Part shown: positions 1 to 64,000 of the stretch, one piece after another | Layout of the letters: each line of letters begins with the position of its first letter | How positions within the stretch are numbered: the stretch's first letter is position 1 | Assembly: GCA_030272155.1 (NCBI GenBank) | Contig: CP126198.1 | Coordinates: 3,658,001-3,722,000 of the forward strand | Source of the DNA: Tetradesmus obliquus | Taxonomy: Eukaryota; Chlorophyta; Chlorophyceae; Sphaeropleales; Scenedesmaceae | DNA length: 64,000 nucleotides | Direction: 5' to 3' | Program-made: the position numbers and the translations under genes | Notes under the pieces: model-generated | The model's input: the letters and a program-made list of their open reading frames with translations, nothing else | Database searches by the model: none | Told to the model about the DNA's origin: nothing

Positions 1-3000
1 GGACCATGCTGCCGTTGTAATGCACGCATAGCGCACGCATAATCAAGTTTGGTGGGCGGCAACGCACAGCGCCACAAGCGTACAACCAACTCTGGCTGCC
101 AGGAACCACATTCACTGCCGCAGGCACCCTATTCCGGGTACTACACCCACAAGATTGGTGAACAACGTTGATGCTATGGCCTGATGGGTAACATGACGAT
201 GATGAAGATTGGTGAACAGTTACGCCATCGTATCGTCAAATGTATGCTCGAATGTATGCCTGAGCGCTTACAAAACCAGCCTCCAGGGACCACCCTCCAC
301 ACTGACCAGTTGTGCTACACAACTGCACACATGCGCATCTAGGGGGCAGCCCAAGCACGCCTTGGAGGACATGCCTCTTACACCGCAACGGTGTGACATC
401 GCATTGGTTTTGAACAGACCACAAGGTGACCTGGCTCTGTACAAGTTGCTCTTGACGGATCAACCAACAAGCATGCAAGTTGGGCATTAATAGGTACAAA
501 GACACCACAAAACGCGCTGTGAATACACCACAAACACACGCATTGTACATCAAGGTCCAGCCGCCAAGACAAATATGCCTGGCCACAGCAACCACTGCTG
601 CAATGAAGGCGAACCATAACCTGTGACTGCATTAAAACCACATTAGCGTGGCCCGGAAAATTTATGAAGAATGTGGACGTACCTGACAAGCGCACAACCA
701 CGGCCACCTCAACGCCGCCACTCCAAAGTTCGGCCCCAGCTACGCTCTCCATCTTGCACACACCTCGAGCAAGTTGCTTCATGCTCCAGTGTAGCATCCA
801 AGCCACAGCAGTGCATTGTGTTCTACAAGGTGCACCTGCCACCAGCCGTGCCTGCCTCACTGCGTTTTCTTGTCTTGATCCTGGCTGCTGCTGTCCACCA
901 GGCGTGAGTAGCCAGTCTGCACAGCATGGCAAGCAGCAGTCAAGTAACCACTGACAATTTCACACACTTCTGCAAGTGAGGTGGTGCACAGCAACATATC
1001 ATCAACCCTCACTGCATCCACCACGCATGCACGATGTTGAATAGCTATGAACGTACCTGCTCAACACAGCAGGTACGGCCTTGTTACTAAGCATAAACGA
1101 GTCCTCACCTGCTTGCGCCAGATGATGTTCCGCAAGAGCCCTGCACATGTAGGCATTGGCGCATGGTCGTCTTGAAGCTGACCGCGGTTCAACGACTCAG
1201 GTTCTGGCAGCCATAGCACGAGTAACACAAAAACAGCAGCGGAGCACAGCACCAGTGAGAGATCCGGCCAGCATCATCAACAGTTGTACGCGGTTGGCAC
1301 AAAACGCAATAGAAGCTGACTGCAGCCAAGCCTTCACAGGTTCACAAACCCACAAAATGCCGCTAGCGCTGATGATCTGCAAACATGCATGCTGTTGGCG
1401 GTTGGAGTACATACAAACCATATGATTAGAGGTGCAGGTGGTGCGCTTGACAGCCACTACTGCTGCTGTGCAGGGACGCTCACAACTCTGCTGTGTACGC
1501 AACGGTCACGACGAGCGCTACAGGTTCTGGCAGCCTTACTGCAAGGACGACTGCAGGTACATGCATGGCTCACCTGACACTGCTGCGGGCTCTGCTGCCG
1601 ACTCTGCTGCCGGCTCTGCTGCTGCTGCCGCTGCTGCTGCTGTCGCTGCTGCTGCTGCCCCTGCTGCGGCTTCTGTTGTTGGGACACAAGAGATATCATG
1701 CCCAAGGGGAGGCATAGCAATGTATGGAAGGACACGCAGGCAGGCAATGTATGGAAGGACACGCAGGCAGGCAGGCAGCATAGGATTCAACTACAAATCG
1801 AACTGTGCATGCGTGTGGCAAGTAGCACATTGGAGCATCCACACCACTGTTGCAGGGGCAGCCTGGCATCGATGGTTGTGTGTTCGAGCAGCACACCTTG
1901 TGAACTTAGACGGTAGGCCCCTAGCAACGCGCTGTCATAAAGCAGGCTGACAATGGAGATCATACAGCTTGCCTTGTCGCTGATATTGTTTAAACTACCA
2001 GACCACACCAATCTTGCTGTCATGTGGGAAAACCGTGAGCATGATGTTACATGCATCATTCAGGCTGCAACGCCGAGTCAGCAGGCTGTGCCAGCAGCAC
2101 CGTGCAACACTACAACATAACTGCTGTTGCATCAACTATAAATGCACTCAATGCTGCTGCAACATCCTTGCAGGCTTGTTCTGGCGTAGCTATGCAAGTA
2201 GCTGGTGGTATCTGCTTGACACACTTCCATAGCAACACCAGGCACCAGCAAGACAATCTGGCTGCTGTGTGCCATCCAACCGCACCTGATTCAGCTCGCT
2301 GCCGCAGCAGCACTTCTGCCATCTCCATCAACTTGATTTCTTTCTACTGCAGCTCCAATGATTGATGCATCCATACCAGCTGCTGCTGCTGCCACTTTGC
2401 CTTCTCTTCGCCTTCCACAACCGCCGCCTGCTTCTCCAATTTCCTTATCTCTCTCTTACACGACTTAAGCCTTTGGCGAGCGCGTTGGAGGAGCGGTGAC
2501 ACCCAAACCTGCTGGCCTGCCGATGCAGACATGCCGCCCCCTGCAGTACACAACAGGCTATGCAATAAAATGCGACATTGAATTCAGCCTCAACTGCTTG
2601 TTGCGCTGTGGGGCTGCCAGTACAGGAATATTGGATTTGTCCAATCTGGCCTCCCGGTTCCGGGACCCTATCCGGGAGACTAAAGCCTCTCGGCTTGAAA
2701 GCTGCGGAGAACAGCAGCAGCAGCCCTATAATCATCATCAAGACAGTTTTTTCTTGGGCGTATAAGTGTTCTTACACAGCCAGGGACGCAGCAGCTTAAG
2801 TCCGAGGAAGTACCCCAGCAGCAGTACTTCATCTACGCGGTCGCCATTTACAGGCATGATGCTACTTCCGCCTCAACTCAATCCTGTACAAAGCATCCTT
2901 TCTGTAGGTTTCATCAGTAACATGCTATCCATCTAGCGATGCACCTAGGTCAGCGTGATAAACAAGCTGTGTTCTGTTGCTCTCTGCTGCTGTGGGGTGC

Positions 3001-3168
3001 ACTGTGGGGTGCACATGCACACAGTTTGTTGGCAGCTGCTAGTGCACACACACTGTCCTGCCAGTATCAATTCGGCATTACTGGTTGTTGCTGGCAACAT
3101 GGGGCCTGTGCTGCAGCAAAGTGTCTGCCTGGAGGACCTCCTGCATGTGCGTCAGGCTGACAACCACT
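1..3168. repeat. Degenerate interspersed element, copy A (runs off the left edge)
   Basis: This stretch is closely similar, in reverse complement, to 21811-25480. Homology ends sharply near 3168 and is still running at base 1, so the outer end is not in the window. Read on the minus strand, it shows protein-like patches kept in both copies: a Lys/Glu-rich coiled-coil patch (about 2565-2344), a Gln/Ala repeat (about 1665-1570), a patch containing RGQLQDDHAPMPTCAG (about 1190-1110), and one containing GYSRLVDSSSQDQDKK (about 930-870). The last two end at GTGAGG-like donors, so the ancestral gene was probably spliced. I recognise no transposase, reverse transcriptase or capsid, so the family is unassigned. 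It looks broken and old. About 2670-2895 differs completely from the matching part of copy B. Confidence 0.75.
1718..1771. repeat. 27-bp direct repeat, two units, inside copy A
   Basis: Two identical 27-bp units lie head to tail (1718-1744 and 1745-1771). Copy B has a single unit, so this duplication arose in copy A after the two copies separated. Confidence 0.85.
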
Positions 3169-3186
3169 GAGTAAATAGGACAATTC

Positions 3187-3214
3187 TCAATCAATCAATC
3201 AATCAATCAATCAA
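3187..3214. repeat. (TCAA)7 microsatellite
   Basis: Seven perfect TCAA units start about 20 bp beyond the end of the homology between the two element copies. It may mark an insertion edge. Confidence 0.95.
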
Positions 3215-4370
3215 CTACACGTTTTGCTAGCAAGAGGGGGACCAGAAAGGCAGCCACTCTTAAACCACCTCAGGTGGTTCCTGACCAGAGGGGGCAAACC
3301 CCCAAGCCAGGGCCAGATACGGCCAGAACCTTCAAACACAGAAGAACAAGCAGGTCTCTCAATCGCTGATGGCCCTGAGCTGGACCACCGCGTCAGTGCA
3401 TTCCCGTGTTGGGTGAAGCCTTCCATTACGGCACTGCCAGCCCACACCAGCAATCATGAATGGCTCATTTGAGGCCGGGTACATCTGCTGTAGGCGCTGC
3501 TGTCGCAAAAGTGACTGCTGCTGCCTGTAAGAGTGGGAGGATGAGCGGGAACTCCTCATAGGACGAGTTTAAGCATGGTAAAAGCATAACTGCGCACCTT
3601 CAAGCAATGCTGGTCCAGAAGCTGAGTACTGCAGAGGCTGAAACTGAAAAGAGTGCTTTCATTTAGCACGGAGGTCTACTGTGAAGGCCGCTGGCGGGTT
3701 AGTCCAGGTTGCTGCATCGAGCTTTGGCAGTGCAAGGCCAAGTGACAGCTGCTGCGGAGTCTACGGAGTCCGCACCTGCCTTGTTCCTGGATGCTTCAAA
3801 CTAACTGAAAGTCTATCCAGAACTGTTGTATTGAGCAGCTGGCATCTGTAGCTGCTTACAGGGAGCAGGTTCAGTTTCCCGGATAGGGTACCCACATGAT
3901 GTGGCTGGGACAATTGACATGTGCATGCGCTCTTGTGCATGTTTTATGCGAGGGCCACTGCAGTGCATGAAGCAAGCGACATGGATTCCCAGAGTCAGGT
4001 GTTGGAGGGACCTTCTTTTTTCTTTATTTTTATTTTTGTCTTTCTTTTTTTCAGTGGGGTGACAGGACTTTCAGCAAAGGCTGTGCACAAGTGACAGCAC
4101 CTCCCGATTGCCGCCAGCATGCTACTGGCACCTTCCCCAACATGGCTTGCTCACATGGACCAGTGTATGCCTGTGCAGGCTGCTGCAGCGGTTGCTACTG
4201 CTGCATACGTCGGCAGAGGGTTACGCAGTTTGTTACCCATCAGCAGTCTAGTGCCGTGGCTTGTGTCACCTGTCTTACGGCTGTTGACTGTTGCTGTTCT
4301 GGCAAGATGACAGAGGCAATGGAGCAGTGCTCCCTCCTGTTGCCGCTTCAGAGGGTGCGGGGCCGATGGC

Positions 4371-4408
4371 GTTGATGCTATGGCTTGATGGGAAACATGA
4401 TGATGAAG
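4371..4408 (+). repeat. Short dispersed repeat (one of five sites)
   Basis: The core GTTGATGCTATGGCTTGATG is followed by a GATGAT-rich end. Other sites are 166-206 (+), 24757-24795 (-), 25286-25325 (-) and 26294-26356 (-, two partial units). Two of the five lie inside the large element copies at matching places. The others are free-standing. Flanks also match over some tens of bases between 4350-4408 and 24757-24830. Confidence 0.7.
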
Positions 4409-4576
4409 TTGAGCAGGATGACAGCTGTTGCAGGTGCTGTGCACGTGCACAGCACTGCTGCTTGGCAAGCAGTTGCTCTTCTGCTTGTGAGAGAAGCCTC
4501 AGAGAAGGGTGCGAGCCTCAGACTGCATGTGTTGCCCTGAATTACCAGGCAGGCAGATGTTGCAAGTGCCAGGCAG

Positions 4577-4628
4577 GGTGCCTGCTGCTGCTGCTGCTGC
4601 TCCTGCTGCTGCTACTGCTGCTGCTGTG
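4577..4628 (+). repeat. CTG trinucleotide tract
   Basis: An imperfect run of CTG units lies outside any gene model. It is the only long CTG tract in the window that is not next to a splice acceptor. Confidence 0.9.
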
Positions 4629-5616
4629 AGTGCTTTAGTACATCAGGCGGCTGCTACTCTGTTGCTGCTTGATTCACGGATGTTAACCAAGATGGTTACT
4701 CTGAACCCTGCAACCTGGGACCGCTTGACGGAGACGGTGGAAAAGTCTCAAAGCTCATCAGCCGGCTGAGGCGCATCAGCTCTGCTGGTGACTGACAAAT
4801 GAACATCCATCTTGTGCAGCAAGTGCACGTAGCAGCCAGTGTTGCCGACTGATCAGCCTCATGAGGGTGGTACTGCCTGCATCCCTGGTTCTGTGATGGG
4901 GCGTAATGTATTTCAACATTGCAGGTTTGATTGCCAATCAATAAAGCCAACCGTAAGGCAATGAAGGTATGCCTGGTGGGGTGTGAAACCTTGATGCCAG
5001 GGGGATGCACTCAGTGCACGGTGCGGCATTGTGGCACGCTAGTAGTGCTGCGGGCCTCCACTAGTAACCTGGGGTCAGGGAGTGCACCGTGACGGGATAT
5101 GCTGAGGTTTGTAACGTGTTTGAATGTTCTTGGATTCAAGCGGCAGAGGAAAATGACAAGCACCAATCAAGTATGGCGCTGGCCAGCCGTGCGGTGTTGT
5201 TGACACCAACCTGCACCCTAGTCAGCCACATTGCTGACCGGTAAGGTGACACGCCGAATAACCCTCTCAAAGCCATGAAAGGTATAACTAACATCGTCCC
5301 TGCTCGACATCGTCGCTTGCCACCTCAGCCACCAAACACTTTCGCAGCAAGTGACCAGACATGTTACAACATTAGCAGGTATGTTTGAGCCTGGTGCTCG
5401 ATTCCCAGTAAAGTGCAGAGTGCAATCGTTTGTTGTTGAAACACACGGACTTGCCTGAGTGATACATCTGCGGCAGCAGCCACAACGTCGACTGCGAACG
5501 CTGAACCGCTGCCTGAGACAGTGTGTGCATCTTAAACACCAGATCTGCTATACATTGACCCGAAATACAGCGCTGCCGATCTGGCAGCAGCAGAGGGCCG
5601 CAGCCCAGTAAAAGCC

Positions 5617-8600
5617 ATGTCAGAGAAGGAGGCTCCCGTGAAGGCAGAGGAGCCCAAAGCAGCAAAGGAAGACAATGAGGCTCCAGCAGCAACAGTAGCT
5701 GCAAAGACGGCCGAGACAGACGCAGCACAGGTGGGCCTGGGCAGCCTTATCTTGAGGCTGCTGTCACTTTTCGTGGAAGCCAGTAGCAGGCTCGGCATGG
5801 CTGAAAGAATTCCGGTTTGTTTGATCGCAGGGCCAGGACGATGCATCCGATAAGCCACAGCCTCCCCCGCTGAGGTCAGGCTGGTCTCAGGTGGTGAAGG
5901 GTGGCAAGGTCGTCCCGGTCGAGGAGGCTGAAGCACAGCAGGCAGCTGCCAGCAAGGCAGAGGGTAGGGACAGGCATGAGTCGCACGGTAGAAGTCGCTC
6001 ATCGCACGGCTCATCGCGCCACCATGAACGCAGCAGCAGGGGCGAGGGCAGGGGCAGGGGCAGCAGTCATGCAGCAGGCTCAGACGGCCCCAACAGCAGC
6101 AACAGGTCCGGCAACAGCAGCAGAAACGAAGATAGAGCAGCTAAGGCCAGCAATGCAGCAGCTGCTGCTCAGGCTGACAAGGCTGCAGCACCCCGCAGCA
6201 CTGAGGAGGCTGGAGCTGAGGAGGGCACAAAAACGGCAGCTGCAAAGGTAAGCTGCATCACATGCATCTGCACACATGCTGTAAGGAAAATTTACCAGCT
6301 CTTTACAGTTCTCGGTGCTGCCTGCTGTAAACAGTTGCAGCCAGCACATGCTGCAGGAGGCGTGCAAGTCTGCAGCAGTGTGCGGACTGCCACTTGCAGG
6401 ACAGCAGCTCTGGCGGCGGCTGCTGTTGTAGTGCAGTTGTAGCCCGTTTGTAACATTCTCTTTGCATCATTGCTGCTTGCAGGAAGCACCAAAGGAGCCA
6501 CCAAAGCCCAGCAAGCCAGCTTGGAACAAGGTGTGCCCAGTCAGGCTTAGTGTCAGCATTAGCCACATGGAATATGCTGCAGCATCAACAAGCGCCTCCG
6601 AGCAGCTGCTGGATGCTATCGTACATGCAGCACTCACAACCTGCCTGGCGCGTGCAGCAAAGTAGCCTCTGGTGGCAGCTGCTGCCTTCTGTGTTGCGTG
6701 CATACTACTGCTACAGGCAACAGACCACATGGTATTGGTCTAGTGCGTTTGCATCATTTAACCAAATCACTTGGATAGGCTGCCTCCGGCCTACCGCAGC
6801 ATCGCTGCGTTTGGCATCTCGGCAGCTTTTGCACCAACAGCCCGCATCAGCTGCCCCTGTTGTGCATTGCTCACATTGCTTGCTGCTCTGCTGTACATCT
6901 GCCGTGCATCTGCTGTGCATTTCCTGCAGCCCGCCGCGCCAGCGCCAGCAGCAGCAGCAGCAGCAGCGCCTACCGCTGAGCCCCACACCACACACTGGCC
7001 CACCCTGGAACACGCCAAGGAGGCACCCAAGAAGAAGCCAGCAGCAGCTGGCAGCAGCAGCAGCGGCGGCGGCAAGGTGCGCTGCCGTTGTGTCTGTTAT
7101 GTTTCATAGCTGTGTTGTTTTGGTTGTATGCAACGGCGGATCCATGGATTGCTCAGCTTCTTGCAACGGACTGCTTGATGTCGACCACGGGTAAGCCATA
7201 CCTTTCGGCATTGCGGACTGCTTGTCCTGCAACTTTCCTACCCTTTTTCTGGTTGCCTATCCGTGCGGTGCACAGCCGTGTGCAGCACACTTAAGCTGGC
7301 TTACATTTCGCAGGGCTTTGCATGCAACTGCACCAGCCAGTGAAGTGGAAAGCCAGTGTGCACTGAGCTGCAGCTGCGTGTGTGTACAAGGCCCGTCATT
7401 ACAGTGTGCTGCGTGCACGCTGCCTGTGGCGCTCCTTTTCTTTGTGTTTGTGTGTTTTCCTTCAACAAATGCATCTTGGCGTACCACTTCCGCTGGCAAC
7501 ACTGCGCGTTCACTGCTGACCTCTCTGCGTGTCGGTGCTGCCTTTTGGTGCTGCTTCCTACGCTGCTGCTGTGCATCATGCAATTGCATTGCTTGAGCAG
7601 GAGGGAGGCTCCGTATCAGGGGGCAGCAAAGAGAGGAAGAAGGGCAACAAGGTGCATCTGGCGCAGATAAACCCAGAGCCATACAGCAGCAGCAAGGACA
7701 GGGAACGTGAACACCACGGCAGAGGAGGCGAGCACAGCCGCGGCAGTAAGCACGGCGAGCGCGGCGCTTACAGCAGCAGCAGCGCCAGCGCTGCCAACCA
7801 CGGCAGCAGCAGCAGCAGGTCTGGCGGCCGCAGCGGCGGCAGCGGCGCTGCAGCAGCAGCACCTGTGCCACCGGTGCGGTATGGTGTGAGTGAGCAGGCT
7901 GCCAAGTGGACCAGCGCTGCGGCTGTCACTGCTGCGGCTGCAGCAGCAACTGCTGCCACAGTTGGCGCTGCTGCAGCAGCAGCACCCGCGCCACCTGCCC
8001 CTGCAGCTTCTAGCAGCGCAGCAGCAGGCAGTGCCAGCGGCAGCAGCAGCCCTGCTGCCCCGGCCGCTGCTGCTGCTGCCAGCGGCAACGGCACTGCAGG
8101 TGCGCCATCCCCGCCTGCTGCTGCACCGCGTGCGCCACGCAGCGCAGACGGCCAAGATGGCCACACCTACGGCAGCAGGGGCGGCAGCGGCGGCTATAAC
8201 AGCAGCAGCAGCCGCGGCGCAGCAGACAAGGGTGGCCGCAGCGGCGGCCGTGGCAGCGGTCGCGGCAGCAGCAGCAATAGCTACGGCGGCCGTGGCGGCG
8301 GCGGCGGCCGCGGCGCAGGTGGTGGTGCTGCTGCTGTTCCTGCCGGCAGCGCGGCTGCGCACACTGGCGGCTATTACTTCCTTCCGAGCGGCCAGGTCAT
8401 GTTCTACCCGCCGCCTGCGGTGACGCCGAATGCGGTGTCACCCGATGCGCTGAAGGAGTCGGTGCGGCGCCAGATCGAGTACTACTTCAGCGGCGAGAAC
8501 CTCGGACGCGACTTTTTCCTGCGAGGCAAGATGGACAGCGAGGGCTGGATCAGCCTGGTGCTGATCGCAGGGTTTAACCGGGTGCGGATGTTAACACCTG

Positions 8601-9449
8601 ACATTGCGGTGATTCTCGAGAGCCTCGCAGACAGCAGCTTGGTTGAAGTGAAGCTTGAGGGGCTGCTGATCCGGGCGAAGGATAACCCGCTGCAATGGGT
8701 GCTGCCAGGTGCACCTGTGCACGGCGGCCAGCCTGCAGCAGCAGCAGCAGCAGCAGCAGAGGAGGGTGAGGGGGAGGGCGCAGCGACGGCTGCTGAGGTA
8801 GCAGCAGGAGAGGCAGAGGCTGCTGCGCCAGCGCCAGCAGCAGCAGCAGCAGCAGCAGCAGAGAGCGCAGAGCCTGCAGCAGCAGAAGACAAGCAGAGTG
8901 CTGACAACGGCCCAGCAGCAGATGAGCAGGCAGCACCTGCAGCAGCAGCAGCAGCAGCAGCAGCAGCGCCAGCACCTGATGCTGCTACGCCTCAGAAGGC
9001 AGCTAAGCCGGAGGGTGCTGAGCTGCCGTCTCCTGCCACTCCAGCCACCCCTGCAGTGTCTGCAGCACCTTCAGCTGCCATGGCGGCTGCGGCGGCGGCT
9101 GCAGCAGCATCAGCGGCGCCGCCTGCTGCTGCTGCTGCTGCCAAGCCTGTCAAGGGCAAGGCAGATGGTGATGATGAGGAGAGCAGCGACTTTGATGAGG
9201 AAGAGGAGGAGGACCTGTTTGAGATGGATGAGGACAGGGACAAGTGAGTGACTGTTATTTTGTTATGTTACATGTTACGTGATGAGCACGAGTTTGGAAG
9301 GTGTTAGCTGTGCAGTGCAGCGGCAGGAGTGGGACATATTTATGTGTGCAATTCTGCGGCTGACTGCTAAATGCAGTGCACTGCTTCTGGAAAAGTCGAG
9401 ACAATCATGCAGCACCTGCCCGGTGTTGCACACTCTGAGATGCCTGTGC

Positions 9450-9491
<42 letters not shown>

Positions 9492-11513
9492 AGGGCCGAC
9501 AAGGCGCACCCCGGCGACATGACTGACCGTGATGTGGACAAGCTGATTGTGGTGACCAGCGCCAAGAAGGGTGCCAAGCAGCCGCTGGACCAGCAGCTGA
9601 TCGATGATGGCCTCGCACTGTACCAGGAGCAGCTTAGCGAGGTGAGTTTATGTAAACAGCTAGCCTTGACCAGTCTTGAGCTTCTGGGGGATTATTGTGT
9701 GTCATGTTCATTATGGGTCGTGTTTGTACCAGCATCAGTTCATTAGTGACGGCCGGGTGCTGTACCAGGAGTAGCTGAGCGAGGTGAGTTGTGGGCCTTG
9801 GTGCTCGCATGAGGCTGTGGCGGGTGTTGGCTGCTTCATGGATGAGGTGTGTGCCAGCAGCAGCTGGTTGATGATGGCCGCTGGCTCTACCAGCAGCAGC
9901 TCAGCGAGGTAAGCCGAACAGTAGTCTTGACCATCACTGGGTGCGATGTGCATCATGTTCATGTTTGTGCCAGCAGCAGCTGGTTGCTGATGGCCGGGCG
10001 CTGTGCCAGAGCAGCTCAGCGAGGTGAGCCTTGAGGGCTGGTGAAGAAGCAGGCGGTGAAAGTGCAACTGACAGAACACGGCATAGGGATGTACAGAGTG
10101 CAGCTCAATTTGATTCCAGGAGTGCCTGAAATTCCTGGAATTGCATGGAACCTTGGGTCAGTAGCCATGGTAGCGACCGGCTCACATACTGCTGCACCTG
10201 CGCCCTTGCTGCCTCTGCTCACCACGCACACCCTCACTCCCGCAGAGCCGCGGCGGCAAGCGCGGCGGGCACCGCGGCAGCAGCGACCACCACGACAGCA
10301 AGTTTGAGCGCCACGGCGGCCTGCACCAGCAGCAGCAGCAGCAGCAGGGCCGGCCGCCGCGCGGGCCTGGCGGGCGCAGCCACGGCTTCTACGGCAGCAG
10401 CCTGGGCAAGAGCTACAGCAGGCCCGGCGGCGGCGGCTGGCGCTCCGGCAACCAGGTGCGGCGCTCGAACTTGTTGTTTCAGTGCAGTTGCTGGTGCATA
10501 GCATGCAGGCGATGATGGCGGATGAGTCGGACTGAGCTGTGAAAGAGCTGTTGGGGTACGAGTGAGCAGCCTAGTGATATGTGCGTTTGCGCCCAGGCTC
10601 ACCGCGGCCTTCCTTCGTGCAGCATGACCTCTGTAAGCCGCGGCTCAGCTTCATCGATCACACATAGCGCAGCAAACGGCATTCGCCATACGCCAAATTC
10701 CACCCTGTCACAAACCTGTCACTAACATGTCACTAACATCCTACTAACACACTCTGCCGCAGGGAGGCGGCGTGTTTGGCGGGAGCCCTCCCTCCCATCA
10801 CGTGGGCTGGCTCATTGGCGCCACACCCCCAGAGATGAACGGCCTGTACGGCACCGCTCACATGTTACCAACATAGTAGCTGATTTGTCATTGCTGCAGG
10901 GTGGCGGCGTGTTCGGCGAGAGCCCTCCCTCCCACCACGTGGGCTGGCTCATGGGCGCCACTCCCCCAGAGATGAACGGCCTGTACGGCACTTCCCCACT
11001 CTTCGGCTCAGCCGGCAGCGCTGCTGGCAGCGGCAAGCGCGCGAGCGGGCTTCTGGGCAGCAGCCCCAGGACAGGGTTTGGGGGCCCCGGCAGCCATGCA
11101 GGCAGCCATGCAGGGCCTGGCAGCAGCTTTGGCCTTGGCAGCAGCGCGCCCCTGGCCAAGTTCCAGCACCCGAGCCATGCGCTGCTGGAGAACCACGGCT
11201 TCAAGCAGATCGTGTACAAGAAGTACCACAAGCGCTGCCTGGAGGAGCGCGCACAGAAGGGTGAGCGGGGTTTAGGGTTTTTGCTTGGCCTGGCTGGGTT
11301 TTGGGGTCTGGTGAGCAGTTGGGGAAGTGTGTGATTGAAGCAGTTCGTGTACAGGAAGTACTACAAGCGCTGCCTGGAGCAGCGCACGCAAAGGAAGGGC
11401 AGTCGGGTTTTGCTGTCAGCTGGGTTGTAGCTGGGTTTCAGGTGGGTTGCGTAGTGCAGCATTGTGGTTGTGAGCCGGTGCTATTTTCTGTATGAGTTAT
11501 TGCTAACCTCCTC

Positions 11514-11547
<34 letters not shown>

Positions 11548-12286
11548 ATCCACTACACGCCAACAGGCATCGGCCAGAGCGAGGAGATGAACACGCTGTT
11601 CCGCTTCTGGTGCTACTTCCTGCGCGATAACTTCAACGACAGGATGTACAACGACTTCAAAAAGTACGCGGACGAGGACGCAGCGGCAGAGTACATGTAC
11701 GGCATGGAGTGCCTGTTCAGGTTCTACAGCTACGGCCTGGAGAAGAACTTCAGGGCGCCGCTGTACAAGGTGCGCAGCTGCTCGTCACATGCCTGCATGT
11801 ATGTTGGTGTGTAGTTGTGGGTGCCTGTTCAGGTTCAACAGCATGGCCTGAGAAGAACTTCCGCGCACCCGCTGTACAAGGTGCGCAGTGTTTTGTGCCA
11901 ACTGTGTGTGCTGTGCAGCGTATAACGCATGCTGTGATTGCTTTTGCGCTTGTTTGCTCGTTGAGCTAATGTGATGCTGGGGCTGTGATGAATGCTTGGG
12001 CACCCCTTCTGAAGGTGCGCTGAATTGCGACATGCATTCGTTGGTGGCTGGCTGGCTGGTTGGTTGGTTGGTTGGTGTGGGGTTCCCTCGGTGTAGCTGA
12101 CCATGTGGCGTGTGCTTGGGCTTGTCAAATATGCCGTCACACGTATCTACTTACTTGTTGTATGAACTGTCCTGCACTCTCATACCGCTCTTCTTCAGGA
12201 CTTTGCGGCGCTTGTGCTGAAGGACCACCAGAACAATGGCACCTGTACGGCCTGCAGAATTTGTGGGCCTTCGCCACTGACACAAA

Positions 12287-12331
<45 letters not shown>

Positions 12332-13389
12332 GCCGCCGCCGCCTAATATCTACTTTGTGCAGGACTTTGAGGCGCTGGTGCTCAAGGACTACCAGAACTA
12401 TGGCAGCCTGTACGGCCTTGAGAAGTTCTGGGCCTTCCACCACTACAGCGGCCTGCCTGCAGACGGCAGCGTGGAGGTGTGCCCTGTGCTGAAAGGGCTG
12501 CTGGAAGGCCCCTTCAAGAACCTGGACTGCTTCAGGGAGGAGCAGCAGCGGAGGCGCGCAGCACTTGAGGTACGGCCCGTGTATTATCTGCACTGAATGC
12601 ATCTTGGGGGATATAGCCCAAGGTTGGCATTGGTTTTGGTGCGTTTGCTCTGGCCGACTGTGGGTGCCCGGTGCTGGAGGGGCCCTTCAAGAACCTGGAC
12701 TGCTTCAGGGAGGAGCAGCAGCGGAGGCGCACGGCGCTCGAGGTGCGGGGCATTGCATTCTTGACCCGTGTGAAGTGTTGATGCACTTTGCTTGATTGTT
12801 GTTGAAGGTTCGGGTTGTTGGTCCGCATGGGGGATGCTTGGTAAGCAGGAGAAGGCGTGGAGGGAGTGACTTTTCCCTGTCTGCGAATGGGAGGATGCAG
12901 ACACCTGATTCAGCGCGCGGGTCACAATATCTGCATCGCCTGTATGTTTAGTCTTGGGGTTGGTTGGGCTGTGCCGTTTGCTATCGCCAGCGCAGTTGCC
13001 AACTCGCTGTCATCAGCAAGCACAGCGGGCTACTCACTGATCCGCTTGTCACTGTGTTCACAGTTGCTGAGTCTGTTTGCTTGTCTGCGGTTCTGCTGCT
13101 GCAGGCTGCGGCAGCCGAGAAGAAGCAGGCTCACAAGCAGCAGCACGGCCACGGGCACGGCCACGGCCACCCGCAGCAGCACCACAGGCAGCCGCACCAT
13201 CCGCAGCAGCATCAGCCAGACAGGCAGCAGCAGCAGCACGGGCAGCAGCCAGCAGCCGACCAGCAGCAGCACAGCAAGCAGCCGGCCGAGCAGCAGCAAG
13301 CGAAGCAGCCGCACAGCTCGACGAATGGCTTAGCAGCAGCAGCAGCAGCGCCTGCAGTAGCTGCGGAGGCTGGCGTTGCTGCCAGCTGA
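5617..13389 (+). CDS. LARP1: La-related protein 1 (LARP1)
   Basis: Eleven exons give 1260 aa with all phases closing. LARP1 is a cytoplasmic RNA-binding protein. Its C-terminal DM15 region binds the mRNA cap and the adjacent TOP motif, and it controls stability and translation of ribosomal-protein mRNAs under TOR. Seen here: short Trp motifs near the N-terminus (SGWSQVV at about 55, PAWNK about 190, THWPTLEH about 215); a long Ala/Gly/Ser/Arg-rich linker; a La motif at about 526-612 ([19 protein letters not shown]); an acidic patch before the exon 5/6 junction ([16 protein letters not shown]); and three DM15 helical repeats at about 996-1165 ([52 protein letters not shown]). The tail is His/Gln/Ala-rich with HGHGHGHGH. 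No RRM is evident behind the La motif, as in the LARP1 family. The start is the first ATG of the open exon (MSEKEAPVK). Several introns carry decayed exon-edge copies. Confidence 0.95.
9454..9491 (+). promoter_or_regulatory. (CTG)n tract abutting the LARP1 exon 6 acceptor
   Basis: About a dozen CTG units run directly into the CAG acceptor at 9491-9493. Similar tracts precede LARP1 exon 9 (11516-11548) and exon 10 (12286-12331). They take the place of the polypyrimidine tract. Confidence 0.7.
9730..10023 (+). repeat. Three decayed tandem copies of the LARP1 exon 6 3' edge
   Basis: The last 50-odd bases of exon 6 plus its donor recur at 9730-9783, 9856-9908 and 9969-10023. Donor spacing from the real site at 9641 is 142, 125 and 115 bp. 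Translated, each resembles the exon end [17 protein letters not shown] with substitutions. Each ends in GAG followed by GTGAG or GTAAG. Confidence 0.9.
10763..10855 (+). repeat. Copy of the LARP1 exon 8 5' edge with acceptor
   Basis: About 93 bp match the first 93 bp of exon 8 (real start 10900), including a CCGCAG acceptor. The offset is 137 bp. It reads as [19 protein letters not shown] against the exon's [19 protein letters not shown]. Confidence 0.92.
11337..11398 (+). repeat. Copy of the LARP1 exon 8 3' edge
   Basis: Resembles the exon 8 end [19 protein letters not shown], as [19 protein letters not shown]. The donor is lost. Confidence 0.88.
11820..11880 (+). repeat. Copy of the LARP1 exon 9 3' edge with donor
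   Basis: Matches the exon end coding [19 protein letters not shown] and keeps the donor GTGCGCAG. It lies 111 bp beyond the real donor. Confidence 0.9.
12047..12078 (+). repeat. (GGCT/GGTT)n microsatellite in LARP1 intron 9
   Basis: Three GGCT units are followed by about five GGTT units. This is a simple tetranucleotide repeat. Confidence 0.85.
12199..12273 (+). repeat. Copy of the LARP1 exon 10 5' edge with acceptor
   Basis: About 75 bp match the start of exon 10 (real start 12363), including a TTCAG acceptor. A long CTG tract (12286-12331) lies between the copy and the real exon. Confidence 0.9.
12664..12742 (+). repeat. Copy of the LARP1 exon 10 3' edge with donor
   Basis: Matches the coding end [20 protein letters not shown] and keeps GAG followed by GTGCGG. 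It lies 173 bp past the real donor at 12569. Confidence 0.92.
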
Positions 13390-16300
13390 GTTGCTTGCTG
13401 GTGGCGCTAGGCGCAGCGCTGCGCGCTGCTTGTTGGTCTGGCTCCTTTTACTTGCCTGAGGGCGTGCTTTGGATTGCAGCGTGCGTGTTTCCACAATTCG
13501 TGTAGGCAGGCTGCACTGCGCTGCCTGGGGGCGGCTGCTGCACATTGCAGCTGACGGCTGAGCATTATTGCAGAGCAGTGCAGCTAAAGTGACACAGGCA
13601 TTTGGGCGTGGCGGTGGTGGCTGCGGCGGTGGCGCTTATGCGGCTTCTTGGTTGAGGATTGGTAGCCTCATGGTTCAGTGCTGGGGTAGGTTTTGGGATC
13701 TTCAGGCCTTGCTGCTGTGCACCTGCAGCAGAGCAGAGCATGCGTGCATTTGCGCTAATGGGCCTGATCTTTGCACAGGGGCAAGCGCAAGCTCCTGCCG
13801 CCCCTGCTTTTGCAGGCTCATTCTCCTTTTTATATGTGTTCGCGCTCGTTTCGGCGTGCATGGGTGGCCTGGTGTGCTCCGACTGTCATGTTCCTGTGCA
13901 CGTGCATGTGGGCAGCAGCAGTGCAACTCTGCAAGCAGCTGGCTGGGCTCAATTGCTGAGGGGTACAGAACAGCGACAGCAGTACAGGGTTGCGGTGCAA
14001 AGTGGCACGCTGGTTATGCTCGACAGCCAACAAGCGTGCGCCTGCTGTGTCCTGCAATTCAGGCATGCGCAGAAGTGCAGGCCGCAAGCGCATTCAAGCA
14101 AAGCAGGGCAGCCGTCTGCGCATCTGCCAGTGGCAGTGTATGTGCTGCTGCAGCAGCTGCATCCGCAGATTGTACAGTACGTTTTGCGCAGTTGTGGATC
14201 GTAGCGTATCTTTCTTTGGCGTTGTGGAGGTGTGCAACACAAGCGTGAAGAGCTGTGCATGCAGCGCAGAGTGCCAGCGTAGCTGGTAGCCAGGCATCGA
14301 GCTCAGCAGCAGCACCAGCAGTGCTGATCTTGGCCTGTGCTGCAGAGTATGCTTGGCATTGGGTGCGTGCAGTGTGCTGCATTGCTGCGTAGGCCTAATG
14401 AAGGCGTGCCACATGTGGGCTGCTTGCCTGCTACTCTTCTCATCTGTCCTGCGCGCTTTGCAATGCGTCACACTGCGTCACACGCCTATGGTGGCATCAG
14501 AAAGTCATCACTTGATTGATCAAGGCGGGCACTGCATGCAGATTGTGGCAATGCAGGTGGTGCGGCTTGTTTGATGAGGCTTGGAAATGGACGACAGCAA
14601 GTCTGCTTGGTGGATCCGACTGCTTGACATGCTGTTGTTGCTGGTGCCTACTGACTGTCAAGTGCTCCTGGTATGAAGTGTGCCGATGCCCTCGTGTGAC
14701 TTGCTGTGTACGCCTCTGTGTCGCTCTCTGCAGTGGCTGCATTGAGTTTGGGTGGTGCAAGGCTGTTGTACCAATTTTATGCTGTGGTGTGCTGACCGGG
14801 ACGTTCTGTGCACAGGATCAGCAGCAGCAGGGTGCAGCAGTCAAGAAGACAGGCATGGTCCTGCTGTGGTAGTGTTAGGCTCTATAGCCACGCTATTGCC
14901 ATCTTTGCACCTGAGTAGTGTGGATTGTTTGATGATGCTTTGTGCGGCTGTGGTGCCTGCAGGCATCTTTTCACGTGTGTCTCTACTGAAGGCACAGCAG
15001 CGTGCACTGCAGCCTACTGTGACCAGCGTGTGTGAGGGGTCGGGGGCTATACTATAATCAGGGGTGCAGATAGGGTGGTGGAGCACGTCGCGCACTTTGT
15101 ATGCGTCATACACTTCCGACCAAAGCTGTGCAAGCAGCTGTGGCTCGTGCTCTTGCCCCAGCACTGCACCCCGCCAAAAAAACAATATACAAACTCGTAG
15201 GAAAGATGTCTTTTGTGTTCCAATGCATGCTTCGATGCTGCTGTGGAGGTTATTGAATGTTGAATGCAAGGGCTTGGCATCCTTGCCTTGCAGCAGTGGA
15301 TGTGGTAGGAAACAGGCTGACAGCACCGCAGTGTGTGGGGCAGCAGCAGCAGAGTTTGGAGATGTGCTTTATGCTGCATCGACTTTCACGTTGCTGGGCC
15401 ATGGCACATGTGCACGGCTGACATTGGCTGATGAGCATGTGTGTAGAGGGAGAGGCCAGCTTTGCAGCAAGGCTATATTTTGGGCTTTCGAGTGCCATTT
15501 TGTTGGTTCCAGGATTGGCATGAAGAAGGAAGGTGGCCCAGTGTTTGGGCACGGCAGTTTGTGCAGCAGCAGGCAAGTGTGCCGCACGTTGATGTTGAAC
15601 TTGTGTGGTTGGCTAGGAGGGCAGAACTTGCACGCATAACAAAGAGTTGCTGTGGAGATGCCGCGGTGTTGAGGAAGTAGGGCTGGTGCACCAATGCTTA
15701 GCGTCAGCAGAATCAGACAGGTTGGTGGCGCTGTCACAGCAACATGGTATTTTGTAGGTGGGTTACTGTTGTTCGGCCTGTAGCAGGGATTGCCTAGCTC
15801 CTGATTGTTGTTTGTAGTGTAACACAACAAAAATGCATGGCGTCTCCATTCGTGCGTGGGTTGCAGAATGTATTGTCTTTCCTGCAAATCTTTTTACTGT
15901 GTACGTTACGCAAGAAACAACGCCAAGGCTCCCCTACTAGGCTAGGTAAGGCTGGAGGCTGTTCAGACACAGCATTGCCATGGATCGCTCAGGGATGATT
16001 GACGTCGTTCGTGCAGATGGTCAATCTTTAAACTACTTGTGTCGCGATGTTCAAAGGCCTTCACAGTCCAACAGTGTGTTTAGGCGCAACTCGGGCCTGC
16101 CATTCTGCACGCAGCTGCCTGGTGTGGGCTCCGTGCTGACACCAGACGCCTGCAGGCCTGTCAACACACTTCTTGCACCTGAAATACAGCCACGCCTTTC
16201 TCAAGCTGCTTATATCTGGAGATCTAGACTCCGTAAGAGACACACGTGCCGTGATTTGGTGTGGGGTGACACCGTCAACACCCGGGGCCTTTTCTCGCTG

Positions 16301-16548
16301 CCTTCAACTGCAGCTCTTCAATTGCTGAGCGTAAACAATGCCAGAGAGGGGTTTTAAACTGTTTAAGATAGTTTGCCAAACAGTAAGCCATTCAACGGGT
16401 TTCTGATAGACTTCCGTGATTTGCGTTTGCCTCGCTTTGGTGGCTCTCGAAGTCATACCACAGCCGAACCAGTCTCCAAGCTCTTTCCTTAGCCTGTTTG
16501 TGCAGCGGTATGGGCAGCTGCGTTGGACCAAAACCACATTTGATGTCG
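13390..16548. other. Long region without a recognised gene after LARP1
   Basis: This region is 3.2 kb and holds the LARP1 3' UTR and the lipase promoter. Open frames on both strands (for example 13568-14248 + and 15369-15887 -) show no domain and no conserved splice pattern, so I do not call them. The first clear TGTAA on the plus strand is at 15818-15822. If that is the LARP1 poly(A) signal, the 3' UTR would be about 2.4 kb. A weak reverse-transcriptase-like fragment lies on the minus strand at about 16060-16500. Confidence 0.5.
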
Positions 16549-19500
16549 ATGCGATGGGCCCGGGTAGCTCTGTTCATGCTGGTGAGGGCGTGAGGATGTG
16601 TTGAACGCAGATAATTGGAGGCACCTGGTCACCTGTTATAACTGCTGTTGGCAGCAGTGAGCTGACATGGCTTGGCACTGCCACTGCTACTGCTGCTACT
16701 GCAGCTGCTCCTGCTGTTGCTCAGGCATGTGCAGCTCTGCTTGGTTGCGCTGGCGCAAGGAGGGCCCTGCAGGATGACGTGTCCATCCAGTGAGCACAGC
16801 ACACCACACGTTACAGTTGCCACTGCTGATTGCTTTATTAGCGCATGGACTGCATGTCCTTTGGGTTGACAATCTTGTGCTGATGAGCAGCTGTTGTGGC
16901 ACTGACAACCAGCAGTACAGTGGGCTTGCCATGTTCTGCTGGTGTTGCATTCACCACAACACAATCAGCTTGAAGGTAGCCATCCCATGCTGCAATTATG
17001 CAATACGTAATCAACAGCAGCAGCCTGCAGCAGCTGGATGTCTGGCTGAACGTTTGGCTTTCTGCCTTTCTGGTTGCTTGGCTGCAAGTCTGCTGCTAGC
17101 AGCAGAAGACTTACAGGCCATCTGCATTGCATTAAAACAATGTGTCGACTGCCTGACTACGGTATGCATGATGTTGCTCACAGCCTGCCTGGCATTGCAG
17201 GACGCACTCTCACCGCAAGAAGCTGGCTGTCGCGTACCAGGGCAGTGCTTTCCTCATGGGGTACTATGCAGGAGTGACGCAGGCGCTGCTCGAGGCCAAG
17301 CCAGCCGTGCTGGTGAGCAATTGCGCGGTTTGAATTGGCTAACACCTGCTTACGCAGATGCATCTGTCTTACAAACAAAGCTGCTGCTTGAAGCCAAGCC
17401 AGCCATGCTGGTGAGCAATGAGGGCTTTGGATAGGTTGATGCCTGTTCATGCATTTGCGTCTGTGTGACGAAGCTGCTGCTCGAGGCAAGCCCAGCGTGC
17501 TGGTGCGCTGACGGCTTTGCAAGCGAGAGCAAGGGCGTCGTGGGTCAGCTGGTGGCTTTATTGCGTGAATGCACATCTACTGTGGCAAGAACTTCAGGCC
17601 GGTGACACCTTGAACTTCTCACCAACATGGCAGCTATGCATAGCCTGCTTTGCCATCATTCACACACGCTGCCGCTGCCTCCTCAGATGCCTTGTTGCAC
17701 CATCACTGGCGGACTGAGCGGCGCCTGGAGCCTCATCAATGAACATTTGCACGCAATGCTCACTCTCACGATCACTAAAATAAAGACAAAATAGCACACA
17801 CTGCCGCTGCATCCTCAGGTGCCTGGCCGCACCATCACTGGAGGGCTGAGTGGCGGTGCCTGGAGCCTCATCAGCGCCCACCTTGGCTACTCAGGCGAGC
17901 AGCTGCTGAAGATGTGGGCTGACCTGTTCACCAGCCAGAAAGCGAAAGATTTGCTGCAGTCTGCTGCTGCAGGAGGGCCAGGGCTGGTGGGGCACATCAA
18001 CACCATAGCAGTGGTGAGGGGTCGGCACTCTTGCCTGTGTGTTTCTATTGTTTTGTGAATGGCTACTTTGGTGGTTGCATGTGTGTTGTGTTTGTCAGTT
18101 TGGCGGGTATGAGGCAGGCCCTGGCTGGCCATGCTGTTGCATGTTTTTCAAGGATGTGCTTTTTAAGCAGCAGCAATCAACTGCCAACCGCAGTGTTTGC
18201 TAGGAGTTGGTATATCTGTTCAGCGCACACATGCTTCCGACAGCTGTCATGAGTTGTGGCACTGCCGGGTGTATGTGTTGACTGTACCGCACCCTGCCAT
18301 AAGATAATGGTGTGTCCCGGCCTGCCGCACCGTGCTAAACCTGTGTTGTGCCGCATTTGCTGTGCTGCATCTGCTGTGCTGCTGCACTTGCACTGCAGCG
18401 GGAGCTAGCTGGCAAGCTGCCTGACAACCCGCAACACACATGTGAGCGATAGCAGAGCTCAGCCTCTGCAGTCATCACCTTAGCAACTGTATGCTTCAGC
18501 TTTCACACTACTAGCCAAAACACCTACTGCATATGTGGGAAAGTTATGTTCAGGCTTTAGCCGATGCTCGCCATACACTCATACCGCTGCCGCGTGGTGC
18601 CCATATGGGCGTATGATGACGTCAGCTGCATCAAGTGCTGCGCATCCTGCGTGCGCTGTCTCTTCATACGAAGTGAACGGCTGCATGCGCGTCGCAATCT
18701 ATCAGCTGGATTCCACTCAGCTCTACACCAACAACAGCGCCTCATGGATTGTGGACCGTTGGCAGGACAGGGCCGATGTGCAAGCCACACTGCTGGCTAC
18801 AAACTACATCAGCTGCTACAGCGGGCCCACTGTGTACACATACTTCCGCAACCAGCCGGTCATTGATGGAGGCTACTCCAGCGGCTTTAAGCAGCTCTGG
18901 TGAGCACCCACTGCATATTCGACTGTTTTTGCGGATGACCACTTGGAATGACCGTAACAACATAATGCTGCTTGGGTTGTGCGTCATGCAGCGGTTGCAG
19001 GGTTGTGCAGTTGTAGCATGATGTATGGCACACATGGATGCCGTCAATGCGCAGCGCCCACCGGCCACATATTGCAAAGCACACCATTCATAGGTACTGC
19101 CTATGCTGCACATCACCACGTTGGCTGACATCAATGCTTCACACCGCTTTGAACTGAGAAGCCCTGGAGGCAGGCTGAGGGACTGCATCAAGGCTGCCTC
19201 GTACTATGTTGGGTCTGAGAAGGCCAACACCACCTGTGACACCACACGCTGCAGCAGCGGCTGTGGCTCACATGACCGCACCAACATCATCACAACCCTG
19301 TACCAGGTGGGTGCAGCAGCAGAGTTTGCAGCAGCAGTGATGGGCCAGCCTGCATGAGTTAAATGAACGCAGTGGTCCAGGGTCCTGGCGGGAGGCTTAG
19401 CAGTTGCTGCTATGGTTGTGTCAAGTTCACGCTGTCCGTTGACAAGCTAGCAGCACCAGCATGGTTGTGCTGTCATGGCAATGTGTGACAGCAGCTACTG

Positions 19501-19951
19501 TGTTTGCCGTTGATACATGTTTTGGCGCTCCACTAGCGCATGGGCAGCAGCATGCAGCAGCATGCAAAAGGAACACTGCATTTGTTGCCAGCATGCCGTG
19601 TGTCCTGCCTACCTGCTGCTTCCTCAACAACAGAACGGCCCATACGTTGACCGCTGGAAGCTGTTTGAAGTGGTGCAGCGCTGCCCTCCAACCCTGTGGT
19701 CTGACGGCCCACCTTACGCAAGCCCTGACTTTGCACCCCAGGCCACAGCCACCAAGTTACCTGACATCTACCCGGGGTGTTATAACGACCTGCCCGAGTG
19801 GCCGCCTGGGTCAGGCCGGCGGCTGCTGGCGTGTGAGTGGCAAAACTTTGCGATGGTGCCTCCCACTGACCGTATCACTGAGTGGCTGAATGTGACGTAT
19901 CAGCAGGGCTATGCGGATGCGCAGGCGTGGGTGCGCAGCAAGTGGGGCTGA
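16549..19951 (+). CDS. Secreted patatin-like phospholipase/acyl hydrolase
   Basis: Patatin-like enzymes cleave acyl esters of glycerolipids with a Ser-Asp dyad. The inferred exons encode a signal peptide (MRWARVALFML, then ACAALLGCAGARR across the first intron), KLAVAYQGSAFLMGYYAGV, the nucleophile elbow TGGLSGGAWS (G-x-S-x-G), a middle region with MRVAIYQLDSTQ, and the catalytic Asp motif VIDGGYSSG. A C-terminal part ends QAWVRSKWG. It is rich in Cys, Pro and Trp, which fits an endomembrane or secreted enzyme. Exons: 16549-16581, 16725-16789, 17201-17312, 17819-18013, 18399-18441, about 18554-18899, 19094-19306, 19634-19951. Exons 5 and 6 (18399-18899) are the least certain. Between 18899 and 19094 the phases do not join, so a short exon or another splice choice is missing from the model. 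Length is about 440-450 aa. Family assignment is firm; substrate is unknown. Confidence 0.8.
17381..17502 (+). repeat. Two copies of the lipase exon 3 3' edge
   Basis: The exon end coding LLEAKPAVL with its donor (real donor after 17312) recurs at 17381-17410 and about 17473-17502, spaced 98 and 92 bp. The second is more decayed. Confidence 0.88.
17687..17743 (+). repeat. Copy of the lipase exon 4 5' edge with acceptor
   Basis: Matches the start of exon 4 (real start 17819, offset 132 bp), including a CCTCAG acceptor. It covers the nucleophile-elbow codons but lacks one Gly codon of GLSGGAWS, so I take 17819 as the functional exon. Confidence 0.88.
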
Positions 19952-21334
19952 TGCTGCAGCAGAGAGCCCCGCAGGTGCTGACACTTCAGGGTCAGCTGTT
20001 TTTGCTTTCATTTTAGATGAGCTAGTGCCAGCAACCAATGCACGTGTCATGCTGCACCAGAAGCTGTGTCTGGTGGGGTGCTAGCGGCGTATGTCACAGG
20101 GGCGTTTGAACAGCACTTGCTAACATATTGTGACCCTTGGTTGTGTGGGTTTGCAGCCTGCTGAGCGCTTCTGCTGCTGTGTGGTTAGACCTGCTGATGT
20201 GAGCAGTACCTGCACATGACCAGGTTACGTCCATCTTCAATGCCCCACACGATTCAGAACATGAGAACTCTACTGGGGGCATGTGCAAAAAACGGAGGGT
20301 TGCCTGCATGCTATGTTATTGTCAGCGGTTGGATCTGTGCGTGTGCACAGGGGTGTTGAGTTTTCATTGTCCTGCATCCTTCTGATGTGTATGCGCACCT
20401 CATCTCAGCCGGAAAGCGAGACTGAGTAAAACGGAGACACAGGATACTTGCAAGTGTGCACCTGCATGAACAGCAGCTGGCAACAAGCCAATGCTTAACT
20501 TGGTCACCATATGAAACAGCTGTGGAGGATGCCTGTGCTCATGCTTCGTCACGTGACTTTTAGCGCAACCTTTCAAGATACAATACTACACCTACTGTGC
20601 AGTGGTGTTGCATGCCTCTTTGATTCTGGCTGTATTCTGTGATGCATCAGTGGCATACAAACCCCTTTATGTAATACTTGCAGCCGCCTGCGAGCAGCCG
20701 TTGTGCCCTTCCAATGCACGAGTTAACCTATGTAGCTTGGTTTGGTAGCCATGGCAGCCTGACAGGAGTGCCTTTCACACCCAATGCATGTGGGATGCAT
20801 GTTTGACTTGCTTCCAAATCGTGTGGGGCTGATCCACACGGCTGCATCTAGGTACTCATACTCATTCAAGCTTTCGTGGTGCATACAGTATTGGACCATA
20901 TGTTTTTTGCTGCCATGCTACAGTTGGCACAGCCATGCACCCCAGAGCACTTGCATCAGCTGATGCACAGCATGTGCATGCATGGCAACATGTGGCTACA
21001 CTATGCTGCGCTGCTTTGATGCCGTTACAACATCAGTGTTGTATCACTGGATGTCAGGTGCCTGCCAGGATGCGCAGTGCCGTTTGAGCTTGCGCGCGCT
21101 GACAGACAGTGCAATGCAGCGGCAGCTCGATGGGATCAACCATGTGCATTGTGCCTGAACATCTCCTATGCATGTGGCACCGGTCTATTGGTGCTTAACT
21201 GGTCTGGCAGGTGCTTTTGATGAATAGAAGGAGGGTGATGCGCTGCTGTTGCTGCCAGCCAGATGAAAGGTTCCGCAAAGACAGCAGCAGGCTCTGCCGC
21301 TGTGTGTTTTCTGGGCGGTCAGCGTGGGTGCAAG
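19952..21334. other. Intergenic spacer after the lipase gene
   Basis: This holds the lipase 3' UTR up to about 20690. I see no gene, RNA or repeat in the rest. Confidence 0.6.
20670..20674 (+). terminator. Candidate poly(A) signal TGTAA for the lipase gene
   Basis: TGTAA, the usual chlorophyte poly(A) signal, occurs 719 nt after the lipase stop. It is the first clear one on this strand downstream. Confidence 0.35.
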
Positions 21335-21697
21335 TCATGCATCTGATGCAGCGTGACAAAGAATAAGCAAATCATGTACATCACATTTGTTACGAAGCGT
21401 GCATCGTGGAGAAAGTGTTAGGGCTGCAACTTCGCATGTGCCTTGTGCGCGCTCTGCGACTGCCTGTCCGGCGCGTGTCGATCTGCAAGCCACACCGTGA
21501 ACGGCACAAGCCGTTCGCAGTTTGCTGTTAAGGGCTTGCTTTAAGTATTTAGTCATATCAAGTCGTGCAGGTCGCTCTAACAACAACAACCTGAAGGACA
21601 TCTCGCCAGCCACAGTCCCAGTCCCAGACAGTCCAACCACCAAGCGCACATCACGAAAGATGCTTGCCCGCACAGCTACGATGCAGCGCTTCTGCAA
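21335..21697 (-). other. Unrecognised protein-like open frame beside repeat copy B
   Basis: A minus-strand frame of 120 codons has a plausible protein stretch (VRASIFRDVRLVVGLSG, then GEMSFRLLLLERPARLDM) that looks more coding-like than background. It starts just outside the region shared by copies A and B and has no partner beside copy A. It could be part of the element or of whatever it inserted into. I do not recognise the family. Confidence 0.2.
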
Positions 21698-21810
21698 CTC
21701 CCGAGACGTGAGGTGCGATCAACACTGTTGCCGGGAGCGGGAGGCAGTGCCTCGCCAGCAGAGCACGCCACAACGCCCTATACAGGAGGTGCCCAGCGCC
21801 TCTGTGGTTG

Positions 21811-24800
21811 TCAGCCTGACGCACATGCAGAAGATCCTCCAGGCAGACACGTTGCTGCAGCACAGGCCCCATGTTGCCATCAACAACCATTGATACAGAA
21901 TGATGCTGGCAGGACAGTGTGTGTGCACTAGCAGCTGCCAACAAACTGTGTGCAAGTGCACCCCACAGCACCAGATGTAGCAGCAGAACACAGCGTGTTT
22001 ATCGCGCTGAGCTAGGTGCATCGCTAGATGGATAACACTACATTGATGAAAACCGCAAAAGGGTTGTTTTTCAAAGCATTGCTTTGAGGTGGAGGCAGCA
22101 TCATGCCTGTAATTCACTATGGTCACCGAGATGTCCAGCTGCATGTCCAGGCATGTCCAGTGGCACCAAATCGTGTCCAGTTGGTGGGTTTGCATGTCCA
22201 GTTGCAGTTCCACTGGACTGGCAGTCTGCCTGCAACTGGACATGTGCTGCTGCTGATGCGTTGTACGGCACGATACCCGGCTGAAACGCCGCAGGTAGGT
22301 GTTGTTGCATGTATGCCGCTTATACTGTGTCGCTGAACAGCCAGCACGTCAGCTGGCCAGCCCATGGGCTTGCTGTAGGGTTTGTCGATATCACGTCAAC
22401 ACCGGCTTGATATTCACGCAAAAGCGTGCGATAGAGTAAAGAAGCATCATATATAGGGTCCCGGAACCGGGAGGCCAGATTGGACAAATCCAATATTCCT
22501 GTACTGGCAGCCCCACAGCGCAACAAGCAGTTGAGGCTGAATTCAATGTCGCATTTCATTGCATAGCCTGTTGTGTACTGCAGGGGGCGGCATGTCTGCA
22601 TCGGCAGGCCAGCAGGTTTCGGTGTCACCGCTCCTCCAACGCGCTCCCCAAAGGCTTAAGTCGTGTAAGAGAGAGATAAGGAAATTGGAGAAGCAGGCGG
22701 CGGTTGTGAAAGGCGAAGAGAAGGCAAAGTGGCAGCAGCAGCAGCTGGTATGGATGCATCAATCATTGGAGCTGCAGTAGAAAGAAATCAAGTTGATGGA
22801 GATGGCAGAAGTGCTGCTGCGGCAGCGAGCTGAATCAGGTGCGGTTAGATGGCACACAGCAGCCAGATTGTCTTGCTGGTGCCTGGTGTTGCTATGGATG
22901 GTGTGTCAAGCAGATACTACCAGCTACTTGCATAGCTACGCCAGAACAAGCCTGCAAGGATGTTGCAGCAGCATTGCATTTATGGTTGATGCAACAGCAG
23001 CTATTTTGTAGTGTTGCACGGTGCTGCTGGCACAGCCTGCTGACTCGGCGTTGCAGCCTGAATGATGCATGTAGCATCATGCCCAAAGTTTTCCCACATG
23101 ACAGCAAGATTGGTGTGGTCTGGTAGTTTGAACATTTTCAGCGATTAGGCAAGCTGGATGATCTCCATTGTTAGCCTGCTTTAAGAACAGCGCGTTGCTA
23201 GGGCCTACCGTCTGAGTTCACAAGGTGTGCTGCTTGAACACACAACCATCGATGCCAGGCTGCCCCTGCAACAGTGGTGTGGATGCTCCAATGTGCTACT
23301 TGCCCCATGCATGCAGAGTTCGTTTTGTAGTTGAATCCTATGCTGCCTGCCCTGCCTGCGTGTCCTTCCATACACTGCTATGCCCCCCCTTGGGCATGAT
23401 CTCTCGATGTGTCCCCACAACAGAAGCCGCAGCAGCGGCAGCAGCAGCAGAGCCGGCAGCAGCGGCAGCAGCAGCAGCAGCAGAGCCGGCAGCAGAGCCC
23501 GCAGCAGTGTCAGGTGAGCCATACATGTACCTGCAGTCGTCCTTGCAGTTCCTGTAGCAAGGCTGCCACAACCTGTACCGCTCGTCGTGACGTTGCGTAC
23601 ACCGCAGATTTGTGAGCGCCCCTGCGCAGCAGCAGTAGTGGCTGTCAAGTGCACCACCTGCACCACTGATCATATGGTTTGTATGTATTCCAACCACCAA
23701 CAGCATGCATGTTTGCAGATGATCAGCGCTAGCGGCATTTTGTCGATTCAAAACTTGCGAAGGCTTGGCTGCAGTCAGCTTCTATTGCGTTGTGTGCCAA
23801 CTACGTACAACTATTGGTGCTGGCCTGATACAGGATTCCTCACTGGTGCTGTGCTCTGCTGCTGTTCCTTGTGTTGCTCGTGCTATGGCTGCCAGAACCT
23901 GAGTGGTTGAACCGCGGTCAGCTTCAAGACGACCATGCGCCAATGCCTACATGTGCAGGGCTCTTGCGGAACATCATCTGGCGCAAGCAGGTGAGGACTC
24001 GTTTATGCTTAGTAACAAGGCCGTGCCTGCTGTGTTGAGCAGGTACGTTCATAGTCATGTAACATCATCGTGCATGCGTGGTGGATGCAGTGAGGGTTGA
24101 TGATATGTTGCTGTGCACCGCCTCAGTTGCTGTGCACCACCTTACTTGCAGATGTGTTGTCAGTGGTGACTTGACTGCTGCTTGCCATGCTGTATGCTGT
24201 GCAGGCTGGCTACTCTCGCCTCGTGGACAGCAGTAGCCAGGATCAAGACAAGAAAACGCAGTGAGGCATGCGACGGCTGGTGACAGGTGCGCTGCTGTGG
24301 CTTGGATGCCTACACTGGAGCATAATCAATGAAAATGAAGCAACTTGCTCAAGGTGTGTGCGAGATGGAGAGCGTTCTAGGGCCATATTGTGGAGTGGCG
24401 GCGTGGAGGTGGCGGTGGTTGTGCGCTCATCAGGTACATGCGCAGTTCTTTGTATATCTTCCCGGCCACGTTAATGTGGTTTAATGCAGCTGCAGATCAT
24501 GGTTCACGCCAGGGTTTACAAGGGCAGGCCTCATGTTGTTGTTCTGCAGCATGACTCTGTGCTGAAGCCACCCGCATAAGCAGATGTTGTCAGGGATGGC
24601 CAACAGCAGATGCGCTGCAAACAGCAGATGCGCGATCTAAGGATGTGAGGTGCCGCTTCATTTGTTTGACATGGCTGCTTGGCTCATTAAACTGAATAAG
24701 TTGCAGGTTGCTGCGCCGCCTTCATTGCAGCAAAGGTTGCTGTTGGCCAGCTGTACATCATCATCATGTTACTCATCAAGCCATAGCATCAACGCCATCG

Positions 24801-25480
24801 GCCCCGCGCCCCAATGGAGCGGCAACTACACCCTCGTGTTTGCAAGCATTACGCACACCCCAAGCCTTTTCAAAAAAATCAGCAATGAACCTAGACACCA
24901 GTAATTTAACAGTTGGCCAGCTGTACATGTCTTGGCGGCTGGACCTTTATGTACAATGCGTGTGTTTGTGGTGTGTCACAGCGCATTTTGTGGTGTCTTT
25001 GTACATATCGTTGCCCAACTTGCATGCTTGTTGGTTGATCTGTCAAGAGCAACTTGTACAGAGCCAGGTTACCGGGTGGATTGTTCACAACCGATGTGAT
25101 GTCACACCGTTGCGGTGTAAGAGGCATGTCCTCCAAGGCGTGCTTGGGCTGCCCCCTAGCTGCGCATGTGTGCAGATGTATAGCATAACTGGTCAGTGCG
25201 GAAGGCGGTCCTGGAGGCTGGTTTTGTAAGCGTCCAGGCATACATTCAAGCATACATTTAACGATGGCGTAACTGTTCACCAAATTCATCATCATCGTGT
25301 TACCCATCAAGCCATAGCATCAACGTTGTTTCTTATCTTGTGGGTGTAGTACCCGGAATAGGGTGCCTGCAGCAATGCAGAGTGGTTCCTGGCAGCCAGA
25401 GTTGGTTGTACGCTTGTGGCGCTGTGTGTTGCCGCCCGCCACACTTGATGATGCGTGCGTTGCAATGGCAGCATGGTTCT
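21811..25480. repeat. Degenerate interspersed element, copy B (inverted relative to copy A)
   Basis: Reverse complement of 1-3168. Both copies carry the same protein-like patches; here they read on the plus strand: a coiled-coil patch at 22559-22780 continuing to about 22880, a Gln/Ala repeat at about 23420-23510, a patch with RGQLQDDHAPMPTC at about 23915-23985, a patch with GYSRLVDSSSQDQDKK at about 24210-24262, and a Val-rich patch at about 24400-24570 that copy A has only in part. The central part (about 22060-22455) is unrelated to the matching part of copy A. No known enzyme domain is visible. It looks broken. Confidence 0.75.
22193..22244. repeat. 15-bp perfect inverted repeat within a TGTCCAG cluster
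   Basis: CATGTCCAGTTGCAG at 22193-22207 is repeated in inverse at 22230-22244 around a 22-nt loop. Upstream, TGTCCAG occurs four more times between 22131 and 22180. The cluster lies in the segment found only in copy B. Confidence 0.85.
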
Positions 25481-26439
25481 AACAGTAGTCAGCGGCCGGT
25501 CGACAGCGATTGACCTTGGTCACGTGGTATGTTTCATCCAGTGAGGGTTTTTGCAGTCCGCTGGCTCTTCCTCAGCTTTGCAGTTCTGTGCGCAACATGT
25601 TACTTTGTTGACAGAGGTTTTACAGTCAGTCGTCAAGGCAGGCAGGCCTTGTAAATAAGTTGCAACCATGTTCACAGTTGAGCCGCATAGGTTTGATGTC
25701 TCAAACCCTCGTGTTTTGAGGGAGGCAAAACGCCTCATGCAGCATACGTCAGCACTGATGTTGGTGATGCCTGCTTGTTTTAGTTTGTCGGATTGGGCAC
25801 CGCTGGGGACCTCTGACACATCCACCCGATTGTTGGTGCCAGTTGGTGCAGTTTGGTGCAGCGTGCTGCTTGCCATTTGTAACAGGACGGCTGGCATTTT
25901 AAAAGCTCGACTTCTTAATTTATTTTTTGTTACCAAGCGGGACGAAATCCTAACGATTTCTTATGTACTGCAGGTGATAGTCACGTACTGCAACTAGTAG
26001 ATGCAACTAGTCAATTGACTGGAGCGTCAGATGGCCTATGTGGCATGTGCTTACTGCTGAGCATCCTTGGACTGGGTCACCCAGCAAGCACATGTGTACA
26101 GCTTTCGTTCGAATACCCTTGCTGATCAAGCCATAGATACTGTTTGCAACAATAAGCAGCCACTCACGGGGGATGCTGGCCAGCTGTAAAATGACAGCGT
26201 TACTGTGCTATAGCCAGAGAGGCCATGGTACGGATCAGGCCTGCCATTGAACGCTGCAGTGCCGGGTAGTGCTGTCGAGTTTGTGGTCTTGATGCCATCA
26301 TCATCATCACCCATCAAGCCATGGCATCAAAAAAAGCCATAGCATCAACGCCATCTTGATGCCATGAATCAGTTATAAGTTACTGTCACTAGTTTCAGCC
26401 GCACTGAACCCACAAACTGCGCATGATCACACATCAATT

Positions 26440-26730
26440 TGGCCCAGCAGACTGCTGCTTCTGCAGCCGCCGCAGCAGGTTGCAGGCTGCATTGGTGTTG
26501 GCAGCTGCCACAGGGTCAGCAGCAGCTGGGGCAGCCGGCGCTACTGCACCCGCAGGCGCCACCGCACCCAAAGGGGCCACTGCACCCACAGGCGACAGCG
26601 GCGCTGAGTGCACCTGCAGCGGCGGCTGTTGCCGCTGCTGCTGCTGCAGCTGCTGAGGGGGTAGTTGTGCAGGCACACTGCCACCCTTAGACGCACCTGA
26701 TGGCGGCGGCAGCACCAGCAGCAGTGACAT
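26440..26730 (-). repeat. Probable decayed copy of part of XRN1 exon 24
   Basis: On the minus strand this encodes a Pro/Ala/Gln-rich stretch ending NLLRRLQKQQSAG. XRN1 exon 24 has the similar [12 protein letters not shown] near 28430. It lies beyond the XRN1 stop at 26965. Low complexity makes the match uncertain. Confidence 0.4.
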
Positions 26731-26947
26731 CAGCAGGTGGTACAGTGCAAGACAATCACAGGTTCTGTTATCAGCAAGGATACCACTGCCGCAGCGCCAT
26801 CACAACACGGCGCATGCCACTGCTGCTGTTCGCTGCACGCATTTTTCTGTTTGCAGACTCCGCGGCACCTCCTCAAGCACAGCACAACAAAAACAAGACA
26901 TCATCATGGCTACACGTGACGGCCCTGGTACATCATGCACATCTAGT

Positions 26948-26952
26948 TTACA
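26948..26952 (-). terminator. TGTAA motif 13 nt past the XRN1 stop
   Basis: TTACA on the plus strand is TGTAA for XRN1. It is very close to the stop codon, so the real signal may be further on; I found no other clear one within 500 bp. Confidence 0.25.
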
Positions 26953-26964
26953 TCAAACATCAGA

Positions 26965-27976
26965 TTATCGTTGTTTGACATAATCGACTGACGCACCTCG
27001 CTGCAGCATCATCATCAGCGCCTGGCCAGAGCCGCCCTGGCCGCCAATGCCTCCTGCCGGCCCTGCTGCTGCTGCTGCTGGTGGCGGCGAAGTGGGCAGC
27101 CCAGCCCCTGCACTGGCATTGCCACTCAGCGACAGCTTTGCCAGCAGGCCGTGCATTTTGGCCTGCGCTGCCTGCTGCGCTGCCTGCTGCGCTGCAGCCT
27201 GTGCGGCAGCTGCCTGCTGTGCTGCCGCCTGTTGTGCAGCTGCCTGCTGCGCTGCTGCCTGTGCTGCCGCTTGTTGCGCTGCCGCTTGTTGTGCAGCTGC
27301 CGCTTGCTGCGCTGCTGCCTGTGCTGCCGCCTGCTGTGCTGCAGCTGCTTGCTGCGCAGCAGCAGCCTGTGCTGCCAGCTGCTGCAGGTGCGGCTGCTGC
27401 GGGCTCATCACCGCTGCCCCAGCCGTCCCATTCTGCACGCCATTCACCACACCTCCGCCGCTGCTGCTGCTGCCAGGCGCTGGGGGCGTGCCCGGTGCCC
27501 CACCACCCCCACTGGAAGAAGTCAGCCGCTGACCCCGCCCCATAGCAAAGCCTCGTGTGCCATCTGGCAGTTTGGCCTGAACAGCAGCAGGCTGCTGCTG
27601 CCGCGGGGCCCTACTGAGCAGGGTGCTGCCAGCGCCAGCAGGCGGTGTGCGCGGCTGCGCGCCGGCAGCGGATTTGGGCTCGCCTGTTTCGTCGCTGAGC
27701 CGCGACGGCTGCCATGCAGTTGTGGTTTTGACTGCTGCTGCAGGAGTGGTTGGTTGCGGCTGCTGCTGCTGGGGAACGGCAGCGGCTGCTGCTGGAGGCG
27801 GCGCCGCATCACGCTGCTGCTGCTGCTGCTGCTGAGGCTTGGGCTGCTGAGGCTGAGCCTGCTGCTGCTTGGGCTGCGCTGCCTTGGCTGCTGCAGGTGT
27901 GCCTGCCACTGCGGCAGTTGCTGCTGCCTTGGCTGCTGCAGGCGCGCCGATTACTGCGACAGTCGCCGCAGCAGAC

Positions 27977-28017
<41 letters not shown>

Positions 28018-30397
28018 CGCGTCCTCAGCAGCTGCGGGCTGCTGCCTTTTCTTCACCAGCCGAGGCACCACCTTCACAAGGGGTTGCTGCTGAGTGGCCT
28101 TGGGCACTGCTGCTGCTGCTGCTGGAGCAGCAGCAGCCACAGCAGCTGGTGCTGGTGCCGGCTTCTTCAGCATAGCCAGCAGATGTGCACCTGCTGCTGC
28201 AGGCTTGGGCTCCTGCTGCACTGCTGCTGCTGCTGCAGGCACAGCAGCTGCCGCAGGCTTCTGCTGCTGCTGCTTGCGCACAGGTTTCTGTATCTCGCCA
28301 TATAGCTGAGGCTGTGGCTGCTCCTGCACTGCTGCCTGCTGCGGTGCTGCTGCTGCTGCTGGTACCGGTGCTGCTGCTGCTGCTGGCGGCTGGCCTCCAC
28401 AGCTGCTGCCGCTGCTGCCCTTCTGCAGCCGCCGCAGCAGGGAGTGGCCTGCAGCTGCAGATGGCTCCACAGGAGCTCTAGGTGCAGCTGCTGCTGCTGC
28501 TGGCTGCTGCTGCAAGGCGCGTCCGAGCATTGCAGGCTGAGGCGGCTGCTGCGGCACTGCCACCTGCTGCTGCTGCTGCTGGGGCAGGTGGCTCAGTGCT
28601 GCTGTCGCAGCTGCTGCTGCTCCTGCTGCACTGCCAGGCCCCGTCATCACACGCTGCTGCTGCTGCTGCTGCTGCTGACCTGGCAGCTGGCCCTGCTTCA
28701 ACATCTGCAGCAGCCGGCCTCCCTGCGGTGGTGCAGGTGCTGGCGGCGCCGCTGCAGCAGCAGCAGCAGCAGCCTGCTGCTCCTGATCCATCTGCTGCTG
28801 CAGCGCCTGGTGCTGCTGCTGCGCTGCTGTCATGGCTTGCATCTGCTTGCCCTTCAGCCAAGGGGCCAGCTCCACCAGGCGCGTTGCAACAGCAGCAGAC
28901 GGCGTACGGGGACTCGTCACACCGCCTTCGCCAGCTGCTGCTGCTGCTGCTGCGCCGTCCTTGCTGCTACGCTTGACTGCTGTAGCGGCAGCGACTGCCT
29001 GTGCTGATGCGGCTTTGGGTTTAGGGCCTACGCCCTGCACTGGGCCGCGCTTGCTCACGTTGAGGAGCTGCTCCGGCGGCAGGTAGCCGCCCCTAGCGCC
29101 ACGCACGCGCCCGTTGAGTGTGGTGCCGCCTGCAACATTGACCAAATGGTTTCAGCTCATGATCCAACAGTTCAAGTCAAAGTTGAACTGCACTTGATGA
29201 TGCCAACCAGTGCGGGAAGGGCTATAAAGGGAAGAAAAAGATCAGTGCAGCCCAGCCAGATACCAGGCTGGATAGCGCTATAAGTAGACACCAAGCTATC
29301 CACCAGACACACTCGATCAGCCAAACATCCTCAATCCAACCCACCTGCATAGTCATTGTCCATCAGCACCTCCACCACATTCGGCAGCACGCCGATCACT
29401 GTCCCACGCGATCCAAACGGCGAGCTGCCTGTCCCCCGCAGCACCACCACCCTGTCCCCGGGCTCAAAGGAGCCCCGCCAGCCAGCACACCGTCCCCGCA
29501 TGACTAGAACAGCTAAGTAGCACCAAAAGTACACACCAAACTGACCACCAGACACACTCAATCAGCCAGGCACCTCATTGCCGCCCACCTGCATAGTCAT
29601 TGTCCATCAGCACCTCCACCACATTCGGCAGCACGCCGATCACCGTGCCTCTTGATCCAAACGGCGGGCTGCCTGTCCCCCGCAGCACCACCACCCTGTC
29701 CCCTGGCTCAAAAGAGCCACCAGCTAGCACCGACTGCGGCGCTGCAGGGTCGTGTGGCGGCAGCAGCAGGCTGGGGTGCACCTGCTCCAGGTCAACGGGT
29801 GCTGCAGTGATGCAGATAGAGACAGGTGGCAGGCGCAGAGGGTAAGAAGAATGGACAAGGGCGGTTGGCAGTGTTTGTATGACGGCAGCAGCAGGCTGGG
29901 GTGCACCTGCTCCAGGTCCACAGGGGCTGCAATGCGAGAATAAGAGCGAGGAGGCGGGCACACCCGATGGGTGGTTGGTGGGCGGTGAAGTGTGATGGCA
30001 GCAGCAGCTGCTTGTTGACTTGCAAGCACAGCTTGTATGGATGATGCACTGGGCGACCCGCGGGCGCTGTCGCACACAAATCAACAAACGCCGGCAGCCA
30101 TCGCGAGCAATGCGCAGCAGCACCCCATAACTGAGAGCTTCAGGTTGCTGCAGATTGTGCACCCACACCAAGGCTGTCATGCTCTGCAAGCCACCACACA
30201 CTGCAGCACAGCCACAAGAGCAGCAGATCGTGATGAATTTACACGTGCGCTTACCCATGGCGCCGGTGCCAACCGGCAGCAGCCCCGGCAGCTGCATCTG
30301 CAGCCGGTCCACAGCAGCATCCGAGGCCTGCTGCGCTGTCATGGCCACCAGAGGGGACTTGGCTGAGGGCTGAGCCTTGAGCCAGGCTGCCACCTGC

Positions 30398-30433
<36 letters not shown>

Positions 30434-33400
30434 TTAGGATGTGTGTCGGGGATGTGCTCATGGCAAGCTGTTCATAAGGGCTGCGCCTTGAGCAAGGCAG
30501 CAACCAGAAGCAGCAGCAGCAGCAGCAGCAGCAGCCAACGCAATGAGCACATGTCGGGGTAACTTGCGTATGCCTGTAAACAGATGTACAGCAATGTCGC
30601 ACTGGCACGACAGGTGAGGAATTGCAGACGCACGCAGGTGCAATCACCAGCGCTACAAACTTCAGCTCAACTTGAGCTCTGTCTAGAACAACCACAGAAC
30701 TCCCGCACCCCCTGCAGCTTGGCGTCCTGCTGGTGTGGCTCCAGGCCAGGGAACAGGTCATCAAGCGTCATCCACCGTCACCCAAACACAACTTCACGCA
30801 GTTGCAATAGCTCCACTTGCTGATGGTGCAGCACCACCCCACCACAACTGCATGCAGTAACGCTGTGAACTCACCTCCTGCTGGTGTGGCTCTAGCCCAG
30901 GGAGCAGGTCATACAATACAGCAAACAGGACTCACACACTCGAGTTGTAGAGCTTATTTGAAATCTTCAGCACAAACATGCCGCACCTCCTGCAGCTTGG
31001 CGTCCTGCTGGTATGGCTCCAGGCCAGGGAACAGGTCATCAAGCGTCATCCACAGCACCCAAACGCACGCAGGCGCATTTCCCAGCACTACAAACTTCAG
31101 CTCAACGTCAACCCCGTCCTTAGCTTCCACAACACTTTGTATACAGAACTGCCACAATCCCGCACCTCCTGCAGCTTGGCGTCCTGCTGGTATGGCTCTA
31201 GGCCAGGGAACAGGTCGTCCAGCGTCAGCCGCTGCTGCCCGCCATCACGCCCGCCGTCCCGCCCGCCGCCCCTGCCACCCTCCAGCGAGCCGTCACTGGG
31301 AGCAGCTGGCGGCGCGTTGCTGGGCTCCAGCGCCTGCAGGCAGGTTGAGGAACCCAGGGAAGCATTTACTATTTGCACTTAATAGGGCACTCGTACTCTG
31401 GCAATGCTGCCTACGAACAGATTCAATTACTGACCATATCAATTACACCAGATTGTGTACAATCATCAGAGCTAAGAATAAAATCCGCACCTGGATGATG
31501 TTGGGGAAGCGCGCCTTGTACTGATGCACCAGGTCCACCAGCGCAGCGCTGTACTGCCAGCCAGCACCCTCGTGGGCAGGCCGGCACAGCGCTGACAGCA
31601 GAGAACAGAAGCAGCAGCAGCAGCAGCAGCAGTGACGGCAGGCAAAGCAGCAAACAGGCAGGTCAGCTATCAGCAGGCGGGAGAGAACAGCCCAGCAGTA
31701 CGTGCTTCGCCACCCGACAACATGCTAGCAGGACACTCTGGCAGCTCTTTCGGCGCTGCTTGTGCATGTACCTGCTCACTGCCAGCCGCGTTGAGTTGCG
31801 CTCTAGCACATCTTGTGCAAAAACAAACAGCAGTCTCTTGTTGTGAACGCACCTGGCACGCACAGCCCCTGCTTGGCGTTCTTCACAGCCAGCCCGATGT
31901 CCACGCGGTTGCTCCCGCTGTCCTCCACCCACACATTGCCAGTCAGCCGCCCCAGCAGCCGCGGGTTCATGCGCAGGCTGCGGCTGGCTGCGCCGCTGGG
32001 CATGAAGTGCGTGTTGAACTGCTGCACGGTGTGCTTGGCGCGGCTCTCTGCTGCAAGCAGCTCGCGGTGCAGCGGCTGCGGCGTGCAAGGAAGGAAGAAA
32101 GCGGCAGGCACGAGTGGGGTCAGTTTTGGGGATGTTGTATGGTGCTGGTGCTGGACAGGAAAGTGAGGTGTGATGAGCGTGCGGGTGATGATGTCACTGA
32201 GGCAGCCGCGGGTTCATGCGCAGGCTGCGGCTAGCGGCACCGCTGGGCATGAAGTGCGTGTTGAACTGCTGCACGGTGTGCTTGGCGCGAGACTCGGCTG
32301 CCAGCAGCTCACGGTGCAGCGGCTGCACAGAATGCGACGTAAAGGAAGAGGTAGCGGCGGGGCAGGAGTGGGGTCAATGCCAGGATCTACGCCTGATATT
32401 GTTTGGCGAACTGGCACATGCTTGCTCCGCAACTCCTAGCATGCTCACGCTGCAGCTGAGCAGGCCAGCACGCCGCCAATCTTGTACTTGTTTCTGAAAC
32501 AAAGTAACATGTAAATAGCGCACCTGCAGGCACACGATGTAGCCTATCATCTTGGAGTTGCCAGTGGTCTTTGCGGCGGGGTCCGCCAGCACGGTGCCCA
32601 CGCAGCCAAAGTAGTTGGCCCCCACCCAGACCACAGCGGACATGCGGACTTTGCACACTGCCCAACAACTGACACGTGCTTGCTGAAGCGGTCCCTGCTG
32701 GTTTTTGTAGCAACTCAGCAGGCCACCACACACGCTGACACAATATTACACGTAACAAAAGTAACACGCACCTGCAGGCGCACGATGTAGCCTGTCATCT
32801 TGGAGTTGCCGGTGATCTTCGCGGCTGGGTCAGCCAGTACTGTGCCCACGCAGCCAAAGTACTTGGCTCCCACCCACACCACCCGGCAGCCAGGCCCCAG
32901 GCTGAGCGCCTTGGGCGCGTCGGGGTCTGCGCAGCCAGTCGGGGGCCGCGGCCGGCTCTGCAGCACCGCCTGCGAAATGGATAAAACGAAAGTGGTGCAG
33001 GTAGATGGCAGGGTCGGTGGCAGAGTGAGAACAAGCAAGACAGACAGGTAGGCTAACGCCACAGAGGTGCAGACACACAGACAAAAAGACAGGCTGGCAT
33101 GCAGGCAGGCATGGCCGGGGCCCAGGCTGAGTGAGTTGGGGGCGTCGCGGTCTGCACAGCCGGTTGGGGGCCGCGGCCGGCTCTGCAGCACCGCCTGCGG
33201 AAGAGAGGCGGCGAGGGGGGCATGTAGAGTGAGAACAAGCGGGCCAGCAAAGCAATCCTGCAGCCCACATACAGACATCCGCCTCGCACAAACATGCACA
33301 TAAACGACTTTGCAAGGCCTCTGCCCAGCTGCAGCAGCCACAGCACCAGCCCCTTGCCATACATCCTTCGCCACCGCCCCCAGTGAAATTCACATGCACA

Positions 33401-35317
33401 GAGGCATATACACAAACTTGCCTGCAAACTCATGAGACTATTGCCTTCCACGCACCTGCAGCGGGTAGGGCACCAGCTCCTTCCCGTACTCCTTCGCCAC
33501 CGCTCCATCCGTACGCATGAGCCAAAGGTCGCCCATACAAAGGAAAACAAGCAAACAAGCAATTCTGCAAACCTTTCGCCTACCTGCAGCGGGTAGGGCA
33601 CCAACTCCTTCCCGTACTCCTTCGCCACCGCCCCCAAGGAACACACCCCCAAGGCCTGCACACGTATTCCTGCAAACCATACTACTTGTAATCTGTCACG
33701 CACCTGCAGCGGGTAGGGCACCAGGTCCTTCCCATACTCCTTTGCCACCGCCCCGTCCGCGCCGCGCTTGTAGCCGCTGCACACTGGTCACGACTGCGGC
33801 ATCCCTTATTCCCACTCGCAAGCACACATGTCCATTCAAAAGTCAGAACACCTGCAAATTCCTGATCAAGCCCAGACCCACATTCACAGCCACAAGTGTG
33901 CAAGACCATCCTTGCATCTTTCATACAGACAACACCCTTCGCCCACCTGCAGCGGGTAGGGCACCAGTTCCTTCCCGTACTCCTTCGCCACTGCGCCATC
34001 AGCGCCGCGCTTGTAGCCGCTGCACACGCGCACGTCCAGCAGGATGGGCAGCGGGCCAATATCAATGCCCATCTTGGACATGAATGCATTCTTGGTGGCG
34101 CCAGCAGTAGACAGCCACTTGGCGGCACCCTCGCTGCTGTGCGGCTCTATGCCGCTGACGCTGATGCGCTGCTTTGCATCAGAGACTGCCACGATCTGCA
34201 ATGCGGAAACAGGCAGGGCATGGCAAAGCAAGCACATTATGAGGTTTGGCAACAAAGCGAGTCAAATGCAGCACAGCCAACAACTAAAAGGAACTATCAC
34301 GCTGCTGTGCGGCTCTATGCCGCTGACGCTGACGCGCTGCTTTGCATCAGAAACTGCCACAATCTGCAAAGACAGAAAGCAGGCGGGGCACGGCAGGGAA
34401 TGACAGGCGCGCCAGCACCATGAGCTAAAAACAACAGACAACATGGCATAAAGCAGCTGTGCTGTTGGGCTCTGCTGCATTCAGGCACTTGACAAAGCAT
34501 CACCCTTGCATCACCGACTACATGCAGCTTGGCCAAAGGAGGAGAACACAAGCAGCGCATCCTCATGCTGACACCACACTGCGCACCTCTGCCTCCTGCA
34601 GGTATGGCCACTTGACGTACACGCGCCCGCACAGCATGCCGCGCAGCAGCGGCGCGGCTGCGTCGCTCGCAATGGTGTTGCGCACATCCGGCAGAGCCAG
34701 CACCAGGCTCTCCTTCTTTGCGGGGTGCCCAAAAATGTTAACGCCAGCCAGCTTCAGCTCCACGCTCAGGTTCTGAAATTGACATGAAAAGTGACAATGT
34801 GACATAAGTTTAGAATGTGTGACAATTGAGTGGAGAAGTACACCGCAGGCAGCGCCAACACCAGGCTCTCCTTGTTGGCGGGGTGCCCGAAGATGTTCAC
34901 GCCAGCCAGCTTCAGCTCCACGCTCAGGTTCTGGGAAGCGACAATAGTAATAGTGTGCCACAAGTTCATATGGGGTTGTACAGCTGACTGGAGGAGCAAG
35001 CTGCACTGCCGCACCAAAGCATCCTTAAGAATGATGCATCCAGTGCGCCACACCTGGTGACACGCAGCATATGTTGCTGTTTACCACCTGAACATACACC
35101 GACAGATAGCAGGATGTGCGGCTGACAGGGCAAGGAGCATTACTGCAACTCAACTATCATCAAAGCATATGATGCAGCTGCGCAGCAGCGCAGCGTCTCA
35201 CCGACATGGTCTTGAGCGTGGGGAAGCCGGGCGGGTTCTTCTTGCCCGCCAGCGTGCCCTTACTCAGAGCCGGCACAAAGCCGCGCTCGCTGTCAGGCAG
35301 CGGCTCAGGCACCTGAC

Positions 35318-35351
<34 letters not shown>

Positions 35352-37610
35352 GAGTGAAGCGCAGCTCTTGCAGGGTGTGCACAATTCATTACTTGAAGCG
35401 GGTCACGCTGCACCGGGTGGCTGTTGCAAAGTGCAATGCGAGCTCCACGCACCAGGCTGCACACCATTCACTTTGTAGCTTGCTTAATGGCACGCTTCAA
35501 AAATTTGATGTGGAAACATCACGCTACTACATCCGCTGCCCGCACCGGCACGTGGCGGCAGATGCTGTGTGCCATCGCCACGCTGGCAAAGTGCTGCGGC
35601 AGGTCGCTAGCGCAGTGCTCCGGCTCGTGGCGGCCCGCAGCGTACTCAAACACCAGCATGTCACCCGGGATGTTGCGGCTGCGCTCCTCAGCCGTCAGCC
35701 TACAGAATTGACGCACACAGCCACCAGCAGAAGCAGCAGCAGCAGCAGCAGCAGCAGCACAGAAGATTGTTAGACCAGCATGTCGCCCGGGATGTTGCGG
35801 CTGCACTCCTCAGCCGCTAGCCTGCGGTGTGCAACAGCAATGCATACAGCATGCGCGTACGGCAGCGGCAGCAGCAGCAGCAGCGGATGTAGTGCAGGCA
35901 ATGCGTGTGCATACACAAGCAGACACACGTACGCAGCCAGATGCATCAAACCGCGCATAGTTTTGCCGAGCCCATGCATCATATGCGGACTGTCAAAGCC
36001 TGAGCAGGCCACCTTTCAGGCGGCACGCTGGCAGCTGCTGCCAGCAGCCGTGCCTCGTCAATGAATGGCACCTTGACCACGCCCTCCCACTCCGCGCGCT
36101 TGCCCTCTATATCAACATCATAATGTTCTTCAGGTAAAAGTTGATGATGGGGCTGGCTGGGGTCGCTCAGCCCCTGTCAAAACTGCATATGCAACTGCCA
36201 TCCACACAGCCAAACAAGCACAACGCAACAGCACACACGCACCTCTCAGGCGGCACGCTTGCTGCTGCTGCCAGCAGCCGCGCCTCGTCAATGAACGGCA
36301 CCTTGACCACGCCCTGCCACTCTGCGCGCTTGCCCTCCATGTCTATGTCAAACTTCTCCATATTAAAATCGATGATGGGGCTGCTGGGGTCTGTCATGAG
36401 CCACTTTCAAAGCGCATATGCAATCACCATCCACACAGCCGGCAAGCACAACGCAACAGCACACACGCACCTCTCAGGTGGCACGCTGGCAGCTGCCGCC
36501 AGCAGCCGCGCCTCGTCAATGAAGGGCACCTTGACCACGCCCTCCCACTCGGCGCGCTTGCCCTCCATATCAATATCAATGTCAAACTTCTCCGGATAGA
36601 AGTCAACAATAGGGCTGTTGGTGTCTGTCATGATCCACTTTCAAAAGTGCGTATGCAATCACCATTTACACAGCCGGCAAGCACAACACAACAGCACACA
36701 CGCACCTCTCTGGCGGCACACTCGCTGCCGCCGCCAGCAGCCGCGCCTCGTCAATGAACGGCACCTTGACCACGCCCTCCCACTCGGCGCGCTTGCCCTC
36801 CATGTCTATGTCAAAATCTACTACAGATAAAAGTCAACGATGGGGCTGTTGGGGTCTGTCATGAGCCACTTTTAAGGGGCATATGCAATCACCATCCACA
36901 CAGCCGGCAAGCACAACGCAACAGCACACACGCACCTCTCAGGCGGCACGCAGCCGCGCCTGATCAGTAAAAAGCACCTGCACAGTGCGTAGTGCGTATG
37001 CAATCGCCAACGACACACAAGGCAAGCAGACAGCAAGCAAAAAGCCAGCAGAAAGCAAGCGGAAAGCAAGCAGAAGGCCACCAAAAAGCAAGCAGCAAAC
37101 GCACCTCTCAGGCGGCACGCTGGCCGCTGCCGCCAGCAGCCTGGCCTCGTCAATGAAGGGCACCTTGACCACGCCCTCCCACTCGGCGCGCTTGCCCTCC
37201 ATATCAACATCATAATGTTGTCTAGATGACGGTCGATGATGGGGCGGGCTGGGTCAGTCATGAGCCTTTTCTAAATATCATATGCAATCACCATCCACAC
37301 GGCCAAAAAAAGCAGAAAGCAACAGCACACACGCACCTCTCAGGCGGCACGCTCGCTGCCGCAGCCAGCAGCCGCGCCTCATCAATGAACGGCACCTTGA
37401 CCACGCCCTCCCACTCCGCGCGCTTGCCCTCCATGTCTATGTCAAACTTCTCAGGGTAGAAGTCGACGATAGGGCTGTTGGGGTCTGTCATGAGGCCCTG
37501 GAAGGCTGGCGGCAGCAGGCTGCAGCTGGCGGAGGGCAGCACTGCCAGCAGCTGCTCAAAAGGCCTGAAGGGGCGCCCTCGGCTGAAGGAGACTGCAAGG
37601 CACAAGAATT

Positions 37611-37645
<35 letters not shown>

Positions 37646-40299
37646 TGTCAACATGTGGTTCATTGCAGCAGTTGCGCGAAGGGCCTGAAGGGGCGACCGC
37701 GGCTCAAGGCGACTGCAAGGAAGAGACGGCAGCAGCAGCATTAGCAGCAGTGTCGACATGCGGTTCATTGGGCAGCAGCTGCTCGAAGGGCCTGAAGGGG
37801 CGCCCACTATACATGTTGCGCAGGGCCTTGCACTGCTTGGCTCACCGTCCATGCCGTCCAGGCGGCGCATGTCCTGCGCCATGGGCGCGTAGTGGAAGGG
37901 GTAGAACCAGTCCCAGCTGGCCACGCCGCGGTAGTAGTACTGCAGCACCTGCAGCAGCAAGCAGGGCCGCCGCAACCCACACGTGTGTGAAGGCATGTTG
38001 AGTGAAGAATAGGCATGTATACGCGTCCTGGCTGCAGCACAGCATTCAAGGAATGGTGGCTGTACCACTGGCCAACATGCACAGCAGCACATCCACCCAC
38101 ACAACAGTTCGTATGTGCGTCTGCAAGTTCAAATCTCAGTACTACCTGGCAGGCGCTGCCGCTCGCAGTAATGCACACGAACAAATACACAAGGAGTGTT
38201 ACATATTAGGCATGGCATGACATGACAACGGCGCCCTGCACGGCACAGCAACAGCACGCTCATGCAGGTTTGTGCACTCGTCCATGCGAGCCTGGCTGCT
38301 CACCCAGTGCAGGCCGCAATGTAGTGCTGCACCAGCTGCCTATTCTATTCAAGGCAAAATCATGCAGCTTCATTGCAAGCGAGCCACGCGGCTCACCCAG
38401 TGCAGGCCGCGAATGTAGTGCTGCACCACCTCACGCGTTGAGGCGGGCCCAGCATCAGGCTGCTCCAGCTTCTCCTTGTAGTAGCGCTCCTGCAGGGACA
38501 GATGCAGCACAAGATACGGCACGCGGTGTGGGAAACAAACGAAACACCACAGCTGGCGCTGGCGTAAGGCGGCATAGACATGAAGGCCCCGAGCTGTAGC
38601 TGGTTAACGTCATATTGTCACGCAAGCCCTCAGCGTGTGAGGCCACTCACAGAGCCGGGCTCATAAAAGCAATTCAACAACACAACAGAACCCTTAGCCT
38701 GCAAACCACCAAGCCGCCTCACCTTCCATGCTGCCAGTGCCTCCTCTCCTCCCCCGGCCAGGAACAGATGCCGTGCCTCCTTGCTCATCATGGTGGGGCC
38801 AACCTGGCGAGAGCAGCAGCAGCAGCAGTCGGTAAGCAAGAACAGGTTGGCTAACTGTATGCCTCCTTGCTCATCATGGTGGGGCCCACCTGGGGGGTTG
38901 GCAGACACACACAACAACGATAACATACTGCCACAGACGTGATGGAAGGCATGCTGCCTGGCGAAACGCTGTTTGTAGGTCGCTGCAGGGATCATCCAAG
39001 AAGACCGTCGCTTGGGGCCAGGCGCAGTTCATGCAGCACTGCAGCTGCCTGCTCATGTTCTGCCGCCGCACTCCCTCACGCGCTTTGCGGAGCTCGCCCT
39101 CTGCACGCCTCATCACATTGGGTCACGCACCACACTTCGGAGAGCAGCTCTGAGCTTTCTTAATACTGAGACGCGCGAAAAGCCTTTAGGTTGCACTCTC
39201 ACCTCAGGTTCATCTGCCTCAAGCTCCAGCCCCTCCAGGTCTGGCACAGCCACAGCAGCAGCAACAGCAGCAGCGCCGCCAGCACCGCGCCCCGCCAGCC
39301 TCGCTGCTGCAGCAATATCACCCCCCTCAGCATCACCCAGCTCCTCAAGCGCAAAAAATGACGGCAGCGGAGAAGCTTGGCTGCCCCCTGCTGCTGCTGC
39401 TGCTGGTGCGCCTGATCGCCCGCCGCGGCTGCTGCCGCCTGTTGCTGGGCGGCTGCTGCTGCCGGTGCCGGGCCTGCTGCCGCCGCCGCGGCCGCCGCGC
39501 TTGCCCCGCTTGCTCTCAAACCACTCAGTGTCCTGCAGCGACAGCAACAGCAGCAATATCGTAAGCTACAGCAAGACAAACATTGGTGGGTGGAACTTCA
39601 GCTTTGAAGCCGTGCTGTGACATTGCCGGATGCAGGCACAACACAGCTCATACTGTATGAGTCATATACAGCTGCAGCTTTTCAAGCAACCGGACATGTT
39701 CGCAACAGCAGCAGCAGCCGTACATGAATTCTGCGGACCACTTTGCACAGCAGCTCACCGCAGCGCGCTCCTCCAGCGTTGTCAACTCCCTATCAGCCAC
39801 AGCCCCCAGCAGCACCTGCATTTGACACAGATATGTGCATTGCTTTTTGCATTAGCAGACAACTCAATTTAGCAGTGCAGTAGCGTGGTGTTCAATGCGT
39901 GGGGCTTGCTGGCTGCTGCTGCACACCGACACAAGCTACAGCTACCTTCAAGTCACCTTGCCAGCATGTGACAACATCGGACTCGCACAACCCATTGGCC
40001 GGGTGGTATGCAGGCTACACTGCATCATGTGCTGCTGCTGCTGCTGCTGCTGGTACCTGCAGCCGCTCATGGTTGAGCTCGCAGCTGAGCAATGGCTGAG
40101 CAACATGCAAGCTGAACAGCATCTTGGGCTGCTGCTGCTGCATCATGTGCTACGGCTGCTGGTACCTGCAGCCGCTCATGGTTGAGCTCGCCAGCATGTG
40201 TGAGGTAGCCTCCCAGCTGCGGCAGCAGCAGCTTGTAGGTGTCGATCAGCTGGTTCAGCGCTCCCTCAGCAATGTCCAGCGTGGGCAGCGCTGCAGGTG

Positions 40300-40335
<36 letters not shown>

Positions 40336-43300
40336 GTGTTCATAAGCAATACGGTTGACAGCCAGAACGCAGGCATGCATGCCCTGCCAGCACGGCTCTT
40401 ATGATCATGGCTTCACACTGGGTGCAATGACAACCCACCATGGTCAACAAGACAGCCCAAACACAGAGCAGCAACACACGCCCACTTGCCACGCAGTTCA
40501 GATGAGAAGAGGCCGCACCCAGCAACATGCCCAGCACATTGCGCCACCCAGCCCTGCTGCTGCTGCTGCTGCACACCAGCCCTCACGGCGATCCACACTG
40601 CGCACCTGGCAGGAAGTCGTTGCCCACCAGCATGCAGAACAGCACATGTAACTGTGAGCTGTCATTGCATGACACAAACCATCCAACATGTGAATTGCTA
40701 ACCATAAAAGAAGTGAACACCTCGCACATGGCAGGAAGTTGTTGTCCACCAGCATGCAGAAGAGCACATGTTACTGTGGGCTATCACTGCCTGACATCCA
40801 GCATCCGACAATGAAAACCGCACATCCTACATCTCACAACGAATTCCGGCTGACCCACCTGGCAGGAAGTCGTTGCCCACCAGCATGCAGAAGAGCACGA
40901 TGTCGTCCACCACGCGCTCCACGTCCAGCGCAAAAGGAAGCTTGCTGGCCAGCGTGGACGCAAACTCCAGCTCAATGTACTCGCGCAGCAGCCTGTGCAG
41001 AGGCAGGCAAGCATTGTTACATAACATTACGCACCGTCACATGACATAGGTTGTGATGTGAGGAAGAGCAAAGACGAAGAGCAGAGAAAGGGGAAGGGCA
41101 GCTTGCTGGCCAGCGTGGACGCAAACTCCAGCTCAATGTACTCGCGCAGCAGCCTGCGGAGGGGCAAGAACATGTAATGAGATCATGTTGTAGTGTACAC
41201 TGGATCGATTATAGCAGCAGCTGCCTCACAGCTCATGCAAACCAGACGGCCAGGCAATAGACTACCTATGCCGCCGCCGCCGACACGTATCTGATCTAAC
41301 TACAGACGAACTCCGCTCACCCGATCTGGAACAGAATGAAGTTCTCCGCGCACGGGTTAGCCAGCGCCTCACGACTCGGCTGCCCCCTGGTCGTGCCAGT
41401 GAAGCTGACCACCTCAGGCTTACAAAAGTGACCAATGCAGCTGCAGCCAACCTCACAGCACATCTAAATCAAGTCAGCGAGCTGTGCCTCATCCCCACGC
41501 CTTCGCACCCGCGGCGGCTGTTTCCTCAACATACACCTTGAATCACATAACACGATAACACGAGCCACGCGCACCCGATCTGGAACAGAATGAAGTTCTC
41601 TGCGCAGGGGTTAGCCAGCGCCTCGCGGCTCGGCTGGCCCCTGGTCTTGCCAGTGAAGCTGACCACCTCTCGCAGAAGGCAGAAGTGACCAATGCAGCTG
41701 CAGCCGACCTTCCAGCACGCCGAAACCATGGATCAGGCAGTGGTGCATTGCCCCGCCGCCACCACAGCGGCGGCTGCTGCTTTCCTAGATGATACCACAT
41801 ATCCTTCAAACAACGATCCCTCTACTCACCCGATCTGGAACAGGATGACATTTCTCCGCGCGGGGGTTGGCCAATGCCTCACGACTTGGCTGGCTCCTGG
41901 TCTTGCCAGTGAAGCTGACCACCTCCCGCAGCAGGCAGAAGTGGCCAATGCAGCTGCAGCCTCATCGCAAAACTAATCAGATCAACCAGCTGTACCTCAT
42001 CCGGCCGCCACAGCAGCCGCTGCTGCTGCTTCCCTAATGACATCCCTGATTCCAAACTACACAACAAAATCACTGAGTCTGCTCACCCGATCTGGAACAG
42101 TATGAAGTTCTCCGCGCAGGGGTTAGCCAGCGCCTCGCGGCTCGGCTGGCCCCTGGTCTTGCCAGTGAAGCTGACCACCTCTCGCAGAAGGCAGAAGTGC
42201 GGCTCGTGTGTCACTAGTGACAGCATGATGAGGTCCGCATCCAGCCCGTACATGCAGTGGCGCTGGTTGGGGGTGTAGCTGGGCGAGCGCTTCTGCCAGC
42301 GGATGTACTCCATGATCTTGTGCTCGCCCTCACCGGGCACGTCATGGCCTGACAGCAGCAGCAGCAGCAGCAGCAGCAGCGGCAGCAGCATGGTGTTCAA
42401 GGGTGGCGCATGTGCGGATGTACTCCATGACGTTGTGCTCGCCCTCACCCGGCACATCATGGCCTGCAGTACATGGTGACAGGTGCAGCGGCAGTTGTTT
42501 TACATACCAATGAATGAATGCGCATGTGCGGATGTACTTTATGATCTTGTGCTCACCCTCACCCGGCACGTCATGGCCTGCGGTAGCAGTCAGAAGCAGT
42601 AACAAAACAGCAGCCAATAGCATGTCCTGCAGGGAGTTGGGTGTATGTGTGTAATCCGAACATCCGATTGGGTGTGCGAATCCGAACACTTCACCAGCAC
42701 ACCCAATCCATGATCTTGTGCTCGCCCTCACCAGGCACATCGTAGACTGAGCAGCAGCAGCAGCAGCATGATGTTCAATGGGAGATGGATGTGCAAATGT
42801 ACTCTATGATTTTGTGCTCTGGTGAGATTCAGAGCAAACGGTTGCAACTCATACCTAAGAAGATTTCCACTGGCTGCTGCCACACGGGGTCCTCGCTCAG
42901 GTTCATGCATACGAAGAAGCTACCTCAACAGTCTTACCTGACGGATTGAAACGCATGTCGGCTTTGCACCAGCCACCTGCAAATCCACGCAGCCCAGCGC
43001 TGCTACATACCTGACACATCCGACCGCCCAGACAACCCGCCAGCCGATGCTGCATGCTCCCTCACGCACCTGAGAAAATCACAACCGGCTGCTGCCACAC
43101 GGGGTCCTCGCTCAGCTTCTTGCGCACGAAGAAGCGGATGTGCCGCCCCAGCCGTGCCATGAAGCCGGTGCCTGGCGTGATGCAGTTGCTGTCAAACTTG
43201 TACTCCTCCGGGGTCTCCTCGCCCTTGGCCTTCTTCTCAGCCTCCAGCTGCGATTCAGGAGTTTAGGAAACGGCAGGGTGAGGGTTTAGTGAGGGTTCTT

Positions 43301-44450
43301 GTTAGTGTGAAAACAGGGTTTTGCAGGGGTCAAAAGCGTCAAAATTATACTCCTCAGGGGTCTCCTCGCCCTTGGCCTACTTCTCAGCCTCCAGCTGCGG
43401 TTTTTACAAACAATGACAGTTGGTTAGTCTGGGGTTTTGGGTGTGTGCACAGGGTTTTGAAGTTCATCAGCGCCGCCGCTGCTGCTGACATTGCTGCTGC
43501 TGCCACATTGCCAGCATCAAAAACCTAGCCGTCGCCATCGCGCTCCCGCCCGCATGTCAGCAGCTGCTGCGATGACAGCGCTGCTGCTGCCCGCCACCTG
43601 TGCTTTTGCTGCATGCCCAGCGCCGCTGCAACGCCCCAGCTGGGGCCTTGGCCTGCCCTCCTGCTGCTGCTGCTGCCACTGCTGCTGCTGCTGCTGCTCA
43701 CCGCCATGCGCTCCATGGCTGTCTTGAAGCGGCGCGAGCGCTGCTGGTTCATCTTGGCTCTGGGCGCAACGCCTGCAGGGCAGCAGCAGCGACAGGAGCA
43801 GCAGCACACGCACACACCAAGCCTAAGCCAACAGGAGCTTGTGACAGCAATGCCGGCAGCAGCAGAATGTATGTGTGCAGCAATGACATGCATAGCGTGC
43901 CGGATACAAACAGCCTCTTTGTTTACTGTTACAAGCCAGGTGATATGCCGCACAACGCAGACAGCTGTTGCAGATGTGCAGACATGCTGGGCAGTGTCGT
44001 ACTGCCCTGTCTGTTCCCTGTTGCTGATATGAGCAAACAACACTGGTCACAACATGCACTAACTTAAGCACAGTGGTTACAGCGCTGCCTCACCATCAAT
44101 GGCCATGAACACCAGCTTGCGTGGCTTCATGATGTGGATGAGCTTATCCAGGTAGCTGAAGATGCGTATGACCATCTCCGTCTCTGTCAGCTTCAAATTT
44201 GGGTCATTCGCATGCGTACAGTTGTGGATGATGCCGTTCATGTCCAAGTACAGGTTGTCAATCTCGGGAGGGGCCTCTGTTGCTGTGACTGGCATGTTGA
44301 GCAGTGGGTACCGCTCAGAGAGCCAGCGGTAGAACTTGGGGATCCCTGCAAGGCACCAAAACGTTTTGATCACCTTCGATCATGGAATGCGAGTGCTGCT
44401 GGCAGCGATCAGGTGCCAGGAGCAGCGGTTGCTGCCACGGGCTTACCCAT
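26965..44450 (-). CDS. XRN1: 5'-3' exoribonuclease 1 (XRN1)
   Basis: Twenty-four exons give 1950 aa, with every phase closing. XRN1 degrades decapped, 5'-monophosphate mRNA processively in the cytoplasm. Seen here: [15 protein letters not shown] at the start; [11 protein letters not shown] with the first catalytic Asp (D36); the 5'-phosphate pocket [15 protein letters not shown] (86-100); [18 protein letters not shown] (from 168); [49 protein letters not shown]; the XRN1-only D1-D3 region; and an SH3-like domain at about 1180-1255 ([19 protein letters not shown]). The C-terminal 695 aa are Gln/Ala/Pro-rich low complexity in one 2.2-kb exon. Exon 9 adds 110 aa of Gly/Ser/Arg/Ala-rich sequence between conserved helices. 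Exon 1 holds only ATGG. The XRN1-specific domains separate it from XRN2/Rat1. It is the longest gene here (17.5 kb), with introns full of exon-edge copies. Confidence 0.96.
29345..29475 (-). repeat. Copy of the XRN1 exon 23 3' edge with donor
   Basis: About 130 bp copy the SH3-like exon end ([20 protein letters not shown] and onward) with its donor context, 244 bp past the real donor. The frame stays open. A shorter copy of the exon 23 5' edge lies at 29883-29929. Confidence 0.92.
29883..29929 (-). repeat. Copy of the XRN1 exon 23 5' edge
   Basis: Matches the coding start [15 protein letters not shown] with its TGCAG acceptor, offset 129 bp from the real acceptor. Confidence 0.9.
30397..30432 (-). 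promoter_or_regulatory. (CTG)n tract at the XRN1 exon 22 acceptor
   Basis: Written as CAG on the plus strand, so CTG on the sense strand, ending 3 nt before the acceptor. A second CTG tract (about 30509-30532) sits beside a roughly 30-bp copy of the exon 22 5' edge at 30480-30510. Confidence 0.7.
30707..31049 (-). repeat. Three copies of the XRN1 exon 21 3' edge
   Basis: The end coding [19 protein letters not shown] recurs at 30987-31049, 30875-30913 and 30707-30767, each with or near a donor. The middle one is the shortest and most changed. Confidence 0.9.
32204..32324 (-). repeat. Copy of the XRN1 exon 19 5' edge with acceptor
   Basis: About 120 bp match the exon start [20 protein letters not shown], offset 249 bp. 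It is nearly identical, so probably a recent duplication. Confidence 0.93.
32524..32637 (-). repeat. Copy of the XRN1 exon 18 3' edge with donor
   Basis: Matches the exon end [19 protein letters not shown] and onward, with CTGCAG followed by GTGCGC, 248 bp past the real donor. Confidence 0.93.
33119..33195 (-). repeat. Copy of the XRN1 exon 18 5' edge with acceptor
   Basis: Matches the exon start [19 protein letters not shown], offset 226 bp, with acceptor CCGCAG kept. Confidence 0.92.
33345..33782 (-). repeat. Four tandem copies of the XRN1 exon 17 3' edge
   Basis: The end coding [17 protein letters not shown] with its donor recurs at 33704-33782, 33584-33636, 33456-33510 and, without its donor, 33345-33372. 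Offsets are 243, 120 and 128 bp, then about 110. The copy nearest the real exon is the longest. Confidence 0.92.
34297..34366 (-). repeat. Copy of the XRN1 exon 17 5' edge with acceptor
   Basis: Matches the start coding [20 protein letters not shown], with one or two changes and the TTTGCAG acceptor. Offset is 171 bp. Confidence 0.92.
34846..34933 (-). repeat. Copy of the XRN1 exon 16 5' edge
   Basis: Matches the start [18 protein letters not shown] with its acceptor, offset 161 bp. Very similar to the exon. Confidence 0.92.
35771..35823 (-). repeat. Copy of the XRN1 exon 14 5' edge
   Basis: Matches the start coding [16 protein letters not shown]. The copy and the real exon are separated by a CTG tract (35730-35760, sense orientation). 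Confidence 0.9.
36010..37230 (-). repeat. Six-unit tandem array of the XRN1 exon 13 3' edge
   Basis: The donor motif and the preceding 100-150 bp of exon 13 recur six times past the real donor. Plus-strand positions of the donor motif are 37334 (real), then 37102, 36933 (truncated), 36703, 36468, 36240 and 36010. Spacings are 232, 169, 230, 235, 228 and 230 bp. Most units keep the coding sequence [20 protein letters not shown] and a GTGCG-type donor. Confidence 0.95.
37668..37804 (-). repeat. Two copies of the XRN1 exon 13 5' edge
   Basis: The start coding [13 protein letters not shown] recurs at about 37668-37712 and 37764-37804, about 100 bp apart. The first is separated from the real acceptor by a CTG tract (37607-37640). 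Confidence 0.9.
38298..38338 (-). repeat. Copy of the XRN1 exon 11 3' edge
   Basis: Matches the end coding [11 protein letters not shown] with donor GTGAGC, about 100 bp past the real donor. Confidence 0.88.
38866..38888 (-). repeat. Copy of the XRN1 exon 10 5' edge
   Basis: Short match to the start coding [10 protein letters not shown] with acceptor. A short CTG tract lies between it and the real acceptor. Confidence 0.8.
40056..40083 (-). repeat. Copy of the XRN1 exon 7 3' edge with donor
   Basis: Twenty-eight bases with donor GTACC match the exon end (ELNHERLQ), 110 bp past the real donor. Confidence 0.85.
40302..40334 (-). promoter_or_regulatory. (CTG)n tract before the XRN1 exon 7 acceptor
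   Basis: About eleven CTG units on the sense strand end 11 nt from the acceptor at 40291. Confidence 0.7.
40608..40772 (-). repeat. Two copies of the XRN1 exon 6 3' edge
   Basis: The end coding [12 protein letters not shown] recurs at 40735-40772 and 40608-40645, spaced about 125 bp, with the AG of the splice context kept. Confidence 0.9.
41099..41154 (-). repeat. Copy of the XRN1 exon 6 5' edge with acceptor
   Basis: Matches the start coding [18 protein letters not shown] almost exactly, offset about 160 bp. Confidence 0.92.
41318..41960 (-). repeat. 255-bp tandem array of the XRN1 exon 5 3' edge
   Basis: The exon end coding [20 protein letters not shown] through the donor, plus following intron, recurs three times. 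The plus-strand motif CACCCGATCTGGA lies at 42084 (real), 41827, 41572 and 41318, spaced 257, 255 and 254 bp. Each unit also has a CTGCAG acceptor-like site just upstream of the copied exon part (LHWPLL or CIGHFCLL context). The 41572 unit stays open in frame across the whole copied part. Confidence 0.95.
42354..42381 (-). promoter_or_regulatory. (CTG)n tract at the XRN1 exon 5 acceptor
   Basis: About nine CTG units, sense strand, end 4 nt before the TCAG acceptor at 42349. Confidence 0.7.
42420..42830 (-). repeat. Four decayed copies of the XRN1 exon 5 5' edge
   Basis: The start coding [16 protein letters not shown] recurs at 42420-42465, 42530-42580, 42708-42745 and, as a fragment, 42796-42825. 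The first two are spaced 115 and 114 bp from the real exon and each other. Confidence 0.9.
42858..42912 (-). repeat. Copy of the XRN1 exon 4 3' edge
   Basis: Matches the end coding [16 protein letters not shown] copy of the exon 4 5' edge ([15 protein letters not shown], changed) lies on the other side at 43350-43397, so both edges of one exon are duplicated outward. Confidence 0.9.
43350..43397 (-). repeat. Copy of the XRN1 exon 4 5' edge
   Basis: Matches the first 48 bp or so of exon 4 with a CGCAG acceptor, offset about 150 bp. Confidence 0.88.
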
Positions 44451-45205
44451 GGTGCCCTGTCTCGGCCCTAGCGGGCCAGGCTCCCGGATGTTACTGCCTC
44501 AAAGAAGTGTCGATACGACAATGAACTGTTTTTGTGATGTTCAATCAGCTGCAGAGTACCCAGTAGCGCTACTTCACTCGCCCGACTGTTTGCTATCGGA
44601 CCCAACCCAACTCGACTCCATTCCCCTAGTTGCAGGAATGCCCAAGAGTCGATCAGCGGTGTCCGTTATGCTAGTCTGGCTGTCGTGCAAACCCTGCTCA
44701 AATGACAGTTTGGCAGGTGCTGGGGGTGCAGCACTGAGCCACGTGACTGCTTGGCTACTGTGCATGGCTCAAGGCCGGTGTGGACAGTTTCTTCAAAACC
44801 AATCTCAGCCATGGTAAGTGGTGCAGCCAGGTGCTGGATGCTCGAAACTCGGCAGATGTACTGTTGGTAACAGGTGACGCCTCAGGCGGTCTGCTACCAT
44901 CAGGCATGTGACACCGCCAGAACTGCAGTGCACTTACATCATGGCGCTGCATTGCAGCATGCTGCAAACACGCGATTACCTCTCAAAAGGGTTACCAGGA
45001 CTTGATTAAACCTCGGTGCTTTGCAACAGTCAGCTGTTGCTGGACCCATACCACACATTGCACCTGCATGCACAACTGCTTGCCAAAGTGCACAAGAAAC
45101 TGCGCCGCTTGCCAACAGCAGCAACAGCAACACACGGCATTGCCCGTACTTCATGCTGTACGCAACAGCTGCACAGCCAGCAGCTTTAAACCCATGCGCT
45201 GCTGC
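44451..45205 (-). other. Intergenic region between the UAP56-motif gene and XRN1
   Basis: This 755-bp gap holds the 3' UTR of the upstream minus-strand gene and the XRN1 promoter and 5' UTR. TTACA at 44934-44938 reads TGTAA on the minus strand, 268 nt past the upstream stop, and is a good poly(A) candidate. That leaves under 490 bp for the XRN1 promoter. I see no TATA box. Confidence 0.5.
44934..44938 (-). terminator. Candidate poly(A) signal TGTAA of the UAP56-motif gene
   Basis: Sense-strand TGTAA at a typical distance (268 nt) downstream of the stop codon at 45206. Confidence 0.45.
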
Positions 45206-45548
45206 TCAGTATGGCTGGTAGCGGCCCTGCGCCTTCAGCCGCCGGATCTTTGCAGCCTCTGCTCCCTCCTCTACTGCTGCTCCCGCTGCTGCCGCCGGCA
45301 AGATACCTGCTGCAATCGCCGCCTGCTTTGACGCTTCCTGCGCTGCTGCTGCAGCCGCCTTGCTACAGCCACCAGAGAAGGCTTGCAGCAGCACCATGGC
45401 TCTGCCTGCAGTGAGATGGCCCTTAGCTGGCACTGTCATGCCATCATAGAACCGCAGCATGCCCCGGCCATCCAGAGACACACTCCAGGAAGCAGTCGCA
45501 GGATCCGGCCCTGGCGCCTTGACTGCTATCTTCAGCGGCTCGAGCCCT

Positions 45549-45580
<32 letters not shown>

Positions 45581-46812
45581 TGATACCAGTGGGGTTTCAA
45601 CACAATCCGGTTGGCAGTTGGCTGTTCATCACAGTCCGGTGCACTTGCAAGAGCACTGCTTGACTGGTCTTCACACACCAACGCAGGCACCAACAGTCTG
45701 CCGACCACAACACGTTGCTCTGCTGGACAGGTGCCACAGCACCACCCACAGCAGCTGACATCACTAACTACTTATAACAGTCCCCACGCAGTATCAAAGC
45801 ACAGACACGCACCTGCATTGAGTGCATCTAGCATGCCCTGGCTGCGATCACCGCCACTGCTCAGCACCACAGCGCCTGCAGGGTCGACCTGCAGCAGTGA
45901 AGTCAAGAGGCAAGACACAAACTGTGTGTTATGCTGGGGCAGTAGTGCCGGCCAGATGTTTACAACCATGCACCTAGCCTAACAATGCACGTGAGACAAG
46001 GCACCAACAATGTGTCTGCCCTAATCTGCTGCGCCCATGCAGAACCACGTTTGTGAACAGGCACCTTGGCTGCCGTGTTCTGGCTTCTTGCTGCCCTGCT
46101 GACATGCTTGCGCACGTAATCTTGCCACCCTGCTGACGTGCATGCAAGTATCATCGTGCTACCGTGCTGACATGCTTGCAAATGCAATCTTCCTGCATTG
46201 TATGTGTCGACGCACACAACGCACCTTGATGATGTCGATGCTGTTGTGCGGGATGACTACTTCGCCTGTTGCTGCATCCAGCCTGCACTGCACCTTGACC
46301 TGTGGCTTGGCAGGTGCTGCAGGCTGCTGCTGCTGCTGCTGCCGCGGAAACTGCTGCTGCCGTGGAAACTGCTGCGGCCCACGCATGGGGGGACCGCGCT
46401 GCTGATACTGCTGCATTGGCTGCTGCTCTTCCGGTGCTGGGCCGCCTAAGCGCGCAAAGACAGATGAGCGACCTGCGCCTTGCTGCGGCGGCATGTTGCG
46501 CCGCTGCGGCCCACTTCCGCCTCCCCACTGCTGCTGCTGCTGGCCCCATTGCTGCTGCTGCGGGCCGCCCCACTGCTGCTGCTGGCCCCACTGCTGCTGC
46601 GGCTGCTGCTGATATGGTCCCCTGCCTCCTTGCCCTGGAAAGGGCCTGCCAGCGTTTCCTGCAGCTGCTGGGCTTTGCTGCTGCTTGCCGTGGCCTCTAC
46701 CCGCCTGGTGGTTGTTGCGCTGCTCAGCAGGCTGCTTGTGGTGATAGTTTCTGTCCTTCTTGACAAGATCATCCAAGCTCATGTTGAGTTTGGCTTCTAT
46801 GTTGTCTGCCAT
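45206..46812 (-). CDS. Probable mRNA export adaptor with a UAP56-binding motif
   Basis: Three exons (46812-46225, 45888-45813, 45546-45206) give 334 aa with phases closing. Residues 6-19 (EAKLNMSLDDLVKK) match the UAP56-binding motif of ALY/THO4 and UIF (FYTTD1), whose core is M-S-L-D-D. Such adaptors recruit the helicase UAP56 and hand mRNA to the exporter. Residues about 20-165 are Gln/Gly/Pro/Arg-rich disorder with RG and WGQQQQ repeats. The C-terminal half (from KVQCRLDAATGEVVIPHN through SVSLDGRGMLRFYDG) looks folded but I do not recognise it; there is no ALY-type RRM. An Ala-rich helix and basic end (KIRRLKAQGRYQPY) finish the protein. Function is inferred from the motif only. A CTG tract abuts the exon 3 acceptor. 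I see no exon-edge copies in this gene. Confidence 0.7.
45549..45580 (-). promoter_or_regulatory. (CTG)n tract abutting the exon 3 acceptor of the UAP56-motif gene
   Basis: Sense-strand CTG units run directly into the TGCAG acceptor at 45547. Confidence 0.7.
46087..46190. repeat. Three imperfect copies of a CTGACATGCTTGC motif
   Basis: The intron between exons 1 and 2 holds three related units of about 35-45 bp (starting near 46095, 46130 and 46168) with variable spacing. They do not match either flanking exon. Confidence 0.65.
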
Positions 46813-47207
46813 GGCTGCTGCTGCTGATGGTGAGCCTTGAAGTCGCTGCTACTGCTCTGGTCGCCTGCTGCTTGAAGGTGCTTAGGCTGCAAAGACAGGG
46901 GAGATGCAGCTAAATGGTAAGACAAGCGCAGGTTTCTGTGGCTCAGGTCAGCGATCAACTCCGTTCAAGAACAACAACAGTGCAGCACCAGGAACGTGCG
47001 GCCAGTTCTGCAGAATCGCACTCAATGAGCCAACTCAAACTATCAAATTGCAAGGTGCACTGATGCTGCGCCGGTAGCCGCAGGCACGGAAGAAGAAGCA
47101 CACCAGACACCTACCGGACGTAACAAGGGCGGAGTAAAGCTGATCGTGCTTACGCCCCACAACGGTGAACTCGAACATGTATTGACTTATAATGGGAGTC
47201 AGACAGG
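46813..47207. promoter_or_regulatory. Shared upstream region of two divergent genes
   Basis: The 395 bp separate the start codons of the UAP56-motif gene (-) and the phosphate transporter (+). Both promoters must lie here or in unseen 5' introns. I could not assign a specific phosphate-response element. Confidence 0.5.
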
Positions 47208-50200
47208 ATGAAGTTCACGCACACGCTCAAGTACAACTCGGTGCCCGAGTGGCGCGAGTCCTACATCAACTATAGCTTGCTGAAAAAGCTTATATTAGCA
47301 GCCAGTACTGCCGAGTATCATGAGGCGTACGAAGGCGTCCACCCTTCGGCAGACCTGGAGGATGCTGGGCCCAGGTCACCTCTGCTGTCTGGGCAGTCAA
47401 GCCTGTCCAGAAGCCTTTCGGTCACCATGACGCGGGAGCAGCGCGAGAAGGAGTTTCTGGAGACTCTGGACAACGAGCTGGCCAAGATCATCCGCTTTTA
47501 CCTGAAAAAGGAGGCAGAGATCACAGCCAAGTATGAGGAAGTCAGCATGATGGTGCAGCACGCAGAGGGCATCCCATCGCCAACACCAGGCCAGGCAACA
47601 GGTGAAGCTCAGAGGTGCAGTCGAGGATGCTGCAGGGGCCCCTGTACCTTCGCCTAGCCGCCGCAGTGGCAGCTGTCATAAATGCTGACTAAGCAGCAGG
47701 TGGAGAGCTCAGCATCTTTGAAGCATCGTCTGGCTGCGGGGAACTCAAAGCAGCACCTCAGCTGCTCCAGGCACAGATTTGCTCCACATGCTGCTGTCTG
47801 TGCTTCTGCCGGCACAGAGCTGGTTCCAGCAGTGGCAGTGCTCACTGCAATCTGCGGGCACACACCCGGCAGGCACACTGGCATGCGCAAGGCTAGTTGC
47901 CTCTGTGCAGCTGCAAGCCCTGCGGCACCCAAATGCCGCACAACAGTCCACTGCCGCCTGCTTTTTGACTCGCAGCCATGGTGGCGGGACACGCATCTAG
48001 ACATGTGAGTGCGCATGCTGTAGCAATTATGCTGTTGCGAGGTGTGCTTCCTGCAAGTCTTACACTATCGCCACCCTTTCCTGCAGACCTGTCAGCGCTG
48101 CAGTCAGCGCAGCGCACGGCCTTCTGGTCCCAGAACAGCCGGCCGGTGGCGGCGCAGCGCGAGAAGCTGCGGGCGGCGCTGGAGGAGCTGTACGCCACCA
48201 GCAGCAACCTGGCCAGCTACGTGGAGCAGAACAGGACCGGCTTCAGGAAGATCCTCAAGAAGCACGACAAGCTGGTGTCGGTGAGCGGCGTTGTGGAATG
48301 AAGAACAGCAAACGGCCTCAGCAGCAGCTACCAGGCAAGACCCGTGACGTAGAGACGGTAAAACCCGAAAGTAGTTGAGGGGGATCCTCAAGAAGCACGA
48401 CAAGCTGGTGTCTGTGAGTGGCACCCGCAGCAGGCGGCCCATATACGTCAAGTGACGGTGTAGTGCAGCAATGGACTCACGCCAGTGGCACACCGCAGTT
48501 GTAGCAGCTGGACGCACATAGCTGTCATGAATAATGGGCGGCCACACGTATAGCACGGTCAGCAGCAGTAGTTCACCCCGCAGGGAGCAGCTGGTATGAG
48601 CCGGAGGCTGCTGCGGTGGCGGTGCAGCTGTCTAGCAGTCGGCCTCCTAAGGAGCTTGCAGGCAGCATCATTTTGCATGCATGCATGCACAAAAAAAAAA
48701 CGCGCCATGCAGCGCCAACAAGCAGGGCAGGCACCCCTTAACCAACGGGGCTGACCACCAGCGTGCTTGCCTAATGCGCCTTTTGGCACCTGTCCGACCC
48801 TGCGTTGCACTTATCCTCTGCTCCCGCAACTCTCCTGCAGCACCCCATGTCCACAAACTACCTGCCCATATCGGAAACACAACATGATTAAACTAACCGC
48901 ACTCTCTTCTGCACCCTTTAACCTTCCTGCAGCACCCCATGTCGTCACTCTACCTGCCCGTATCAGAAACACAACATGAACTGACCAACCACACTCTCTT
49001 CTGCACCCCTAAACCCCCGTGCAGCACCCCATGTCCTCAAACTACCTGCCCATAGTGGACCAGAAGTTCCCAGACAGCCACGCAGCACACCTGCGCACAC
49101 AGATGGACGCCATCGCCTCGCTGTACAGCATGGTGTGCTGCAACGGCAACGCCGACAAGGCGGCGGCCATCCTGCGCAAGCAGCAGCAGGAGCAGGTGTC
49201 GTTTGAGCGCAACAGCATCTGGAAGGACATGGTGGGGCAGGAGCGGCGCGCGGCCACGCTGCACGTGCAGGTGCGAAATTGACTTGAGTCCTGTTGATTT
49301 TTGGCTACGTTTGGACGTATCAGAGCATGCACACTTGGCCTGGCACATGCGCTACCCGTTCTGCTTGCATTGCGTTTGCAGCCGAATCAAAACACAAGCA
49401 AGACAGTAGTTTGCTCGTAGCTACCTCATTATGGCATCCTGCTGATCTGTCTCACAGCTATATTTCCTGCTGCCTTGCTCGTTGCTGTGCTTTCACAAAC
49501 AAACACAATGTCCCCCAACACAACGCACGCAGGATGGCAAGGAGGTGGTGCAGGAGTCCTGGTTCAGCATGCACCGGCAAGCGCTGCTGGTGGCGTTTGC
49601 GCTGGCAGTGTTTGCCTTCCTGCTGACCTACCCCATCTTCAAGGTGAGCAGCTCTGCCTGTGTGCCAGCATGCTGCGGCGGCGCCCTGCACTGCCAATGT
49701 CATCGCTATTGATTGCGCATTGCGTTTTCAGTCACGTCAGCTCGGCATTGAGTAAGAAAGCACATCACAGCTGGTGCTCGTCACATGCGCTTGCTGGCAG
49801 CCCTGACAAGCTCTGCGCCAAGAGGCAGGCACAGCTCACGCCACCTAGCGCCATTGTCATCACTGTCATAACATGTATCGTGTTACACGTGCACGTTGCA
49901 GGAGCCGGAGAAGCAGAACTGCCTGGCGCTGCTCGCGTTTGCCAGCATCCTGTGGTGCAGCGAGGCCATCCCGCTGTTTGTGACCAGCATGCTGGTGCCC
50001 TTCCTGATCGTGGCGCTGCGCGTGCTGGACGACGTAGCCCAAGAGCCGCCTGCGCGGCTGACGCCCAAGCAGGCCGCGCCGCGCGTGTTCCACACCATGT
50101 TCTCGCAGGTTTGTGCTTCTTTTGTGCTTGGCGTGCTTCCGTTTCTGGTTTGGTTGTCATCCAGGTATGCGTCGAGTTATGCGTCGAGCTGTTCCGCGTG

Positions 50201-53200
50201 AGGCTCAACAGCAGGGCCGGGTGTGTGCCATCCCGCTGTTTGTGACCAGCATGCTGGTGCCCTTCCTCATCGTGGCGCTGCGCGTGCTGGATGACGTGGC
50301 GCAGGAGCCGCCGGCGCGGCTGACGCCCAAGCAGGCCGCGCCGCGGGTCTTCTACACCATGTTCTCACAGGTTTGTGCTTCGTTTGTGCTTAGGCGTGGT
50401 GGCATGCTTGGTTTGGGGTTGCTATTGCGTTGTGCGTCGAGCTGCTCCGCGAGAGTTCTACTGGCAAGGTCAGGTGTGTGGCCATCAGTATGTGCGTGAG
50501 TGTGCCCTTCCTCATCGTGGTGCTTGTGTTTGTGCTGGATGACGTGGCGCAGGAGCTGCCGGCACGGCTCACACCCAAGCAGGCCGCGCCGCAGTCTTCC
50601 ACATCATGTTCTCGAAGGTGCATGTTTGGGTGTTAGGGGTTCTGCAATGCTGTGGGTGCTGGATGACGTGGCTCAGGAGTTGCCGGCACGGCTGATGCCC
50701 ATGCAGACCTTTGTGCTGCTGCTCGCGGCTGTTTCATGCTCTGTTTGCTTGTATCTCTACCTGCTGTACTGAACCCAGCTCTCCTGTGATACTTACAACC
50801 GCTGTCGCCACTACGTGCCGCCACGCAGACCATCATGCTGCTGCTGGGCGGCTTTGCCATCGCCGCAGCCCTCTCCAAGCACTTCATCGCCAAGCAGCTG
50901 GCAGTAGCCATCCTGTCACGTGTGGGCCGCAAGCCTCACCACGTGCTGCTGGCAAACATGCTTGTGGCCACATTCGCCAGCATGTGGATTTCAAATGTGG
51001 CAGCACCCGTGCTATGCTTTAGCCTGGTGCAGCCGATCCTGCGCACCCTGCCCACCAACCACCCCTTTTGCAAGAGCCTGGTCCTCGGTATTGCACTCGC
51101 CAGTAACTTAGGCGGCATGACGAGCCCAATCAGCAGCCCTCAAAACATCTTTGCGATTGAGCGGATGAGCATGGGCGGGAGCCCTCCTAGCTGGCTGCAG
51201 TGGTTTGCAATCGCGCTGCCGGTTAGCTTTTTGGGCAACCTGCTGTGCTGGGCGATCATCTTGGCGGTGTACAAGCCGGGGCAGAACATCAAGGAGGTGG
51301 GTTGGGCTGCGCTGCACAGCGTGCGCTGCAGCTGTTGCTTGTTGAAACATCTGTTTCTGCAGCTCACAGTGTACAAGATGGTGTACAAGCCAGGGCAGCA
51401 CATCAGGACTTGCGGCGTGCTGCAGGCTTGTGGTTTCACAGCACCTGAGTCGGGTGTTTAGTACGTCTTGCACTCAACTAGAACAGTGACTAACGAAGGT
51501 TGTGTTGTGTTTTGTGGTGGTGGCCGTGTGGCGCAGGTGCGGCCGCTGAAGCAAAACGAGGACCCGCTGAACAGCACGCAGATCTACACCATCATTGTCA
51601 GCCTGGCCACCGTCATCGCCTGGTGCTGCAACTCCTTCCTGCAGGTGGGCAGACAGCACGCCTGAACTCATGAATGGGCTTTTTCATGCATGGGCCTCAA
51701 GACACAGCTGCTCAACCTGCTGCTCTGTCATGCGCTGGCTTTGTGCCTGCTGATGCTCCATTGCTAACTACATCTATTACAGTGAACACTACATCTATTA
51801 CAGTGAACACTTGCAAGGTGACTGTCCTTCTCCAGCTGCTGTCCTGATGCTGTGTGGTGGTGTGTCTTATCATACTTCTACTGCTTCCTCCTAACACCTT
51901 GCAGGATTACACGGGCGAGATGGGTGTGCTGGCCATCATCCCACTGGTGGCCTTCTTTGGCTTTGGCGTGCTCAGCAAGGACGATTTCAACGGCTTCCTG
52001 TGGAACGTGGTCATGCTGGCCATGGGCGGGCTGGCGCTGGGAGAAGCGGTGCAGAGCAGTGGGCTGCTGGCCACCATCTCCAATGTGAGCAATATAGAGA
52101 ATTCACATGATAAGAATTAACGAAGTGCTTGCATGTGTATCGGACTGATTGTTTTTGGTGTCCATGGGCGGGCTGGCGCTGGTCAAGGCGGTGCAGAGCA
52201 GCGGGCTGCTGGCGACTATCTCCAACGTGAGCGAGCTTACATTATATATGGGTGATCAGAATCGGTGCTGGCTAGGAGGCGGCGGGCTCGCATGCCCTGG
52301 TCAGTCATGCTGCATCTGCTGCTGTGTGCACGTGGTGCATGAATTCTGCAGGATGTTATGCCTCTTCCCAGGTCCATCCCATTGCATTCTTCAATAACAT
52401 GCATGCACGTTGCTGGCTGTGTCCCACCTGCGCTCTCTCTGTTATCTACCTGATGTCCTGCAGCTCCTCAGCACGCTTGTGGGAGGCTACTCCCTCTCAG
52501 CAGTGCTGGCCATCTTCTGTGCGCAACTTCTGCATGTACATGCATGTCGCTGACCGGTTGCCCTCTGCACCCCTTCCCCTTGCATTGATCTCCTGCAGCT
52601 CATCAGCACGCTTGTGGGGGGCCAGTCCCTGTGGGCAGTGCTCGCCATCTTCTGTGCGCAACTACTGCATGTGCGTGCATGTTGCTGACCGCTTGCCGCC
52701 TGCACCCCTTCCCCTTGTATTGATCTCCTGCAGCTCATCAGCACGCTTGTGGGGGGCCAGTCTCTCTGGGCAGTGCTGGCCATCTTCTGCGGCCTCGTGC
52801 TGGTAGGCACCACCTTCATCAGCCACACAGTGGGGGCCATGGTCATCCTGCCCATCGTGCAGTCTGTTGGAGACAAGATGCCCGGGGACCACTCCAAGCT
52901 GCTGGTGATGGGGGCGGCGCTGATGTGCTCAGGTGAGAGGTGTAGTTGATTGCAGAGAAGGCGATGGTGTGGTCAGATGAGGTGTGTGAAGAGTTGCCAC
53001 AGAGGGCGCTGATGTGCTCAGGTGGGATGTGTGGCCAGCTGAGCTGTGCAGTGACCGGCGGCAAGTGACTGATGCCTACACAGCACAGATTGCTGACGTT
53101 GCCTGCAGGTTATACTTTGCACATCTAGAAGCAGATGTAAACACAGGCTTTTGGGAACAGGGGCATGTATGCACTGTTGTGCAGCAGTGTGACAAGCAGT

Positions 53201-53452
53201 GCCAGCGCAGACCAGCATGTGTGATCTTGAATCTGACACTCTCCCTGCTGCGGTTGTGTTGTGGGTGCAGGTGCGATGGGCCTTCCTGTGAGTGGCTTCC
53301 CAAACATGAATGCAGTGTCACTAGAGGACGCCACAGGCCAGAACTACATCGACACGGTAGACTTCCTGAAGGTTGGAGTGCTGGGCAGCATAATGGCATA
53401 CGCCATCATCATCAGCATAGGTTATGTGCTGATGCTGGCAGTTGGGTTCTAG
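47208..53452 (+). CDS. PTC1: SPX-SLC13 phosphate transporter (PTC1/Pho91-like)
   Basis: Ten exons give 762 aa with all phases closing. Residues 1-215 are an SPX domain, the inositol-pyrophosphate sensor: MKFTHTLKYNSVPEWRESYI, NYSLLKKLI, and the basic helix FRKILKKHDKLVS. The rest is an SLC13-type (DASS) permease: a first membrane segment (LLVAFALAVFAFLLTYPIF), GGFAIAAALSKHF, ISNVAAPVLCFSLVQPIL, the signature SNLGGMTSPISSPQNIFAI, a second half with TTFISHTVGAMVILPIVQS, and SGFPNMNAVSLED. This order is that of yeast Pho87/Pho90/Pho91 and of chlorophyte PTC1, which move phosphate at the plasma membrane or out of the vacuole/acidocalcisome. The membrane used here cannot be told from sequence. Introns around exons 2, 3, 5, 6, 8 and 9 carry exon-edge copies. 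Confidence 0.93.
48383..48413 (+). repeat. Copy of the SPX exon 2 3' edge with donor
   Basis: The end coding ILKKHDKLVS with GTGAG recurs 133 bp past the real donor at 48280. Confidence 0.92.
48835..48960 (+). repeat. Two copies of the SPX exon 3 5' edge, exact 92-bp period
   Basis: Acceptors end at 48840, 48932 and 49024 (real), spaced 92 and 92 bp. Each is followed by a version of the start coding HPMSSNYLPI. The intron part of the unit is also repeated. Confidence 0.93.
50228..50712 (+). repeat. Three copies of the SLC13 exon 5 3' edge
   Basis: The part coding IPLFVTSMLVPFLIVALRVL to the end TMFSQ recurs at 50228-50370 (nearly intact, donor after 50370), 50484-50617 (more changed) and 50650-50707 (fragment). 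Offsets from the real donor are 262 and 247 bp. Confidence 0.93.
51370..51405 (+). repeat. Copy of the SLC13 exon 6 3' edge
   Basis: Matches the end coding VYKPGQNIKE as VYKPGQHIR, about 112 bp past the real donor. Confidence 0.88.
52161..52229 (+). repeat. Copy of the SLC13 exon 8 3' edge with donor
   Basis: Matches the end coding MGGLALGEAVQSSGLLATIS as MGGLALVKAVQSSGLLATIS, followed by GTGAGC. Offset is 145 bp. Confidence 0.93.
52464..52660 (+). repeat. Two copies of the SLC13 exon 9 5' edge, exact 135-bp period
   Basis: Acceptors end at 52463, 52598 and 52733 (real), spaced 135 and 135 bp. Each is followed by sequence for the start LISTLVGGQSLWAVLAIFC with changes. The intron part of the unit is repeated too. 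A 14-bp fragment of the exon 9 3' edge recurs at 53008-53021. Confidence 0.93.
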
Positions 53453-54059
53453 AGCTGGCAGCGGCCGTACAGCTTCATAACTGTCATTTTACAGCATGGT
53501 TTGGAGGGGTTCAAGTTGGTGTGGTGGGTTGCAGCGCCCACCGGCAGTACCTATCATGGATCGCACCTCTTCTGATGCATTCACAGCAATTTGGGGCACT
53601 TGTCAGTGGTGGCGCAGGTTTTGGTCGTGGCAGTTGCTGTCGCACCTCAAGGGTTGACTGTGGGGGCATCAGCAGCAGAGTGCATGCAGCAGGTCCTGCT
53701 GGCATTGGTTGAAGCAGCAGCACTGCTGCACAGAGTGCTCCAGGCCAGCTGCAGCAGCTGGTGGCAGCCACATGACACGGCTGGCGTATGCGTATGTGTG
53801 GAATCTGAGGCACAGGGCTACTGGTCAACGTTTGATTCAGCGTAACTGTTACGCCGGTCAAGCTGCATGGCGGGCCTGCCAACATCTGGGCTTGACAAGC
53901 AAGGATGACACACCACTCTGTTAGCAGCATCAGTGGCACAGAACATACATTTGTGTCGTTTCAGGTGCAAAGATTCATGCCTGCGTGCTGTCTTAACTTC
54001 AGTACACTACATGCGTAAGCATGCTGCGCGCTGAGCAAGCTGGTTCGTTGAAGAGCACG
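53453..54059. other. Intergenic region between SPX-SLC13 and SPAG1
   Basis: 607 bp hold the transporter 3' UTR and the SPAG1 promoter. I found no clear TGTAA and no gene. Confidence 0.5.
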
Positions 54060-57000
54060 ATGGATTTCGACAGTTGGACGTGAGTGCTCCAGAAACATAA
54101 TTCAACTAGGCCTGTGCCACAGCTCGGCAACAGATGAATCGAACTAAAGTGTCATCTTATCCCTGGCGTGCAGAGGAGACACCTTAGCCTGCTGTGAGGA
54201 CCGTGATACACTGGTCAAGGCAGCTAAATACTTTAGGTGCGCCTGAGCTAGAGACATGAGCGATCTAGCCCTGGACTGCCATTGTGTCTGCATCGACACT
54301 TGATGAGGCTGCTTGAATGCTTCGATCTGCAGGGAACAAGGCTTTCACCCAACAGCAGAAGCTATTGACTCACGTCTGAACGAGTTGGGCGTAGTCAAGG
54401 CAGCCAGCCCACCAGCAGTAGAGCTGGACACTGCTGAGGCAAAGAGGAGCATCCTCAGCTTCCAGGTGCGTGTTTACATCACTACTACGCACATATTCAA
54501 CGTAGTATCGTGTTCAATGGTCCTGATGCGATCCTCGTTGTCCCATGCAGGAGGAGTCTAAAAAGCTGCTGCAGCAGCAGCGCGACAGGCTGACCGAGGC
54601 CAGGTGCGCATCACTCATAGCACACTACTGCTGCAGCCCCTTCAGTTGCAGGAGCTTGCATGTTTGCTTCATATGTGCTGCATGTCCTGCTGCATAGTGC
54701 TTTGCTCAGTACAGTATGTTGCCTCTGTGCTCAAACACGTCTTGCCTTTGCAGGCAGCAAGGCATGCAGGCTGAGCTGCATCCGCCAGTGAGAGGTGCAA
54801 TCAACGGAAAGAAAGCCAACCTGGGCAGTGCCAAGGTAAGGAGGCATTGGATAGCGAGCCCAGCAGGCTGTGCGTGCGCAATTTGTGTAAGTACACGCTA
54901 ACAAGACAGTAAGGCACAGCAGTTTGCCATGCTGATGTGCATGTGGTTGCTCCGGCAACAGCACGCCTTGCATGCTCACCAGATTGGGCCCTGCATGAGG
55001 TATAGAAAGTTGCCGTGTATGGGTTGTGTGCTTCACCACATCGCGTTCGTGCCTGCGTTCTCACTGCTGCTAATGCTTTGTCACCCTTCCTGCCTTGCAG
55101 GACACCAACAGCCAAGCAGCAGCAGCCGCACCGCGCCAGTCCTTAGACTTGTCAGATCAGAAGGACCAGCAGCTGCTTGGCTTAGGTGGCCTGAAAGTAC
55201 CCAGCAGCGGCACAGCACCCAAGGCAGCAGCTGGCAGGCCTGCAGCAGCAGCAGCAGCAGCTGCTGCCGCCTTGGGCTTGGAAGACGAGCAGCAGGCTAA
55301 GCCGTTGATACAGGAGGTGCTGCTGACTGGTGCTAAGCGCACGCAGCAGCTGGTGCAGCAGAACATGCAGCTGCCGGCGGCTGACAGGCGGGCCATGGCA
55401 GCCAGCAAGCGCGCCAGCGGCAACGATCACTTCAGGTGGGCCTGCCGCCAGGCTGAGCCAGGCGTTTGATTGATGATTGATTGGGATCACTGCACTTGCT
55501 TCAGCAGCTGATGCTTGCAGCAGGCAATGCGCCTCCACTGAGCAGAGTTCGCGTCGTGTGCAACGCTGTCAGCTTCAGCTCAGAACAGTCCAGGCACAGC
55601 TTGGTGCCTGGTGAGCCGCTGACACACTGTTTTTGGCAACTGCTGGCACTTGTTTCCTGCAGGGCTGGTGCATATGCTGATGCTGTGGAGGAGTACACGC
55701 TGTCATAGGCAACTGCTATGGCACAGTGTGTCACCTGCACATATCTGTCTGCTGGCAATGCTTTCCTGCAGGGCTGGCGCGTATGCTGATGCTGTGGAGG
55801 AGTACACCCTGTCTGTCAGCCTGGACCCTGCAGCGGTGCCTGTGTACACCAACAGGGCAGCAGCGTACCTCAAGCTCAAGGAGTGGCAGGCTGCTGCTGC
55901 TGACTGCGACATGGCGCTGACGCTGCTTGAGGGCGAGACAGGTGAGCGGGGGGTTGCGGTGCTGCTGAGAAACGGTGTTCATCAAGGGGTGTTGCGGCAA
56001 GGGTGGCCTGGATAATATGGCTATGTGCGCTTGCTGCATTCAACGCACGGTCGTGCAGTGCCTGTGTGTGCATGCTGAATTTATGTCATTGCTCTGATTC
56101 TGCTTGTAGATGTGCAACTTTGCATGTGTCCTCACATGCTGATGCTGTGCCTCTGTCGTGCTTGCTTCTACATGCAGGTGACAAGGATAAGCTGGATGAC
56201 CTGCGCTCCAAGGCGTGCCTGCGCAGGGCGGAGGCACTGGCAGCAATGGGCAACAACCAAGCGGCTCTTGAGGTGAGTTCGGGTGCAATGTGGCAGCCAG
56301 CATGTCTTTGGCTGTGCACCGCAGCAGCTTGAGCCAGTAAATAGCTGCTTGCATGTGTGTATTGACTCTTCATCTCTATTGTTCGCTGCTTTATCGTTTG
56401 CTGTGTGAAGTGCAAGGGAGTACAAAGGAAAGCAGGTGCCTGACTCTGGCCAGGAACCCGCCATGTGCAGCTCCTGCATGGCGTTTGCAGCTGCTTCAAT
56501 GGGTTTGGCATTGCTGTGCTGTTGCTTAGCTCATCTCGGCTGTCAACCTTCCTACTGGCCATGCAATGTGGTGACTTCTGCGCATGTCAGCATGTTTCAA
56601 CTCTCTCTGCACTACCTGCGCCTGGGTGGTCTGCTTGCAGGACTGGAAGGCAGTGCTTCAGCTGTACCCTGATGAGCCAAAGGCAAAACAGGGCGTAGAG
56701 GCAGCTGAGAAAGCCCTGGGCATTAGCAGCAGCAGCAGCACAGCAACTCAGCCAGGCATGCGGCGCATAGCCGTTCAAGAAGCAGACAGCAGTGATGAGG
56801 ATGACGATGATGAGGAGCAGGCAGCAGCGATGGCACCAGCAGCGCCGACAGAGCCACAGCAACAGCAGCAGGAGCAACTGCTTGAGCAGCAGCAGCAGCA
56901 GCGGCAAGCAGCTACATTGACCGGCACAGCTGGGGTAGCAAGCAGCAGCACAGATGCAGCAGCTGAGGCAGCTGCACCTGACCCGGCTGCAACTGCTGCA

Positions 57001-59016
57001 GCGAGTCCAGCAGCGGCTGCTGCTGCTGAGCAGTCAGCTGCAGAGCCAGCAGCAGGTGACGCTGCCACTGATAACGATGTAGCAGCAGCTCCTGAGCAAC
57101 CTGGCTTTGATGCAGCGGACATGGCTGCCAGGATCAAAGCAGCAGCGGAGGCTCATGCTGCAGCAGAGGCCGACGACAACAGCAGCAGCAGCGGCAGCGA
57201 CTCTGACTCAGCGTCAGAAGACGATGCAGACGATGACCTGGCAGCAGCAGCGGGTGGCTTTTCAATGGATGCTGATGTGGCTGATTCCTTGGCTGGGTCA
57301 GCAGTGGAGCTGCCACCCTCTTATGAGCAGCAGCTGGACCAGCTGAGGGAAGCTGGCAACGCCAAATTCAGGACAGGTGGGTGCTTGACATGATGCAGTT
57401 GCTCTGTTTTAATTCTTGTTTGTGGCAGCGGTATGATGGTGTGATGGCAGCAGCATGCAGGAGGCCTGCCTGCATCTGCCCCCATTGCAGCTGCTTTGAA
57501 TGCCGCTTGCGCTGACACAGCTTGCAGTTTCAGGCTTCATGCTCTGAAAGCTGCTTGCGCATGCCGACGTTGCACACGTGTGTTCAAGCCTCTGACGCAT
57601 CAAATTGCTGCTCCTGCAAGCCTCCACGTTATACACAATGATGTACGCATGCTGCTGTGTTTTGTGTTGTCTGCAGGCGCATACGCTGATGCAATCAACC
57701 TGTACGAGCAGGCGCTGTCACATGCGCCAAGCGACGTACGGCTGTACAACAACTGCGCCATCGCCAAGCTGTACCTTGAAAAGTGAGCAGTGCTATGCTG
57801 TTTTTGCTTGCATGCGCTGCATGGCCTCATGCCTGCCCGGTTTGCTTCTTCTGCATGCATGAATGCCGAGCAAGCAGCATAGGTCATCAAAGGTATAAAA
57901 TGCACGCGTGTAGTTGCACCTGTCACCGGCATGCACGCACATACAACAAGAACCTGTCGCTTTGGTTAGAATGCTTGTGCATGTCGATTATTGCCGCACT
58001 TACTGATGCTGCAGGTTTGATGCGGCGCACCAAGACGCAACGCTGGCCATTGTGGTGGACGCCACCCCACCCCATCTTCGCTGTTACTTGCATGCTTGCG
58101 CACACCAACAACCTGTAACCTCGGCTTTGTTGATGTGCTGAACTGTCGCCGCAGGTATGATGCTGCGCACAAGGACGCCACGCTTGCCATTGCACTGGAC
58201 CCCACCAACAGCAAGGCCTACCACAGGCGGCACAAGGCCAAGATAGGGCTCAAGGACTACATGGTGAGCATAGTCTGCGCTTGCAGGACAGTTGTCGCAG
58301 CGGCATGTCTCATGTTGCTGTTTTATTCTGCCAAGTTAGGGCTCGAGGACTACATGATATGTGCACACAGCGCTTGCAGGACAGCAGTTCTAACAGCATG
58401 CCTACAATATCTTTGCTCGGTGTTCGCAGGGCGCCTGCAGCAACACTGCCACAGGTGTTTGTGCCTCTGTGCTGGGACTGATAGTCCATGGTGGTTTTCA
58501 GCGCCCTGCCGCTGCTGCCGTAGCTGTGTCAATGAACGGTCGGTGTTTGCTGTTGCAGGGTGCCATGCTGGACTTGCAGCAGTGCATGCAGCACGCCGCA
58601 GCCAAGGAGCGCAAGGCCTTGCAGGAAGAGTTGAATGCACTGCAGGAGCAGATGGATGCTGAGATAGCAGAGGCTGAGACAGCAGCAGAGGCTGCACGTG
58701 CTGCCAGCGCAGCAACATACAACAGCTGCACCATTGAGGAGGTTACTGAGGAGCCCATGGAGGCGTTTCAGGTGTGCATGCGCTTGCGGTGTTCCGCGTT
58801 GTATATCTCACTTTGTCAGTGACATATTTATTGGTAACAGCTGTACAGGGTGCTGCAGGTGCAGCAGCACCACAAACCTGTGCATATTGCAATGCACAAA
58901 TAGTCATGTGTATGCCCCTAGTTGACTTAGAATGGTGGTTTGCGGGTTAGACGTTCTGCGTTGCTGCACTTCGACCAGTTCTCCATTGGTGGTATACGAC
59001 ATCCTAACTCGTGCCA

Positions 59017-59052
<36 letters not shown>

Positions 59053-60235
59053 GCTGCTGTGCAGCGCAAGTATGATGAGCTGCAGGGCAAAGAGCAGGGG
59101 TTTGCCAGGATGGCAAAACGCATGCAGGACACAGCAGCTCAGCTGCGAGAGGAGTGGGAGCAGGGGCGGCAGCAGGAGCAGGAGCGCGATCAGCACAGGA
59201 TCCAGCAGCTGCAACAGCAGCGCCAGCGCCAGCAGCAGGAGCGGGAGAGGCTTGCAGCAGTGCAAGCAGAGGCAGCAGCCAGAAGAGCAGCCAGGGCAGC
59301 GCGGCGGAAACTGAAAGCAGACAAGGCTGCTGCTGCTGCTGATGCGGCGGCTGCTAGCAGCGGCAGCAGCAGCAGCGCAGCAGTCGACATCCTCAGCAGG
59401 CGCTCTGGTCACGCAGCAGCAGCAGCAGCAGCAGCTAAAAGCAGGGTAGCAGCAGAGCCGGTGACTCCACCTGCATCTCCATACAACGGCCAGCTGCTGC
59501 ACAATGCCGCAACTGCCAAGGCTGCACGCGAGGCAGCAGCAGCCAGCAAAGCAGCAGCCAGGGCAGATGCCGCTTCAGCAGCAGCAGCTGCTGCGCGCAG
59601 CAGCGCTGCTGAAACCACGCCGGTAGCCAGTCCTGCTGACGCTCCAACGCCTGCTGGCACTCCTGCAGGCTCCTACAAAGCCACCAGCACACTGCTGCAG
59701 CAGCAGCAGCGGCGTCAGCAGCAGCAGCAGCACAGCCGTGCACCGCCGACGGCAGCAGAGGTACAACAGTCACTGGAGCAGCGCGTGGAATCGCTGAAGC
59801 AGCAGGGTAATGCGGCCCTGAAAGCAGGGCAGCTTGCAGAAGCTGAGGCAGCATACATGGAGGCTCTGCAGCTGGATGGGGACAATGTGAAGGTGCTGCT
59901 GAATCTGGCGCAGCTGCGGCTTGCGCAGAAGGATGGGGCGGGTGCTGTGCGGGCGGCAGAGGAGGTGCTGGCGCTGCCTGGCGTTGAGGAGGACTCTCGG
60001 CGCAAGGCCACACTCAGGTGAGTGGTGCTGTGTGGTACAGTGCAAGAGGTTTGGTTGGCTGGTGATACAGTGCGGATGAGCATGGTGAAAGCATGTTGCA
60101 TGACTGCACATGTGTATGCGAAGGCTGTGGGTGCAGGAAGGCAGAAGGACAAGTACAGCCAGCAGCAGACATGTCTTTTGTTGCTGCACATGTTACTGAG
60201 GGCAGCTGCGTTTGATCAGCCAGTATGTGCTGACG

Positions 60236-60272
<37 letters not shown>

Positions 60273-63200
60273 TTGCAGGCTTGGCCTCGGACTGGAGTTG
60301 AAGGGCGACGTTGAGACAGCTATGTGGCACGTGTCACAGCTGTACAACGAGTACATCCAAAACAGCCAGCCTGTGCCTGAGCAGCTGAAGAGAGACATGG
60401 AGCGCATTGCCACAGCGCTGCAGCAGCTGCGGCACCCCGGGCTAGCACCAGCAGAGGAGCGGGATGCAGACAGCACTGCTGCTGGCAGCAGCTCACAGCC
60501 GCATGCTGACCAGCAGCATCCAGCAGCTGCTGAGCTGGCTGCAGCGCCTCCAGCAGCAGCAGCAGCAGTAGCAACGTCTGTGCCTGCGTTCACAGGCATG
60601 CGCAGCAGCATCCCTGTCAAGTTTGAAAGTGACAGCGAGGAGGAGAGTGAGGAGGATGCAGCACAGCCACAGCAGCAGCAAGCCAGCAGCAGCACCCCAG
60701 GCAGCACTGATGCTGCAGCAGCGGCAGCAGCAGCAGGTGACAGCATGCAGCCTGCAGGGGCAGCAAGCAGGAGTGGCCTCGCAAAGATAGCAGTAGTTTG
60801 TGAGACCTCCAGTGAGGAGGAAGAGGATGTGTCAGTGCAGGAACCCAGTGTGTCGTCAGCCAGTGAAACAGCAGCAGCAGCAGCAGCAGACAGTGTCACA
60901 GCTCCTCCCTCTGAGGCAGCTACAAACGCCACTGTTGCTGCTGCGGAGCCAGCAGCAGTAGCAGCAGCAGCAGTAGATGATCCTGCATTGCAAGCAGACA
61001 GTTTTGTCAGTAGCATGAATGTGGCAGCAGCCGAACAGCAGCCTTTCGGTGCTACCCTGCACCAGCGCTCCCGCAGTGCTGGTGACGAGGATGTAACACG
61101 CGCCAGCGATGACGCTGCAGGCCAGGCACTTGCACGGCTGATGGAGGCCAACAACATGAGCAGGGCCCAGCAGCAGGTCGTTCGCGGCAGCAATGCTAGC
61201 AGCAGCGACAGTGACAGCAGCAGCAGCAGCGAGGTCTACGCAGTTGACTATGGCAAGGAAGTAGAGCGAGTAGCTCAGTTAGCCAACATCCAGCGGATGC
61301 AGAAGGCGGCGCAGCTGATGCAGGAGCAGCAGCGGCAGCAGGGGCGCAAGCAGAGCTGGGAGTCTGTGCGGCAGCAGTGGTGGCAGCGGCTGCAGCAGGA
61401 GCACCCGCAGGCCTATGCAGAGATCGACAACATCCGGCAGGCTGAAACAGCAATCCTGAGTGAGCTGCTGAGCCCCCTCACCAAAGGCAGCAGCAGCAGC
61501 GGTGTAGAGACCAAGTTTGCTGAGGTAATCTACAAGCGCGATGACAAGGCAGCAGCAGCACGTGAAGCTGGCGAGCGCGCCCTAAAGCAGGGCAACGCGC
61601 AGTCAGCACTGAAACACTACAACGCTGCTGTCGCCAAGCAGCCGACTGACCCACGCGGCTATGCTGGCCGCGCACAAGTCTGGCTGCGGCTGAAGCGGCC
61701 GCAGCATGCGGAGCAGGACTGTGGGCTGGCGCTGCTGCTGGCCACATGCCCGAAGGCTGTAGCGCCGGGCTTAGTGCTGGGGCAGAAGGCAGGCCAGGAG
61801 TCTGCTGCTGTTGATGGCGCGCTGCTGGGGCGGGTGCGGCGGGCGCGTGCGATGGCGTGGAGGGAGATGGGCAAGCTGAAGGAAGCTGTTGCGGTGAGTG
61901 GGGTCAAAATGGTCCTGCTGTTAGTGCTTTGGTTGTAGCGGATTTCTTGGGTCTATCTCGTGTGCAATGGCGTGGAGGGAGATGGGCAAGCTGAATGAGG
62001 CTGTGGCGGTGAGTAGGGTTGAATATGATGGTCCTGCTGTTTGTGCTGTGGTCGTAGCAGTATGGTTGTGGATTGTTACAATGTATGTGGCACCTGCAGC
62101 GCGTGTTGGTTTGTGGATTTCCTGTGATGGATGCCGTCTGCAGCAGCTGCCAGCAGCCTTGCCATGTGGGCTTCTGGGTCTCTGCTTTTGCACTTGAGCT
62201 TGCACAAACCGTGCACACGCTTAGTTAAGCAGCTTTACCACACAAAGCAGCAGCAGACCGACACGAACATGGAGTTGTTGTGTGTTGTTTGCTTGCAGGA
62301 TTTGAAGCAGCTGCTGGCAGACAGCCCTGGTGACGCCAGCTTGCAGAGGCTGGTGGCTGACCTCACGCAGGCATATGCCAAGCAGGTGCAGCAGGCAGTG
62401 CACGCAGCGCAGCAGCAGGACAAGCCAAAGGCGGCTGACTTCAACTTCGATGAGGTTGCAGAGGAGCAGCAAGCCCAGGCCGCCACTCCTACAGCAGCAG
62501 CATCAGCGCCAGCTGAACCAGCAGCAGCAGCAGCAGCAGCAGAGGAGCCTGTCAGCCATGTGCAGCGCCACAGGATTGTCATTGAGGAGACAGATGGCAG
62601 CGGGTCAGAGACTGACGAGGAATATGCGCGCTTTGCGCCAGCAGCAGTGCAGCAGCAGCAGGCTCCACAGCAAGGGAGCAGCAGCACCAACCAGCAGCAG
62701 GATGCAGCTGCAGGAAGCGCGGGGGCAGCAGCAGCAGCTGGGCAGCAGCCCGCAGGGAGCAAGGCTGCCCCACCAGCAGCAGCTCAAGCTGGTGCAGTGG
62801 CTGCGGGGCCAGCTGCCGCTGTGCCAGCTGCTGCTGCTGCCGCTGCTGCCAGTGAGCGGCTGACTCAGCAGCTCATGGCAAAGCAGCCGAGCCCTCCCAA
62901 AACAGCAACAGAGTTCATCGCTGCTGCAAAGCTGCTGTCAGCAAAGGGCAGCAGCGGCGGCGGCAGCAGCCAGGCGCTGGGGCAGTATGTGCGGCAGCTG
63001 GATCCTGCAAAGTACAAGGCGGTGTTTAAGCGGGAGCTCAGTGAGGGCCTTATTAGGTGGCTGGTGCAGGGGCTGCAGGCGCTAGTGGGTCAGGAGCCGC
63101 AGTTTGTTGCGGCAGCGCTGCTGCAGCTGAGCCAGGTGGAGAGGTTCAGCATGGTGCTGCCGATGGCTGCTGCCAACAAAGGCACGAAGGCAGCGCTGCA

Positions 63201-63273
63201 GGCACTGCTGGACGCGCTGGCTGCTGCTGGGCAGGACATGGCGCCATTGAGGGCAGTGTACAAGCTGCGGTGA
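54060..63273 (+). CDS. SPAG1: SPAG1-like dynein axonemal assembly factor
   Basis: Fifteen exons give 1885 aa, phases closing. SPAG1 (DNAAF13) is a cytoplasmic co-chaperone that helps HSP90/HSP70 and R2TP preassemble axonemal dyneins. Seen: an N-terminal REQGFHPTAEAIDSRL helix; TPR block 1 at about 222-350 (AGAYADAVEEYTLSVSLDP, NRAAAYLKL, KACLRRAEAL); TPR block 2 at about 548-650 (REAGNAKFRTGAYADAINLY, CAIAKLYLEK, KAYHRRHKAK), both with N and K/R residues of an HSP-binding carboxylate clamp; a coiled coil at about 720-800 (Arg/Gln-rich); TPR block 3 at about 940-1060 (QQGNAALKAGQLAEAEAAYM); a fourth at about 1447-1560 (ALKQGNAQSALKHYNAAVAK); and an RPAP3_C domain at about 1762-1878 (LGQYVRQLDPAKYKAVFK, LLQLSQVERFSMVL). 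Ala/Gln-rich linkers make it about twice animal SPAG1 length. RPAP3 is the alternative, but several spaced TPR blocks favour SPAG1. Confidence 0.85.
55663..55705 (+). repeat. Copy of the SPAG1 exon 7 5' edge with acceptor
   Basis: Matches the start coding AGAYADAVEEYTLS with acceptor CCTGCAG, 109 bp before the real one. The intron part is also repeated. Confidence 0.93.
58015..58074 (+). repeat. Copy of the SPAG1 exon 11 5' edge with acceptor
   Basis: Matches the start coding YDAAHKDATLAIALDPT with changes, 140 bp before the real acceptor. A 26-bp copy of the exon 11 3' edge (GLKDYM context) lies at 58333-58358, so both edges of one exon are duplicated. Confidence 0.9.
58333..58358 (+). repeat. 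Copy of the SPAG1 exon 11 3' edge
   Basis: Reads GLEDYM against the exon's GLKDYM. The donor has decayed. Confidence 0.8.
59019..59061 (+). promoter_or_regulatory. (CTG)n tract before the SPAG1 exon 13 acceptor
   Basis: About eleven CTG units and CTTGCTGCTGT lead into the acceptor at 59064. A similar tract (60237-60270) precedes exon 14, whose acceptor ends at 60278. Confidence 0.7.
61966..62008 (+). repeat. Copy of the SPAG1 exon 14 3' edge with donor
   Basis: The end coding AMAWREMGKLKEAVA recurs as AMAWREMGKLNEAVA followed by GTGAGT, 115 bp past the real donor. Confidence 0.93.
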
Positions 63274-63636
63274 TGTCGTGGTTGAAGTGATGGGGTGACA
63301 GGGCTTGGTGATGTGCGGCTTGTGTGTGCAGGCTTGCAGGAGTGGATCGTCCTGCAGCAGGTTTGGTTGCGGGCAGGGGTTTGGACGCCAGTGGACCCCA
63401 GGTTTTAGCTGTGCGCCACGTGTTTGGCAGGAATGAGGAAGACGCAACATTGCTGTCCGGCAGTTGCAGCTAGAGGCGCGTTTTCCTTGAAGTCTGCTTT
63501 GCTTTTGCTTGTTTGGCCTTCTTATGGACGGATTGAAGCTGCTCCCACAGCTGCAGCTGTGCCTGTGTCTTGCAGCTTTGTGCGTGTGACAGCGTGCGGC
63601 ATGGTGCTAGTGTGCCTGTGCAATGAGTTGTGCCTG

Positions 63637-63641
63637 TGTAA
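63637..63641 (+). terminator. Candidate poly(A) signal TGTAA of SPAG1
   Basis: First clear TGTAA on the sense strand, 364 nt past the SPAG1 stop. Confidence 0.45.
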
Positions 63642-63948
63642 ACAGTTGGAATGCCACAATATGCACCTGAAGCGCTGAACACTCATATTCGCCACGTGTA
63701 GCTTGAGATTCAAGTTTGCTGAAGTATGCCAATGAGAAGCCATCATGACAGTTGGTTGAAACCCTAGGACGGGGATATGCTCTGGCAACACATATAAAGC
63801 TGACAGTAGAGACTTGCTGACATCTGTAGCTTTACAGTAAAAAAACCACCTCTGTACGACTGAGACGAGCAAACAACACGTTACCCGCCACTGTTGTGCT
63901 CCTGTCTTTCGCGCCTGTTTTCGCCCTTATCATAGCGCCAGCAACACG

Positions 63949-64000
63949 ATGTCGGCCGCTACGCATGCACCTAAATGGGTTTTGGTTCTTCTGAGCATTT
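63949..64000 (+). CDS. Possible start of a downstream gene (cut by the window edge)
   Basis: An ATG in the context CAACACG opens a frame MSAATHAPKWVLVLLSI that runs off the end. The Val/Leu-rich stretch could be a signal peptide or anchor. Only 17 codons are visible, so this is a guess from position and composition. Confidence 0.3.
   Translation, partial: MSAATHAPKWVLVLLSI

Follow-up and report, generated by a model that had tools for sequence, protein, structure and literature searches.

Direct copies of exon edges recur, mostly in tandem, in the introns of Tetradesmus obliquus genes

In the parts of the published accounts drawn on here, tandem duplication across an exon boundary is already known from single cases. 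The potato RdRp gene carries a tandem genomic duplication across an intron-exon boundary (PMC4974935), in which a single event produced a new intron and an extra piece of exon. Intron gain from duplicated exon segments bearing AGGT is reviewed in PMC3443670, which cites Hellsten 2011 and Gao & Lynch 2009. Small tandem duplications also arise from the fill-in of 3' overhangs by CST/Pol alpha-primase (PMC8355091), and in some eukaryotes intron sequence is mass-produced by introner elements (PMC9860276).

The duplications described here resemble the potato event, as PMC4974935 describes it, in that a direct duplication over the 3' end of an intron and the 5' start of an exon inherits the parental splice signals; unlike that event, they occur repeatedly, by extrapolation at hundreds of edges, and existing introns lengthen while the coding sequence is apparently unchanged. 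As in the AGGT-type gain outlined in PMC3443670, small intragenic tandem duplications provide duplicate splice sites, but in contrast to the Rogers model the unit contains an existing junction and makes no new intron; in our gene models, which contain no new intron, the copies lie inside existing predicted introns. Fill-in by CST/Pol alpha-primase is an analogy only, as a source of short direct tandem duplications, and the parts of PMC8355091 used here give it no known exon-edge bias or step of ~125 bp. Unlike introner elements (PMC9860276), the 63 spacers between copies that were compared with 314 kb of the genome yielded no dispersed element family. We did not find the recurrent form of junction-spanning duplication in the open-access literature searched, and, on the parts of these accounts drawn on here, recurrence at many edges is what sets these duplications apart.

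The DNA compared comprised the window, by which we mean the whole 64-kb stretch analysed, and five further stretches of this genome, each of 50 kb, 314 kb in total. Gene models were home-made (a gene finder, training with fixed costs), with Pfam or PDB checks on several of them. Of 517 predicted exons, the 64 that the rule applied here classed as edge copies were dropped before counting; the count took in 397 of 409 introns and 701 edges, leaving out exons below 60 nt and introns above 3000. Of 155 edge pairs, 149 remained once three stop-codon edges, two regions of repetitive genes and the near-duplicates had been taken out. Strongly shifted copies were left out of the analyses of splice sites (GT/AG), of in-frame stops and ratios, and of homology ends and spacers. 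The copies found in the window are as follows.

5617..13389, + strand: LARP1-like gene (gene finder), 14 predicted exons, some of them copies; 7 listed copies; shortened protein matches Pfam La (1.2e-20) and LARP1_HEAT (2.1e-57)
9733..10023, +: the 3'-terminal ~51 nt of the exon that ends at 9641, copied three times together with the donor; copies end at 9783, 9908 and 10023; identities.75,.82,.84
10763..10854, +: copy of the 5'-terminal 92 nt, acceptor included, of the exon that starts at 10900; identity.93, offset 137
11337..11397, +: copy of the 3'-terminal 61 nt of the exon that ends at 11260; identity.87
11822..11880, +: copy of the 3'-terminal 59 nt of the exon that ends at 11769, together with the donor GTGCGCAG; identity.92
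12672..12742, +: copy of the 3'-terminal 71 nt, donor included, of the exon that ends at 12569; identity.92
17383..17738, +: 'lipase' gene (the earlier note's label; Pfam gave no family), in which the exon that ends at 17312 is copied twice on its donor side (copies end at 17410 and 17502) and the exon that starts at 17819 once on its acceptor side (17687-17738)
26434..44295, - strand: XRN1 5'-3' exoribonuclease gene, 22/44 scored edges copied; matches PDB 3pie (1.2e-165; copies removed from the query beforehand) and XRN_N
36013..37262, -: array A, in which the 3'-terminal ~155 nt of exon 37337-37592 and the donor are copied five times at a ~230-bp step (alignment)
41321..41943, -: array B, in which the 3'-terminal ~95-113 nt of exon 42087-42348 and the donor are copied three times at a ~255-bp step (alignment)
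42414..42746, -: the 5'-terminal 50-64 nt of exon 42087-42348, copied three times together with the acceptor
43338..43394, -: copy of the 5'-terminal 57 nt of exon 43070-43247 plus the acceptor; the intron part of the unit has decayed but can still be recognised (z 3.2)
42855..42920, -: copy of the 3'-terminal 66 nt of exon 43070-43247; identity.85
41094..41153, -: copy of the 5'-terminal 60 nt of exon 40859-40992 plus the acceptor; identity.97
40606..40767, -: the 3'-terminal 40 nt of exon 40859-40992, copied twice together with the donor; identities.93,.97
38860..38889, -: copy of the 5'-terminal 30 nt of exon 38723-38803 plus the acceptor; identity.97; intron flank unrelated
33445..33754, -: the 3'-terminal 62-65 nt of exon ~33936-34195, copied three times; predicted exon end probably a few nt off
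29345-29486, 29877-29926, 30709-30773, 30987-31056, 32202-32297, 32524-32634, -: further XRN1 copies
33114-33194, 34300-34363, 34841-34930, 35774-35821, -: further XRN1 copies
37666-37712, 38304-38337, 40057-40082, -: further XRN1 copies
30477-30504, -: doubtful, CAG-rich XRN1 copy
47208..55435, +: SPX-SLC13 transporter gene, 9 listed copies at 6 edges; Pfam SPX (1.1e-34), Na_sulph_symp (5.2e-25); fused with the next gene by the gene finder
48841..48962, +: the exon that starts at 49025, copied twice on its acceptor side at a 92-bp step
50227..50617, +: the exon that ends at 50108, copied twice on its donor side
52464..52654, +: the exon that starts at 52734, copied twice on its acceptor side at a 135-bp step
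55500..63473, +: SPAG1-like gene (TPR, RPAP3_C; Pfam); copies 55663-55704, 58330-58356, 61959-62008

As an earlier note on this DNA had claimed, copies of exon edges lie in the introns of five of the six window genes; the table behind these lines holds none for the gene at 45206-46812. The note's count by eye, about 65 copies at about 41 edges, was right about the existence of the copies and is higher than the 53 copies at 37 edges in our table (LARP1 7 copies at 5 edges, 'lipase' 3 at 2, XRN1 32 at 22, SPX-SLC13 9 at 6, SPAG1-like 2 at 2), which is a minimum: it lacks two further copies belonging to the array at 41321-41943 and the one at 61959-62008. The spacings quoted in the note, 92+92 before 49025, 135+135 before 52734, ~255 at 41312-42199 and ~230 at 36010-37485, all hold.

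Edge copying is genome-wide and not peculiar to the window. In the window, 39 of 129 exon edges had been copied in direct orientation into the intron next to them; in the other five stretches the count was 59 of 572, and 16 of 36 genes were affected. The window stands above the genome average mainly because of XRN1 (22/44 edges, against 17/85 in its other genes). Overall, 98 of 701 edges were copied, on the donor (52/350) and acceptor (46/351) sides alike, whereas inverted and shuffled controls each gave 0/701. With start and stop edges kept in, copies occurred at 5/44 stops and 1/44 starts against 89/818 splice edges; exclusion of repetitive genes left 3 stops and 0 starts. Self-BLAST of the window with simple repeats masked returned 90 direct and 0 inverted pairs up to 2.5 kb apart; a looser search (up to 1.5 kb) returned 101 and 3, against 1 and 1 in a dinucleotide-preserving shuffle, and near pairs across the 314 kb numbered 272 direct and 14 inverted (1 and 1 when shuffled).

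The proposal that exon interiors are not copied alone is nearly right, since exon middles scored in 9/298 and far edges in 3/486; 8 of these 12 rows also had an edge match, and the other four (window 11769-12257, C2 47853, C9 487 right side, C9 26844) did not. This scarcity follows from the geometry of a tandem unit and is hence no evidence for neutrality. The reading of the copies as junction-spanning duplications and not retrocopies is borne out by their direct orientation, the splice site that they carry and their partly intronic sequence; a retrocopy would lack introns and join one exon to the next. Stretches straddling the exon-intron border have been duplicated in direct, mostly tandem fashion, repeatedly at the same edges, with a step between successive copies of about 125 bp (median 125, quartiles 112-146, n=149) and arrays of up to five or six units. 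Introns with copies are longer than those without (median 456 vs 258), in agreement with the suggestion of intron growth, and GT or AG is kept in 134/149 copies, so that spare splice sites exist at the level of the sequence.

Comparison by codon position gives insight into the constraint on the copies. Differences between exon and copy fell at the three positions as 145:139:299 in 70 non-XRN1 arrays and as 49:28:135 in XRN1, with nonsynonymous/synonymous ratios of.31 and.26, where a simple neutral-copy model gives.5. In 38 arrays, those of XRN1 included, changes private to a copy were distributed as 63:61:91 outside XRN1 (79 synonymous, 124 nonsynonymous, 10 stop) and 19:8:21 within it (14, 30 and 2), whereas changes private to the exon were distributed as 2:7:32 and 3:0:6. 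In-frame stops occur in 12 of 95 ungapped non-XRN1 copies. From the near-even private changes and the stops we conclude that the copies evolve almost without coding constraint, while the exons stay under purifying selection; outside XRN1 the copies are not exactly neutral (79/213 synonymous,.26 expected, p.0004). The units left the exon at different times, and older units retain older synonymous states of it. The suggestion that the copies are spliced out and nearly neutral is thus supported, but it is insufficient as a full account.

The exon-derived part of a unit outlasts its intron-derived part. Between two intronic copies, mean identity is.86 for the former and.65 for the latter (52 pairs), and 22 shared BLAST alignments have mismatches of.125 against.218 and gaps of 16 against 48. 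Full units, intron included, still align in some arrays, as at C4 38379 (six times) and before window position 52734 (intron part identity.89, z 14.7), and local alignment detects intron-part homology in 16/32 and 25/35 pairs against.15 in controls; a whole-unit match (spacer <15) is seen in 9/89 nearest copies. In 85 nearest pairs, intron-part homology at z>3 is found in 15, 44, 65 and 63% from the oldest to the youngest bin. About 45% of copies of every age have homology ending at the splice site or within 7 nt of it, and simulated plain tandem duplication gives such ends in 0-4% of young copies. Within arrays the nearest copy is the most similar in 18 of 35 and a farther one strictly more similar in 17.

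Several explanations can be weighed against these data. Were tandem duplication neutral and equally frequent everywhere, junction-spanning units would survive because they are spliced out, with neither bias nor refreshing; the codon positions and stops, the full-unit homology of many arrays, the equality of donor and acceptor sides, and the shrinkage of exon overlap with depth, as random units would show, all fit. Simulation of 1200 such events, however, gave 404 edge and 233 intron-only pairs, whereas at periods of 80-180 we see 72 and 7, intron-only arrays of ~125-bp period being scarce, and the imbalance persists in the PDB-aligned part of XRN1 (11 vs 1, p.034) and likewise in four other Pfam-matched genes (23 vs 2, p.0013); seeing a copy requires an exon match, an ascertainment that the simulations mimic only in part. 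The same simulation retained intron-part homology at z>3 in.98,.92,.83 and.46 of pairs from young to old (.63,.65,.44 and.15 seen) and GT/AG in.75 overall (.90 seen). Raising the indel rate 2.5- and 5-fold brought intron identity nearer to the observed values, but still produced intron-only pairs in nearly the same number as usable edge pairs (148:164 and 101:106). We therefore consider unbiased duplication unlikely. Less probable still is that the copies serve as translated pieces of exon, used alternatively or in mutual exclusion, and are subject to selection. Their well-kept splice sites and the 64 of 517 exons called from them speak for it, as does the synonymous excess in XRN1 (49:28:135, and array A by eye), which hinted at coding selection on the XRN1 copies; the private changes, near neutral in XRN1 too, did not bear this out. 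The stops oppose it as well, and a second splice site at the inner border is not above background: acceptors are not enriched in donor-side copies (.33 vs.32 in random intron), nor donors in acceptor-side copies (.15 vs.20), and PDB homologues of XRN1, aligned to a query from which the copies had been taken out beforehand, cover the segments once, with no insert.

Insertion of an introner-like mobile element, flanked by long target-site duplications that coincide by chance with exon edges, would account for the many pairs with a non-matching spacer of 60-90 nt between two good matches. Comparison of 63 spacers with the 314 kb of genome found no dispersed family, only 23 short far matches from 5 spacers, scattered and probably of CAG-type low complexity, and many spacers share partial homology with the neighbouring unit's intron part; this origin is very improbable. 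As for a minisatellite, whose unit would spread whatever its function, arrays of up to 5-6 units are present, yet few with a period of ~125 bp consist of intron alone. An assembly or haplotype artefact is hardly credible, given the evolution-like codon-position patterns and stops in private changes, copies that are 75-100% identical, and their presence in all six stretches sampled with up to five or six per array.

Besides neutrality, the ~125-bp offset, the scarcity of intron-only duplications and the persistence of the exon part call for edge-biased duplication or refreshing, and we think it probable that border-spanning duplication, near-neutral spliced-out copies and one of these additions together explain the data. 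Going by gene structure, the unit joined to the exon body would stay functional while the remaining units sit in the intron and are spliced out, and repeated rounds would lengthen the intron. Less certainly, the initiating break or template switch may favour coding edges. Alternatively, in short-tract gene conversion the slowly evolving exon may occasionally overwrite its intronic copies, so that exon part and splice site would stay identifiable well after the unit's intron part had been lost; a test for conversion tracts by the clustering of differences (an ungapped comparison, partly confounded by indels) did not separate exon parts from an equally clustered intron control, and only 6 of 84 triples in array trees were discordant as conversion expects. 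A more specific and tentative possibility is a process confined to coding edges, which places a copy of 25-90 exonic nt plus the splice site at a constant intronic offset of ~125 bp, is distinct from short-period (<80 bp) intron duplications, and may be coupled to transcription, splicing or RNA-templated repair. If this were so, a tenth of exon edges would be supplied with decaying spare splice sites, and a real edge bias would imply a repair or RNA-coupled mechanism of a kind not described in the open-access literature searched.

Intron lengthening without transposons is poorly known, and about one in ten exon edges here carries a datable self-copy, which offers a rate, a clock based on codon positions, and material for testing whether duplicated splice sites are used. 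The 64 called exons that were such copies by our rule are also a warning for gene annotation.

Genes were predicted with a purpose-written gene finder trained on the window and on positions 2,000,001-2,050,000 of C1-C4 (four 50-kb blocks), with C9:2,000,001-2,050,000 added after training. It returned 44 genes and 517 exons in these six stretches, a splice consensus after training of AG/GTGAG (donor) and TGCAG/G (acceptor), and 409 introns of mean length 378. The genome comprises 104.66 Mb in 17 contigs. The window (C8:3658001-3722000) has a G+C content of.572, and four of the five blocks lie at.560-.580; Table 1 of PMC5966456 gives 108 Mb, 57% G+C, a mean intron of 462 and 7.8 introns per gene for T. 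obliquus, the longest mean intron among five green algae (others 230-302). The predicted protein of XRN1, the exoribonuclease gene at window 26434..44295 (minus strand), matches PDB 3pie (1.2e-165), and XRN_N matches indicate other XRN-family genes on G000 C1, C11 and C12. Pfam families were matched by window genes (La with LARP1_HEAT; SPX with sulphate/citrate symporter; TPR with RPAP3_C) and by four genes of the other blocks (E1 dehydrogenase; epimerase; peptidase S49; aspartokinase-type kinase with ACT domains); in the window, 'lipase' and gene 45206-46812 matched no Pfam family. Sixty-four of the 517 predicted exons fell inside edge copies and were dropped by a rule retaining the exon attached to the longer body.

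The outer 60 nt of the exon are copied in the adjoining intron at 98 of 701 exon edges in the six stretches (score at least 20), while inverted and shuffled tests at this score each gave 0/701; lowering the threshold to 18 admitted one inverted match. In the same test the far edge of the exon was copied in 3/486 cases and the exon middle in 9/298, so the earlier claim that edges rather than interiors are copied holds for the bulk of cases, with middles not wholly spared. In the five blocks, the first 60 nt of the exon are covered in 57/475 cases, positions 40-100 in only 13/366 and positions 90-150 in 3/229. Donor (52/350) and acceptor (46/351) edges are both copied. Copied edges occur in every stretch (window 39/129, C1 11/108, C2 9/117, C3 12/93, C4 5/127, C9 22/127), and the frequency depends strongly on the gene (chi-square 131, 42 df, reached in 0/5000 simulations), XRN1 leading with 22 of its 44 edges. 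Introns with copies have a median length of 456 nt, against 258 nt without. Copies make up 12% of intron length, assuming 125 bp per listed copy. Array spans account for 10.9% of intron length across the five blocks; for XRN1 the figure is 53.6%.

The offset from edge to nearest copy lies within 70-185 in 73 of 89 cases (mean 124, SD 22), with a minor group at about 215-262, chiefly in XRN1; successive copies follow at a median step of 125 (quartiles 112-146). Only one of the 89 edge copies has a period below 80, as against 9 of 21 intron-only pairs lacking exon-like parts; another 7 of the 21 lie at 80-180. Intergenic self-copies are few (38/2400 windows, 23 of them from one block).

Differences between exon and copy, with changes common to several copies scored once, fall 145:139:299 by codon position in 70 non-XRN1 arrays (271 synonymous, 300 other) and 49:28:135 in XRN1 (117 synonymous, 88 other). 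On these counts alone the XRN1 copies looked to be under selection. A cleaner test is restricted to arrays with at least two copies and counts a change only where a single copy carries it. Outside XRN1 such changes number 63:61:91 by codon position, with 79 synonymous, 124 nonsynonymous and 10 stop changes (opportunity.26/.71/.03), a small synonymous surplus (p.0004); in XRN1 they number 19:8:21, with 14, 30 and 2, which is near-unconstrained, and selection on the XRN1 copies was rejected. Exon-private changes fall 2:7:32 outside XRN1 and 3:0:6 within it. The copy-private counts therefore show that intronic copies are close to unconstrained, with the small surplus outside XRN1. The XRN1 pattern fits copies that departed from the exon at different times and retain its older synonymous states.

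The earlier note had proposed that junction-spanning duplications are nearly neutral, and the almost free decay of the copies supports this in part; plain neutrality leaves unexplained an excess of edges, well-kept exon parts, homology that stops close to the splice site and retained GT/AG. Between intronic copies, identity is.86 in the exon-derived part and.65 in the intron-derived part (52 pairs), and mismatches in 22 shared alignments are.125 versus.218. Ungapped identity by splice site is.83-.99 across the last 20 exon positions, apart from a few lower donor-side values (minimum.73 at position -21), and.94-.95 at GT/AG; by donor position +6 it has dropped to roughly.5. Even among the youngest copies, 45% (14/31) show homology that stops at most 7 nt from the splice site. 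GT/AG is retained in 134/149 copies. We simulated 1200 unbiased duplications with neutral decay, using detection identical to that for the real data:

Simulated and observed properties of duplicated pairs
Usable edge pairs to intron-only pairs: simulated 404:233; observed 72:7
Intron-part homology, young to old pairs: simulated.98-.46; observed.63-.15
Homology ending at splice site: simulated 0-38%; observed 41-52%
GT/AG kept: simulated.75; observed.90

Raising simulated indel rates 2.5-fold or 5-fold brought intron identity nearer the data and left the edge excess unexplained among the rows listed. The excess is also present in the structure-aligned part of XRN1 (11 vs 1, p.034; 16 vs 1, p.005, with periods to 270) and in four Pfam-matched genes (23 vs 2, p.0013).

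Taken together, our data show that duplication spanning exon edges is recurrent and that the copies then decay nearly freely. The edge excess could arise if duplication events start at coding edges, or the exon could refresh the exon-derived part of its copies. Refreshing is supported by a farther copy resembling the exon more than a nearer one does in 17/35 arrays; C3 47293, with 64 identical nt despite flanks of the two units that by eye are clearly diverged, and C9 42022 are examples. Against it count a tract-clustering test with equal signal in intron controls, and tree discordance in the expected direction in only 6/84 triples. We argue that splicing itself is not needed for edge copying, because stop-codon ends are copied too (5/44; 3 after excluding repetitive genes). 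Coding starts, in contrast to stops and splice sites, are seldom copied in the six stretches (1/44, in a repetitive gene).

Our searches of an open-access library listed no description of mass copying of exon edges. Related reports describe one boundary-spanning duplication that produced a new intron in potato (PMC4974935), tandem duplication handled as intron gain (the review PMC3443670) and a repair pathway yielding short tandem duplications (PMC8355091).

At C9 42241 (block coordinate) the exon donor is GTTTGT, and two intronic copies, GTGAGA and GTGATA, are closer to consensus. CAG/GCT trinucleotide runs, polyglutamine or polyalanine tracts, abound in introns and exons throughout the window (e.g. 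8735-8967, 27968-28016, 40301-40334) and frequently adjoin edge copies. In C4, a coding minisatellite at 2049071-2049927 (block 49071-49927) comprises about 10 tandem copies of 69 bp, up to 97% identical, in a predicted exon, and a young 45-bp tandem array lies in predicted intergenic DNA (block 42481-42691). Short predicted genes at window 857-2328 (minus strand) and 22796-24264 (plus strand) encode almost identical proteins (MEMAEVLLRQRAES... GLLRNIIWRKQ..GYSRLVDSSSQDQDKKTQ); the pair forms a dispersed repeat in inverted orientation and may represent a mobile element.
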